From Tribonema minus (lineage: Eukaryota; Sar; Xanthophyceae; Tribonematales; Tribonemataceae), in contig JAFCMP010000301.1 of NCBI GenBank assembly GCA_017506865.1, forward strand, positions 434,001-498,000: 64,000 nucleotides of DNA, given 5' to 3'. This document shows, one piece after another, positions 1 through 64,000 of the stretch; the stretch's first letter is position 1; the number at the start of each line of letters is the position of its first letter. The notes beneath the pieces are model-generated. The model saw only the letters and a list, made by a program, of their open reading frames with translations. It searched no databases and was not told the DNA's origin. A program made the translations under genes and the position numbers.

Positions 1-1922
1 GCCGTGCTGCAAATTATCTGCTCCCCACTCCACATGCCCTGGTCGTCAGAAGGTTATATTTGCTGACTGAAGATTGTTCGCATTCATAGTTCGCATTCAG
101 ATTCAAATCTGCATCTTACTCAACAGCATCAAATACAGTGATGCCAGTGCGTTTAACCTCAGGCTCAGGCTGTTGCTCATGTGGGCACAAAGCCTCAGTT
201 GAGAAAGCCAAGGCCGCCACCTTCAAGTTGAAGTTGTGCTTGTGTGGGCTGCGCGACCAGTCGTGAGAAATGGCAATGCGATGTGATGCATGCATGATGC
301 TGCCTGTACAACACTCATTAACAAAACATGGGCACACCGGGCACTCAGTGCCAGTGGTTCCATCAGCAACCGCGGCAATCAGGTTGCACATGCAGCCAGA
401 AACCGAGCAAAATTCACTTTGCCTTCAAGACATCATTGGAGGCATACCAGAGCTGTGCTACACAAAGATATGTGATATCGATAGAGTCACTGACAGCAAA
501 ACCCAAACAAACAGCAAGGCGGCCAGTGCGCGTGAAGAGTGTGCAGAAATCCCTGCAGACATTCACATGCTGAGGCCATGCACCTCATTTTGATGTTGTT
601 GAGAGCACAGAGAGTTGGCGGCGCTCGCGCCGTACCTCAGAGATCACCCCAAGCTCGTCTCGGTCAGCGGCGCCCTCATGCCCGACGGGTATGCAGCAGT
701 TGCATTGTGCTGCGCAGCGTGCTCAGCGCGGCCACCACTCGTGCGTGCCAGCGCTGGCAGCGTCAGTGTGCACGCATCGCCGCTCTTGCCATTGGCAGCT
801 GCGGTGCTGTCACGCGGCGCAGCTTGCGGCGCATCTCGCTGAGCACAGCTATCGCCTGATATGGTGATGGCGCGCGCCTTTAGCAGGCACCGCTCAGCGA
901 CATGCGCGCTGCTGTACTGTCTTGGCTGCACGCCATTCAGTTGGCGGCGCCAGGCGTGTGCGCGAAGCTGCGCGCGCAGCAGCGCTCAACTCAGTACGGC
1001 ACCTGCGCACGCGCTGCGGCGGCGGCGGCGGCTGCGGTGGCAGCGCCTGCGCACGTTTGCACTGGACTGCATACGTGGCAGCTGGTGATGCCAACACATC
1101 ATGATGCGGCAGCGATCGGCACTTATGCGCCCGCGTCACAGCTGGTGGCAGTTGCGTCCGTCACCGTGCGGCGCTTGTCTCAGTCGGCAGCGCCTACATC
1201 CGACGGCAATTGCTTTACCTTTTCATTGCCATGCTTGCCGCCGGCACACTTCTGCGACCGTGACGCTCATGGCGGCCATTCTTCATGAGTTGCAATGTAC
1301 TTGAGTTCATGCACTTCCTTTGCCTGCAGGTTCTTTTGAGGTGCTCCTGTTGGTGTACCGGGCGCGTTGGCAACTCGTGTTTTGCTTCGAAGCGCGTTGT
1401 GGCAGTGCTCAGTGAGGCGTCTATGTCTGCTGTCCATTAATGGCAAGTGCTGGACTGCTCACAGAATGTTGTCCTGCTTTCAGTGCGCTGCGGCATTGCT
1501 CAGCTCATGTCTAGTGTTGCTCTTAGGTCGCAGCGAGCACTCAGCGCTTGCCTTGATGGGGGCGTTGAGCGTGCTTTGGATGCAATCTATGCCCCTCCTC
1601 ATACAGTTCGCGAGCCCCGGCGGTGTAGTACCAAAGATCATCCATGCGTACAGAGGTCACAAGCAATTCAGTCCTGAACTCAACTCTTTGCAGACGCCAG
1701 CATGGGCATCGAGTGACTCGTGGCGCAACTCGCTCAGACAGACAGCGGCAGCAGCGTGCCCAGCACGCGTAAAGAGTGTGCAGTAGAGATCTCTGCGGAC
1801 ATTCACACGTCCCCAATGCAATCTGTCTCAAGCCCATCAACTGAGGTGAGAGAGCACCGTAAGGAATTATCCAGAAATTTCCTCACCAATTAAAAAAACC
1901 ATATCATATACCTTCAGGAAGT
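1..1922. other. Region upstream of the FAXC-like gene, mostly without a clear gene
   Basis: I recognise no complete gene here. A possible short exon at 611-688 is listed separately. From 690 to 1290 the sequence is GC-rich with degenerate repeats of ctggcagcg and gctgcgg type. A 139-codon plus-strand frame covers 1367-1786 with no family motif. A short sequence around 526-573 recurs at about 1764-1812, sharing a gagtgtgcag core followed by gcggacattcacac-like sequence, so this region also carries local duplication. No TATA box or other promoter element was convincing. Confidence 0.5.
611..688 (+). CDS. Possible short exon with a leucine-rich-repeat-like stretch
   Basis: The stretch lies between an acceptor-like cag (608-610) and a donor-like GG|GTATGC (688/689) and encodes LAALAPYLRDHPKLVSVSG followed by a few more residues. 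The spacing of leucines and the DHPKL turn resemble one unit of an RI-type leucine-rich repeat, and third positions are strongly GC-rich as in the confident exons. No neighbouring exon in matching phase was found, so the gene it belongs to is unknown. It could be a relic exon or chance. Confidence 0.25.
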
Positions 1923-4900
1923 ATGGCGGCCTATCAGCCTCGTACGGTGCCGTTCGAGAAAGATCACGTGTATCTCTACACATACGGTCCGTCGCAGGCG
2001 GATGGCGCTTCTAAGCTACCTGCTACCCCATTCGGAGCTAAGGTGTGTCTTCAAGCTTGAGAAACAAGACTTGGCGTGGGGGCTCGCTGTTACAGCAAGT
2101 CCTCAAAGTGCAAGCTCCTCAACATAGTCACTGCTCTCTCATACCGCTCGTCTAAACCACCGAGAGCCTGCCTGCTATCACAGACATTTTTTTCTCTCGC
2201 TGCTTTGGAGTGGTACCGAAATGGATATTGCTGTGCTTGTTAGAAAGCCATTACTGCATTGATAATCAAGGTAGAGCCTGACGAAAGGTGATGCAGTGTA
2301 GGCCAATAACCTTTGGTGAGTTTTGCTTTCAACAAAAATGCTCAGGCTGGCTTCGACACACTGTGGAAGTACAGTTATTTCACCGTGCAGGATCAAGTTG
2401 TGCAGCTTACTTACGCAGGCTCATATCAGGTACACTTGACTTTCCAGTTCCCCCCCTGAGAATAAGTTCCTGTCCATTGTTGCTGCAACTTGTGAGTATG
2501 TCATGCAAAATGTTCAAACACCTAGTTTGGTTTTCCCTATCACACCACCATGGTTGCAATTGGTTAGCCAGCCGGCCGGAATTGTGAATAATTTTATTGC
2601 GTACCTGAGCTATACCTGGTGCCACAGTGCCGCTGCTTTGGCAGGTGGTCAACTTTCAAATAGCCATGCCAGGGCCAGGACATGGCGGTGCTACGGTGGC
2701 GTGAGGGCGGCCGCTCTGCAGTGGCTATGATGCCCTACGCGACTTGCAGCATACCATGTAGTACTAACTCTTGCACGCTCCTGTCAGGTTTGCAGGCGGG
2801 TTATGATTGGGCCCATCTCCATGACATCACAATCTGAGGTCCAACCCAATTGCTCTGAATTTGTGCCCGTGACGCACCGCTGTGCCATCATCTGATTCTG
2901 CAGCCCTGACAGCTAGTAGCAGGCACTTCAGGATGATCTCCTTGCACTGCAGTACGCAGACACCACTGAAGCCGCAGGCATGCAGTGCCTACGACTGCGT
3001 GTACCTCCCACTTCATCTACATAAAGCTATGTGTCCTATGCCGTACATTGAAGTCTGGAGCCACAGACATGGCATATCCTGGCAGTGCTCTCTGCACTGC
3101 ATGACCTGTTACCAGACCGACTGGCCCTCCCTGATCGGCCAACGAAATGCTGCCTCTTGCAGCCCAGTATTACCGTAATATACTTGTCCCACTAGGCAGG
3201 GCCTGTCGATCGCAATGCACAGCGCTGGCGAGAGTGCTGAGCATGTGCGCACCAGTACTATGTCCAAGCTTTTGAAGCTGGAGGTCTGGCTGCTCCGGGC
3301 AACGACATCCTACTTGCGCACTCCGTAGCGAAGGCCTCCAGGATTCGGGTTAGGGTTAAGGTTAGGGTCAGGATTAGGGTAAACCCTAACCCAGCTATCC
3401 CCCCGCGCCTCCATGCTGTCAATGACCGGGCCAGTAGCAAGTGGCAAGTGGTTAGCTTCTCTATGGTGACCTGAAAAGCGGGACAAAATGGCTGCCAGTG
3501 CCTCTCGGTCGCAATGCACTTGTATCCAGTCCTGCACTTCCGAAGAGTCACTGCTGCTCAAACGCACAGCCTGGTGCAGGGCTCCCTGCGCTCATGGCTA
3601 CCAGTAGCTGCTTTTCAAGTTAGTGCATACCGTAGCACGGTAGCGACCTCAGTAGCACGTCCCCGTTACTCATAATCAACTGCTCCCGCGAGCAATGTAT
3701 TCATTCTCCGATATATGCTGCCGTCTCATCCCGCTGCTGCTCACCGCACAGGTGGAGGCGTACCTGCGGTTGCAAGTAGGGGTCCGCTGCAGTCTTTGTG
3801 GCTTGTACGTCAATGGCTCAAGGCTGCTTATGTTCTGCAGTTGTATCCCTTCCTGCGCCCTCAGGCTACAGTTCACTGCTGCTCAAAGTTGCAGGTGCCA
3901 TATATTCATGCTCTGATGTATGCTGCCATCTCATCATGCTGCTGCCACCTTCACAGGTTGAGGCATACCTGCGTTTGACCAACATCCCGTTCACGGTAGT
4001 GTACGGCACGGTCGCCGGCCCCTTTGGCAAAGTCCCTTTCATAGAGCTCAACGGCGAGCAGCACGCCGACTCCAGCCACATCATCGACGTCCTCGCAGCC
4101 AAATTCGGCCACAATCTCGACCAGGGCCTCAGTGCTCAGCAGAAGGCCATCGGCCACGCGTTCCAGAGGATGGCCGAGGAGTCTCTATACTTTCACGTGA
4201 TCTACGCGCGCTGGGAAGATGATGCGGGCTGGGACAGCACCTTCAAGGCGTACATAGGGCACGCGGGCTTCGTGATGCGCTCCCTCTGCAACTACGTCCT
4301 GCGGCCCAAGTTCCGCAAGATCTGCGCGGCGCAGGTGCGTGAGTCTCTAGACAGAGTCTGACACAAAGTCCTAGTCAAAGTTCGCAAGATCTGCGCGGCG
4401 CAGGTGCGTAAGCCTTTGGACTCCGACTCAGAGTCGTACTCGTGTTGATGTAACTTGCTGTGCAACTACGTCCTGCGGCTCATAATCCGCAAGCTCTGCG
4501 CAGCGCAGGTGCGTGACTATCTGGACTCTGAGAGTCCTACTCGTGTTGCTGCAACTTGAAGTAGCAGAAGCCCCAACATGGCATACAGTGGCCACGCGGT
4601 ATTGCTGACTCGCCCCCAGGCTGTACACGGTTTCCTAGCATGAGCGTTTACACGGTTTCCTAGCATGAGCGTTTGCAAGATCTGCACAGCTCTGGTGCGT
4701 TCGGCTCAGAGCTCGTCGTTCACCACAGTGTGTGCGCACCTCAGCAAATCAATGTTGTCCCAGCATACTATGCTCCGCATGGAGTTGGGATGTCAAGGCT
4801 GAGCGCAATATGTTGTGAGTAACACGATCCCTGACGGAGGTGAAATCATGGCGTTGTTTCCCGCAAGGGTCATAGTAGACTGCATTGTATGCAGGCCCGT

Positions 4901-6242
4901 TACCCTTCATCTACAAACCATTTTATTTTTGGACACATGTTCGCCGACTTATAGCTGACCTCAACTACACATCACCGTGGAAGTCAGCACTTCGCTGCAA
5001 ACAAGGTTGGCTGTCTGAACCAAGGGACACTGTCTGAACCAAGGGACGTGAGAGTGGGCTGCTATAGTTCCTAGCCATGTACCACTAGTCTAGGACTTCA
5101 AGTGCGCACCGAGGAGGCCACCCATACTGCACTAAGTACAGCTTATAGGTGAAACTGGCTATACAGCAGGGTGCGACATTCGCTGCTCAATTATGAGCAG
5201 ATGCTGGAACTATTAGTGCCCACCACGGAAGCCAGCACATCAACTCTTTGCTGAGCTGGAATCTTGATCCAGATGGAACTGACTCTCTGCAGGGGCGACG
5301 ATGGGTATGTACCTCGCACTTGAAGACGTGGTGAACCCCTTCAGCATTGGCATGCAAGCCAATATGATGCTGCCTCGGCAAGAAGGACATGTGCCTTTAC
5401 GATAACGTCAGCTGCTGCTCTGACCTGGAATAGGAAGGCCAGTCACGCCATTAACCTGGAACAGGTGTCAACCCATTTGATTCTGCGGCAGGGTGCAGCA
5501 GCTCCTAAGACCAGAGTTTTGGCTGAGCATGGTGGCGGAATGCTTCGGCCAGTACGTGCAGGCCCTCAGCGTCTGCCTCAGCAACCAGTCTTAGTGTAAC
5601 TGCAATGGCAATGCTTTCACCAAAGCCATAAAACCACTTCAATGGTGATGCTTTGACCAAAGTCACTGCCACGCTTGTGTTGTTACATACGAGTGAAATA
5701 CAACCATGTATACTATGCTGCAGGGCACATTGACTTGTGGCTAGTTGCCGCAGCAGCGGCAACCACGGTTATTGGTGGAATGCACCAGCGGCTGGCTCAT
5801 CACACCTTGTCACCCAAGTAGAGCTTTACAATCTTTTGAATCGTTTCCATGCTGCAGGGCACGGGACGCTTTCCACCCAGCGTTGTGGTGGAGCGCTTTG
5901 ACCAAAGTCATATCGACACTTCAGTGGTGATGCATGCGTGTGTTCTTATGTACGGCCATGTACACTCTGCTGCAGGGCACGGGACGCTTTCCACCCAGCG
6001 TTGTCGTGGAACGCTTCGGCAAAGACATGCAGGCCCTCAGCGACTACCTCGGCGAAAATGACTTTTTGCTCGGGACAGCAGCGCCAACGACCGTCGACAT
6101 AGCGGTCTTTGGCCAGCTGGACTCACTCTTCAATGCCGGCGTCACAACCCTGCTCGACGAAAAGGTGGCCGAGTTCCCCACGCTGGCAGCATACGTGCAG
6201 CGCATAGCGAAGCTGGTGTTCCCGCCTGCAAGTGCCGCGTAA
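1923..6242 (+). CDS. FAXC/metaxin-type glutathione S-transferase-fold protein, three exons
   Basis: Exons 1923-2042, 3957-4334 and 5976-6242 all join in phase 0 and give about 254 residues. The start MAAYQPRTVPFEKD is the first ATG. The N-terminal thioredoxin-like half carries TPFGAKVEAYLRL, then PFGKVPFIELNG and ADSSHIIDVL, as in GST_N_4 proteins. The C-terminal helical half ends with YLGENDFLLGTAAPTTVDIA, the typical GST_C_6/metaxin pattern. The family covers failed-axon-connections homologues and metaxin relatives; some metaxins act in mitochondrial outer-membrane import, but most algal members are uncharacterised. The usual N-terminal active-site cysteine is replaced (TPFGAK), so thiol chemistry is unlikely. 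Both introns carry echoes of the adjoining exon edges. There is no signal peptide and no C-terminal membrane anchor is obvious. The frame and phase agreement make the model firm; the exact physiological role is unknown. Confidence 0.85.
3345..3394. repeat. Interstitial telomere-type repeat, head-to-head
   Basis: Several degenerate TTAGGG units run into aaaccctaaccc in the opposite orientation, giving a TTAGGG to CCCTAA junction inside an intron. It is short and imperfect. Confidence 0.85.
3683..3780 (+). repeat. Splice-edge echo of FAXC exon 2 (acceptor side)
   Basis: This segment repeats the last part of intron 1 and the first codons of exon 2. It has a polypyrimidine stretch, caccgcacag, then gtggaggcgtacctgcggtt, against the real tcacag|gttgaggcatacctgcg at 3951. 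After the VEAYLRL start the copy diverges (LQVGVR), so it is not a usable exon. A further partial copy of the upstream part lies around 3880-3930. Confidence 0.85.
4373..4702 (+). repeat. Splice-edge echoes of FAXC exon 2 (donor side)
   Basis: The end of exon 2 with its donor (cgcaagatctgcgcggcgcag|gtgcgt at 4315-4340) recurs at about 4381-4415 and again, longer, at 4455-4530, where the codons for LCNYVLR are also present. A weaker remnant lies at 4670-4696. A separate 26-bp tandem duplication (acacggtttcctagcatgag) sits at 4624-4676. The copies lie entirely on the intron side of the real exon end. Confidence 0.85.
5011..5050. repeat. Short tandem duplication in FAXC intron 2
   Basis: The sequence ctgtctgaaccaagggac occurs twice in a row. 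No function is suggested. Confidence 0.8.
5515..5935 (+). repeat. Splice-edge echoes of FAXC exon 3 (acceptor side)
   Basis: The acceptor and start of exon 3 (gctgcag|ggcacgggacgctttcc at 5969) are copied at about 5848-5910, including the codons for GTGRFPPSVVVERF, and more weakly at 5515-5585, where gtggcggaatgcttcggc and caggccctcagcg resemble codons further into the exon. A further fragment, ttcaccaaagccataaaac and gctttgaccaaagtca, lies near 5620-5665. Only the copy at 5976 leads into an intact frame. Confidence 0.8.
5738..5850 (+). repeat. Dispersed 110-150-bp repeat, copy 1
   Basis: Shares ccgcagcagcggcaaccacg and the downstream agagctttacaatcttttga with copies at 19321-19480 (opposite strand) and 27885-28020 (same strand). 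This copy is the most decayed; its reading frame is interrupted. Family not recognised. Confidence 0.7.
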
Positions 6243-8092
6243 GTCCCTCAGGCGCACGCGCACGGATGGGGTAGTTTCGACATCATGAGTTCATCATCAT
6301 GAAGTATGGTTTGCAGGAGGCGACCGCATGCGGTGCGCCGCCATGTTGTTTTATGTGAGCGTGCGAGCCTTGCACGAGCACTGGTCTGGCTTGGAGAAGT
6401 AGCGTAGCTGTCTCCCTTGCATTCACCAGTATGTGTAGGTTTTACGGTGTGTGAAGTGCAAGCAGATTTTTTCTTCTTATCATTCACCCGGCCACTTGTC
6501 AGCAGCTATCCATCTGGGCGCTCCCGGGACTCTGGGCTTGGATCATGACTTGCGCGCTGCGTTAGCAGCTCCCGCCTACTGATAGGCATCAAGACGACTA
6601 ATGTAGACAGGGGCCTGTTGCATGATCAGCGCAGCAGCGCTCAGCTATAAACATAAGGGCGGGCAGTGCAGATGGTGAGTAGAGTCACTGAGTGAGTCAT
6701 CTGGTGTACTGCACAGCAGGTGCTTGGGAAGCCCCCCGGAAGGAGTGGTTCTGAGCATGTGAGGCTTGAAATTCAGCATATGCGCAGATTTGTACTTCTA
6801 GTGCGAGCTCTGTAGCTCGGCAGCTGCGCTTGCATCGGTGCAGTTTGTACACTGTACGTTTCCACAGGGTCTTCGCCACTGAAGCGAATGAATGAAGCGG
6901 AGGTAGTAATTACATCTGAGCTTCCACATGCCATCACTGCTTGCCTCTCAAACATATTGTGCTTTTGGAACAAGCAGCAAGCCTCAGTAGTATTGCGTAA
7001 GCTCTGGTGCTTATTGCCATGCCCATTCATGCAGTGTACCTTACCGCACTTGCGGGCGCAGTTCTGTGCTAGTATGTGTGTGGCCGAGTGTCCGCATCGT
7101 CAGTACTGCAGTACTGGCCTCTCAAGAGGTGCACATTGCATTTCACAAGCGAGAGAGTGCCGAGTAGTACACAATCCGCTAGAGTGTTGTTCACATGTTC
7201 ATCTGCGCTCACAGCGTTTTACTGGCATGTCACATGGCCGTGTGGCACAATCCTCGCTGCGGGCCTCTCAAGAAGTTCATGTCATGTAGTACACCAAATG
7301 GGCGAGCATCTCGATGTACAGATTGTTCAGTCCTAAATTGACGACGTGTCGTGAGGGGCAGCAAATTTGATACAGTCTGGACTGTACAAATATCCCCCCA
7401 CACTCTTTCCAGAACATGACGCTCAGGATCCAAGTAGGCCATGACGATTTTCAGGCACACAACGCCCGCGTTCCAATACACTTATCGTATTGTTGAGGGG
7501 GGCTTGAAGAGTCTGTTGTTGACTCCATGCACCTTTGGCAGTGCAGATACATTCGGCAGGATGGGTGCACAAATGGCAATCACTGTTGCTGATGGCATGC
7601 TTTCAGAATGACACACGTGCACACCAAAAACGCAGGCATATATCACAGAAATGCACTATGCAGCGGACCTTGATATTGACGTACGTATCCTGGCACCACT
7701 GCGGCTCCATCAACGATGTTGAACTTGACGCTGTAGTCCCACACTCGGCAAACAGCACATCAGAAAGAGGCTCACCGACACAAACCGGATGCAAGATACG
7801 GCTTGGAGCCACTTTGCCTGGGTACTTTGCGGCTCAAAAGAGCACGCAGGGGAGGCACTCCAAACTTCTAGAGATCTCTCATACTTCAAATAGAAGTTGA
7901 ACTCGCATAGGAGAAAAAGATAAGCGACACGACACCGCCCACTTTTAATGTCACACAGCACACCCTGTCTCAACTTCAAACAGACGCAAACTTTAAAACA
8001 AACGAAACTTCAAACATGAGTTGAACTTTGTGTGTAAAAGAACCTACCACCCGCGCACGCCTCTCAGCACAGGAGGGCCATCTTAACAGATT
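6243..8092. other. Intergenic region with no recognised gene
   Basis: Open frames of up to 133 codons exist, but none shows a family motif or flanking splice signals that I trust. A minus-strand frame over 7230-7481 contains MAYLDPERHVLERVWGD, which looks protein-like, yet I could not place it in a family or join it to other exons. Nothing else stands out. Confidence 0.5.
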
Positions 8093-8968
8093 ATGAGGGC
8101 ACTTGACGCCGGACCTGAGCATCCCATACTTGCCCCTGTAGTCGCTGAGTACACCCTGGCCTTCCTGTCTCCGTCCCTGATGGTCAGAAGCACATGCACC
8201 ACCTTTCGCTCTGCCGCTGACGCGGTACACAAGAAGGATCGTTGCTCGACCTTAGCTGCAGATACCGTCGCGAGCACTCGTCTCATCCGCTGGGCACTAC
8301 AGTACGGCCTACTTCCGCGCCAGGCACAGGAAGGGTGCATCAGACGCGGTGACCTCGAGGGCTTGCGCCGCCTGCGTGACACGTGCGAAAGAGCGCCTTT
8401 ATTGGCAGAACACGCATGCAGGGCCGCCGGCCGTAGGGATTTGCCTATGCTGCAGTGGCTGCGGCAAAACAATTGCCCCTGGGAGAGCTCCACATGCGCC
8501 AGCGCCGCGTCAGGGGGGCATCTTAAGGTGCTGCAGTGGGCTCGTGACAACGGCTGCCCGTGGGACGATTGGACATGCCACAACGCTGCACTCGGCGGGC
8601 ACCTAGAAGTTCTGCAGTGGGCTCGCGCTCAAGGATGCCCGTGGCATGCGTGGACATGCCAACATGCTGCCAGGTACGGGCACCTAGAGGTGCTGCAGTG
8701 GGCTCGCGCCAACGGGAGTCCGTGGAACACACACACATGCGCAAATGCTGCGGCACACGGCCACTTGGAGATCCTGCAGTGGGCGCGCGCCAACAGATGC
8801 CCCTGGGACGAGAGCACATGCAGCCATGCCGCATGCGGGGGTCACTTGGAAGTGCTGCAGTGGGCGCGCGCCAATGGGTGCCCCTGGGACAGTAGGACCA
8901 CCAACTGTGCCGCTATGTGCGGACAGGTGGAGACGCTGCAGTGGGCCCGTGCGCACGGGTGTCCATGA
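8093..8968 (+). CDS. Ankyrin-like repeat protein, intact, single exon
   Basis: A 291-residue single-exon protein. Residues about 10-45 (YTLAFLSPSLMVRSTCTTFR) resemble the degenerate F-box-like head seen in this family. From about residue 120 there are seven tandem repeats of 26-27 residues with the core HLEVLQWARANGCPWD, each ending TCxxAAxxG. The spacing fits the helix-turn-helix of ankyrin repeats, with an added CPW turn. Such proteins are expected to be binding scaffolds; with an F-box-like head, a substrate receptor role for ubiquitin ligases is possible but unproven. Repeats 2-6 are close to each other at DNA level, which suggests gene conversion or recent repeat expansion. It is the only member here without a duplicated neighbour. 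The protein ends right after a repeat core (RAHGCP), so its C-terminus is shorter than in the paralogues ending NGCPE. Confidence 0.85.
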   Translation: MRALDAGPEHPILAPVVAEYTLAFLSPSLMVRSTCTTFRSAADAVHKKDRCSTLAADTVASTRLIRWALQYGLLPRQAQEGCIRRGDLEGLRRLRDTCERAPLLAEHACRAAGRRDLPMLQWLRQNNCPWESSTCASAASGGHLKVLQWARDNGCPWDDWTCHNAALGGHLEVLQWARAQGCPWHAWTCQHAARYGHLEVLQWARANGSPWNTHTCANAAAHGHLEILQWARANRCPWDESTCSHAACGGHLEVLQWARANGCPWDSRTTNCAAMCGQVETLQWARAHGCP

Positions 8969-10365
8969 GCTCTCATGCACTTTAGTGGGGTTTAGGTAAG
9001 GATGCAAGGGCACTGCAGCGTGCTCCAGCTGCTGGCTGCCAATGTTCACCTCTGTAACCTGCCTTCTTTAGCACACGAGTTTGTGGTGGTGTGACAAGTG
9101 TACAAAGTGAAGCAGTGGATCAGATGCGCTCACACTATCCCAGTGATGTGTCCACGGTTTGCTGTGCTGCTCGCAATGTGCTCGGGCGACACTTTTAGTG
9201 CACCACTACTCTACGTTTCGTACTGGCCATGCGACCGCACCAGACACGGCTTGTAAACTGCAAGTTGAAGTGTCAGTTTGTTATTCATCAGGTGTGTGCG
9301 CATGCAGCTTGCTTGTGTGCATGAGACCGGCGATGGCTCTGCAATGTGCTGTGCTTCTACTCAAGTGTCGATGACAGTGTATTGCAGCAAGGTATGTTAT
9401 CAGTTGTGCCATGATGGCTGCAGTTGATTTGAAAACACAAGCAGCGGTTGTTAAGAAGTATAATTGCAGGAGAGCTTTTGGCAGCAATGCTGATTAAGGC
9501 CGAGGTGATTTCTCCTGTCAGCTTCTTAGCAATACGTGCAAGGTGCTTCTGTCTGCCCATGCCGTCACGCTTTCATATGACAACTGGTGTGAACGCTTGC
9601 CACCAGGTGCTGGCAAAAGGCGATATTCAGAACCGCGCAGCTGCTAGCACGCTCTGCTACTATGCACTGTGCCTGCTGTAGTATTCGGCAGCGTAGCCTT
9701 ACCTCTCTGGCCGGAAGCAGGCCTGCTGCCTCCATTTTCTTTAGTGCTAGGCTGTTGGACTGCAGATTCGAGTTGCCTGTTGCGCATTCAAGCCTTAATT
9801 AGTGTCGCAACAGACTCAGTCATGCAGTCTTCGGACCTACCTTTTATGCTGCACAGACAAGCAGCCATTATTGCTGCAGTACAAACACTGACAAATCATA
9901 CTCTGCTATGTGCAGCAGTCACCACCTGTATTTCTATGACAGCGCAGCAGACATGGTCTGCTTTGCATTTTCACTTCAGGAGCATGTTCAATCCTTTTTC
10001 TTTTGAAGCAGTTGGCACGCAGTGGCCGCGCTTTCTCATCACACTTGCACTGTCAACGAGCAATCATGTGTTGTACTTAGGAATGAAAAGAGGGACATTG
10101 GCATAGACGACACCAGGCAGACTATCGGGTCGCTACCCTAATGGGCGGGGCATGTGACCCCTGTGTGACACATGACGATGTGCAACATTCAAGTGCACAG
10201 AGCAGCAGCCGCAGCGCACATCTTGAGCAGCGGCAATGCGGCTGACATCCTGATCATCATGACACATGCCTCAGCAGGATCACGCAGCAATCACGCATCA
10301 AAGTCAGTGTGCTCTCTCAAAGTCACCGTCTATGTAGTCTAGTCTTTGATGTGTTGACAGCGATG
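8969..10365. other. Intergenic region with no recognised gene
   Basis: A 145-codon plus-strand frame spans 9669-10106 and a 67-codon minus-strand frame spans 9357-9560 (MGRQKHLARIAKKLTGEITS). Neither has a recognisable domain. No repeat array or RNA gene is apparent. Confidence 0.45.
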
Positions 10366-13300
10366 CTACGACGAAACAGGGGCGGCGGTGGCGGCAGCGC
10401 CGGCGCCAGTCCCCGGCGCAGCAGCGCGCAGCGCTCTCACGCCGGCCGAGAGCGTCTTGTGCTTCTCTATCCTGAAGGCAATAGCGAGCTGCTTTTCTGC
10501 ATCTAAGCTCTTGCCCACGTTACCAGACAGTATGGCTGCGTCTTGGGATGGTGTTGAAGGCGCTTGTGCGAGTTCTTGTTCCGCGATTGCTGCCGCGAGG
10601 GCCCATGCCGCGCGTTCGTTGGATTCGCTGACTTGCGACTGCGGCGATGAAAGATATGAGCCAAAGACGCAAGCGCGCAAGGGAGGAAAGGTTGGTGCTG
10701 CAAGCCTCTTTGTGGTTCGCCCAGTCAGTAGCGGAGAGCCTGCTTGTGCAAAGCAAAGCAGTTGAAGTTGCTGTCGCTATGCCCATGTGTTCTGCTGATG
10801 GGGCAATGGAAGCAGAGCTCACAATGCAGAGGAAAAGTACAGACTCTTTGCATATGGCCAGAGCAACACATGCGTGACTTCAAAACCTTCTTGAAGGCAT
10901 ATGCTTGTACATGTCTGAGTCATTGGTGTGCGATCTGTGACCACTGCCACTGCCAATCACGTTGTGCGCTGACTCAGACTGTCCACTTGCAACCGTGACA
11001 GGAAGCGACGGTCAACCAGAAACGAGAAGAATTGAGAAATATGATGGGGGATGAGTGCTGCTGGCAACGTAGCCCGTCAGAACAAGCGGTTTCAATGACA
11101 TAGTCACACACTGCCCATGTTTTCTGGGGCACGTGGGCTTTGCATGACGCTGCGGCTCTTTCACATCATGAGGTGGCAGTTGGGCAAGGGTTACGGTTGC
11201 TTGTGGCGGCAGTGCGCAAAAGTAAATGAATGACGTGCAAGAGTGAGCAAGCGCACCACATAGGGTGTGGCCTTCACCGTAAATCACATCGCGCACAGTA
11301 CTTCGTTTCGTCCTTCACCATGTGCTACTTAAAACCCTGAATACCAAATATTGTTGATATCCTTGATACCTCCACGTCAATTAAATAACTCTCGTGTTGT
11401 CCAGCCCCAACGTATGTATAAATACATGCTTTTTTTCAGTGTGCATACATGTAGGTACCTTGAAGTCTTCAATGCCAATCTTGGCAGCCTTATCCGCTCC
11501 CAGCTCCGATTCATTGAGCGCAAGTAGCCTCAGAGCAGGCATGGCCGCCTCAGACTGTGGGAACTGCAAACCCTTCTTGCAGTACGTCAGGGTTTCGCCC
11601 CCCTTGGCCAGCCCTGATTTCTCTAGTATGGTGGCTTGGCTGGAGTCAAAGGACCCCGCTTCCGTCAGGTGCGCTATCGCCTGTGCGCACAATAAGGGGT
11701 CGCAGTAGGTTGTAGCAGATCAAGTCACGCCAAGGCTTGAATGAGTCTACATAGCCACATGTTCCCGCACCCAGAGCCTATGAGCCAGAAGAAATGACTC
11801 CTGAATGTATGCATCACTGCTCAAAGGGCTGGCCATCATGGCCCTTCAAGATGCACAGGGTAGGTTGAGGTGCTTCCACTGCTGGATTCATCCAGTATTA
11901 GTCACAGTGATTGCGGTCCTAGTTACAGCAGTGGCTTGGCTGCAGCTGCACAAGCGCATGCCCTGCCGCCTGAAAAACAAGATTTTCAACCCGCCACAGA
12001 ACTGAGAGTGGCTTATTCGCATACATGCATACATAGACTGGCAGGGACAGTGGTGTGATCTTTCGCAAATGCATGTTCTCAAACCCGTTGGCGGAGCTGA
12101 ACAGCACTTTTCTGGTGATTTTCTGGGTGTGTGCACAGTGAAGCGAATTACAGCAGCAGGACAGGCTTGGTATGGGTGCGTACAGCAAATGGCCATTGAG
12201 TTGCTGACCACAAGAAACTTTACTGAAAGCACTGTCAATGTGCATTGCTGTTCAGCACATACATTGTCTTGCAGCAGGAAGGTGACTTGCCCTTTGTCAT
12301 CATGTCGTCAGGTTCATGTATACATACACGCAGCAGCAGCAATAGTTTGTTACTGAGCCATTGGCGGAACTCTTTAGGTTGCAATCTGCCGCATCAGTCA
12401 TGTCGCTGCTACCATTTGCAGCGACCGACAAACTTGGTTCCATTCATGCATTTGTAGAAACACGTACCTTCGGTACCACGTCTTCGAGCTCATAGACGTC
12501 GTGCGGGTTGTCCTTCTCCACAAACCCGTAGTACTGCAGCAGGTGGTCATTGGACCGCTGGCCGTAGCTGATGAGAACCTCTGAACCTGGCGAGAAATCG
12601 CGTCCTGCCATGGCCCCAAATGCGTCGTAGAAGTAGTTGTACGCCACCTGCGTTATTAAGCAGCCATGTGCACAAGAATTGTTAGACGATCACAAGAAGT
12701 AGTTGTATGCCACCTGCGTTATCAAGCAGCGGTGTGCACAATAACCATTAGAGGATTGCGAGAAGTAGTTTGCCATAGCTTATGAGAACCTCCGAACCCG
12801 TGAGAAGTCGCGTCCTGCCATTGCCCCAAATGCATCGTAGAAGTAGTTGTATGCCACCTGCGTTATCAGGCAGCGGTGTGCACAAGCATCGTTGGAGGAT
12901 CACGAGACGCAGTTGTGTGCTACCTGTGCTTTCAAGCAGCCATGTGAACAAGAATTGTTAAAGGATCACGAGAAGTAATTGCATGCCACATGGATGCAGA
13001 GGAAGTGGCGCACACAAGCATCGTAATTCAGAAGTACTTGTTTGCCACCCGGTGCAGAGGCAGCGGTGCACAAGCAGTGTCAGAAGACCACGAGAGATAG
13101 TTGTATGCCACCTGAATGCAGAGGCAGTGGTGTGCACAAGCATTGTCAGAAGAACACGTGAAGTAGTTGCATGCCCTCTGAGTGCAGAGGCAGCGGTGCA
13201 CACAAGAATGATTATAATATCACGTGAGCGAGCTGCATCCTTCAATAGCGCAGTGCGCGAGCGGCGGTGCAAGCAAGGATCGCTAGAACAAGGATCGCTA

Positions 13301-16300
13301 GAAGATCACGAGAGCAAACTGCATCCTTCTGAGATGCAGGACTGTCCTGTAGCAGAGAACATGTGGTTGTAAGCAGTGCTGCACCAGACAAACAGACAGC
13401 CATCTACCGAAACAGTCACCATCCCGAAACGGTTACCACCATAGGACTTGGGACCGCAATCTCACCTCCCCCGACTCATTGCCACCATGGTTGGCAAGGT
13501 CGACGACAGGCGTGAGGGCATAGCGCCTCAGCCCAGCCATCTTGGACATGAAGAAGTTCAGCAGTGCTGCACAAACAGACAGTCATCTACCGAACAAAAA
13601 CAGTCACCACCATGGGACTGGGGCCACGATGTCACCTCCCCGGACTCATTGCCGCCGTGATTTGCAAAGTCAATCACAGGCATTGTGCGCACGTCGAGAG
13701 AAAAACTGCACCTGACAGTCAGGCTAGTGCGCAGGGTTAAACGGTACCAATCAACCTGTCAAAACTGGTTACCAACCAATACACTTATTAGTGTAGGCAC
13801 AATCTCACCTCCCCCGACTCACTGCCGCCGTGGTTGGCAAAGTCGATGACGGGCGTGAGGGCATAGCGCTTCAACCCAGCCATCTTGGACATGAAGAAGT
13901 CTCTGACTGGTATGCTAACCAGAACTGCCTGGAGTGACACCACGCACCATGTTCCACGGATAAGCAATAGACATCGCATTGACGCTTGATATCAGGTGAA
14001 TGGCACAGAGAAAATGCGTGCCTTGGTTGAGCACTGTTGCCAGAATATGCTGACCAACTCTCCCTAGAAAGGCACCATGCATAGAGCAGATGAAGGCAAA
14101 TGAGCGTGGCAGACGGCCCGGTGGTGGTGAACATAGCATCTGAAGTTCAAGAGGCGGTTGCTTCATCATGCCCCTGCTCACGAGCATGGCATTTTTGTAA
14201 AAATGATGCCATGATGTGTCATGCAAGTCATTGCTCAACAAGAAGTCAGTGTCATGGCATGCCGCCCGGAAGTGGTTGAACATAGCCATTGAAGTACAAT
14301 GGCGGTGGCCTGCGCTCACGAGCATGGCATGCTCAGAAGATGCCATGTGAGTAATGTAAGTCATTTTACGCAAATTCAGTATCGCCACGCTGCCTGATGA
14401 GAGGTGCACGGCACAAAGCCAGATCGTGTCTGCTGGTGCAGCCCCTTATGACTAGCACAGCCTATGCAGCGGATGACTCTAGCCATGCAAGTCATCATGC
14501 GTCAATTGTAAGACAGGGCTTGCACCAGGTAGGCAACTTCAACAGCAGCTTAAGGTAGCGCCTGCCAAGCAACTTCAAGCTCTCCCCAAAAGCAGAGCCC
14601 AAAGTGTGCGTGCGTGATACAACCTCTAAACATGCTAGCCAGCAATGTAACAACCTCACGTGAGGGTGTGTGTGTGTGGTGCAGGATGGTAAACGTACCA
14701 ACCAGGCTTTTGCCTCCCATGCAGACGCTGTTTGCGCGCATGTGCATGCGGCTGCGTAAAAGAATGCGCAAAGCCATTTGCCACTCAAATCGACCCCTTG
14801 CACTTGAGTGTGTGATTTGCATTCGCATAGCCATCTGCCACTCAATCTGACCCCATGTGCGTGCATACGTCACTCATGCAACACAAAAGTCTGGACTCAC
14901 CAGCCAACCATTGGCCACTTGATCGACGTTGCCCAGGCCTGCGGCCAAGTAGCCAGCAGCCAGCAGGCTGACAAAGGCCACCTCAGCAGCTCGTCCATTG
15001 GGGCCTCTGCCCTCATATGGGCCAGAGAAAGCTCGGCTGTGGCAGTCGAAGCAGTCGCATTGCGGATGCCACTAGTCGGTAAAAGACAGCGTGGATGAAA
15101 ATCAAATCAGCGTCTAACCCTAACCCAAAACCATTGGGGCCCTGGCCCTCGTACGGGCCCGAAAAAGCTCGGCTGCCGCAATTGGAGTGGTAGAATTGCG
15201 GTTACCACTGTTTGGATGCGGTAAGAAGACAACGTGAATGGAAGCTTTCAGGTGCACATCAAATCAGCGTCTAACCCTAACCCTAACCCTAAACCATTGG
15301 GCCCCTGCACTCATCCGGACCCGAGAAAGCTCGGCTGCGGCGGTTGAAGTGGTGACGTTGCAATTGGTCACGATCACTTGAAGAAAACATTGATGGCATC
15401 TGCTGACATACAGGCCTGAGAAGCTCGGCTGCGGCAGCGCAAGTGGTAGCATTGCGGTTGCCAAGGGTTAGGTTCAGTACCTGACAATATGGACGGAAGC
15501 TTTCAGGTGCACGCCATCAGCGTTGAGAGGTGCAGAGCGTAAAAAAACTTGAAATTCTAGGCAATCCACAGCTGACACACTTGGGTGATGAGCGCTTTTG
15601 AATGCAGAGTTGACCTCAAACGGAACCGCATGGCTAATTGCTGCATAATACCACGCCACATCCGGAATGCAAAACATCATTTGAACCTTCTAAGCCAGCG
15701 CCAGCAGTGTCATCAGCTTCCTCGACTTCGCCTCGTGCAGCTCTCTCTCTCTCCGTTAATCAATTGATGGGCCACAGTGAGCAGTGCGGCAGTATGATGG
15801 CTAGGATTAGGATAAGGGTTAGCATTCAAATTAGCACGATTTAGGTCAGGGTTGGGTCAGCAATCTGCTCTATTGGTTGAGCATCCAGACCCTCAGGGCT
15901 GATTCAAGTCGCGCAACTCAGGTGCAAGTGACATTGTGTCATACTAGCTATGTACTGCTTACAAGTACCTGTAAGCTATGCCCGTGGCCCAGTCAAGGTC
16001 ATCCTGCGTAATGCCCTTATCAAGGCCAACTTGTATTGATCACTGCATCAAAGGACCCTGATCATGAGGTCGATCCTAATATTGTGCATCTCAGCTGAAA
16101 TTGACGTTCCGTTTCACTAGTCCACTGCTCACAAAGTGCCTGTTCACAAAATACCTGTAAGCTATGCCCATGGCCCAGTTGAGATCATCCTGAGTGATGC
16201 CGTTCATGCCAGGACTGTCACTGGCCTTGAGCCTCTGGAAAATACCACTCCACTGCACACAATGACAAATGAAAAAGGCTCTTCAGTGCGTATCAATAGT

Positions 16301-19300
16301 GTCACTTGAACAGCACAAGAACTCATTTCAAGACCTTAAAAAAGTAGAGGCTGCAGCACATGTATTCACCAAGTATCAGAAGCAAACACACAGGAGCTAA
16401 CAACTGACGAGTGAAATTGCCACTGTCAACGACAAATGATTCATATTATCAACTACTGCTTCAGCTCATAACTGAGTTCATTTTTGTTTCAGATAGCGCA
16501 GGACCTCTGTCCACACTGCAGCACTCGACAAGCGCGGCATTTACATGAGCGCCTTCATAACCCTAACCCAGCATTACCTTACCCTAACCCTAGCCTTTGA
16601 TACATCTTCAGCCCAATGCTGTCGCTACATAGTCCACCTGCTCCAGGTGAGCTCTATGTCACAGCTGCAACTTGACATTGTTGCCATGCATCAATGCACA
16701 GCCGCCGCTGCTGCACAATCATGAGTGAACGGGCGCTAGTGGATGCTGGCACTGGCAACAACTTGCTAACAAGGGGCTGGGCCATCATCACAAGCCAACA
16801 AGATGTTTTAAGTCGTGCAAGCTCTCGTTTACAGCACTGCCTGCACTGAACTGACAGGCCACGGTTAGGTCACAAGCGTGGTCTGCACTCACTGCTGATA
16901 TTGATGATGAATAACAGCAACTTATAGCAGCAGGCCACGTACCTCTTCTGGTCACTATACCATACAGCAAGCTTCAACAACCACTTGAAGAAAAGAAGAA
17001 CAATGACCACACAGTCAGCCTGGCCATTACAGTTTTTGAACCCGCAATTACCACAGAGTAGTATATTCATGATTGAACTGGTGCTTGGCAGCAGGCGACA
17101 TACCTCCTCTCGTTGCCGCTCGACCGCCTTCATTAGCGGCGGATACCTGAGCTCATCTAGGTCCTCAGCAGACCATGACAGGGGTGTCGGCGTATCTTTC
17201 GGCAGTTGCGCGATCCAGGGGGCCAGTGGTGACTCTCCTCCCTTGCTGCGCTCCTGCAACAGTGCTCAGAAGAGCAACAGCGCGCATGGTGAAAACTGTG
17301 CATGGTTTGTTGAACTTTGTGTCAGATGTAGGGGGAGTCAGCCTTGACATGCTATTGTGACAGCGCTCATAACGTCGTGTATGCGCATGTTCAGTGCGCG
17401 CACGCATTAAAGTACGTGCACCAAATGAATAAAGAGTCACCTCTGCGCTCCTGTGACAGCGCTCAAAACCTGAAATACGTGGATGATAAAACAGCAAGCT
17501 TTGAGGTACATGTCAACTTACAACTTCTATCATTTTTGAAAACAAAACAAATTGTACCTTGACCGAGAGTCACCCCGCTGCTGCAGCAGTGCTCAGCACA
17601 TCAGATGGGCACAAGTCGCTTGCATTGAAGAGTAGCTGACATGTGCACGAGACCACGGCCAAAGTCAGGGAGACCTGGCACTGTAGCTGGACTCCTTTAC
17701 AAGCTCAGACTCAGCAATCCTATTCCCAACCCTAATTAATGCCGCCTAGCCCTGCGCAAAGCTGCCGTCTTGCCGCATACACGCATATGGCATCTGCTCT
17801 CTCGTGCGGCCTTCGTACACCGCAGCTTCATCATTGTCAACTGTCGAGTCAAACCGCGCACACATGAATGATTGTGATGGGGCAGGGGAAGCAGGAACGC
17901 TCCACGCTCCCCATGCGCGCCATTAGCAATGCTCAGCAAAGCTCATTTCCAGGATGTGCGCTCGTGCCCTGTGCATGCGCGACAGGTACCAGGAACGTAC
18001 CAACATGATTGAAGTTATAGTTGAGGTCAACATAGATGAGCACTGGAAGCCTCCTGCAGTACTTCACTGTTGATGTTATGTACTCACATGCAGCAGGAGC
18101 AGCCCCAGGCGAACGTACCACGGGCTGATGCGCCACTGCTGTCTGTCCAGCCATTTCGGAAATGGGCAGATCTGACACAGGAGACATCACAGCAGTACAT
18201 GCAGCGTTAAAGATAGACATGCTGCAGCGTTGTGCTCTACGAATGCAACATGAACTATACACTTTAGAGGGCACAGATTACGTGTTGTGGTCGTATCTAG
18301 TAATATTCAGTCAATACGCTGTGTGACCATACGTGCGGTCATGTATTCAATATGCTTTGAGAGCATGTGAGAATTCATGTATGCACCACTTGGTGGTCGT
18401 TCACTGGCTTCAAGAAGGGACATGCGTGCCAAAAATGATGTTCCTGGCAGCTGAAAGCACACAGTTACTGCTTCGTCGAAGTTACTGGCACTTCTGAGCT
18501 GAACACAAAACGATCAAGCAGTGTCAACTACTCTAAAAGTCGTACGGCAAAACAACATCCACGTTCTAAAGGTTGTATTACCGCAATTTGCACGAGTCTA
18601 AGATGACTCTTTCATTCAGAAGCTGACGAAACCCAGCCATCCTAAGAATGGGCCAACTTGAAACACACAAGGCATATTAATGGTCTACGGCAATCGTGTT
18701 GCGCTGCGGTTACCAGGCTGTATTGCCACATGACAATTAGAACGAGAGTGAACCCACACAATGAGGTGTCCACCGAGTCCACCAACAGCAGCACAAGATT
18801 GCCATCAGTTGCCAGCCACCTGGTCCTTGTCTTGCACTAACTTCAACTTCAACAGACCGTGTTGCCACAGGACAGTTGAGAAGAGAGCGAAACCACGTCA
18901 TGAGATGCCCATCTATGCATCACATGGCCGCCAGACACCTCATTCCTCACCCTACACTAACTTCAACTTCAACCTAGGCAAAAATCGTAAGATGCCACAC
19001 CCTACCCCACTTGCAACTAGGCCAAGATTGCACGATGCCACTCCGCCCTCACCCAACTTCAACTCCAACCTAGGCTGAGCTCGCAAGACGCCACTCCGCC
19101 CTACCCCAAACTTCAACCTAAACCTAGCCTAAGATCGTAAGACGCCCCTCTGCCGAGCCCCGAGCACGACGGCGACACAGAGCAAGCTGTCATCAACGAA
19201 GAAGCGCCGACGCTACGAAGGCCCCGCTGCCGCCAGTGATTGAGCGCCTGGGCGCCCCCCGTGACGGCCACGTTGATGTTCATCTAAGCAGCACATGGCA

Positions 19301-19947
19301 GCGATCAGGTGCCAGACGCCTTAGTCTTCACGAAAACAATTCAAAAGATCGTAGAGCTCTAGGTGACAAGGAGTGGTTAGCCGCAAGTGCCTTCCACCAA
19401 CCACCGTCGTCGCCGCTGCTGCAGTCATTGGCCAGGAGTTGAACAGCGCCATCGTATCCAAAGAGTTGACCGCCATCGTGCGCACAGTATCACACACGGT
19501 GCTGTTGAGCGCGCGCGCGCGCACCCTAAAGGAGAGTGCAGAAGCTCGCTTAACACTCAGTTCAGTTTTGCCAACGCTGGGTGATGTGAGATGCGGTAGA
19601 ACGTTTTTCTATGCCATCCCAATTTGCTAAAACAACACAAGGTCGCAGTGGGTTTCTGCATACCGGTGCAGTGCTTTGTGTGCCAGCAGCAGAACAGAAA
19701 TAGCTCGATGCCAACAGCGTTGTGACCTTCAACTACAGTAGACACAAATCGCTCGATGCCAATTGCGTCCTGGTCTTCAACACGCTTGCTAGTGTGACTG
19801 CTACTTCAACTTGTATGATCTTCAACTAGCCTGTGGGAGTATGCTGGCTACTTCAACTTGCCTGATCCGTTGTGGTGATGAGGCAGCTCTTAGCGGGCAC
19901 CGTGATGAACTCCTCCTTGGCCCGGATGGCGCCGGTGGCGGCAACAC
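10366..19947 (-). CDS. SET-domain protein lysine methyltransferase, Rubisco-LSMT/SETD3-like, 5' end incomplete
   Basis: Eight exons on the minus strand: 19947-19862, 17253-17104, 16234-16155, 15036-14901, 13928-13809, 12647-12468, 11680-11459 and 10638-10366. From 17253 onward every junction agrees in phase. The split SET domain is clear: GAIRAKEEFITVP (early strand), LAPWIAQLP, GIAYSRAFSG, then TPVIDFANHGG with the NH catalytic motif, GSEVLISYG and HLLQYYGFVEKDNP. The last two exons are the helical Rubis-subs-bind region, with GLQFPQSEAAMPALRLLAL and EKQLAIAFRIEKHKTLS. These enzymes transfer methyl groups from S-adenosylmethionine to lysines (Rubisco, aldolase) or, in SETD3, to actin histidine; the substrate here is unknown. 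The first coding exon and probably one exon between 17254 and 19861 are missing; a fragment at about 18105-18170 (SEMAGQTAVAHQPV) is a candidate. The 19947-19862 exon ends with CAG|GCAAGT, a likely GC-AG donor. Introns are filled with splice-edge echoes. Confidence 0.85.
12648..13330 (-). repeat. Splice-edge echo array of SET exon 12647-12468 (acceptor side)
   Basis: Read on the minus strand, about ten degenerate copies of the acceptor plus the first codons of this exon (VAYNYFY, on the plus strand gaagtagttgtatgccacct) lie in tandem, 50-80 bp apart. One longer copy at about 12760-12855 also retains the codons for FGAMAGRDFS and part of SEVLISYG. Only the copy at 12647 opens into the complete exon. 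Confidence 0.85.
13460..13700 (-). repeat. Splice-edge echoes of SET exon 13928-13809 (donor side), one nearly full length
   Basis: A copy at 13466-13555 reproduces the exon from NFFMSKMAGL through the catalytic DLANHGG to its donor GAG|GTGAG with few changes. A second partial copy lies at about 13620-13690. The near-full copy has an upstream cag whose phase does not fit the preceding exon, so I regard it as an echo and not as a true alternative exon. Confidence 0.8.
15112..15300. repeat. Interstitial telomere-type repeats (CCCTAA orientation)
   Basis: Two short runs, ctaaccctaaccc at about 15113-15125 and a longer run of four units at about 15271-15294, each at the same relative position within successive echoes of the SET exon 15036-14901. 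The telomere-like units were evidently duplicated together with the exon edge. Confidence 0.8.
15126..15470 (-). repeat. Splice-edge echoes of SET exon 15036-14901 (acceptor side)
   Basis: Three copies (about 15126-15225, 15288-15365 and 15405-15468) repeat the acceptor and the first codons (plus-strand agctcggctgcggcag), which on the minus strand is the cag|ccgagctt that starts SRAFSGPYEG. The first copy extends through the region of PYEGRGPN. Confidence 0.85.
15795..15860. repeat. Degenerate telomere-type repeat
   Basis: Loose TTAGGG-like units (ggattaggataagggttag, then tttaggtcagggttggg) with many changes, in the intron between SET exons 16234-16155 and 15036-14901. Confidence 0.6.
15962..16015 (-). 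repeat. Splice-edge echo of SET exon 16234-16155 (donor side)
   Basis: Repeats the codons for GITQDDLDWATGIAY and the donor AG|GTAC against the real AG|GTAT at 16155/16154. The copy lies downstream of the real exon end on the minus strand, as in the other donor-side echoes. Confidence 0.85.
16556..16600. repeat. Interstitial telomere-type repeat
   Basis: CCCTAA-oriented units with interruptions (ataaccctaacccagc, then ttaccctaaccctagcc) in an intron of the SET gene. Confidence 0.75.
16926..16950 (-). repeat. Splice-edge echo of SET exon 17253-17104 (donor side)
   Basis: On the minus strand agaagag|gtacgtggcctgctgc copies the real exon end gagaggag|gtatgtcgcctgctgcc at 17104. Short acceptor-side echoes of the same exon occur near 17355-17370, 17440-17465 and 17574-17600 (plus-strand cgctcctgtgacagcgctca type). 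Confidence 0.7.
18835..19150. repeat. Tandem repeat of about 60-100 bp with the motif acttcaacttcaac
   Basis: Four to five units, each containing acttcaacttcaacc or a close variant followed by gatcgtaagacgccactccg. The unit closest to 19150 runs into GC-rich sequence that is open on both strands. By position this could be another donor-side echo array of an unidentified SET exon, but I could not prove an exon there. Confidence 0.7.
19321..19480 (-). repeat. Dispersed 110-150-bp repeat, copy 2
   Basis: Minus-strand copy of the element also at 27885-28020 and 5738-5850. The open frame here reads SWPMTAAAATTVVGGRHLRL and then CHLELYDLL, very close to the frame in the 27885 copy. Both long copies keep this frame, which hints that the repeat derives from a coding sequence, possibly a transposon. 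No family was recognised. Confidence 0.75.
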
Positions 19948-19974
19948 CTGTAGTGGTACAGAAGGTGATGAAGT

Positions 19975-20285
19975 TGTGGTGGTACGCGTGGCGAAGGTGT
20001 ATAAGGCTACATGTGGTTATTCAATTGTGTAATTCCCTCGAGGGAGTAGACACAATATTCAAGTGCTCACAAGTGCTTCCGTGATGAACTCCTTGGCCCT
20101 GATTGCCCCCGTGGCGGCAACACCTGATGGTGATTCAGTAGGTGTTGAGGTTGTGTAAAAGGCCACATATGGTTATCATTACTAAAGGCTGTTGTGTGAT
20201 TACAGTACAGTGGTGTAGGTGGTGATTGCCGCATGGTGGCAACACTTGCAGTGGTGCAGCAGGTGGAGAAGTTGCGCCAGGTCAC
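19975..20285 (-). repeat. Splice-edge echoes of SET exon 19947-19862 (acceptor side)
   Basis: Two copies, at about 20083-20155 and 20205-20290, repeat the acceptor and first codons of the exon (plus-strand gtggcggcaacacctg, minus-strand cag|gtgttgccgccac). The first also keeps the codons for AIRAKEFIT with one codon fewer than the real exon. Confidence 0.85.
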
Positions 20286-20593
20286 ATAGGATTGTTTCAG
20301 TGTGTAATTTTCTTGCACAAGTAGTCGCTTTCTTCAAGAAATCACCAGTGGTTCAGTATTAGCAATCCCAGTAGATTCAGTGGATGATTTCCAGTTCTTT
20401 CATTTTGCTGAAATGCTTTTTGTTCAATTTCCTGGCTGTTTGAAACTCGGGGGCGTGTTTGACACTCTAGGGCAGCTAGTTTCTGGGCAGCTTGAGCACT
20501 GCATTGGCTGTGCCGTGCCACAAGTCAATGCGGTACTGCAAGTACGGAAGCAGCAGCCTCAGCAACAGCGTGCCGGTGCCTTGGGGTTATGGC

Positions 20594-20645
20594 TAGGGCG
20601 CAGAATTAGGGCGCAGGTTTAGGTTTAGGGTAAGGGTAAGAGCAT
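20594..20645. repeat. Degenerate telomere-type repeat
   Basis: Loose TTAGGG-like units (gggcgcaggtttaggtttagg, then gtaagggtaag) just beside the minus-strand candidate exon at 20640-20760. Confidence 0.55.
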
Positions 20646-21141
20646 AATGGCAACTGCAGGCCGAAGCTGATCATTGCTTGCACTACTGCTGCCTTCTTCT
20701 CCAGGTGTAGGGACATCACCTTCGAGCATGGAATGCCTTGAAGTTCATGGCACGCCCCAGACCTACCTACATGCAGGGTTAGGGTTAGGGTTAGGGTAAG
20801 GGTTAGGTTAACCCTAACCCTAACCCAAGCATGCAGCGGCACACCTTTTTCTTCTTGTAGCATGGCAAGTATGTTGCTGTTGCCCTGGTGTGCTGAGGTA
20901 TAGAAGTATGAGTGCTGAATGCGAGTAATTGCTGTTGTAAGAGTGGCACACGTCATGGGCACTGCTGCAGGGTGCAGCTGCATACGCTTTCCGTTCCCTG
21001 AGCACTGGATGCAAGCGACGAAAATGTGTCACCGTTGCACAATTCCGTGACGCAAGAAATGGTTTCATCAACAAAACTGCTGACGTAGAAGTGTTTCCTG
21101 CAGTAGTCCTCGTTTTGCCTATCTGGCTCCAACGCCAACAC
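20640..21141 (-). CDS. Candidate minus-strand exons of an unidentified gene
   Basis: Three protein-like stretches lie in order on the minus strand: about 21110-20965 (FVDETISCVTELCNGDTF), about 20920-20830 after an acceptor-like caccag (GNSNILAMLQEEKGVPLHAW) and about 20755-20640 (VMSLHLEKKAAVVQAMISFG). The middle piece resembles the lead-in helix of SET-methyltransferase N-termini (a W/M-L-x-E-K-G pattern), so these could be the missing 5' exons of the SET gene at 10366-19947. Phases were not resolved. The middle piece ends right at a TTAGGG array, so its donor would fall in telomere-like sequence (GG|GTTAGG). Low confidence. Confidence 0.3.
20774..20830. repeat. Interstitial telomere-type repeat, head-to-head
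   Basis: Five TTAGGG-type units (one with gtaaggg) meet three CCCTAA units at ggttaggttaaccctaaccc, forming a perfect inverted centre. It lies between two candidate exons and is the best-conserved inverted telomere-type array in the window. Confidence 0.9.
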
Positions 21142-21499
21142 AGGTTTGGCATACCCCGTCTACGTCCTATCGCGCCTTTTGAACAAGCCTGTGTTGTGTA
21201 GTTGCCCATGCATCAGGTCAAATAGTAAACCATGAATGTGTGATACTGTCACGTATGATGGTATGATCTGTAATACTCCGCGTTCTGTAATGGATTCTTG
21301 CCCATGAAACATCAGCGACAGGGATCACTTCCCACAGAAAGGCACCTCGCATGTGCTGATGCAAACACTCTGCAGTTTCTCAGTGTGCAGTGAACTTCAC
21401 GCGCCCGTTACTGGACAGTGGCCTGCGTTATATGGCATGAAACACCCTCTACATAGCTCTACAATGCTTAGTGCTGATGGTGTGCTGCGCACTCATTAC

Positions 21500-22085
21500 G
21501 CTCATGAGGCTAGTATACCGCTAGTATACCAATGATTAGAAAGAACGCCATTACATGCTGCAAAGCACAAGTATGTCTGGGCGCCAGCGCTCCCATCATG
21601 ATGCTGCTTATACTGTGCAAGTTTCGAGGCATGCACCGCATCGGCTGCCATTTGCACCAGTAACAGCCCCAGCATTGTTTCAATCTCTGTTAAGTCATCT
21701 TTCAAATTACCATAAATGCCAGAGTAAACGCCTCCCCCCCCTCTTCTGCCTGTACAGGCCCCTCCCCCTTGGAAAAGCCCACGGGTGTGCTCGCTAGGGC
21801 CAGGTGAGCAACGTTGCCCCCTCCCCCTTGTAAACGCCCCATAGCAACCATAATGGCTGCAGGTCTGTTCGCTGCCCTCGCAGAACCGGCGAAAAGCGAT
21901 CAACTTGCGGCGAACTTCAACAGATTTCTTTGTGTGCATATGAAAACTGCCGACAGGAGGCCACACAGGCAGCGATGCTCAGCTGACAAGAGTCGCTGCA
22001 GCTGCCCCCCCCCCCCCCCCTCCCCTTGTACAGGCCCCTCCCCTTTGTAAAGGCCCAAGGGCGTGCTATGCAAAGGTCAAGATCT
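21500..22085. repeat. C-rich imperfect repeats with long poly-C tract
   Basis: Copies of a C-rich unit around cctgtacaggcccctcccc at about 21752-21780, 21815-21840 and 22018-22065, the last preceded by a run of about 18 C at 22004-22021. The minus strand over 21580-21740 is open and protein-like (LTEIETMLGLLLVQMAADAV), possibly an exon of the gene starting at 22633; this was not established. Confidence 0.6.
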
Positions 22086-22413
22086 GCTTGCCCACGGGGG
22101 CGTTTAGTGGGGCATTGACGGCATTGCTTCAAAATGGTCAAATTGGATCACTGAATGCTTATGGAGGTAGAATTATCTCGCCAACAAAAACTTTTGTTGT
22201 CATATGGCTCGGGGAGCCGCACGCCTGATTTTGCTCCCACATCAACAAACCGCTAGATTGGCGAATTTTGTATGTACAGCGTAGCAACTATGGCACTGCG
22301 AATTGCTTGGTTCTATACGCACTTCTTGCTCCCCAAAGTATAGTACAACAGCATGCAATGTTTGTTTTGAATGTAACATGATCCGCGGCTCTTCTGGCAT
22401 GTTCAAAGCGTAC

Positions 22414-22633
22414 CTCTGATTCCGTTCACCACTGCAGGATTCGCGCTGCTCAGCTTTACGCCCAGCTGCTCCTGCGCATATTTGACGAAATCGGGCAGAT
22501 CCCGTGCCTGAGAGCTGCCGGCAGAGCTCATGATCAGCGTCCTTGGCAACTGCCGATGCCATGTTGAAGTGGTGATCCAGGCGTCCGCAGTCCCGCAGCA
22601 GAGCAGCAGCGCAGCTGCCATAGCTGAAGCCAT
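22414..22633 (-). CDS. First exon of a secreted or plastid-targeted protein (partial gene)
   Basis: From ATG 22633 the exon encodes 73 residues and ends AGAG|GTACGC in phase 1. Residues 1-19 (MASAMAAALLLCCGTADAW) form a clear signal peptide. The residue after the predicted Ala-x-Ala cleavage is tryptophan, followed by an S/T/R-rich stretch (ITTSTWHRQLPRTLIMSSAG). An aromatic residue at +1 followed by such a transit-like region is the known layout of ochrophyte plastid presequences, so plastid import is plausible; plain secretion is the alternative. The mature part begins DLPDFVKYAQEQLGVKL and is not recognised. Later exons below 22414 were not identified. The start is 149 bp from the divergent ankyrin-like start at 22782. 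Confidence 0.6.
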
Positions 22634-22781
22634 CCTCAGGCAGCGGCTGCGTTCGCTGTCCCTCATGTGCGCCAACACACGGTCACGGTCACCCTGCACC
22701 TCTTCTTCAACTCGAACTTGATGTTTTCACTCGAAGATTTGGTACACGTCGGGCCTGCATAGGAATGATCAGTAGCACACT
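22634..22781. promoter_or_regulatory. Divergent intergenic spacer, likely shared promoter
   Basis: Only about 148 bp separate the start of the minus-strand signal-peptide exon and the start of the ankyrin-like gene. The corresponding spacer in the duplicated unit (25236-25406) is also short. I see no TATA box; the call rests on the head-to-head arrangement. Confidence 0.4.
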
Positions 22782-23780
22782 ATGCCACGAACCAGGGCGG
22801 CGACTCGGAGGAAGGCGGCCGCAGAGCACCCCATACTCGTTCCTACGTTCACCGAGTGCACCCTGGCCTTCCTGCCTCCTTCTCTCATGGTCAGAAGCAC
22901 GTGCTTAGCTTTCCGCAATGCGGTCGACAAGGTTCACAAGCCCGTTGAGAAGAGATGAGCCACCCCGGCGGAGGATGCAGTTGCCAGCACCAGCCTTATC
23001 GATTGGGCGTTGCAGAATGGCCTGCTGCCGAAGCTGGCTCAGAGAGCCTGCATACGGCGCGGCAATGTCGCGGGCTTGCGCCATGCACACAGCCTGCGTG
23101 CCCTGCCGTTGCTGGCGGAGCACGTGTCGCTGGCTGCCGCAGGTGGCCACCTGCCCATGCTGCAGTGGCTGCGGCAGAACGGCTGCCCCTGGGAGACCGA
23201 CAACCGGTTGGACATCAACCTATGCCACATGGCTGCACGCTATGGGCACCTGGAGGTGCTGCAGTGGGCGCGCGCCAACGGCTGTGCCTGGTGCGAGGTA
23301 ACCTGCGGCGATGCCGCAAAGGGTGGGCATCTTGCGGTGTTGCAGTGGGCGCGTGCGCACGGCTGCCCATGGGACATATTTACGTCCATGAGCGCCGCGG
23401 CGGGCGGGCACCTGGAGGTTATGCAGTGGGCGCATGCACACGGCTGCCCGTGGGATGAGAATACGTGCGCTTCCGCCGCTTACGGCGGGCACCTGGAGGT
23501 GCTACAATGGGCACGGGCGAATGGCTGCACGTGGAACAGCGACGTCTGCAGAGACGCTGCAGCCAACGGGCAGCTTGCGGCACTGCAATGGGCACGGGCC
23601 AACGGGTGCCCGTGGAACGAGTTGACGTGCGCCGCTGCTGCAGCGGGAGGGCACCTGGAGGTGCTGCAGTGGCTGCGGGCCAACGGGTGCCCCTTGAGTC
23701 GTTTGACGCACCGCTCTGCGCAGCACAGCGGCCATGCGCATGTGGTGCAGTGGGCACTCGCGAACGGCTGCCCGGAGTAG
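22782..23780 (+). pseudogene. Ankyrin-like repeat gene with an in-frame TGA
   Basis: The frame from ATG 22782 (MPRTRAATRRKAAAEHPIL) runs 58 codons and meets a TGA at 22956-22958, exactly where the paralogues at 25407 and 40889 have a TGG tryptophan (EKRWAT, GKQWAT). The same frame then stays open to 23780 and encodes eight repeats with the core HLEVLQWARANGCPWD, ending NGCPE. A shorter protein could start at a downstream Met, losing the F-box-like head. The first repeat has an insertion (ETDNRLDINLC). The lesion is a single TGG to TGA change, so it may be recent, a sequencing error, or a true truncation. It shares a 2.6-kb tandem duplication with the copy at 25407. Confidence 0.75.
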
Positions 23781-24359
23781 TGAGGTTGTAGCTTGTGCAG
23801 TCGGCGGTGGTGCCAGGTAGTGCAGATACATGTAGCGCTTTGCATCAGCTTGTACAGCTCGAAAGATGGAAGGTACTGGTGCTGGTTATGACCATACTCG
23901 AAGGAAAAAATATATGCATGCGGACCTTCAGTGACTAGAGCCGGCATTGCCCTTATACGCTTTCGATGCGCTGCTTGTGCCGTGACTTCATGTGATTTGC
24001 TGCGAACAAGCATGTTGCTCCTAGCGCCAGCTGCACTGCCACCGCAGTTCGGCGCGGAGCGTGTTTGGTAAGAAGAAGCACCATCACTTTGTTGGGGTAT
24101 GGAGTGCCAGTAAATTGTGTGATGCATTCACATCACGGCTTCCAGCATTTACGAATCCATTGCCACACTGACGCAATGCGATAATTAATATCTGTGTGGT
24201 TGTGTTCGCTACTGGAGACATGCCGATCGGTGGCCAGCGCTTGGTGCAATAACATGTGAACACCATTAGTCATCCATCTACTGCAAGCGGCAACGCCAGC
24301 AGTGTACCTGCAATGGTTCCCCCCGGCACGGGAATTGCTCACAAGTCAACAATATGACT

Positions 24360-24425
24360 GTGTATGTACTTTTTATTAATTCTCGCTCAGGGCGCGAAAA
24401 AGCCCAGATGATTGGCATCTAGCTG
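24360..24425. repeat. Dispersed short repeat of about 60 bp, copy 1
   Basis: The sequence around ttaattctcgctcagggcgc and gaaaaagcccagatgattgg recurs at 26405-26468 and 34674-34735. The third copy lies outside the segmental duplication, so this is an independent dispersed repeat; copies 1 and 3 share about 80 bp. Confidence 0.75.
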
Positions 24426-25159
24426 TAAAGAACCTACATGTCGTATGACAGTATGTACCTATTCCTTTTTTTTGTAGGGTGATGACGTGTTACGGATTGT
24501 ACATTGTGGTATCCGTGTCTGATGATGCCATTATTAGGGCATACCCCTGGTATGTCGGGTGATGATGCAGGGTTCATACATGTTACTCCTGAGTCAGATC
24601 CCCTGGATTGTGCCGAGGATCCAATTGCAACTTGCCAAAAAGGCAGCTGCACACTCACTTCATTCTCTACCTCCGGTCTCGGCACAAGACAGCTATAGCT
24701 GAGGACACCCCCACCTCCACAGGCCTCCACCGACAACAAGGTAAGTTAGCATGCTGTAGCACACCGCTGAGCTCTCATAAAACAGACGCAGATCATCACC
24801 GCAGGCAGCACATGTTGCGTCATCACATTGCCACAAAGGTTGCATGCAGTGTGCAAAGTCTGCCAAGCTATGAGCTCAGGAAGTCGGTGATTCCGCCTGC
24901 AGACGTGCCACAGATCATCGTGTTGGCATCTACAATATGTATCACCAGCAAACGGCGATTCTACCCGGCGATTCTACTCATCATTCTACAGAAGGGTTGC
25001 AACTACATATCGTGCTGCAACTGCATAAGAATTATTTGACATAATCTGCTGGCAACACAAGCAGGAACTGTACAGCCACGAAATTTTGGGTACTTAACTC
25101 CTCGTTTGTTTCAAACAAAGAAGGAAACCAAAGTGCCAACAACCTCAACTTCCAGTGGG
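24426..25159. other. Spacer between duplicated units
   Basis: No gene recognised. Open frames of about 65-143 codons exist on both strands without domain motifs or convincing splice sites. Confidence 0.5.
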
Positions 25160-25189
25160 TCATGTTGCACTTGAAGATTGCACATGGAA

Positions 25190-25260
25190 TCCAGGCTTCC
25201 GCAGTCCCGCAGCAGAGCAGCACCGCAGCTGCCATAGCTGAAATGATTCTCACGCAGCGC
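25190..25260 (-). pseudogene. Copy of the signal-peptide first exon, start codon lost
   Basis: On the minus strand the codons for ISAMAAAVLLCCGTAEAW match the signal peptide of the exon at 22633, but the first Met (MASAM in the left unit) reads Ile here. A second Met at 25235 is kept. After the signal peptide the sequence departs (IPCAIFKCNM) and no plausible mature protein follows. It is most likely a by-product of the segmental duplication. Confidence 0.65.
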
Positions 25261-25406
25261 ACCCCTACCCCTCTGGTCAGGGAAACTTCAAGTTTTCGAA
25301 GTTCAACTCGCACTTTATGTTGAAGGTGCGCTTGCTCAAGGCGAAGCTCTTCCGACGCAGCAATGGCGGTAGATATTTGGGCCTGCAGATGATCAGCAGC
25401 AGGACG

Positions 25407-26311
25407 ATGCCACAAACCAGGGCGGCGACTCGGAGGAAGGTGGCCGCAGAGCACCCCATACTCATCTCTACGTTCGCTGAGTGCACCCTGGCCTTCCTGC
25501 CTCCTTCTCTCATGGTGAGAAGCACTTGCGCAGCTTTCCGCAATGCGGTCGACAAGGTTCACAAGCCCGCTGAGAAGCGCTGGGCGACCTCGGCGGAGGA
25601 TGCAGTTGCCAGCACCAGCCTCATCGATTGGGCATTGCAGAACGGCCTGCTGCCGATTATGGCTCAGAAAGCTTGCATACGGCGCGGCAATGTCGCGGGC
25701 TTGCGCCACGCACACAGCCTGAATGCCCTGCCGTTGTTAGCTGAGCACATGTCGTTGGCAGCCAAAGGTGGCCACCTAGCCCTGCTGCAGTGGCTGCGGC
25801 AGAACGGCTGCCCCGGTGAGGCTGACAACCTATGCCACATAGCTGCACGCTATGGGCACCTGGAGGTGCTGCAGTGGGCGCACGCTAACGGCTGTGCCTG
25901 GTGCGAGAGAACCTGCAGCGACGCCGCAGCGGGAGGACATCTTGCGGTGTTGCAATGGGCGCGTGCGCACGGCTGCCCGTGTGATGCAAACACGTGCACC
26001 AGCGCTGCGGAGGGCGGGCACCTTGCGTTATTGCAATGGGCGCAGGCAACGGGTGCCCGTGGAGCGAGTGGACGTGCATTGGCGCTGCTGAAGGTGGACA
26101 CCTTAAGGTACTGCAGTGGCTACGGGCCAACGGATGCCCGTGGAACGATCTCACTGCCAGCTTTGCTGCAGCACAAGGACAGCTTGAGGTACTGCAGTGG
26201 GCGCTCGCCAACGGGTGCCCCTGGGACCATTCGGTGTACCACCTTGCACATCTAAATGGCCATGCGCACGTGGCGCAGTGGGCACTTGCGAACGGCTATG
26301 CGGAGAGGTGA
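25407..26311 (+). pseudogene. Ankyrin-like repeat gene with one frameshift
   Basis: The start MPQTRAATRRKVAAEHPIL aligns with the paralogue at 22782, and this copy keeps the tryptophan codon that is TGA there. Repeats read cleanly to LALLQWAQ at about 26046, where one base is missing relative to the repeat consensus (expected WARANGCPW). The remaining four repeats continue in the next frame to TGA at 26309-26311, ending ANGYAER. Ignoring the shift, the copy has seven repeats against eight in the left copy. An unshifted protein would end at 26255. It could be a pseudogene or an assembly error in a homogenised repeat. Confidence 0.75.
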
Positions 26312-26404
26312 GGTTGTAGCTAGTGCAGTCGGTGATGGTGCCAGGTAGTGTAGTTCATGTGTGTAGCGCTTTGCATCAGCTTGCACAGCTCGAAAGATAG
26401 GTGT

Positions 26405-26468
26405 TGTGGATGTACTTTCTGTAAATTCTTGCTCAGGGCGCGCAACAGCCCAGATGAATGGCATTTAA
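26405..26468. repeat. Dispersed short repeat, copy 2
   Basis: Has aaattcttgctcagggcgcg and caacagcccagatgaatggc in the same order as the copies at 24360 and 34674. Confidence 0.7.
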
Positions 26469-27884
26469 CTCGGATGTTCTAGTGTTGGTTGTGACCATAT
26501 ATGTATATATGCATGCGGACCTACAGCGAGTCAGCAACTAGAGTTGGCATTGCCCTCATACGCTTTCGATGCGCTGCTTGTGCCATGACTTCATGTGGTT
26601 TGCTGCGAACAAGCATGTTGCTCCTAGGGCCAGCTGCACTGCCACTGCCGTTCGGCACAGAGCGTGCGTTCGGTGAGAAAAGCACATCACTTTGTTGAGG
26701 TATGGAGTATTTGATGTGTGATACATGCATGTTACGGCTTTCAGCATGTTAATGCTATGGCCTCATTGACGCCATGTGGCTACTGATATCTGTTAATGTT
26801 GTCATGTTTGCTACTGGACACATGCGTGACCAGTGCTTGGTGCACACCTTCTGCAAGACATCCATCTACACCAAGCGCAACGCCACTCTGTGGCTAGTGC
26901 TTGGTGCACACCTTTTGCAAAACGTTCGTCTACAACAAGCGGCAACGCCAGCAGTGTACCTGCATGCCTCCTCTCCTCACAGGTCAAGTGAATCTGTGAC
27001 AAGCATATCGAAAGCCCTATGTATTCCTAGCTCAAAAGGGATGGTGATGATGCACACCTAAACTGCAAACAGCATGTTTTATGGCCATAAAGTTGCCACA
27101 ACTCATGAATAGCGTCCGACTCAGCCAAGCTATGAGTCCAGAATTTTTCACCTTGCACTTGAAGTTTCACTTCCCAGTAAAACAAAAAAATGTTCACCTC
27201 CAGGAGAACTGGCGAGGAGAGGCGGGCGTCAGCGCCATTGGTCGCACGCCAGGAGAACTAAGTGGCGCAGGCTGCTGGCAAGCCGCATTCTTACGGTCAG
27301 TCCCTGTGACATCCGTATCTTGAAAAAACTGACAACTAAGATCCGCGTTAAGCCTCGCTATCCAGGCGCAACAAGCTGCTGCAACTTTAACATGCTGCGC
27401 TGACCGCTGCGCTGCCTACTTAACGAAATCTGAGCTGCTGGAGGACGAACGTGTCGCAGCCTCAACGAGCCGCTACTTCAAGTGCAGGCCTTTCTGTTCA
27501 GCAGCCAAGTTAATATATTTTCATGTTTTACCTAAAAATACTATATCAAGTGGTACCGCGGTGTGCAGTACTGTCTACATCGCGCCTTGTACTGAGCATT
27601 TACTCAGATACGGCTCAGCAAGTGTACCAGTGCAGTCATGTACCATGTTTGAAGCAGCGTCAGTCTGATAATGAGCCCGCAGTATTTGCTTACAGCACTG
27701 CACACGCTCTGCGCAGCCACCATAGCTGCAGCCACATCTACAGCCACACCCGTCTCTGCAATTTGCTCATGATGATAACATGGCTACCAGCTGGAGCTGG
27801 CCTACCGAACACGTGAGACCTTTCCATACTGAACACCCATGCCCTCGAACGCTAAAGAGCTCGCACACAGAAGTCTTTTGACCT

Positions 27885-28030
27885 GTGGATATGATGGGAC
27901 TGCTTGACTCGTGGCCAATGACTGCAGCAGCGGCGACCACGGTTATCGGTGGAAAGCACTTGCGGCTAACCCTTTGTCACCTAGAGCTCTACGATCTTTT
28001 GATTCGTTTCCATGGATTACATGCGCTACT
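27885..28030 (+). repeat. Dispersed 110-150-bp repeat, copy 3
   Basis: Plus-strand copy with the frame DSWPMTAAAATTVIGGKHL then CHLELYDLLIRF, close to the frame of the 19321-19480 copy. The three copies lie in both orientations. Confidence 0.75.
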
Positions 28031-29374
28031 ACATATGCTGAGTCAGCGCATAGCGCAATCACTGATTTATTTGCTCTGTGCTGTAATGGCACCTGGCGTA
28101 TGCTGGGGTCATTGTCGATTGCCTACAAGATTCGAGCTCGCCCGCATCACAAATACGGTATGCGCAGAGGGAGGTGGCAGAGTGCATCTGCCGCTCCGAA
28201 GCTATAAGCTTAGCCTACTGTAGCTGTCTAGTCCCTCAAAACAGACCCCTTCTGCACTGTGAATCGCGCCGTTTACGGTTTGTGAAAGCTGTGGTGATAT
28301 GTCAACAAGCGGTGCTATGATTGAAGGCGCATCATGCACCTGCGCATCGCAGCAGCGACAGGGCCAGCTTTGACGGCTGCATGCGTGTCGTCATTCAGAG
28401 GTGTACAAATGTGACCTGCTGCACCGATGCACGAACGCTGGCGGAGGACTGTCCATACACGTCATCATGAATTAATGGCAGATGGCGAAACACCCATCTA
28501 CAGTGCTATTCGCCGCGCATGCCGCCTGAAAGCGACATGTGCCCATGTGAGCTCAGCGCTGCCGCTGTACTGAGCACTGCCATCTACCTGACCGCAGGCA
28601 AAGGGTGCCCATGCAAGTTATCACGAAACAATAGCAGTTGACGCACACCGACTGACAGTGATGTGACCTACTTCACCGATGCACAACCGCTTGCAGAGGA
28701 CTGCCCGAACAGTTGTCACGAAACAGTAGCAGATGGCGCACACCTATTGACAGTGTCGGTGTGTGTAGGACAATCGCCGCACATGCCGCCTGCGCAAGCG
28801 ACAGGTTCCATCTGCACTGAGCGCTGCCTGCACTGCTGAGCACTGCCATCTACCAATGTGCTGTGTGCTGACTGGACCCCAGCTGTGCCCCCTGTAAGGG
28901 GACGTACATCGACTGGTGTCACGGGTAGCCATGTCCATCCCGTCCCATTCAGCGGTGCGCACGGCGTTTGCCGCGTGCGCTACCCCCATGGCGTAACCAA
29001 TTCCAAGGGGAATTATGTAGCATGCGTGTGCGCCAGTGGTGCTGGTGTAACAGTTGTAACAGTTGTCCCTGCTGCGCCGCTCCCAGCAGTCTCAAACAAC
29101 GGTCATGTGCTGCAGGCATCATTCAAAGCGTCACCCTACACAACCCACTCTGTGAAGATGCTGCAACTTCAGATTTAACATTGCGATTGCCGCCTTTCCT
29201 ACACAGGACGCACTGCCCTATCGCTTTTGCGACACGCAACTTTAAGTTCATCACAGTCAAGCTTTCAAAAATTTATAATGTTTTCTAATGTACAAAACAC
29301 TTCTTCTTTGTGTGATAACCGTTGATTGATTATAAAAGAAATTCACACAATGGGAAATAACGGACCTGAACCGC

Positions 29375-29745
29375 CATGTGCAGGTGATCCCATAATACGC
29401 AGCGCCTCCTACCTGCGCGCCAAGGCGCTGTGGCTGAACCTTCACTTTGCGGCATGCAACTTCAATTCCAGTAACATGAGCGCTGTCTTTCCGACACAGG
29501 ACGCACTGCCATTCACCCCTGTCGTGGCACGCAACTTCAACTTTACCATCACAGTTGCCACTTCTTTGTGCAGGCGACCAGCGGCCATGTCTCGCAGCGT
29601 CTCCTGGCGTCTATCCTTCACAGGACGCACCGCCCTACCCCTTTTGTGACAACTTCAACTTCAACATTACAGTTGCAAGGGGGATCAGCGGCCATCTTGC
29701 AGCTCCTCCTGCCTGCGCCAGGGTGCTGTGGCTTAACCTCCACAC
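29375..29745 (+). repeat. Splice-edge echoes of GDPD exon 29860 (acceptor side)
   Basis: Three copies of the acceptor and exon start (tttgtacag|gtgatcagcgg then catgtctcgcagcgcgtcct) occur at about 29378-29460, 29565-29615 and 29680-29760, spaced about 100-190 bp and separated by acttcaacttcaac-type sequence. The first keeps the codons for YLRAKALWLN. Confidence 0.85.
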
Positions 29746-29859
29746 TGTGGCATGCAACTTCAAGTTCAACATCACGAGCGCCGTCTTCCTACATGCCGTT
29801 CACCCCGTTGTGGCACTGAACTTCAACTTCAACACATTACACTTGCCCTCTTTGTACAG

Positions 29860-32800
29860 GTGATCAGCGGCCCATGTCTCGCAGCGCGTCCTACCTGCGT
29901 GCCAAGGCGCTGTGGCTAAACCTACCTACCCCCGTGGCCATCCTACCCATGGCGTTCGCAGCGCTGCCGCTCGTGCTGGAGGCCTCTCCAGCATATCTTG
30001 GCCAGCGGTTCAGCCTGCTACTAGGGCTACTGCTGGTAGCTGCTGCGGTGGCGGCGGTGGCGCTGCGATCATGGGCGCTAGGGCTGTTGCTGGCGCTCTG
30101 GGTGGTGGTGGCGTTGGGGGTGGTGTTGTTATCGCTGTCGCAGCAGGCGACCGCCAATGTGGGGCACAGGTATGTACGTATATCAGTACAGGCTTTCTCT
30201 AGGTATAGAACAAAGGTCAGGGTTACGCCAGCGCTTGCCTCCTGTACATCCAGCGTGTAAGATGAACGTCCAGCATTAGGATGAAGATGACCTCTCAGAT
30301 GCATATGTTTGGTTCCAGATACCTTCTATTGCTGTCGCAGCAGGCGACTGCCAATGTGGGGCACAGGTATGTATGCATGTATACCACCGCCGGCGCTGCA
30401 TATGCTATACCAGATTTGAAGTTGGATCTATAGTGCCCCGATGAGGGGTGGTGTGGTGTTGCTGTCGCAGCACGTAACCGCCAATGTGGGGCACAGGTAT
30501 GTATGTATGCCAGCGCCAGCGTTGCATACTTTGTAGGATCGGGTTTGCAGTTGGACTTCCGGTGGGTGGTGTTATTATCGCTGTTACAGCAGGCGGCCGC
30601 CAATGTGGGGCACAGGCATGTATGTATACCAGCGCCGGTGTTGCATACATGTAACATCAGGTTTGCGGATGGATTCATAGGCATTGTTGGGTCAGAGCAG
30701 GTTTTCTGTGGGTCTAGGGTCAGCATTACGGCTAGGGTAACGGTTACAGTAATGATGCCTTCAGTTGTTCACGACTGTGAAAGTCTGAAATCTCTGAAAT
30801 CAGAGGAGAAGCCTCAGTGTACGCTGATCACTGGAGCTAAGCTGTAGCAGCGGCGGCGCTGCATCGCAGGCCGCTTGGGATGTGGTGGCTGTTTTGCACT
30901 GACAGTGGTGTCAGTGTCCGCTTGTTACAGTTGACAAGCATTCGCTAACCTGAAATACCTGTGTGAGTGCGCTCCACGGCATGCAAGTGTGCAGATTGAG
31001 CTTCATGCAGAAATTCTCCTGCACTGAAGCTCCTGCGATGTAGCTTGATCAGCGGCGGTGCTTGATAGCCTATATGGCAACTGTGGGTGCGATCGCCGAG
31101 CGTAGCAGCAACAGTGCTCATACCACAGACGATTCAGTTGGAGGCATGCGTCTGCGGTTCACGCCCATGAGACCTTACTTCATGAGTGAAGTGCTGCAGT
31201 TAACAATTGCTGCTGGCATACCATTGTGGCGCGGCCATGTTGACGCTGTACCCCGTTTACTCCTCCCCCCCCTCCCCCCCATGTTCCTCTTCAGGAACAT
31301 CTGCCTGCAACTGTCATACTCAAACCCCGTTGACCCCCTCCCCATGTACCCCATTCCCTCTCCCTCTCAGGTGTGGCGGACATGGCCTGGGCAGCAAAGC
31401 CATGGGCGCACAGGACAACTCTCTAGAGGCGCTGAAGGAGCTTGCACACCTGGACGCAAACGCACCAGGTGCGTCACACTGTGAAGTTAACATGACATCA
31501 ACTTACATTTACTTGACTTCAAGAAGCACGGGCGCACAGGACAACTCTCTGGAGGTGCTGAAGGAGCTGGCACACCTGGACGCAGACACACCAGGTGCGT
31601 CACAATGCGAAGTTAACACTACAGGAAGTATGTGCGGACCACACAGACATTGCTGATCAATGAGGTTTGACCCCCGAGTAGGGTTGACGGGATGACTTGT
31701 CAAATCCGAGTCGATTTGTCACCGAGTAATTCCTCTGGCGAACAGACCGAGTCATGAGTAATGTGGTTCAGCCTGAAGCGAGTCGATTTTTACTCGGACC
31801 TCCGAGTAATTTACCAGCACCTCTCCAGGCGAGTAATGGCGAGTAATGCAGGCAACACCCGAGTTTATACCAATTTTTACGATTTGCAGACAATGTACAT
31901 GTCGTTTTCCTTCCTAGTCGTGCGCTCAATGCAGGAATTTTACGCTTCTGACAAGGCTGTAAACGTCTTTGGTGAAATTTGCAAATCCAGAATTGGCACA
32001 GGCTGTTGCTTTGTCGAACTTGACGTGATAAGCGATGTCGCGCCTTATGCCGAGCTGCTGAACTGCAGCAGCTTACAGCAGCCCACAAGTTTCTCCCCCA
32101 TGAGATACTCTGATCACGAAGTATTATTGCCTTGCCGCTGCGTTCGATGACCGTCTGAGTAGTAGACTCCAAGTGTCATTCTGCATGAACGGGGAATCAT
32201 ATGATGTATACCACGTGGCTGCAGGTAGTGGGTCTCCAGCTCTTCCAATCAGCACGTCTGCTGCTGCAGCTTCTGCAGCTTCCGCCAGGTTATTGTTTTA
32301 TAAATAGCAACCAACCTACAAGTTCGGGCTAAGAGACCGAAAAAATACACCGAAAATACCGTGACCGGACCGCCGAATAAAAGCACCGACCGGTCACCGT
32401 CATTTGTGTTGGGACTTTGAAAAAAGAGTCATACAGTCTGTAATCAATCGGTGCTGGGCACCACACCGAGTGATTATTTGACTGCCCATGGCAGACCGAG
32501 TGAGTTTCACCGATTAAAATCGGTATGGCTGGGACCCCGAGTAACGAGTAAAACTCGGTAAAACTCGGTCCCGAGACTCGGTCTCTGAAAAAAATCGGCA
32601 ATGTCTGGGACCACAGCACCTGGACGCAACCCACAGCAGGTGCGTCACAGTGTGAAGTTAAACATGACATCAACTTCAGGAAGCATGTGCGGGCGCCACA
32701 GTACTACGGCACATGCTTTACTTGGACGCAAATACACCAGGTGCGTCACAATGTGAAGTAAACATTTTTTTTTGCAAGAAGTATTGCGGACACCACAGTA

Positions 32801-35800
32801 CACCTGGACGCAAAGACACCAGGTGCGTCACAGTGTGAAGTTAACATAACTCAACTTCAAGCAGCATGTGCAGACACCACACTGCTGCGGCATGTAGTTT
32901 ACCTGGACGCGAACACACCAAGTGCATCACAATGTGAAGTACACGTCACTTCAACTTCAGGAACTGTTTGCAGACACCACAGTGCTGCAGCATGCGCGGT
33001 TTACCTGGACGCAAAGAAGTCAGGTGTGTCACGGTTTGAATTGCATACGCTGTGTCACTTCAAGAAGTGTGGGCATCACAGGTACTGCGCCAAGCGGTTC
33101 ACGTCGACGCAATCACGCCAGGTGCACCGCAGCATGAAACACGCTGCATACCATTTTGAGAAGTGCGTGCTGACATGCCAGTATCAACAAGCAGTCACTG
33201 CCACATATCTGCGCTGTATCTGCGCTAACATAGAACCGGAGCCGAAGAGAAGTGCTTGTTTTGTGCTACATTACTCCAACCTGCCTGCCCACTCAAGGGT
33301 GCAAGCCTTTTGCTGTGTGTAAGTTAGATTTAGGGTCAGGGTTTGAGTCAGGTCAGCCGTTCCTGTCCGCAATGACTTGCCAATGAGCGAGGCATGCTGC
33401 TCAAAGTAGACAATAGTTCCCCTAGACGCGGGACGTACATACAGCATGTTCTTCATTGTGGCAGTGCTCAAACATTGACCCACAGGGCCCCCAGTGAGTG
33501 CAGATACCACGCAGCTGGTCTGCCTGCAAACTGCACAGTAGCACGCCTTTGCCTGTTGTTACTTATGAACTGTGACATACATCGGTACTGACGTTGACAA
33601 GAGGGAGTCCCAGTATGAGTCTTCAATGCGCCTCACTCGCCGGCAGGTGGCTTGAAGGACTCATTCTATGTTGCGTTTGACGTGAGAGAGACAGCATGTG
33701 GACAAATCCCATTGACGTTGACAAGACGGAGTCCAAGTCTGAGTCTTCAATGCGCCTCACTCGCCTGCAGGTGGCTTGAAGGACTCATTCTATGTCGAAT
33801 TCAATGTCAGAAACAAAGCAGATGGGCAATTGGTTTTGATGTTGACAGTAGGGAGTCGAGTCTTGAGTCTTCATTGCGGTTTTCCCACCCGCAGGTGGCT
33901 TGAAGTCCTTTTTCTGTGTCGAGTTTTACGTGGGACAGACATCAGATGGGCGATTGGTTTTGACGTCGACTAGAGGGAGTCCGAATTCAAGTCTTCACTG
34001 CACTTTGCTCGCATGCAGGTGGCTTGAAGGTCTTCAAGAAGTCCTTCTTTTATGTCGACTGTGACGTGAGAGAGACAGCGGATGGATGGTTTTGCGGTTG
34101 ACAAAAAATAGTCTGATTCTGAGTCTTCAATGCACTACCCTCACCTGCAGGTGGCTTGAGGGACTCCTTGCTTACCAAAATGTGATGCGAGAGCTACTTG
34201 CAGCAGCTTAACAACTGGTATTGTTTTGACAATAGCGAGTCCAATTCTGAGTCTTCACTGCGCTTCCCTCACCCGCAGGTGGCTTGAAGGACTTCTTCTA
34301 TGTCGAGTTTGATGTGAGAGAAACTGCGGACGGAGGATTGGTCTGCCTGCACGACCCGCGCTTGCAAGACTCTTTTCCAGGGGATGTCAACAGAGCCGTC
34401 ATGCAAGAAATGGGTCTTTCCTCCAATGTCGACATAGACAAGGTCACTTTGGTAAGGGCACACGCAAATCTATATTTCTTATGTACACACTACAACTGAG
34501 TACTTCAAAGTAGTAGGTAGAGGTATATGAATAGTTGGCCAGGGAATGCCACCAGAGGCAACATGAGAAGTGTGGGCCCCCTCACATATGGTGTACATGT
34601 ATGCATAAGGTCACATTGGCAAGAGCGCAGGCATTTGAGCTGAATGCCCTCTGTGTGTTCAGTTGCATTGTGGATGTATGTACTTTTATTAATCCTCGCT
34701 CAGTGCGCGAAAAAGCCCAGATGAATGGCATCGAACTTGAAGCTTGCTGTATGGAATCTACATGTCGTGTACATCATGAAGTACAGCAGCTGCACCCTAC
34801 TCAATCAGAGATCGCACCAGTACGGCATCATGAAGTACAGCAAGTGTGAACCGCATCCTGTGTGCAATCAATTACTATGCATTCAAGCCGTACTGCACGC
34901 ATGTATGCACCATAAATTACAGCATTCGCGAACTGCGCACACTGCATCTAATCTGCTTTGTATGGCGTAATGCATCATGGATCACATTACGTATATGATG
35001 TGTGGTCAGTGTTGCTGTTCCATACACTTTCCCTGTATTGAGCTGTGTGCATGTACTTGAGACTGTACACGTGTACCGTGGGCTGTACATATGTGTTTTG
35101 ACGTATCATGACGTTCTCTGGTCCTACTGATGTGCCAGCACGACTTTGGTTCACGAGCAGGCTCACACCAGAAATGTCATGGACATTCTCTGCACGCATG
35201 CATGCATACATACATACACATGTGATGCCAAGCTCGATGTCCCCGGTAAATGTGCTTGATTTGAGTGGGGCTGGTCTGGGGAACACTGAAATTCTCCTGA
35301 CAAGTGGACCGGTTCACATAGAGCAACAAAGGTTCGCACGCACACCTGGTCCTAGGTGTGAAAGGTCATGATCAGAACTCGTGTTGAAGTTCTGATGCCT
35401 CGGGAGCAGTGTCATTCGTCCAAACAGTACATGGCATTCTCTGGCCGAGAGGCAACCCCGGCGCTCATTGCGTGGCCCTTGATGTCAACAGACTACACAA
35501 GCAAAGAAGCTGAACTTGAAGTACCGCTGCAACAGAACTCTGCCGCCTCTCTTCAATGTTGATTTCTGTGCACACTGGCGCAGAGGCTCAGCTTGAAGTA
35601 CCACTTCAACAGAGCCATGACAGTTGCACTTGAACTTTGATTTATGTGTACATGTGCAGGCCCAGATCAAGAGGCTCCGTCTGGGGGGGCGGGCCGGCTG
35701 TACCGTGCCCACGCTAGATGAGATGTTGGCTGCATGCCTCAGCCTTGGCATCAGGCGCACCGGTAAGGATAACCTTGAGTTATTGAAGACTATTCAAGAT

Positions 35801-36990
35801 CGTGAATTCGCGATCGTGAGTTCACCACCGTGCATGCCTCAGCCTGGGCATCAGGCGCACCGGTGAGGGTAACCTTGAGTGGTAACCTTGAGTATTGCAG
35901 ACTTTTCATGATTGTGAATTCACGACCGTGCATGCCGCAGCCTTGGCATCAGGCGCACCGGTGAGGCTGAACTTGAATTTTGAAGACTTTTCATGATTGT
36001 GAATTCAGGATTGTGAATGAATGCAAGGAAAGCTTGTGTACTCCTCCTCATGACCGTGAATGAATGCAAGCATTACGTACTGAAACTTCATGAAAAATCA
36101 TGTTTATGAATGCATGCAAGGAAGCAGTGTGCTCTGAAGCTTTTGAAGGCAGCCTGGCGGTCGGGCGTATTGTTCAGGGTGACCTTATTTGAAGACTTCT
36201 GGAACGTGAACATTTCACAGTACAGAATTGAATGCGATGCCTGGTGATGTCAATGAATGCAAGGGTGCTGTACAGAAGTTTCAAGGTCGGCCGTCAGCTG
36301 CTTCTTCCAGCACCAACACAAGCAAAGCAGCATTGACTTGATGAAGGCGACCGTTACAGGTGCCAGCCTAGCGCTTAGATCACACTGAGGGTGATTGCCA
36401 GCGACTGTTGTCTGCCACGAACCAACAAGTCTGCATGACAGCTGTACATATATGCACTAATTTTTGAACTCTACGACACTTGTGTACGTACCGGACCCCC
36501 TGCCTTGCCGGACTTCATTTAGCATACAGGCTCGCGTGGTATTCTGGTCAGGTGGTACTTTGATTTGAGGGCAGAACATATACACATGGTCAAGACATCG
36601 ATACTCAGCACATGTTTGCGGTGATGTGACTCTGTTGGGAGCTGCTTCCAAGTATGTGGTCTACGCTGTGAAGTAGCCTGTTTCACAAGTGCCTATGCTC
36701 ATCACGTGGACGAGTTGCAGTTGAAGTGAACTGAAGTTCATGCTTGAAGTACACTGAACTACCTGTTGTAGTAGTGCCCTGTTACGGCTGAAGAAAAGGC
36801 ACTTGCAACCAATGTTTCAGCTGCTTGCATTACACACTTAATGTGCACTACTCAGTGTGCAGAACCTGCTGTTCTGCGTTATTGTGCCCATGTTTCTCAT
36901 GCAGTTGCTGTTGAAGTGAAAGGTCTGGCGACCGATGCGGGACGCGAAGCATTCATTGCTGCCATCAAAGCCTATGCAGACAAAGCACAG
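29860..36990 (+). CDS. Membrane-anchored glycerophosphodiester phosphodiesterase-type protein, 3' end unresolved
   Basis: Exons 29860-30169 (ATG at 29874), 31371-31468, 34279-34451, 35660-35762 and 36905-36990; all four junctions agree in phase. Residues about 20-90 give two or three hydrophobic segments (VAILPMAFAALPLVL, SLLLGLLLVAAAVAAVAL, LGLLLALWVVVALGVVLL), then the GDPD barrel begins: GHGLGSKAMGAQDNSLEAL, FYVEFDVRETADGGLVCLHD, VPTLDEML and VAVEVKG. The family hydrolyses glycerophosphodiesters to glycerol-3-phosphate and an alcohol. The metal and catalytic residues of E-F-D, H-D and E-V-K are present. The usual H-R-G is H-G-L here and the usual ENT is DNS, so the active site is slightly unusual. 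At least 252 codons are placed; the C-terminal third of the barrel was not found beyond 36990. A phase-compatible open frame at 37457-37783 shows no GDPD motif. Confidence 0.8.
30320..30640 (+). repeat. Splice-edge echoes of GDPD exon 29860-30169 (donor side)
   Basis: The exon end gctgtcgcagcaggcgaccg through gtggggcacag|gtatgt is repeated three times, at about 30330-30380, 30459-30510 and 30580-30630, spaced about 120 bp. The downstream intron sequence (ccagcgccggcgttgcata) is repeated with it. Confidence 0.9.
31525..31643 (+). repeat. Splice-edge echo 1 of GDPD exon 31371-31468 (donor side)
   Basis: Copy of the exon from MGAQDNSLE to the donor CCAG|GTGCGTCACA. It is followed by gaagtatgtgcggaccaca, where a transposon has inserted, so the second echo is displaced to beyond 32607. 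Confidence 0.9.
31644..32607. mobile_element. Non-autonomous hAT-like DNA transposon
   Basis: The 964-bp element starts CAGACATTGCTGAT and ends with the inverted ATCGGCAATGTCTG, 13 of 14 positions matching. It is flanked on both sides by the 8-bp direct repeat GGACCACA (31636-31643 and 32608-32615), the target-site duplication length of hAT elements. Removing one repeat and the element restores the local echo unit. Subterminal copies of ccgagtaa and its complement are frequent near both ends, as in hAT elements where the transposase binds such motifs. The longest frames (129 codons plus, 134 minus) show no transposase motif, so it depends on a transposase supplied elsewhere. The high match of termini and of the duplications suggests a fairly recent insertion. 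Confidence 0.8.
32612..33135 (+). repeat. Splice-edge echoes 2-7 of GDPD exon 31371-31468 (donor side)
   Basis: Six further copies of cacctggacgcaaacacaccag|gtgcgtcaca shortened to the last codons of the exon and the donor, at about 32616, 32724, 32801, 32901, 33003 and 33101, about 100 bp apart. Divergence increases downstream; the fourth has lost the GT (accaagtgcatc). Confidence 0.9.
33640..34200 (+). repeat. Splice-edge echo array of GDPD exon 34279-34451 (acceptor side)
   Basis: Five copies of the acceptor and exon start (gcag|gtggcttgaaggact, then ttctatgtcgagtt) lie at about 33645, 33766, 33891, 34014 and 34147, 121-133 bp apart, before the real one at 34273. Each unit ends with the same intron text (gagtcttcaatgcgc). 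Frames are broken in the echoes; the real exon is intact. Confidence 0.95.
34674..34765. repeat. Dispersed short repeat, copy 3
   Basis: Has tgtatgtacttttattaatc, ctcgctcagtgcgcgaaaaa and gcccagatgaatggcatcg, as at 24360 and 26405, and shares aatctacatgtcgt with the first copy beyond the 60-bp core. It lies in intron 3 of the GDPD-type gene. Confidence 0.75.
35736..36010 (+). repeat. Splice-edge echoes of GDPD exon 35660-35762 (donor side)
   Basis: The exon end gcatgcctcagccttggcat through caggcgcaccg|gtaagg is repeated at about 35832-35866 and 35930-35965 with its intron continuation (gaagacttttcatgattgtg). The spacing is about 97 bp. Confidence 0.9.
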
Positions 36991-37053
36991 GTGATTTGAG
37001 CTCTTGGTGTGTATGGTGAATGAGTTGTTGGCATGATGAGCTTTAATGCCAGC

Positions 37054-37085
37054 TCTGAGACAAAGCACAGGTGATGTGAGCTCCG
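37054..37085 (+). repeat. Splice-edge echo of GDPD exon 36905-36990 (donor side)
   Basis: gagacaaagcacag|gtgatg and the following tgagctc copy the real agacaaagcacag|gtgatttgagctc at 36978-37000. Confidence 0.8.
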
Positions 37086-37214
37086 AATCAATCCTGCTGC
37101 ATGAATCCTGGCATTTTGGGCAAGGTGAGCTAGATTGGCAGTGCTCAGGTTTTGAGCAGCGGCAACAGTGCCCAGTATGTAGCCACTCGCTTGTTTCTGG
37201 AAGCACCCGCAATA

Positions 37215-37720
37215 TGTGTCACGTGCGCTTGTGATCATCTGCAGTAGGCGATTCATGATCACCGCCGTTACGACTGACGTGGGGCGATAGCGCGTGTTGT
37301 TGAGCATCGCCAGCACAAACTGCTCCGAGTTGCCGCTGTAATGATACACACAATGCACTTGATAACTGATGGGCAGCAGGTCGGTAAAGGTCTGACAAGT
37401 AAGTTTGCTGCATGTCGCAACTGCTCTGTGCTGTCGCTGCCCCTGCCCTTGCTGCTCTCTCACAGGCGTCACCTCTTGAGCCTGCAGCGGACAACTTCAA
37501 CGGTGACGCTCGCTTTGACTGCAGGGGCTATTATAGACCATTCGGCGCCCGTGCAGCGTGCGCCATTGGCTTCCCTTCCGCAGTAGCACACTCTTTCGGT
37601 GCACTCGGAGGCACAACCAGTAGAGCGTGGGGCACTCGCTTCGCAGCTGCTGACATTCCCTTACATAGTGTGATTTTACACAGAGTGCAGCTAGCACCTG
37701 GCGGCAGGGGGGGCGTCATG
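37215..37720 (-). CDS. Candidate minus-strand gene fragment, unknown
   Basis: After an acceptor-like cttgtcag at about 37397 the minus strand encodes FTDLLPISYQVHCVYHYSGN and SEQFVLAMLNNTRYRPTSVV with strongly GC-rich third positions, continuing to about 37215. Upstream, 37719-37531 is open and begins MTPPLPPGASCTLCKITLCK. No family was recognised. The plus strand over 37457-37783 is open as well, so strand is uncertain. If real, it converges on the GDPD gene. Confidence 0.35.
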
Positions 37721-37783
37721 GGATTGCGCCACCTCTTGCAGGATCTGTTATACGGCGGACGGGCAAGCTTGAAGCATGTGTAG

Positions 37784-38140
37784 TCAACTACGCGTCATGT
37801 GTGTATATATACCTGGAGCCTGTTGGAAGATGCGCATGTACATATCATCACATTACGTTACATGCTTAAGTGTGTGGTGGCGCCTGGTTTGCTGCTCGCA
37901 ATGCTAGGGCACTGTTCACCATGCGCTCACGTGTTCTCGCTGTGGAACTGTATTGAGTGCGACTTGCTCTGCGCGCTGACTGACGACTGCTGCCACATGC
38001 TGACGGCTTGAAGCGTGGTCCAGGTCTTTGTGCCATGGCATTTCGTGATGAAGACATTGGCTCTCCAGTAGTTTGCAACACTTGATCACCTGGGCTTGTT
38101 GCGCCGTGAGCGAGGATTGATGCAAGCACTGCGTGTTTGA
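37784..38140. other. Short region with no recognised gene
   Basis: No coding, repeat or RNA signal that I can support. Confidence 0.5.
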
Positions 38141-38428
38141 CGCACATGGGCACATGCCAATGGGTGCCCATTGACAAGTTCAGTACGCGCTTCTGCTGCT
38201 AAGGGCGGACGTCTCGATGTGCTGCAGTGGCTGCGCGCCAACGGGTGCCCATGGGATGAGCGCACTTGCAGCTCTGCTGCGACTCATGGGCGTCTTGAGG
38301 TACTGCAGTGGGCACGCGCCCACGGGTGCCCCTGGAACCATTTAACATGCTACCTTGCAGAAGCGTTTGGACGCATTCGTGTGCTGCAGTGGGCACGCGC
38401 CAACGGCTGCCCGGAATGGTACATGTAG
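38141..38428 (+). pseudogene. 5'-truncated ankyrin-like repeat gene fragment
   Basis: The frame holds the end of one repeat (WAHANGCPL) and three further repeats (RLDVLQWLRANGCPWDERTC and so on), ending NGCPEWYM and TAG. An in-frame stop lies immediately upstream of 38141, and neither the F-box-like head nor the earlier repeats are present. It matches the last repeats of the intact gene ending at 41716 and shares its downstream sequence, so it is the truncated edge of a segmental duplication. Confidence 0.8.
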
Positions 38429-39530
38429 GGGCGTAAGTGTACGGTCAGCAGGTTCACGCATCGTTGTGCACAGTGCTGCATAGGAGGTCAGAAGTAGGAA
38501 TGCACGATACAGCCGGCCTCAGGCTTGCTTGGGCCTCACTGAATATGAGCTCATGAGTACAGTGCTTCACACCAGCTTCGGCTGCCCGGAGCAGTGAACT
38601 GACTGAGTGGTGCCTCGCGTCAAATCGCACAGAATGGTTGAAGGGATTGATGTCGGTGCAGGCGAAAGTTTCTGAAATGCACGTTTGCATTCACGGTGAG
38701 TCAGCAAGGTACCCTGCATATTCTCTCCCAGTGATGCTTGCCCCGTGTCTGCATGCGATGGCGACTGCTTGAAGTCGAACTGCTGCAAGCCGAATCGTGC
38801 CATCAGCGCCAGCTGCACTCAGTCTGTTGTTTCAATCGGCTGGGCATGAACAGCAAGTAGAAATCTCAATTGCCACAGTGTTTTGGGGAATGCCAGGCCC
38901 ACTAGGCCTTCCAATGCAAGCCCGCATGTTGTTGCAATTGCATCAGAAAGACTTTAACTGATCCTTGCATATCATGGCGGCTCAGGTTCAGCTCATTTGG
39001 ACAGTACGGATCTCAAGGTGAGCACTCTACAGATACATGACTGGACGCGTGTGGCGCTTTGTCCGGTTTGCCTACAGTACTGTCAATGCCTGAAGAACTT
39101 GAGGATTATGTAGACTACGCTTGACACCATGATGACCTATGCCTTGTGTGCGACAGTGGCTACTACTAGGCCAGTAGTACACTAGTGGTTGCATGCAGCC
39201 AGAGGCACATAGCGGTTGATTACATCTTCTCGGGTGCAGCAACTTGTTGAACTCTCCCCACATATCAGTCTGCTGCATGCAGCAATGCCCCCTATGTGAA
39301 TGCGGCATGCATATACTCTGAGGTGGTACAGTATGCATGTGTATGTACATATATGCCGGCCACATCCCGCACCGTTTTGCTGGGCAACTTGAAGTGTTGA
39401 CGTCACCACATGAAACGTGCGTCACTGCCGCAGCGCACGGTACCAGCTCTTCAAGTTGGTGTGGTTCAGACTGTGTGCCGCTGTCTCTGCCAGAGTCTGG
39501 CCCCAAGTAGCCTACTACAACACAGGCCCT
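38429..39530. repeat. Segmental duplication 2, left unit
   Basis: The sequence downstream of the ankyrin-like fragment matches that downstream of 41716, for example cttgccccgtgtctgcatgc, ttgaagtcgaactgctgcaa, ccacagtgttttggg and tgccgctgtctctgccagag, in the same order up to about 39500. Matches are interrupted by unshared stretches, so the duplication is older than the one at 22.5-27 kb. Confidence 0.75.
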
Positions 39531-39644
39531 AGGGTGAGCGAGGGGTGCATGTAAGGCAAGTGGCCATCTGAATTGCAACGTCAGCTGCTCAGGCTGCTGT
39601 TGAAGTTGCTGTTGCTGAGCTGAACTCTCAGTCCCCTGTGTCAG

Positions 39645-39718
39645 GTGCGCCAAGTACGGAAAGACAAAGAGACATACATTGAGTGCCTGCGCAGCGGCGC
39701 CAAACAGCTGCAGACCTG
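39645..39718 (+). CDS. Candidate exon of an unknown plus-strand gene
   Basis: Between tgtgtcag and CTG|GTGAGC the frame reads VRQVRKDKETYIECLRSGAK and QLQTW, with good splice sites and GC-rich third positions. Another possible plus-strand exon is 40390-40455 (RMMVCRPLSMGKEYHEHALR), but overlapping minus-strand frames there are equally open. No family was recognised. Confidence 0.35.
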
Positions 39719-39890
39719 GTGAGCGGCCTGCCAGTGGAACGCGACCATGTTGAGATCACATTTCAGACACAAATAGTGCCTTTGGTTGCACTCATGATGT
39801 ATCTGGCCAAGCTGCGCCTGCTTGCTGTTGCAGCGGGCCACGCTGCATCCGCTCCATTTCCCGTCTTGTGCCTGCTGTGCGCCATCTCAC

Positions 39891-40031
39891 CTAGCAGCCG
39901 CTCCTCCATTAGGCGCACCGTATGGGCTGCATAACTGTGTTTGCCGCCATCGCAGTTCGTGTACGCCTGCTGCAGCAGCTGCTGGGTGAAGTTCGGCTGC
40001 ATGTCAACACTCGTGGCTGACAGCACTCTAC
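39891..40031 (-). CDS. Candidate exon of an unknown minus-strand gene
   Basis: On the minus strand, after gcgtcag, the frame reads RVLSATSVDMQPNFTQQLLQ, QAYTNCDGGKHSYAAHTVRL and MEERLLG, ending CTAG|GTGAGA. Third positions are almost all G or C and the donor is good. Upstream on the same strand are a low-complexity Gly/Asp/Asn-capable stretch (40060-40160) and another open segment with a donor-like CCAG|GTAAGC (about 40500-40390). The family was not recognised. Confidence 0.4.
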
Positions 40032-40888
40032 CTGACGCAATGCCCCTCGTCTGACTGGTGACCGTTGGCTGGCTTCTTGTTGTTGTTGGCGTTGTTGCCA
40101 TCATCACAGCCGCCATCATGATTATCGCCGTCATTGCCCTTGTTGGCACCGCCATCGCACCACTTGGCGACCTCGTAGTATCATATCCAATTCCGATGAC
40201 GTGCCACAGCCAACTCCGCTCCCGCAAACCACGGCCTGCGCGCACCGCCGGGCGCCTACATCGCCATCTGAGGAACGGTGATTCAGTCCACCGCTCTCGA
40301 GGCAGCCGGTAAAGCATCAGGCACGCCTTGGTCCTGCGCTTCCCGCCGTCGCGTTTGGCGTGGCCGTTCAATTGGCTTACCTGGGCCAGCGCATGATGGT
40401 ATGCCGACCGCTTTCCATGGGCAAGGAGTACCACGAGCACGCGCTGCGCCTCCAGGTGACGAACCAGCGAAGCATCATTGCCTTGTGGGAGCTCGCTCCA
40501 AGGATGGGTGGACCCAGTGACAGTCTTGATCATGTTTCTTGCGCCTCGAATGCATCCAGCAGTGCCACGGACGAGCTCCGCCCATGCTCTCCAGACCCTC
40601 TTTGCAGATCTCGCTAGTAGTAGTGTGTCTACCGTTGCCAGTCATGCTTGGCCATGCCCCACGAGAACGGTCAGGAAATGGGAGAAAGTAGCAAAAGCAA
40701 GCCACATTGAATGGTCGGTCGCGGGTCGGGTAGTAAGGGATCGAAAGCACCGAACTTCAAGTTTGATGTTGAGGTTTATTTGAAGCTTCCAGCCTCAGGC
40801 TTCAGGCAGCTATCAGCAGTTCTTCGACGCAGCATAAGTCATTGTTGCAGCAATAGGCATTCGGGTCTAATCGATCCGAAGGCAGAGG

Positions 40889-41716
40889 ATGCCACAAATC
40901 AGCGCCACGACTCCGACAATGGCGCCGCCAGCAGAGCACCCCATACTCCTTTCCGTGATTGCTGAGTACACTCTAGCATTTCTGCCTCCCTCGCTCATGG
41001 TCAGGAGTACGTGCGCAGCTTTCCGTGCAGCGGTCGCGAAGGTCCACGACCCTGTCGGGAAGCAATGGGCGACATTGGCACAGGATGCTGTCGCCAGCAC
41101 CAGCCTCATCCATTGGGCGATGCAGAATAATCTTTCGGCTGAGATGGCTCAAAAGGCGTGCATAAGGCGTGGCGATGTTGCGGGGCTGCAGCTTGTCCGC
41201 ACTGTGCACACCTTACCGCTTATTGCCCAGCACGCAGCGCTGGCTGCCCTAGGTGGACACCTGCCCATGCTGCAGTGGCTGCGACAGAACGGTTGCCCCT
41301 GGAACCCCTACATGTGCAGCGAAGCTGCAAGAGGAGGTCGCCTTGCAGTTTTGCAGTGGGCGCGTGCACAGGGCTGCCCATGGGATTCGTACACATGCAC
41401 CAGCGCTGCGTGGGGCGGGCACCTGGAGGTGCTGCAGTGGGCGCGCGCACGGGGCTGCGCTTGGGAGGAGGAGAGCATTTGCAGCACTGCTGCTCAGAGT
41501 GGACAACTCCATGTGCTACAGTGGCTGCGGGCCAACGGGTGCCCATGGGATGAGCGCACCTGCAACTCTGCTGCGATGGGCGGCCAGCTTGAGGTGCTGC
41601 AGTGGGCGCGTGCCAATGGATGCCCCTGGGACTACAGGACGTGCGCGGCGGCACAAGTGTTTGGACACATGCACGTGCTGCAGTGGGCACGCGCCAATGG
41701 CTGCCCGGAGCAGTGA
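40889..41716 (+). CDS. Ankyrin-like repeat protein, intact, single exon
   Basis: A 275-residue protein. The head (AEYTLAFLPPSLMVRSTCAA) is F-box-like, followed by a linker with the invariant GKQWAT and ASTSLIHWAMQ, then from about residue 118 six repeats of 26-28 residues with the core LEVLQWARANGCPWD and the tail TCxxAAxxG, ending RANGCPEQ. The start is supported by alignment of MPQISATTPTMAPPAEHPIL with the heads of the paralogues. The role is probably protein binding; a ubiquitin-ligase receptor role is a guess from the F-box-like head. It shares downstream sequence with the truncated copy at 38141. Confidence 0.85.
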   Translation: MPQISATTPTMAPPAEHPILLSVIAEYTLAFLPPSLMVRSTCAAFRAAVAKVHDPVGKQWATLAQDAVASTSLIHWAMQNNLSAEMAQKACIRRGDVAGLQLVRTVHTLPLIAQHAALAALGGHLPMLQWLRQNGCPWNPYMCSEAARGGRLAVLQWARAQGCPWDSYTCTSAAWGGHLEVLQWARARGCAWEEESICSTAAQSGQLHVLQWLRANGCPWDERTCNSAAMGGQLEVLQWARANGCPWDYRTCAAAQVFGHMHVLQWARANGCPEQ

Positions 41717-42612
41717 ACAGTGTTGCGTTGCATCTTCTCGCACCGGGTGAGTGTAGGGGTTGATGTCGGTGAGGGCAGCGGATAGAATATGCATGCGAGT
41801 TTATATTTACAGTGGGTCAGCGAGTTAGCCTGTATATTCTCTTCAAGTGGTGCTTGCCCCCTGTCTGCATGCGATGGCAATTGCTTGAAGTTGAACTGCT
41901 GCAAGTTGGATCTTGTCATGTCCAGCGCCAGCTGTACTGGTGCCACAACTGGCTTGGCATGGGTGGCAAGTAGAATTCATGTGCCACAGTGTTTTGAGGT
42001 ATGCCAGGCCCATTAGGCCTTCCAATGCTAGCACGAATGCTGTTGCAACTGCATGAGACAAGCCTTGATTGAATCCATGCTCATCAGTGCGGCAAAGGTC
42101 CAGGCCATGCAAACAGTATGGATCTAAAGGTGAGCACTCTACAGGTACAAAACAGCAAGCTTGTGGCACATTGTCAGTTCACCTTTTCTTTTTGCAACTA
42201 CCTACAAAATCTATTGCTTGAAGTCTGTAGAGTGTATCCTGACACCATGGTGACTCATGTCTTGTACGCGACAGTGGCTACACTAGTGGCTGCATGTGCA
42301 TGTGTACATGTGTATATACAGCCAGAGGCACATAAGAACAGATGGCATCATATTGGGTACAGCGCATTATCCCCAAGGGCAAGTCTGCTCCATGCCTTGG
42401 CAGCAACGCCCATTGTGTACATGCGACATTTGCATGTACCTCTAGGTACGTATGTACGCATGCCTGCATGCCATGTTCCGCACCCCTATTGCTGCGCGAT
42501 TGTTGATGTCGTCACTCTGACATCCAAAGTCAGTGCCTCAGCGCACTGTACCAGCCCTCTGTGCCGCTCACAGTGGTTGCCGCTGTCTCTGCCAGAGTGC
42601 CCCTAAGCAGTC
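41717..42612. repeat. Segmental duplication 2, right unit
   Basis: Counterpart of 38429-39530, with gcttgccccctgtctgcatg, cagccagaggcacataag, gcgcactgtaccagc and tgccgctgtctctgccagag. No coding function is evident. Confidence 0.75.
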
Positions 42613-43965
42613 TGCGTTGTAGTACGCATTGAGACACTTGCGAGGTGTTTAAAAGATACTTGTAAATGCTGACAGCATGCTGGACATCCACCATCTGGAC
42701 TTTTTGGCGCCCTAACCGAGAATGATAAGAAGTGCTGAGTGAACCCGAGCTGTGAATGTCAGCACGCTAGCTGAGTTCCTCAAATGCTACGGCCGATGTG
42801 TGCTGACCTCATGTACGCGCTGATGACTGCAGTCGGCCATCATGAATTGCAGACGAATGTCTGGTGATGATTGCGATAAATGCGAATGTCTGGTGATGAT
42901 TGCGATAAATGAACAGAACCAAACTGCATGTTTTCTGGCGGTCCATCCTACTGTGTTTTGGCTGACGTCACAATGTTTTGCACAGACTTTGAGTTGGTTT
43001 TTTGGCGGAAAAGGGCTCTATCGTCCTGCAAAACCACCAGTAGGTAGGCATGTAGCTCATCGCCACACTTTGCTTCCTTGAAACAGCCTAAGTTCGCATA
43101 ATTATCAAAGGAGAAAGCTCAAGGGCTGACAGAGCAAAACCTTCACGTACTGTGGTGTTTGGCACTGGGGTCGTGGCTCCGTGGAAATAAGTAGCACAAT
43201 CAGTTGTGCAAGATGCGTCGTGTCATAGGAGAGATTGAAATTGTGTGAACACAAAGCTGTGGTGACATACATGTGATGAACGTGCATGAGGGTTGATTGT
43301 CAAGGCAGATCTGAACTGTTGACCGAGTGTGCCACAGTTGCCAGCACAAACAGATACACAAGCCATCAGCAGCTAACACGCACACAGTCCTTGGCTTTCC
43401 TGCAATTGCGTGCAAACACACCAAGGGTCACGGCAGAGAATGATAAGCTCAGCATGTGCATTTTGCGCCAGTATTGTGGCAGCCAGTTTGCAGAAGACAG
43501 CACCGCTTGGGAGCCCCGCTTGTGTGGAAGGCTGCTCATGCCTGGTGCATGTTGACAGGCTGGAAGCATGATGAGTCATGACGAACACACGTACAACCAC
43601 ATTGCAGGGGGGCAGCCCTGGACATCAGAGACTCCCATGCTCAGACGTACGTCTTGGAGATGTGTACGCACCAGCGCCACTTTGCATCTCCTACATACAG
43701 CCCCATCCCTTGTACACACATTGCCCAGACGCGCGCAGGCAGCTTCAACATATAGTTCAAGTGCGAATGGCAGCTGTGCTGCGCAGCTTCAACACCTACT
43801 TCAAGTGTGACTGACGGCAGGACACCAGGTGTGCAGCACCGCCGTGATACGAGCGTCAATTTCAACAGCTACTTCAAGTGTTGACTGATGGCAGCAGCAG
43901 CAGCAGCGTGCTGTGTGGGGTCACCAGGTGTGCAGCACCTCCGTGACGCACGACAGCGACCGCAG
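42613..43965. other. Intergenic region with small tandem repeats
   Basis: Contains a 28-bp tandem duplication at about 42853-42909 (gaatgtctggtgatgattgc twice). At 43740-43960 sequence around gtgcagcaccgccgtgatac and cttcaacacctacttcaagt is repeated two to three times next to the end of the minus-strand gene at 43966, resembling donor-side echoes of an exon end (minus strand gaggtgctgcacacctg|gtgacc). No other gene was seen. Confidence 0.55.
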
Positions 43966-46900
43966 TCACTTCGTCCGCTGCAATGACGCCAGTACGATAC
44001 CCTGCACACGATCCAGCGCGCGCATCACCCTCCCAAACCGGTCCTCATCACCGCCGCCTATATACTCATACGTCCTCTGCTGCGCCGCCGCCGCCGCCAC
44101 TGCCGCCATACTGCCACTGCCGCCGACGCCACCGCCGCTGCCGCCAGCCTCTCCCCAGCACGTGACAGCGCAGTCGCCATTGCCGCTGCCGCTGGCGCCG
44201 CCGTCAGCTGCCCTAGCCCCCCGCGCCGCCCCCTTGAAGAGCTGAGCGATGTCACGCGCACCTCCCTCCGCAAACAATGTGTACAGCAGGGCCAGCGCGG
44301 CGCACGCGGCGGTTGCGTAGGACCCTGCAGGCGCTGCTGCCGCCGCCGCCGCTGCTGCTGCCGCCGTGGCGCTGCCCAACGCCACGCACGCATACGCGCA
44401 TCCTGTGGACCAGCTGCGGGCAGCAGTAAGCAACGACGCAGCGCTGCCGCCGCTGCCGCCGCCGCTGCCATCGCCGCTGCAGGTTGTGTTGCTGCTGAAA
44501 GTCTCGTTGCCGTTGCTGCTGTCCCACCCACCGCTGGCGCCCGTGCTGCATGGCCCGCTGCTGCTGATGCCGCTGCTGCCGCTGCTGCAGCTGGCGATGT
44601 CTCCAAGGCCGCCAAAAAAAGCGCAGCCACTGCTCCACGCGATTGCAGTGCCGCGACTGAAGTGACCAAAGCATGCCTCCAGCACATCGGCGACAGCCGC
44701 ACGCCAGGGAGTTGTCCCGGGACCGTCCCCAGTGCGGTTGCTGGAACGTTCTTGGGACAGGTCCGGCGCCGCGCGGGGCGTGTAGAATGATGTGCCCCAG
44801 GCACGCTCCGTCGCTCGCTCAATCGCTCGAAATGCTGCTAGCGGGCTCGCCCAAGAGCACTGAGCACAGTCGCTGGCCGTCATCTGCTGCGCAGCGCTCG
44901 TGTCGTCAAGTTCATCTTGAGAAGTTGAAGTTGGGGTGGCGACGCTCCCGGCGCCGCCAGTCGAGGACTGCGCGTCGCAGGGCGAGAGGTCGACTACAGC
45001 TTCGGAATTGATAGCGCCGCTGCACAAGTGGGGGGCATCTTCAACTTGAAGTTTCCAGGCACGGAGCAGAGCTTCAATGAAGCCTCCGGCCCCCGCGTGG
45101 CAGCCGGGGTCTATGGCTCCGATAGGCAGCGCGTGGGGGGGATCCTGCACCCTCATATTGAGCTCCACGATGAGGGTCTCCTCCCCCGCATCAGGGACGA
45201 TGACGTGCTGAAACGTGGGCACCGCGCCCCCCGCTGAGTAGACGGAGAGGACGATTGTGGCTGTGCTGCTCGCTAGCGCGTGGCTGGGTATCATGAATGA
45301 GAACTCCCCATGCCTGGGGGCAGGCAAGAAAAGGATACAATATGCGTCAATGATTGGTTGAAGAGAGGTGCTGCAGCCACGGTTATGATATACTGAACAG
45401 ACAGAAGGTGGAGTAAATACGTCAGCATAGGAAGATCACGTAACATAGACAAGCGAGGGTTGGTGCCTGCCGCTGGTATTCTGCACCATGCGTGTGTCAT
45501 GACTCATGACAAAGCAGACCTGTCGCGCCTGCAGAGAGGTTAGGGTAAAGTTTAGTTTCAGGATTAGGGCTGCATGAGACCAGCATTTGACATTGGTCAA
45601 ACACGGCTGATGCGAGGAAGAGATGGCGCAGGCATATTTGTTGGAACTAAACATGAAACAGTCAGCGCCATTGTGGGATGTCAGACAGACAAAGCTGAGT
45701 TAACACACATTCGTTCCATGGACAACCTGAGTACACATACAGTCGTTACACGGACTGATTGTGAATAGCACATCAAGTAGCCAGTCGTGGCATCGCATTG
45801 TGCTGCCAGTCGTGATTCCACTGGTGTACCTGACCACAATTCTAAGCTACTTGTCTGCAGCAGCACTGCACACGCTAACTCTAAAGTTCACGTACTTCAC
45901 AACTACATCATGAATGTTAGGTCACCAACTTCGTAGCCCTTTGCACAGCAGGTTCATATAAGCCTCACGTTAGTGCTGGATTCACACTCAGCAAGGCTGG
46001 CAATTGCATGGTACACGTGGTCGCCTTGAAGTAATGGCGTGTCAGTCATCCTACATCACCACACATTAATCATTGTCGCCCCCCTCATGACGGTGCAGGC
46101 TTGCGAAAAGTGCACTTAGGAGGGGTTGAGGAAGGGTTTTTGATAAGAGTCAAACCAAGAGATTGACAGGTGTCAAATGTGCAGACTTCACTGCTGTGGA
46201 AGGAGAGCACGCCGAACTGGGTCATGGCGCAGGTCTAGCACTCGAATCTGAGCAAGAGTCAACACGGTTCAGAGATAGAATTCCCAGGAGGCAGACTCCC
46301 CGTCTAGCAAAAACTGCTTGAAGTCATGGGCGACACAGACCCTCTTGAGAACCGGGCTGCTGGGTTAAGCGTGCTCTTAAATCATCATCTGGAATGGCCA
46401 CGCTTTCACACAGTGTGCAACTTCAACCTCTCGCAATACCTACATACCTGTCAGTACGCATGCGCATGACGTGCGACAGCCCCAGATCATCCCCAAATTC
46501 CCTTGGAACGAGTGAAACGTCCCCATACGCATCGCCGTCGCTGTTGCCGCTGCTATTGCCAATATCAGCGGTGGCGCGCTGCTCCCTGTTTTCTGTGTCC
46601 AGAATGCCCAGCTCCAAGCACACTCCTGGCAGTGGTTGGTGACTCTCAATGCCCGCCACCGACCTGGTGATCGAGACAAGGGGTTTGATACCTGAATGGG
46701 GTGGGTGAGTCATGTGCAAAGGAAGGCCACACAGAGCCGCATGGCAGGGCGGCAGTGTGCATTTGGTAGCTGAATGGACTCCATCTTTAAAGCATTCGTT
46801 CACACCGAGAAATTGAGCGGCGCGAGCCCAGTTTGATCAAATGTGTGCATCATCTCACCCTATGACGAGGCTTCCAGTGTTGATGAAAACCGTTTCTGGC

Positions 46901-46977
46901 TGGGCGAGGGCCAGCGTGGCAGCCACAAGCAGCGACAAAGACCACTGAGCCAAACACGATGGCATGGCGTGCCTCAT
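43966..46977 (-). CDS. Secreted or membrane protein with Ala/Gly-rich C-terminal half, unknown family
   Basis: Exons 46977-46859, 46691-46448 and 45313-43966. Exon 1 encodes a signal peptide (LAQWSLSLLVAATLALAQPE). Exon 2 (IKPLVSITRSVAGIESHQPL) joins exon 3 in matching phase 2 (MRT-D-R|HGEFSFMIPSHAL). Exon 1 ends in phase 2 while exon 2 starts in phase 1, so a short exon between them is probably missing. The first 170 residues after the signal look like beta-sandwich strands (TATIVLSVYSAGG, TLIVELNMRV). Then follow a Ser/Thr/Gly-rich linker and an alanine-rich hydrophobic stretch (GSYATAACAALALLYTLF), possibly a membrane segment, and a charged tail ending RVQGIVLASLQRTK. The poly-Ala and poly-Gly runs are encoded by GCN and GGN triplet repeats. 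No enzymatic motif is visible. Confidence 0.65.
45538..45572. repeat. Degenerate telomere-type repeat
   Basis: ggttagggtaaag followed by ttcaggattaggg in the intron between exons 2 and 3 of the gene at 43966-46977. Confidence 0.6.
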
Positions 46978-47292
46978 GAGCACGGCTGTCTCAATCTATC
47001 TCAAGCTCCCGGCCTCAGCGACGCTGATTGAAACACATGCTCATGCTCTAGCTGAGCTGTCGCTCTGTTCTCTGCTTTCGAAGTACTTCAATCAGCGACT
47101 CGCCTACTGCAAGTAAAACTGAGGGCGACTTTTGCCACAGGTAAATCTGCTGTTCTCATTTGAGAGCAACAGAACACAGCGCACCCAGCACCGACAAGCA
47201 GCGGACCAGCGCCGACAGCAGCCAGCAAGAGGTATCTGCGCCCAGCCACTTCCACCCGCGCCCACAGCTTCCTGCGTGCCGAAATCTCTACT

Positions 47293-50200
47293 ATGGCTCG
47301 TACCAAGGTAAGACCCATTTTTTTTTGCAGCACGCACACCTTTTCAAAGACAGGCACTGCAGGGCGCACAGCCACGATAGTGAGCATGGCGCCCGCTAGG
47401 AATGCTTCCATTCGTTCAGGTGAGGCGTCAGGCGAGGCTGCCTGGCCCCCGTACAGCCGCCAGCGCGTGGATTCCACGTGATTTTCGCTTCTTTCGATTA
47501 ACCGCCAATTCTAGTTTGTCGTGCTCTCATGAAGCACGTCCGGCAAGGCCCTGGAGATCCTGGGTTTTATAGTTCATGCGCACCAGGAGGGGCCTGCTCT
47601 GGGCCTGTCTAAGCAGCTGCCCCGAGGTTCGATCTTTCGTGACCCTCAGCCGCTCCGTCCAGGGTCAGCTGTGTCATCGTAAACTCGTGGGGCGTTTGTG
47701 GTGTTCGATGGCGTCGGACAAGCTCTTGCTAAGCAGAATGACTGCGGTTGCGGTGCACGACATCGTGCTTGCCCAAGGACGCCTGAGGTTGCGACCAAAC
47801 CGCCAAATTTCAAATGAGGCGTTTGCGAACCTTGGATCGCGACTGACTTCGCAGCCTTCCACAACACACGTTGCCACTCAGATGTCTCAATGTCTAAGAA
47901 TGCCCCGCCTGCTTAAGATGCGGGCTCAAGCTTTGCGAGAAATGCCACTTCGAAATCTTTGACGCGAGTTTCAAGTTGCTCAACGAGCGCGAGTCTGGCA
48001 TTTAAGATACAGCCCTCTGCATTTGATTTCTGCAACCAGGAGCAGGTCGTGCCGAAACTTGGGCACCTGCAGCACTCTGCACTCAACTTTGCTGGAACCA
48101 TTTCGTTTGTGAGACCGCTTTGTGAGACCGCCAACTGCCAGAGCTGCTTTCCAGTTGCAAAAGCGTGACGTGATGAGAGGAGCCCCCTTCCTGAAAAATT
48201 GCGCGGAGGACACCAGCCCATTGAGCATTCTTGAGTCACCGCGGCTGGCATATCAACCCCTCCACCCCCCCCTCATTTTCTAACTCTACAAAATTGCCCA
48301 CCACTACTGGAGAAGCGTGAGGGGGAGGCAAAGGAGCCCACGGCCAAGAAGCCCCGCAAGGAGAAGGCGGATAAGGAAGACAAGATCCCCATTAGGCCCC
48401 TGTCCGGGTTCTTCCAGTTTGGCAAGTCCAAGCGCCCCGAGCTCATGGAGGAGTACCCTGGTGAGTTTATTCTCTAGTTTATTCTCGCCCCCTGACTCTG
48501 ATCAATTCGATTTAGTGTGTTGCATTTGCCACATTTATATTCCCGGTGAGGAATCTGCGACCTTCGCAGCGCCAGTTGCCTGGAGCCATGCACACTTTTC
48601 TGGTCATCTTTCGGTATGCATTGTAAGAATATGAGATGGAGCATGTGTGCACTGGATGTTTGCTCGCTCCAAAGGTGTACCCATGTTCGTTTTTGGTTTC
48701 TGGATTCAACATGGCAGCCACTTTCGCAGTGCGATGCATCTGTTCTCTTGGTCAGTTGATTGAAGTAATTCATAAAACCGACCCATAGGTACTGCAAAAC
48801 CATACATGTAGTTCCAGGATCAACATCGTGCATGGTATGAGGATCCCAAGTATGCTGCCGCCTTCGCTGCCCTTGTGTGAGTCTTCACATGCCAAGGTGT
48901 GTTGTGTGTCCTGTAATGCCAGTACATGTCTGAAAGCTTTTATGTCATGATCATCAATTATGATCTGCAAAATAACAAATCGATGGGCATCAGGGGAACA
49001 TGGATGCCATGACTCAACATCAGTCATTGAAAGCCCCAAGTCTGACAGCGTTGCGGAAGTGAAGCGCTGCAGGTTTTTACATGGCAAGTTGTGTCTCATA
49101 CAACATGGATGCCATGACTGGACAACAGGGTGTCAAGTCATCAAACCCAAAGTCTGACGGCAATTGAAAATTGAAGTGCTGCAGGGTCCCCAATCGTCCA
49201 AACTGGCTGCACCCAACGGGGAATGTCTGGCTCACTGTGTCACCCATCGCCTTGCGCCGACAACACTGCAAATGCCGTTCTTGATGTGGCACGTTGTTTC
49301 CTGCCAGGCTTGAAAGTGGGGGAGATCGGACAGAAGCTGGGGGAGCTCTGGCGTGAGATGGGCGACGACGAGAAGAAAGTCTACACAGATGAGGTAAATA
49401 CTGCCAAATCGACAGCTGGCCGCACCTTTGAGCTGAATAAGTGTGCCCCAAGCTCGCAAACTCTACAGTACTTGGAGCAGTGTCAACCTTTGTCATGTCT
49501 TGATGTGGCAGATTCCTCTACAGGATGCATACCCCCCCCCCCCCCCCCCGGGGCAATTGTGGCACCATTGCCAGTAAACATCATCGTCAGCTGAAGATAC
49601 CACACCACACCGCACCACTACACTCAATAGCTGACCTGAGTTGAATAACGTGGCCCCGGGCTTGCAAGCTCTACTTGGAGCAGTGGCGATGACTGCCATC
49701 TCTTTGCGTGGCAGATTCCTTCACAGGAAGCATACATACCCCCCCCCCCCCCCCCCCCCCCCTTTCTTCCCTTCTTGTCGTGGTCACGGGGTTGTGGGAC
49801 CATTGCCGGTGCTAAAAGTCACTCTCTAGCTTGGGAGAGGTTTTGTGGCGCCTGGCCGTGCAGTGCTGATAAATATTATGCGTCATATGACCATCATGCA
49901 GCAGATGCCGCTTGCATCCTTCAACAAACTTCAAGGCCCCTCTCCAGAACTTTATGGCAGCTGATTAGGGGGTTTATTGTACAGTGTTCCCACTGCCGCC
50001 AGCTTGTGTTCCCCACAGCCCACCTTGCATAACGTACTGTATACCCTTATCTGTAAGGCACACAGCTGCTATCAGTGTTTATGAGCACTGACAGGTTGGG
50101 CAGTGCCCGATGCTGCTCATGATGCCAGTCCTCTTATGGCAGGCTCATGGACTTTCAGTAGAGCACGGGCACTGAATTTGAGCACTGACTTAAGCAACCA

Positions 50201-51467
50201 AGGTTCACGGCACCTGATCATGATCAATCATGATTGACATTAGTCAATTGCTCACTAATCTCTTCGATTTCCATGTTGCAGGCACATGCGGATTGGGTAG
50301 CCAAGGGGGGTCCCGCTGCTGCTGCCGCGGCCAAGGAGGTCAAGGACGCTGCCAAGGCGACTGAGAAACAGGCAAAGAAGGACGCGAAGGCTGCTGAGAA
50401 GGTGAACATGCATTTGTAGTGCAGTAATATAGCTTGTCATCGGGCATTGTGAAAAGCCATTTTAGTGCTTTTCAAGCGCCCTTCATGTGTGACATGCTTT
50501 ATTAATACGTGTGCCTTTGCAAGTGGCCTGCTGAGCTAGTTGAAGTTGAGGCGGGAAGATCTCAAGCCGTTCAATCAGTGATGTGACGTCCAGTTTGACT
50601 ACATACATTGCAGGTATGCGGATATGCAGATATTTACACGTTTGAGAGTAGGTATGCTCAAAGTACTCGAGCTGCAGTGAGTGTGCATAGAAGGAGGCGG
50701 CAAAGAGTATGCAAAGAAGATGTGAAGTGTGAACACTAATGCACATTGACATATGCATGCACTCTGCAGTACTTGTGCTTACTTTTGAAGTGCATACGAC
50801 AACCCTAACCCTACTGTAACCCTAGGATGCGTCTGAGAAGTAGAGTGTTGACTTCTGTGCAGCTAGAAGAAAACAGGTGACGATGATTGCTGAAAGCCGT
50901 GGAGATGGCGAGCGAGCGCATTGGCATGCACATATGCGCAAAATAACTTGTCAAAAAGGTTGGCAATGAGGACCAGATTCTGTCGATGGTGATTGCATTG
51001 AACTGTTCTAATCTTGGGACGCATGTCCATATTATGGGCACCCTCCTGGTCACAGAGCACAGCAGCCAAGCTAGTGCCAACCATCATAACTAACACACGT
51101 GACGGTTTGCCCAGGTCTTAATGGCTCGTTGCGTCATTGACTGAAGCTTGCAGAAACAATTCAGAGGTCAACAAGGCAATTCTTACCAGACTATGTTAAT
51201 TTTGAGAGCCCACACCATTCATTTTTGCCGCCAACAGCAATTTGCTTGTAGCAATGCCATTTGAGCAAATTACTGTATCACTCACATTTGACTGTTACAT
51301 GCTGGCGGTTACAGGAGGCCAAGAAGGGGACCAAGAAGCCCGCGGCCAAGAAGGCGGCCAAGGCTGCGCCACCCCCCGCAGAGGAGGAGGAAGAGGAGGA
51401 GGATGAGGGGGGTGAGGATGCCGAGGGAGGGGAGGAGGAGGGGGGGGACGAGGACGACGACGAGTAG
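47293..51467 (+). CDS. HMG-box chromatin protein with acidic tail, five exons
   Basis: Exons 47293-47307 (MARTK), 48310-48460, 49308-49393, 50282-50401 and 51315-51467. Apart from the exon 2 acceptor (placed at ctggag|AAG), boundaries and phases are clear; the total is about 175 residues. A lysine-rich lead is followed by one HMG box: IRPLSGFFQFGKSKRPELME, EEYPGLKVGEIGQKLGELW and REMGDDEKKVYTDEAHADW, with the expected Pro, Phe and Trp positions. The tail is Ala/Lys-rich (KEVKDAAKATEKQAKKDA) and ends in an acidic run (AEEEEEEEDEGGEDAEGGEE). Single-box proteins with an acidic tail bend DNA and act in nucleosome remodelling, as HMGB and NHP6-type proteins do. The 15-base first exon is unusually short. 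A region from about 47100 with no other gene precedes the ATG and is probably the 5' UTR and promoter. Intron 3 carries a roughly 200-bp tandem duplication with poly-C. Confidence 0.88.
49420..49815. repeat. Tandem duplication with two long poly-C tracts in HMG intron 3
   Basis: Two units of about 200 bp share gctgacctgagttgaataa-like text, aagctctacttggagcagtg, gtggcagattcct and accattgcc. Each holds a long C run (about 19 C at 49531 and over 20 C from 49741). Confidence 0.85.
50797..50828. repeat. Degenerate telomere-type repeat
   Basis: acaaccctaaccctactgta and accctagg, in CCCTAA orientation, in HMG intron 4. Confidence 0.65.
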
Positions 51468-52832
51468 GGCGCGTATATTGAGAGCTGCTGTCTGGCTCCA
51501 GTACCTTTCTCATGGCGTTGGAGGGGGCTTCTCAGGACCACGCCACGCTGGAATCTCAGTGTCATTGCGGCTGATGAGTTGTGGCTGTGCGTGCGCCCTG
51601 CTAGCTGGGTGAAGGGGGGGGTTCTGCAAGGGGGGGGGGGGGGGGGGGGGGGGAGCGGGTAGCAAACACTGGGGCTCCGCTCCTGCTGTGCATGCTGTCG
51701 AAATGTGGTTGCTGTTGCAGCTCTGAACGTTCTCGAGATTGGGCGGGGGAACCCGCCTCTGACTCTGGCCCACTAGGCCTCCTTTGTATCAATCACCACC
51801 AGCGCATGGCGGGGGAGGGGGGGGGGGGGGTCCGTTGGGAGTGCATGGGCGGCGCGCGGAAATGCAGAATTTTTACAAGGTATACATGCCTTTGTGTCGT
51901 CATTTGAGGGGGCAGGGGGGGCTTCTGGCATAGATGTTTGGCACCAAGGGCTAGACGTGGGGTCTAATTTGCGGTGTACAGGCGGCGGCAGGGGAGGGGG
52001 GGGGGGGGGGTTGGGTTGTGTGTCAGACACTCATCGTTGTCCATACAAGCATCTGTTCTGCAGGATGCGCAGAACGCTTCAATGGTGCCGAAAGCAAAGC
52101 TTGCCGTCGAGTGCTTCGCTTGCATCTTGCTTGGCTGCTCTGGTACACCTGCACCGACTTTGAGGTATGTTGTATTGCACGCCACTTGATTGTTGCACAG
52201 CCACTGCATAAGAATGGAGTTAATGCAGCATAGGCGTGTATGATACGTGCACCGTGCTCATTTTGGAAACAAAAGCGTTACTCCAGAAGGTCTTTGCCCA
52301 TAGGAGCATCAAAGCATACATCAGGTCTTGTTGGTCAATATCTGCACATAATGTTTGCATTGATGTGTTGATGCATGCCACTTGGATATACTGCCACAGG
52401 CGTACACAAGTGCGTGCATGCAACATCACATGTGAGGCGCCCGCAGGTGTTAGGTATGCATGCGCAATCGTACATCATTGTGTTGCAGGCACGGTGATTT
52501 GTGTTATGTAAGCTATGTAGAGTCCTGAAGGTTGGGTCATTGTCAAAGTCTTGTTGCGGTGGGGGGGAATGACGTGCGTGACCAGCGCTGGCATTTTTCT
52601 GCGTTGTCAGACTCGGCTTCATAGAGCTGACATTGGGTGTCCCGAGTGACACCATGGCTCTCAGACCTCTGTGGTCATGAGAACCGGCATTAAAACAGCG
52701 CTTTGCCGACATCTGCAGCAGGCACTGCGCAGCCTTGCACGCTCTCTTCGGGGTCTCGTGAGTCACCTGTTGAACTTGACGAAACGGTTGAACCTCGACG
52801 ACCGAGAAGGAAAGAGGAGAGGAGAGCGCAGT
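51468..52832. other. Intergenic region with three long poly-G tracts
   Basis: Runs of G lie at about 51631-51652, 51813-51831 and 51996-52011, the first over 20 bases long. They fall within 1 kb downstream of the HMG-box gene, where its 3' UTR and terminator must lie. No gene was recognised. G-runs of this kind can form quadruplexes; whether they do so here is not known. Confidence 0.6.
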
Positions 52833-55250
52833 ATGGCATCAGACGAGATCGGCGGTAGCAGAAGACAAGACGCGCTCCTGGACACACGCCGCGTGCTGAT
52901 TGTACGGGCAGTGCAGGAAGGTTGGGTCATGGGAGAAGATCTGGTCATCACTGTCGATGGTGAGCAAGTCAGAGCGCATCACACGACATCTTGAGCACGC
53001 AGCTGGTGTTGGTATGGTAGGCGATGAACGACAATCTACATGCTAGCAAATATTGAACTAACCACAAATGGTAGATGCACAAATTCATCAAGTGATACAT
53101 GTCAGCAGTCGGGGGCAACACAGAAGCTGATGAATCAAATCAGATACAATACTGCGCCTATACTGGTGAGCGACTGCTTCGTCTGCATATTGTGGTCCTG
53201 CTTCAGGCACCGAGACGCTGGCAGACATACAAGACCTGGTAAAGCAGCGCAAGGGGGTTGGCGTCACCAGGCAGGTGTTGCATAAGGAGGGCGTGCAGAA
53301 GCCTCTGGAAGACAAGTTCTTGGATTGGGATCTGAACAGGCAAGCTGGAATGAACGCTGAAATAATTTTTGGCATCAGGCTCTTGGACCTGTGGCTAGAG
53401 ATGCTAAGCAATGACAAAAAGCTTATGCAAACATGCAGCCCCCAAGTCGGGGGATCGTCTGCCGTACACCTTGTGTCAGGGGTGGGTCACTTGTAGGTTC
53501 ATGGAATGCCACGGCCCTGATCGTTACGGGCTTCTTGCGCCGTCTACGGACTTGCGGTTAGGGTCATCTAGGTATAGCTTTAATTGTCGTGAATGGCATC
53601 AGGCCATGAAATGTGCATGGCCCCCAGCCTTGACGCATGTAAGAATCACCTTCAAGGTCCTCATGTTTGTCAACCTCTTGTATCGTATGTGCGCCTTGAC
53701 CATCTCCTGTCTGCATAAGCAGACAATGATGACACCAGCGACTTTCTTTTGAAGCCTTGCTGCAGCCAACGCATGTAAACATCACCTTTAAAGTGATTGT
53801 GATCATCATGCAGGGTTGGACAGAGCTTTCTGAAGCGCAAGTACACTCGCTGAACGCACTGATGCCCTCAGGCCATGACAATGTGCAACCCGTATGGTAC
53901 TTTCAGGGCTTGTGCAGTCAGCACACACACTGTGACATATACACATTGCGTGAGCACCACCGAGATCGTGCTCAACGTTTTGGGCGTTTTGTCAATGTCA
54001 CTGCAGGATGGGACTGTACAACGGCAGCGTGATTGAAGTGCACCCATTGAAGGCCAACACCTGGCTGTGGCACCCGCTGCAATGGTACGAAGATGCAGTG
54101 CTCAAGCAGGTATGTATGTATGTATGCACGCTTCAAGCTCCTCTCAACCCTACGCCAGATGAGCCAGACACCAGCCGTACTGCATGCACGACCATCACGC
54201 CATACCTACCCCCACTATATATACCATACCCCCACCATTTGGTACATACGTACCATTACCCCACCATGTAGACTACCATCTGCATATATACCATACCATC
54301 TGCATGTATGCTATGATGCCCTCGCCATGCAATGCTACTAGGAGTGCGGTTCAGTGACGCTTGGTAACTTCAACAGCATCATTTTGATCAAATCGTTTTG
54401 GTGCCTCTACTGATCGTAGTGCAGCCCATGGACACTTGAACCTCGTATGATGCAGCGGCACATTGGACAATGCGTGCGTGTGCAACCTAGCAAGCGTAAA
54501 TCAATCTAGCAAGCGTATATCATGCAGCTCTGCAGTATGTGCATTGACGAGAACGGTAACGCGTTCAAAGCTTTCATACGGCTAGTTGAACTTAGACCGG
54601 CACTTCAGCGTGCACATGTACTTCTACAGCATCACAAAGCCCCTGCCGGTAATGGTAAGTGCTACTTAGTAATGGTAAGTAAATGTACATCGGTGAGGAC
54701 ACCAGAGAGACTGCGAGAAGGACTTCAATACCAAGCAATCCTGATCCACCAGACTTGCACAGTAGTAGAGTCGTTGGGCAAGAGCAGACTGCCCTGTTGC
54801 GCCTGATGCATCTCTACTTACCTACCTAGTACAGTCGAGCACTGCCGCATGATGATGATGCAACTCCACCCGTGCTGGTCCAGCGACGAAATGCAGCACC
54901 AGTCAAATCCCGTGCCTATGCCGCGCAAAAAGACCTGTGGTAAAGTGCGAAAACCATTGCAATGTTAAACCATTGCAATTTACACAAGGTATTCAATGCA
55001 ATTTACATAGGGTGTTCATGCTTGCTGTGTGCAGGTGCTGGAGAAGTGTGCAGTGACCGCCAAAAAAAACTTCAACATTCCCTTGGCAGTTGCAGAAAGT
55101 TCCGTGCCCATGCCGCCGCCGCTGCGGCACCAGTCTCTGCGCGCGCTACTGAGGAAGTATCCTGAGAAGGTTCTCATGGAACACGACATGGAACGAGGCA
55201 TATTTTTCATAAGTCAGAATGCGACGCTTGACCTGCCACTTAGCTACTAG
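52833..55250 (+). CDS. Multi-exon gene of unknown function
   Basis: Exons that can be placed: 52833-52959 (MASDEIGGSRRQDALLDTRR), from 53207 (TETLADIQDLVKQRKGVGVT) to about 53339 or beyond, 53814-53896 (GWTELSEAQVHSLNALMPSG), 54007-54109 (MGLYNGSVIEVHPLKANTW), 54528-54654 (LCSMCIDENGNAFKAFIRLV) and 55035-55250 (VLEKCAVTAKKNFNIPLAVA), ending ATLDLPLSY and TAG. Junctions 1-2, 3-4 and 4-5 agree in phase; 2-3 and 5-6 do not, so at least one small exon is missing in each gap (54835-54939 is a candidate). The end of exon 2 may use a GC donor (CAG|GCAAGC) or run on through QAGMNAEIIFGIRLLDLWL. The protein is mostly helical and soluble, with no signal peptide or membrane segment. I do not recognise the family. 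Confidence 0.6.
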
Positions 55251-57882
55251 GATCAACGCACATAGTGCACCCTTGCCAGCACAGGCAAAGCAGCACTGCC
55301 ACTGAGATCTTGTGCCACTCTGAAAGACTGCAAGAGCTGCCTATTCAGTCTGCCACAGACTGTGGAGGGGGCATGTAGGTATAGCCTGATGCTATACTTA
55401 ACCGTTGATTTCACACGTTGAACTGATTCATAGGTTGTTGTTTCTTCTTGTGAGAGGTATAGTTGTGCATACAAGTCCATGAGTGCAGCCATGACTCTGC
55501 AGAGCCACGTTTGCCCTGAAGGGGTATCGAGCAATACAATATCTTCCACAACACCTCAGTTAACCCTGAGGGACCATCCGCATGCCTGGTGTCCGTCTTT
55601 CACTTTGCGTTGCAGCGTGCACAGCAGCTTGACGACCTTGATGCATATATTGTCTGCTCTGCGCATACGTAGATGGCCGCTCCTCAGGCATGCCTATATA
55701 CTGCATGCCTAGCTCATGTCACTCATGACTTGAGCCTTCAAGTTGATGCTCCTGGTTGATAGCTGCTTGACATTCATGTCAGGCATGACAGGCGTTTTGT
55801 CAACTATATCAACTCGAATGTGCATATCCCTACACCATCGTAATGAAGCCTGTGGCGGTAACCAGGCTGGTGTGCATCATTGCCTGACGTCAAGCACTTC
55901 AAAGTGTACGGTGCACTTTGCCAAATGGAACATTTGTGGCGCATCGACTCTGCTTGCATCTGATACAGCGTGAAACAACGCATTGTTGGTGGAAGGTTGA
56001 AGTGTGGATGGACACGCACCACACCAGAGTCAATGCCTGGTTGGCCAATGCATTTGCCATGAGCAAGCATGCACGCGAGCGACGCTGAGCACAGAAATGC
56101 CACTCGCACTTGCAGGCCATGAGGCAAGGCATTGAAGTTACTGTCAGAGGCAAATGCATACTTGAAGAAGTAGTTGCGGAAGCATTGCGCATGCCCTATG
56201 CTTAGGGCTTGCTGCAGCGACAAGCGTCACCAGCCTAATCTACACTGTTCCATGCATCACTCTTGCACGAGAACTGGTGGTGGGGTGTCTTTGCTGGCCG
56301 TTGAGCCTCTTGTGGGCCAAAAGGCCCCTTCTTGTGACATTAAAAAGGAACCTAAAGCCTACGCCAACCACTGCTACCTCACCACCAGCCCAGAAGGGGG
56401 TGGGGCGGGGGGGCGGCAGACTCGCCGAAAAAAGAGCCAGGTTCCAGCAGCAGCACCACGACAACCAGCAGGAGCAACAAATATGTTGCTCCTGTCTGAG
56501 CGCTTTTGGCAGCGGCATGCGCGTTGCCCGCGTCAAAGCTCTGTTTGCAGATGGTGCTGTGGACGCAGTGCGTGCCGGTGCTGTCTTGACGGTGCCGCAG
56601 TCACGATGCACGCCTGCTGTTGGCACTGCACTGCCTGAACTGTCGCGGCGAGAATATGCACTGTCTTGGCGGTGGCGCCGTCGCGGTGCACGCAGGCGAT
56701 AAAGGTTAAGATGAGGGCTAGGCGATAAAGGTCAAGGGTAGGGCTAGGCAATGCCGCGCTCGCAGTGCACGCCCATGGTCAGGCGATTCGGGCTAGGGTT
56801 AGCGTTGGGCAAGATCGCGCGCGCCTGTGGTCCTTTGCTAGTCCTCGCTTTGCGGGCGCACATCTCATGCCTGCGCTCTCATGGCAACGGGTGCAACATT
56901 CATGCCCGTGCTCTCTGGGCAAAGGGCGCGTTAATCATGCACGCATCCCGGTGGCGGGAATGACTTGCGCCTGCGCCGGCACCCGTGCCCAGCAGCAGCA
57001 GTGCTGAGCTTGCTAGTTGCAGCTAGCTGATACGGATGCTCTGCATATGCTCCAGGCCTTTGTTTGCAAATACCTGTGCTTGCATGCCAGCAGTCCGGCA
57101 TACCACAATCGTGCCTTGCCACAAGAGCAAGCGTGAGCACCACCTATTCATCAGCCAGCCATCCATATGGTGACCAAGTGCAGCAAACTCAAATTAAATG
57201 TTGCAATGCGGGCCAATACATTAAGAAGTTTGCAGCACACTCATGATGGCCAATGTATGACATTTAACGAGCGCACAGGTCTTGAGTTTCATGGTCATGC
57301 CCCTTGTTGGTAAACCACTTGGAATCGCACTGTGAGGATCACACACAACAGCCTCGCGGCCTTGGTATCAAGGCTTGCAAGCGCTCTTGTGGGTATACAC
57401 GTGAGTGTAGTCAACACGTGCAGTACAAACCCGATAGCTCCTTGATGCCTGTACCCCCGTTGTACTTTTCATGTCTTCTCGCTTTGTACTTCTGCGGTGG
57501 AAAGATCGGCACATCAAGTTGGCTCGTAGGCACCTGATATGATGGGACAGCTCTTCCGGAAAACACACTTCACAACCACAAACAACGCTGGAGATATGGC
57601 CGTCCACTGGCACGTGATCCTGGTAGCCCCAACAATGATCAACCAGCGGCCTTACACTCAGCACTTTATGACATGGTCATACGGTACCACGCCCTTGAAA
57701 CCCCTGTGCCCATGGCGTATAGACAATGAAAGTACCGCTGCCTCAGGCTCGTAACCCCAGTGTAACAGCTGTTGATGTGTGGCACTTCTCAACAGCTGCG
57801 TCAGTGGTGAGTTAAAGTTGAGGTTGCAGCCACCACCCCGGGCGCGCAGCGGTTGCGGTGAACTTCAAGTTGAACCTCAAGC
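55251..57882. other. Region with no confident gene
   Basis: A plus-strand frame at 56277-56702 contains MRVARVKALFADGAVDAVRA and TVPQSRCTPAVGT and may be coding, but overlapping frames on both strands are also open and no splice-consistent gene was built. Around 56590-56780 three short copies of gccgcagtcacgatgcacgc type and degenerate TTAGGG-like units (56695-56815) occur. A plus-strand frame at 57539-57754 (MAVHWHVILVAPTMINQRPY) is protein-like without a family. The minus-strand 7TM-RGS gene ends just right of this region. Confidence 0.4.
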
Positions 57883-60800
57883 TTAAACCGTGGCCGAGGC
57901 GCTTGCACTGCTGCTGCGACGCACTTCCTCCTCGCACGCCGCAATGTACTGCTTGGTGCCGACAAAGCTCGCAATCAGGTTCTGGTCCAGCTGTTGTCAG
58001 CGAAGAAGAGCACGCCAGTGACTATGGTCAGTTGCTCGTTCCTTACAAACATGTGCATGGGTGATTACATGATATGTAATGCAGTGGATGTACCAGGCAG
58101 AGTCCGTTCATTAGCAAGAATGCTGCATGCTGACTTGATCCTCAAACATGCATCACCGTTTTGAAATGCATGCGCAATCAGATTCTGAATTCTGGTCCAG
58201 CTGTTGTCAGCGAAGAAGAGCACGCCAGTGGCTATGGTCAGCTACCTTGATTTACTTCCGCTCGAGGGGCGAAAACTTTTTTTTGGATAATGCAAGATAT
58301 GCAACTCTTGCGCTCGAGTCAAGCGTGTGCTCATGCGCTTTTGTGACTGCAATGGAACACAAGCGCCATCTACACTATTGGTCAGTTTTCTGCACAATTT
58401 TTCTGCACAAACATGTGGTGCTTGGTTACATGGCATGTTGTTCATCAGATGAACCAGGCGGTTGCCGTGCATAAGCATAAGCATAAGGATACTCCATGCC
58501 ACACACCAACAAAAGTGATGGGCACGCACCGTGCAAGCCACCCTTGCAGCTTCGCGTGTTCCTGCTGGTACTTGGTTGTGCTCATGGTAGGGCCGTTGTG
58601 GAAAGCACTGGACATGCTTTTAAAATGAAAACATGAACCGACACAAATCCGATCATGGGCACGCACCATGCGAGCCACTTCCGCAGCGCCGCATGTTGTT
58701 GCAAACACAACGACATACGACTCATGTGTAAGACCTGCTCATGTGGAAGACACTTCGCAAGTTCACCATGAACGGACGCATGTGATCAGAAGTTCAGAAC
58801 GACACACATGATAATATGATACTTGTAATTATATGGACGCACCATGCGAGCCACTTCTGCGGCGGCCTCCTTGAAGATGGTTCTGCGGGCCTCCGGTTCC
58901 AGCAAAATAAAAATTGTCTCGTCTCTGTACTTCATGATCTGCAGAGCATCGCAATGAGCACCAGGCGATATGTCTTGAGCGATGAAAAATCATATGGCTC
59001 TAGCGATGGAAAAAGCATCTCGTCTCTGTACTTCATGATCTGCAGAGCATCACAATGAGCACCAGCTGGCATACTTTGAGCGATGAAAGCCCGTTTTGGC
59101 ATCAAGCAAAGAGCAGGCATTCAGCACTCTATGTCGCCAATAAGGCTTGCGGCATGCAAAAGTAAGTGTGTTGTTGGTGGTCATGGCCCATATCGTATGA
59201 AGGCAGTTTCGCCAACAAGCCTGGTCGACCACATGCTTAACACGCAACAGATGTACAATATGTAAGTTCATATCATGTCAACAACCACTAGCGCCAGCAT
59301 TGGGCATCATTGCTCTGAATGACTGCTCCGCCACCAATGTTTCCAGCTAGCTTATTGATGTGCTTGTCAACCAGTAGCTGGCATACAGGACTGCCAATGT
59401 ACAGTGATGCAACACAAGCCGGATGGTGCAGAGCGCTGACGCAAGCAAACAAACTTACAGTTGACTAATTCAAAGTCTCGCCTCGTTCAGGTCAATGAGT
59501 GCTAAACCTGATTATCGCACATGTCACATCCACTCCACCCAAATATCATGTGACAGGTGCAGCGTTGTGACCGTGCTCTCACCCTGTTTCTCATAGCCGC
59601 ATTGATGTTGACCTGCACGCACAGCAGCACGCACAAATCGCAGCAAGTATGGCACAATTAGCACCCGTTACACTGTTTGCGGCGCTAGCTGTAACTGCCA
59701 GTTGCGGCGGTTGACACTCGTTTGCTTTGTCCCAGGTGGCCCTTGCGGCCACAAAGGACCGCATTTCATGTGCAGATGAGGACAAGGTCATGATGCAGCG
59801 CTACTCAGCGCGCTGCACTTTTCTTCGGGTGCGCAACGCAACAACCAAAGTCATCGTGCCCCGCATACATATGCCAGCGCAAGTGCTATTAGCAGGCACC
59901 CATGCAATATGCTCAGCCAGACAGCATGTGCAAGAAGGTGGCCATGGGATGAATCTGTGGAGTAGGCTGCATCAAAGCAGCGTCAGCGTATGGAGTGTGA
60001 GCATTGTGCTCCCGCTTCGCTCTCCCAGACAATCTTGCATAAAAGCAACAAGCGCCCATGTGGCAGTCATGTCACTGTGGTCTTCGCTCCAACGACAACC
60101 GCATGTTAACCCTGGTGCCTGATCAGCACGAAGGGCGCGCAATCCTTACCGATGGAATGTCAATGCAAACAAGATTGTTGGCAGCAGTGAGTCATGAGAT
60201 GCCAAACTTTGAATCCTCCTCACCTCAAATGTACTGTTCACAGCGATGCAGGTGGCCACCACTTTCTCGAAGGCAGCATACTGTGACAGCGGAGCAGCAC
60301 AAGCACAAGGACACAGTAGCACACGGAATAGAAGTCAACAAGAAGTCCCAAACGGCTCTGCGCTGCAGTAACATCACAGAGCGTGCAAGGGATTGTGCAT
60401 CACTCTGCCAGTTGTATAATGGGCCAATATGAATCGCCGCAGCCAACGGTGGGTCTCACGTTACGCATTGAAGAAATAAGTGTACCAGTCAGTCAAGGTA
60501 TACGCACGTACACCTCTGTGCTGTGGCTCACTGAGGGCCTTGGCTCCAAGGCAACCCAGGTGCGGCGCTGCTGCGGTAACTGTCTCGGCTACGCGTGCGC
60601 TCTGGCGCATTGTTTCGAAGCCTGAACTTAATGCCACACATAGCAGTATGCTTTTCCCTCGTATACGAAGTGGTTAGTGTTATAAGGACCTAACGACAGC
60701 AATGCCCTGCAGGTGCCCAATTGTCGTGGTCATGTTACAGACTATTCTTCAAGTGATATCTTCAAGTGTTGACGTGCAGACAAGGGGTCACGCTGAAGGA

Positions 60801-63170
60801 ACCTGAGTGGGGTCACTGATAACCTAGTGAGCTTGCACAGAGGCATCCCTCTCGTAAGCATTTGTGGCCAAGCTTCTGTCGTCCTACTGGACTGTTCGCT
60901 GATGATAGATTTAACCTACCCACGCCCCTGGATGGTCAGCTGTTACACAAGGCCGCCCCACAGTTGGCACGCTTGTCTCCTGCTGCTTGATGCTTGGGTT
61001 CTCATGCCATGTGCAGGAAAAGCGCAACAGGTTGACATGACAACTGCTATAGCAATGCCGTACTCTCACCAACTAACCTGCTCTTCTGGGTCCTCAAAGG
61101 CAGAGCTGGTGTAGGCCATGCTCTCGGCCAGGAACTTGTAGCTTTCGTAGCAAAGGCAGCGCTCCACATGCGCCGCAAACGCCACATTGAGAGCTGGCAC
61201 CTGAATCATGTCGATGGACGTTTTCCTGCGGCGCACGCAACAACTTGGCTTAGTTGTCATTGCGAGAAGTCATGCGAGCGCTGGGTTGAGAGGAACTTGC
61301 AGCTTTCGTAGCAGAGGCAGCGCTCTACGTGCCACATTTAGAGCTGGCACCTGAATCACGTCAATGGACGCTTTCCTGCACCGCACCGCAACAACTTGGT
61401 ATCAGAAAGGGTTTGCCTCTGCCGTGAATTGGAGTCAGTGAGTGACTGCGGTGAGTGAACGCAAGGGGTGGCTCAAACGGACAATTGCAAGAAGTCATTT
61501 GAGTGCTGGGTTGCGTCTGAACTATAATGTAATCCTACGCTTCATAGAGCAACTTCCGCAAAGCCAAGAAGTTGTACTGCTGTAGGCAAGTATTGGTAGC
61601 GGTCAGCGCAAACGACTCTCTCAACGGGCGCACGACATGCCCAACACGGTGTGTGCCAGCACTGCTTGAACGTTGTCGCGCGATTGACACAGGGTTAGGG
61701 TTAGGGTTAGGGTTAGGGTTAGAGGTTAGGGTTAGGGGTTAGGGTTAGGGTTAGGGTCAAGTTGGCCCGCATGTTCCATACTTTGAAGTACCTGTCAGCA
61801 CATGTACAAGCAAAATATCACCATTCTGCAATGTGCGGCGAAGCCAAAAGGTAATTTCATGCAAGTTGACCACTGAGCTGCGCATCCGCACTCACCACTG
61901 CTTGCTGTAGGTGGACACCTCCAAGCACGTCAGAGCAGCGCGCACGCTGCTGTTGAACCTCCACCTTCATTTCATAACTTTCAGCTATCGTACATGGCAA
62001 CACGGCACTGTTCTGCAATGTGCAGCGGAGCAAAGGCTAACGCCATGAAAATTGACCACTGAACTGCGCACTAATAAGCTCACCACTGCTTGCTGTAGGT
62101 GGACACCGCATCCTCCAAGTACGCCACGGCGGTGCGCACGCTGCGGTTGAACCTCCACCGCCCCTGCTGCTTCGGCTTCGACGTGCTGGCGGGGTCCCAG
62201 TAGCGGCGCGAGTAGTAGTTGACGTCCACGATGATGCTGAAGAAGCACACCATCAACAAAATGTGGATGCGCGTGTCAAACGGGATGATGTCGTTGAACA
62301 TGAGCGCCTCCAGAATAAAGTACGGCCCCGCGAACACGTAGAAGGCGGCGAGCGCGCGCCCGATCTCGTTGCCCATGCCGATGTTGTCCTGCGCCTCCGC
62401 CAGCCTCTTGATGAGCCACATGTAGGGGGGGGTAATGGAGAGCAGAACCCCCACCCAGAACGCCCAGGGGTAGTGTCCGATGCAGTACCCCTCCGATGAG
62501 GCGTGCTTGGTGCTCTGCAGGATGCCGGCCATGGCCGCCAGGCCGCTGACTGAGCCGATGATCACTGCTGCTTGGGCTCTGCCGTCGAGTATGAGGCCGA
62601 ACTTGTCGCGCCACTCCTTGGACATCATGACGAGCACCCGCATTCCCCTGCACACACAGTTGTAAGCAGAGCAAAAGAGTCAGCCCTGTTGTCGACCAGC
62701 CTGAAATGCTGTGTACCGCAGCAGCCTGTGACTCGGCATTACTGCAACAAAAGCAAGCGCGCAGTGGCCATCTTGTTGAGCAAGAAAGTCAGCGCTGCTG
62801 TCGACAAGCCTGACATGTCCAGCTGCTACCGCAGCAGCCTGTAGCACAGCGTCGTTGCAGCAGGAGTAAAAGCGTAGGGGCTGGCTTACCTGAGGACTAT
62901 GCCCATGATGATGCCGTTCGCCGAGAGGTACACCGCCCAAACCATGAGCCAACACGGCATGTGCTTTCCCTCCATGCGCATCATCTCCTGCACGCCCATG
63001 ACATCTGCCATCGCCAGCATCGAAAGGCACTCAACCATGGCTAGTGCGGGGGACCGCGCCCTGACCATCATGTCACGTCGTCGGCTCCACATGCTCGCCA
63101 TCCCTACTAGCGCGACAGCGTTGGCGATGCATGCTGCCGCAATCGCTAATGCCGTGTCGGTGCGCACCAT
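57883..63170 (-). CDS. Seven-transmembrane protein with C-terminal RGS domain
   Basis: Exons 63170-62890, 62647-62084, 61200-61078, 60280-60224, 59612-59583, 58938-58843 and 57990-57883. Phases agree at every junction except 62084 to 61200, where a short exon is probably missing (a candidate near 61590-61550 reads YNFLALRKLLYE). The start MVRTDTALAIAAACIANAV opens TM1. Seven hydrophobic segments follow, for example MVWAVYLSANGIIMGIVL, WAFWVGVLLSITPPYMWL, ALAAFYVFAGPYFILEALMF and ILLMVCFFSIIVDV. The RGS box runs from VPALNVAFAAHVERCLCYES through EVNINAAMRNRIMKYRDETI to MLDQNLIASFVGTKQYIAAC, ending ASASATV. RGS domains speed GTP hydrolysis by G-alpha subunits; the 7TM-RGS fusion is known from plants (AtRGS1) and protists and acts at the plasma membrane. 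The ligand is unknown. Introns carry exon-edge echoes and a telomere-type array. Confidence 0.88.
58150..58245 (-). repeat. Splice-edge echo of RGS exon 57990-57883 (acceptor side)
   Basis: ctggtccagctgttgtcagc through gaagaagagcacgccagtg is copied from 57983-58018, about 209 bp away, together with part of the exon start (caatcagattctgaa). On the minus strand the acceptor gacaacag|ctggac is retained. Confidence 0.9.
58515..58705 (-). repeat. Splice-edge echoes of RGS exon 58938-58843 (donor side)
   Basis: Two copies of the exon end with donor (plus-strand gcacgcaccatgcgagccac, real one at 58838-58853) lie at about 58656-58690 and 58518-58550. An acceptor-side echo of the same exon (cgtctctgtacttcatgatc, tgcagagcatcacaatgagc) lies at about 59020-59062, 110 bp from the real acceptor. 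Confidence 0.9.
61285..61405 (-). repeat. Splice-edge echo of RGS exon 61200-61078 (acceptor side)
   Basis: Repeats ggaacttgcagctttcgtag, the alternating exon codons and gagctggcacctgaatcacg with the upstream intron (tcaatggacgctttcctgc). The copy has lost a stretch from the middle of the exon start. Confidence 0.85.
61688..61760. repeat. Interstitial telomere-type array (TTAGGG)n
   Basis: About eleven units of ttaggg, nearly perfect, with one interruption (agaggttaggg) and one extra g. This is the longest array in the window and lies in an intron of the 7TM-RGS gene. Confidence 0.95.
61830..62083 (-). repeat. Splice-edge echo of RGS exon 62647-62084 (donor side), 190-bp unit
   Basis: A unit of about 190 bp is duplicated: it contains the exon end (plus-strand cttgctgtaggtggacacc), the donor (ctcaccactg) and about 70 bp of intron (gaccactgarctgcgca, ctgcaatgtgc). 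The first part of the copied exon tail (61920-61970) keeps ttgaacctccacc. This shows directly that exon tail, donor and intron start were copied as one block. Confidence 0.9.
62660..62880. repeat. Tandem duplication within the first RGS intron
   Basis: Two units of about 105 bp (gagcaaaagagtcagccctg and gagcaagaaagtcagcgctg, then taccgcagcagcctgt and tgcagca) fill nearly the whole intron between exons 1 and 2. Confidence 0.9.
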
Positions 63171-64000
63171 GGCCGTGTGCCTGCAAGTGGTCGCTCGGTG
63201 CCGCAGAGATATCACAAGGTGTCGCAAGGTCTTCTACGGCATTGACCGCACTTGTTCACGTTGCGCGTGGAGTTCGATACCATGGACACCGTCGCTCTTT
63301 TGTTGGTGATCGTTCCAAAAAGTGTAACGTCTTCGGGCCGGCCCCAGATCTGCCTGCCAGCCTGTGTGGGCACGGCAGTGATGCTGACAGCACAATAAAT
63401 CACCGACGAGCTGCAAGCGTATAGTCACTACGGGCTGTACTGCACATCCAGCTTTCCTTGCCTGAAATTATCCGGCTGTGTCGACCAAGCTGGACGCACA
63501 GCCGAAGTTGACGGAAAGTGAGATTCAACACAGCCCATATATACCCTCGTGGTGCTAATCCTCTTGCTCTAGGGCCTGCTTTACCCTGCTTTTGAGCTCG
63601 TTCAGAAAGCCCAGATGGGGGATGACAAGCTTACTACCATCTGCGTATCATGTGAAAACTCCCAGGTGCCTCGGTGCGCATTGACGCTCACTGACACTTC
63701 TTAACGACATGCCCATATTGCAACTCCATCTGTCCATCCGCTTGGACTCTGCTTTGTGTCTTATGACAACACACAAGGAGTGCACTCTGTGGAGCACTGC
63801 CGAGAGAGCTCAACGTATGCGCGCCAGCGCTATGCTTCTCAGAGCTAGAAGACTGGCTGCGCCGCATGCAGACATCATGATGATCCTGCTTGCATCTCCG
63901 TAGTGACGGCCTCCAGCAGTTTCCATCCCCGGGCGAGCGCCGTGATGCTGCCAAACAACCCGTTTAATCGATTGCCACAGTATTATAGTACTGTTGATTG
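63171..64000. other. Upstream region of the 7TM-RGS gene
   Basis: Holds the presumed promoter and 5' UTR of the minus-strand gene. No TATA box, repeat or other gene was identified. Confidence 0.5.

What the first reader, a model, noticed from the sequence alone, without database searches (positions are those of the whole stretch)
1923..63170. Splice-edge echoes: exon boundaries with their splice sites tandemly copied into introns, in at least five genes
In FAXC, SET, GDPD, 7TM-RGS and probably the secreted-protein gene, the last codons of an exon plus its donor are repeated one to seven times downstream, and the acceptor plus first codons of an exon are repeated one to about ten times upstream. 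The copies are always on the intron side. The exon-attached copy alone has an intact frame and fitting phase, and copies generally decay with distance. Known models of intron gain involve tandem duplication across AG-GT sites, and many exons here begin with GT after cag and end with AG before gt. The inference is that introns in this genome lengthen by repeated tandem duplication across exon edges, leaving arrays of decoy splice sites.
Basis: partly seen in the sequence, partly recalled or inferred. Interest (0 to 1): 0.87.

Follow-up and report, generated by a model that had tools for sequence, protein, structure and literature searches.

The report
Exon edges copied repeatedly into introns
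In this stretch of an unnamed eukaryote's genome, about half of the examined exon ends have decaying copies of themselves, splice site included, in the neighbouring intron, which suggests that introns there grow by repeated local duplication anchored on exon edges.

Summary
I rebuilt five spliced genes (FAXC/GST, LSMT-type SET, GDPD, 7TM-RGS, HMG-box), each open and matching Pfam. Of 48 splice edges, 24 have a copy in their own intron (19 strong); 0 of 48 in the intron beyond the exon; outside these genes 3.8% of noncoding positions have such a duplicate.

Local repeats are direct only (79 pairs against 0 inverted). Copies decay as neutral copies of a constrained original. Simulated uniform duplication predicts a dip at edges; the data show a peak, fitted by a 6- to 8-fold preference for edge-crossing events.

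So introns here partly lengthen by local duplication anchored on exon edges. Not borne out: AG-GT intron gain (0 of 22 introns), a uniquely intact exon-attached copy (32 of 43 copies keep an open frame), consistent decay with distance, the secreted-protein gene. The HMG gene has none (0 of 6). "Always on the intron side" follows from splicing logic. Known kind, unusual density and edge preference; four of the five genes were chosen for echoes, so the rate may be inflated.

The parts
1923..6242 (+). FAXC/GST-like gene, exons 1923-2042, 3957-4334, 5976-6242
   Evidence: open spliced frame; Pfam GST_N_4 1.4e-27, GST_C_6 7.5e-14
3692..3772 (+). copy of the acceptor edge at 3957
   Evidence: 82.9% identity over 82 columns with 3897-3977; edge score 56
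4335..4705 (+). three copies of the donor edge at 4334, nearest one head-to-tail (70-bp step)
5490..5975 (+). copies of the acceptor edge at 5976 (about 5704 and 5850 crossing the edge; 5526 exon part only)
10366..19947 (-). SET / Rubisco-LSMT-type gene: 19947-19862, 17253-17104, 16252-16155, 15036-14901, 13928-13809, 12647-12468, 11680-11459, 10638-10366
   Evidence: single open frame; Pfam Rubis-subs-bind 7.7e-9, SET 0.0037 (below Pfam cut-off)
20075..20275 (-). one clear and one weak copy of the acceptor edge at 19947
   Evidence: edge score 65
15963..16018 (-). copy of the donor edge at 16155
   Evidence: 85.7% over 56 bp
15110..15535 (-). array with three copies of the acceptor edge at 15036
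13370..13681 (-). two copies of the donor edge at 13809; the farther is 92% identical over 101 bp, the nearer 84% over 57 bp
12648..13240 (-). 66-bp / 210-bp tandem array carrying at least seven copies of the acceptor edge at 12647
   Evidence: TRF
29860..36990 (+). GDPD gene with hydrophobic N-terminus: exons 29860-30169, 31371-31468, 34279-34451, 35660-35762, 36905-36990 (5' start and further 3' exons not resolved)
   Evidence: open frame with consistent phases; Pfam GDPD 3e-11
29350..29745 (+). three copies of the acceptor edge at 29860
30325..30635 (+). three copies of the donor edge at 30169
31530..33140 (+). seven copies of the donor edge at 31468, split by about 950 bp of unrelated sequence (31650-32605)
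33585..34278 (+). tandem array (about 124-bp unit) with five copies of the acceptor edge at 34279
   Evidence: TRF 5.8 copies including the exon
35763..36020 (+). two head-to-tail copies (about 98-100 bp) of the donor edge at 35762
   Evidence: TRF
37058..37083 (+). short copy of the donor edge at 36990
   Evidence: 96% over 26 bp
57883..63180 (-). 7TM-RGS gene, seven exons; first exon start uncertain
   Evidence: open frame to a stop; RGS domain 1.2e-4, 22.9 bits against a cut-off of 23.9; '7TM' from hydrophobicity read by eye
61838..61965 (-). copy of the donor edge at 62084
61291..61399 (-). copy of the acceptor edge at 61225
59010..59088 (-). copy of the acceptor edge at 58938
58530..58688 (-). 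one clear and one weak copy of the donor edge at 58843
58190..58241 (-). copy of the acceptor edge at 57990, 98% over 52 bp but 158 bp away from the original stretch
48310..51467 (+). HMG-box gene, four exons (first exon start uncertain): 0 of 6 edges copied
   Evidence: open frame; Pfam HMG_box 5.6e-16

Best explanation
Local direct duplication of stretches of roughly 40-200 bp recurs in this genome. When the stretch spans an exon-intron junction, the gene keeps working only if the outermost donor or acceptor is still used, so the other copy lies in the intron and decays as neutral DNA (shown by the mismatch pattern; site use itself is inferred). Edge-spanning events are over-represented about 6-8 fold against uniform placement (shown by simulation, model-dependent). 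The most likely reason (inferred) is that the conserved exon edge is a lasting anchor for slippage or unequal exchange: exon sequence hardly drifts, so an old intronic copy stays alignable with it and keeps seeding new copies, giving arrays. Intron-internal pairs diverge on both sides and fall silent. The net effect is intron growth from the edges inward.
For: 24/48 edges against 3.8% of outside positions, 0/48 far side. Edge peak of 0.50/0.40 (scores 29/40), against 0.26/0.16 at 200-500 nt. Uniform duplication gives 0.14-0.16 and 0.10-0.13 at the edge, a dip; a 3-fold preference is too little (P=0.002 and 0.0075); 6- and 8-fold fit (P=0.41, 0.69). Growth from short introns by uniform duplication gives edge/far ratios 0.74-0.92, observed 2.55. 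Direct 79, inverted 0 repeat pairs (distance under 1500, ankyrin, telomeric and a few other listed regions excluded; pairs are not independent events). Mismatches: codon positions 1+2 106/1215 (8.7%), splice dinucleotides 6/100, against position 3 128/599 (21.4%) and intronic sites 245/1260 (19.4%): one-sided against two-sided decay, as expected of a neutral copy of a constrained original. Higher-order units (66 within 210 bp; about 100 within 181 bp) and the SET copy that is more like the exon than the nearer copy is point to exchange within arrays. Of the 19 edges scoring 40 or more, 12 have two or more copies (FAXC 4334, 5976; SET 19947, 15036, 13809, 12647; GDPD 29860, 30169, 31468, 34279, 35762; RGS 58843; the second copy is weak at SET 19947 and RGS 58843) and 7 have one, near the 5-6 expected for all edges under uniform placement (my tally).
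Against: No transcript or polymorphism data: which sites are used is inferred from frame, phase and Pfam continuity. One window, five genes, four chosen for echoes; the one added without regard to echoes (HMG) has none. Several single, well-preserved copies are not adjacent to the original (158 bp between at 98% identity; 150 bp between at 96%), which plain tandem duplication does not give without later insertion or conversion. The anchor idea was not itself simulated; an intrinsic hotspot would fit as well. Simulation parameters (unit lengths, mutation and indel rates) are assumed. Two growth-from-short simulations do reproduce the edge fraction (P=0.96 and 0.31) and fail only because they give too many interior duplicates and shorter introns (medians 432 and 454 bp).
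Confidence: 0.7

Rival explanations
1. Exon-intron boundaries are intrinsic breakage hotspots (for example through R-loops, polymerase pausing or the GC step), and break repair by short-range synthesis copies the adjacent edge into the intron.
For: Non-adjacent yet well-preserved copies resemble the closely linked repair-mediated duplications of primates (PMC2671141, passages read), which include intron splice sites. Some edges without a crossing copy have near-edge intronic duplicates: 5 of 23 at +60 nt. At score 29 wholly intronic probes 40-80 nt from edges exceed far ones (0.361 against 0.259).
Against: Only direct copies, 79 against 0 inverted. At score 40 the near-edge excess is small (0.181 against 0.155), and with 40-nt probes it is small or reversed (0.243 against 0.217; 0.153 against 0.166). 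The primate set has 4 partial exon/intron donors among 824.
Confidence: 0.2
2. Plain neutral local duplication, uniform along introns; edges only look enriched because exon sequence is conserved and because young introns were short.
For: Local duplicates also occur inside introns and between genes; constraint on the exon does slow divergence of the pairs; two growth-from-short simulations reach the observed edge fraction.
Against: Uniform duplication with exon constraint at steady length gives 0.16 at edges at score 29, observed 0.50 (P(>=24/48)=6.8e-8); an earlier version gave a mean of 10.6 of 48. The growth-from-short versions give edge/far ratios below 1. 9 of 11 echo-bearing introns of the first 18 are less than half echo (regions mapped by hand).
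Confidence: 0.15
3. Selection favours extra splice-site copies (decoys or backup sites that recruit splicing factors).
For: Copies keep GT or AG in most cases: 6 mismatches in 100 dinucleotide bases; in a first set of 42 copies, 81/84 bases kept against 744/900 for neighbours within 12 nt, p=0.0003.
Against: The dinucleotide mismatch rate does not differ from codon positions 1+2 of the same copies (6/100 against 106/1215, p=0.46), as constraint on the original alone predicts.
Confidence: 0.07
4. The copies are alternative or mutually exclusive exons.
For: 32 of 43 copied exon parts are open; one SET copy is 92% identical over 101 bp with donor and frame kept.
Against: Copies mostly carry one edge and part of the exon; the third-position excess is 2.45-fold, close to the 2-fold expected from one-sided constraint; the acceptor-like site before the best SET copy has the wrong phase (read by eye).
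Confidence: 0.04
5. Assembly artefact.
For: Tandem repeats are assembly-prone (general knowledge).
Against: Copies are 66-98% identical with a codon-position pattern; misassembly gives near-identical copies.
Confidence: 0.02

Closest known systems
Intron gain by tandem genomic duplication across AGGT (reviewed in PMC3443670, passages read; potato RdRp case PMC4974935, search listing only)
   Same: Local tandem duplication in genes, with duplicated splice-site sequence and removal of the extra copy by splicing
   Different: There a duplication inside an exon creates a new intron whose two ends resemble each other. Here existing introns are lengthened and the two ends of the same intron do not resemble each other (0 of 22)
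Internal tandem repeats at exon-intron boundaries of human segmental duplications (PMC2812944, passages read)
   Same: Repeat arrays straddling an exon-intron boundary that change intron structure; 27 intron modifications there
   Different: Recent and in primate-specific paralogs; here 24 of 48 edges, mostly decayed copies, with the reconstructed coding frame intact
Repair-mediated proximal duplications (PMC2671141, passages read)
   Same: Short-range non-tandem duplicates up to 619 bp, some including splice sites
   Different: That set excludes tandem copies, and 4 of 824 donors are partial exon/intron; here edge-anchored, direct only, often arrays
Introners and transposon-made introns (PMC9860276, search listing only)
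   Same: Mass change of intron content
   Different: Edge copies of different genes showed no similarity to each other in the window self-search (E up to 1e-3)

Membership tests
Intron gain by tandem genomic duplication (AGGT model) | Start of intron resembles start of next exon and end of intron resembles end of previous exon | tested here: not met
   0 of 22 introns with donor-flank against acceptor-flank score of 29 or more (largest 28); mean 15.1 against 15.9 for cross pairs. Old gains could have lost the likeness
Intron gain by tandem genomic duplication (AGGT model) | AG before and GT after both splice junctions | tested here: inconclusive
   16 of 23 exon ends AG, 7 of 25 exon starts GT; no excess control made
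Exon-edge tandem repeats (as the human ITRs) | Repeat units include the exon-intron boundary | tested here: met
   50 listed copies aligned; all 50 alignments cover the splice dinucleotide (copies were listed because they cross the edge)
Exon-edge tandem repeats (as the human ITRs) | Head-to-tail arrangement | tested here: inconclusive
   Clean arrays at SET 12647, GDPD 34279, GDPD 35762 and the later GDPD 31468 copies; others spaced
Repair-mediated proximal duplication | Captured segment not adjacent to its template | tested here: inconclusive
   True of RGS 58190-58241 and several others, not of the arrays
Repair-mediated proximal duplication | Breakpoint microhomology or filler | not tested
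   No empty-site relative available
Introner | Same element in introns of many genes | tested here: not met
   Edge copies have no dispersed matches in the window; apart from ankyrin genes, telomere-like and C-rich runs, two dispersed elements appear (5730-5851 with 19334-19463 and 27904-28014; 34675-34768 with 24361-24444 and 26407-26470), neither being an edge copy

The most novel reading that the evidence does not exclude
In this lineage conserved exon edges act as permanent seeds for local duplication, so that edge-anchored echo arrays are a main route of intron growth: introns grow inward from both splice sites and carry a decaying record of their own history.
Probability: 0.45. Interest if true: 0.78.

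Novelty: new variant of a known kind. Interest (0 to 1): 0.63.

Why it matters
How introns become long is usually put down to transposons and slippage (general knowledge). Here the length gained carries the exon's own sequence, so each event can be dated and polarised: the exon-attached copy is the original, and at constrained sites only the copy decays. A genome like this would allow a direct measurement of intron growth, of how the spliceosome ignores many near-identical decoy sites, and of whether exon edges are mutation hotspots. It also warns gene annotators that partial exon copies with good splice sites can be mistaken for exons.

Tried and rejected
Whole-genome test: not possible; the genome is not held or laid. 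Relatives: the 7TM-RGS exon in viral contigs and genome contigs and the FAXC exon in viral contigs gave no encoded relative, so there is no orthologous-intron comparison. Rfam: 0 matches at gathering thresholds. Growth from short introns looked at first like a sufficient neutral explanation; simulation disfavours it, though two versions reproduce the edge fraction alone. A first exploratory simulation gave edges about equal to interior; refined it. Whether AG-GT edges are preferred targets was looked at only by eye. The apparent extra conservation of splice dinucleotides vanished when compared with codon positions 1+2. The exon-midpoint control planned did not run (script error); the offset profile replaced it. 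Searches ended in script errors after printing the results that I use; the edge test meant for one search was run. The edge set grew from 36 to 48 when the coding scan added SET and GDPD exons; no edge was dropped. SET acceptor 13902 was moved to 13928 for phase, which also removed the single far-side match; HMG edges were moved by 1-2 nt. In one search, 7 of 50 copies had fewer than 15 copied exon bases and were left out of the open-frame count (43). Literature: ten searches (CC-licensed PMC papers only; one search listed nothing) listed no paper that, from title and abstract start, describes splice-edge copies as a common mode of intron growth; most listed papers were not opened. PMC11782384 (direct repeats of 4-30 bp near splice sites; abstract only) concerns repeats shared by the two ends of an intron, a different thing.

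Full report
What was checked. The window is eukaryotic DNA, about 53% GC, with TTAGGG-type interstitial repeats. No own genome is held, so everything rests on the 64 kb. A self-comparison shows many direct repeats at 60-600 bp spacing.

Gene models. I located exons by coding score, reading the sequence and phase. Five spliced genes result, each in one open frame over the exons listed (FAXC and RGS; SET, GDPD and HMG): a GST/FAXC-like protein, a SET protein of the Rubisco-LSMT type, a GDPD with a hydrophobic N-terminus, a 7TM-RGS protein and an HMG-box protein. Pfam: GST_N_4 1.4e-27 and GST_C_6 7.5e-14; Rubis-subs-bind 7.7e-9 with SET 0.0037 (below its cut-off); GDPD 3e-11; RGS 1.2e-4 (22.9 bits, cut-off 23.9); HMG_box 5.6e-16. 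The used splice sites are inferred; there are no transcripts.

The copies. A 60-nt probe on each of 48 splice edges was aligned to up to 1 kb of its own intron. 24 of 48 reach score 29 or more, 19 reach 40, 17 reach 50; donors 12 of 23 and acceptors 12 of 25 at 29. Five of the 24 are weak (29-33). The same probes against the intron on the other side of the exon: 0 of 48. In an earlier run it was 1 of 36, for a SET acceptor then placed at 13902; at 13928, where the phase fits, the match is gone. Noncoding positions outside the five genes: 3.8%, 1.9%, 0.9% of 2365 positions. Intron positions including the echoes: 20%, 12.4%, 8.0% of 2650. Random draws of 48 positions, from outside or from introns, did not reach the observed numbers in 20,000 tries. 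By gene: FAXC 3/4, SET 8/15, GDPD 8/10, RGS 5/13, HMG 0/6; 16 of 26 introns (some known on one side only) have at least one, and 8 of 22 two-edge introns have both; intron bootstrap interval for the edge fraction 0.32-0.67. On the first 18 introns the echo regions that I mapped make up 4252 of 19472 bases, from 0 to 78% per intron; intron positions outside them have duplicates at 8.9%, 2.8% and 1.0%.

Why only the intron side. A duplicate across a donor leaves two donors. If the outer one is used, the mRNA is unchanged and the other copy is intronic; if the inner one were used, the exon would grow. The rule is therefore expected of any surviving duplicate and is not evidence for a special mechanism.

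Neutral decay. Over 50 aligned copies, mismatches between exon original and copy are 56/607 and 50/608 at codon positions 1 and 2, 128/599 at position 3, 245/1260 at intronic sites 8 nt or more from the site, and 6/100 at the splice dinucleotides. Position 3 matches the intronic rate (p=0.35), and the dinucleotides match positions 1+2 (p=0.46). This is what results if the original is constrained and the copy is free. An earlier comparison of the dinucleotides with mixed neighbours (81/84 against 744/900) looked like selection but is explained by this. 32 of 43 copies keep an open frame over the copied part, so the statement that the exon-attached copy alone is intact does not hold. Decay with distance is negative in 5 of 7 families of three or more copies, clear in two, positive in two.

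Is the edge preferred? First, within introns the fraction with a duplicate peaks at the edge (0.50 at score 29, 0.40 at 40) and is 0.26 and 0.16 at 200-500 nt. Second, a simulation of uniform tandem duplication with exon constraint, tuned to the interior level, gives a mean of 10.6 of 48 edges at 29 or more, and 24 or more in none of 20,000 sets. A second version with the full offset profile gives 0.16 at the edge at score 29, a dip rather than a peak (P=6.8e-8); a 3-fold preference still gives too little, 0.29 (P=0.002). Third, letting introns grow from 120 bp by uniform duplication, with or without unrelated insertions, gives edge/far ratios 0.74-0.92 against the observed 2.55. Two of these three versions do reach the observed edge fraction (P=0.96, 0.31), but with far too many interior duplicates and shorter introns. 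A 6- to 8-fold preference for edge-crossing events fits (P=0.41, 0.69; ratios 2.00, 2.38). On a pure hotspot the data are mixed: wholly intronic probes 40-80 nt from edges exceed far ones at score 29 (0.361 against 0.259), hardly at 40 (0.181 against 0.155), and with 40-nt probes 0.243 against 0.217 and 0.153 against 0.166. The excess lies mostly in multi-copy edges (12 of the 19 edges at 40 or more, two of them with a weak second copy; my tally), while single-copy edges (7) are near the uniform expectation of 5-6 for all edges.

How it probably works. Local repeats are direct only: 79 pairs at 35 bits or more, 0 inverted (alignment pairs, not independent events; ankyrin, telomeric and some other listed regions excluded). 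Head-to-tail arrays with higher-order steps occur at SET 12647 (66 and 210 bp) and in the later copies of GDPD 31468 (99 and 181 bp); plain arrays at GDPD 34279 (124 bp) and GDPD 35762 (98 bp). This points to slippage or unequal exchange. My reading (inferred, not simulated) is that the conserved exon edge keeps old copies alignable and so re-seeds duplication. Some single copies are not adjacent to the original (RGS 58190-58241, 98% over 52 bp with 158 bp between), which needs later insertion, conversion or short-range repair synthesis; that is the chief loose end.

Comparison. Tandem duplication as a source of introns is established (PMC3443670, passages), but its mark, similarity of the two ends of one intron, is absent here (0 of 22). 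Repeats at exon-intron boundaries are known in human segmental duplications (PMC2812944, passages). Repair-mediated duplicates are known in primates, with 4 partial exon/intron donors of 824 (PMC2671141, passages). I found no paper describing the pattern as a common mode of intron growth in the ten searches, judged from titles and abstract starts, in a library that lacks most subscription journals. I rate it a new variant of a known kind.

Noticed in passing
window 5730-5851, 27904-28014 (+), 19334-19463 (-): A dispersed 110-130 bp element present three times (77-85% identity). In FAXC intron 2 it sits between two acceptor-edge copies, and the same 14-bp stretch including the acceptor lies on both sides (5715-5728 and 5849-5862, its only two places in the window).
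   Followed up: partly
window 31650-32605: About 950 bp of unrelated sequence splits the GDPD donor-edge copies; an 8-bp word lies on both sides (31636-31643, 32608-32615), but it occurs four times in the window with 2.7 expected, so it is weak evidence for an insertion.
   Followed up: partly
window 34675-34768, 24361-24444, 26407-26470: A second dispersed repeat of about 65-95 bp; one copy lies in GDPD intron 34452-35659.
   Followed up: no
window 22751-24424 and 25379-26970; 38193-39513 and 41487-42613: Paralogous pairs of ankyrin-repeat genes (LQWARANGCPW-type repeats) with their downstream regions, 69-85% identity; they look intronless.
   Followed up: no
window 3347-3392, 15270-15295, 20775-20836, 61691-61757: Interstitial telomere-like TTAGGG repeats, several inside introns.
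   Followed up: no
window 19862 (-): The first SET exon found appears to end at a GC donor (CAG|gcaagt); phase fits.
   Followed up: no
window 13457-13557 against 13800-13900 (-): The farther SET donor-edge copy is closer to the exon (92%) than the nearer copy (84%), although both copies share downstream sequence; suggests gene conversion or exchange with the exon.
   Followed up: partly
window 48997-49185 and 49429-49755: The HMG gene's introns have internal local duplications that do not reach the exon edges.
   Followed up: partly
window 43966-45435 (-): A 489-codon open frame rich in Ala, Ser and Gly with strong coding score and no Pfam match at E 0.1.
   Followed up: no
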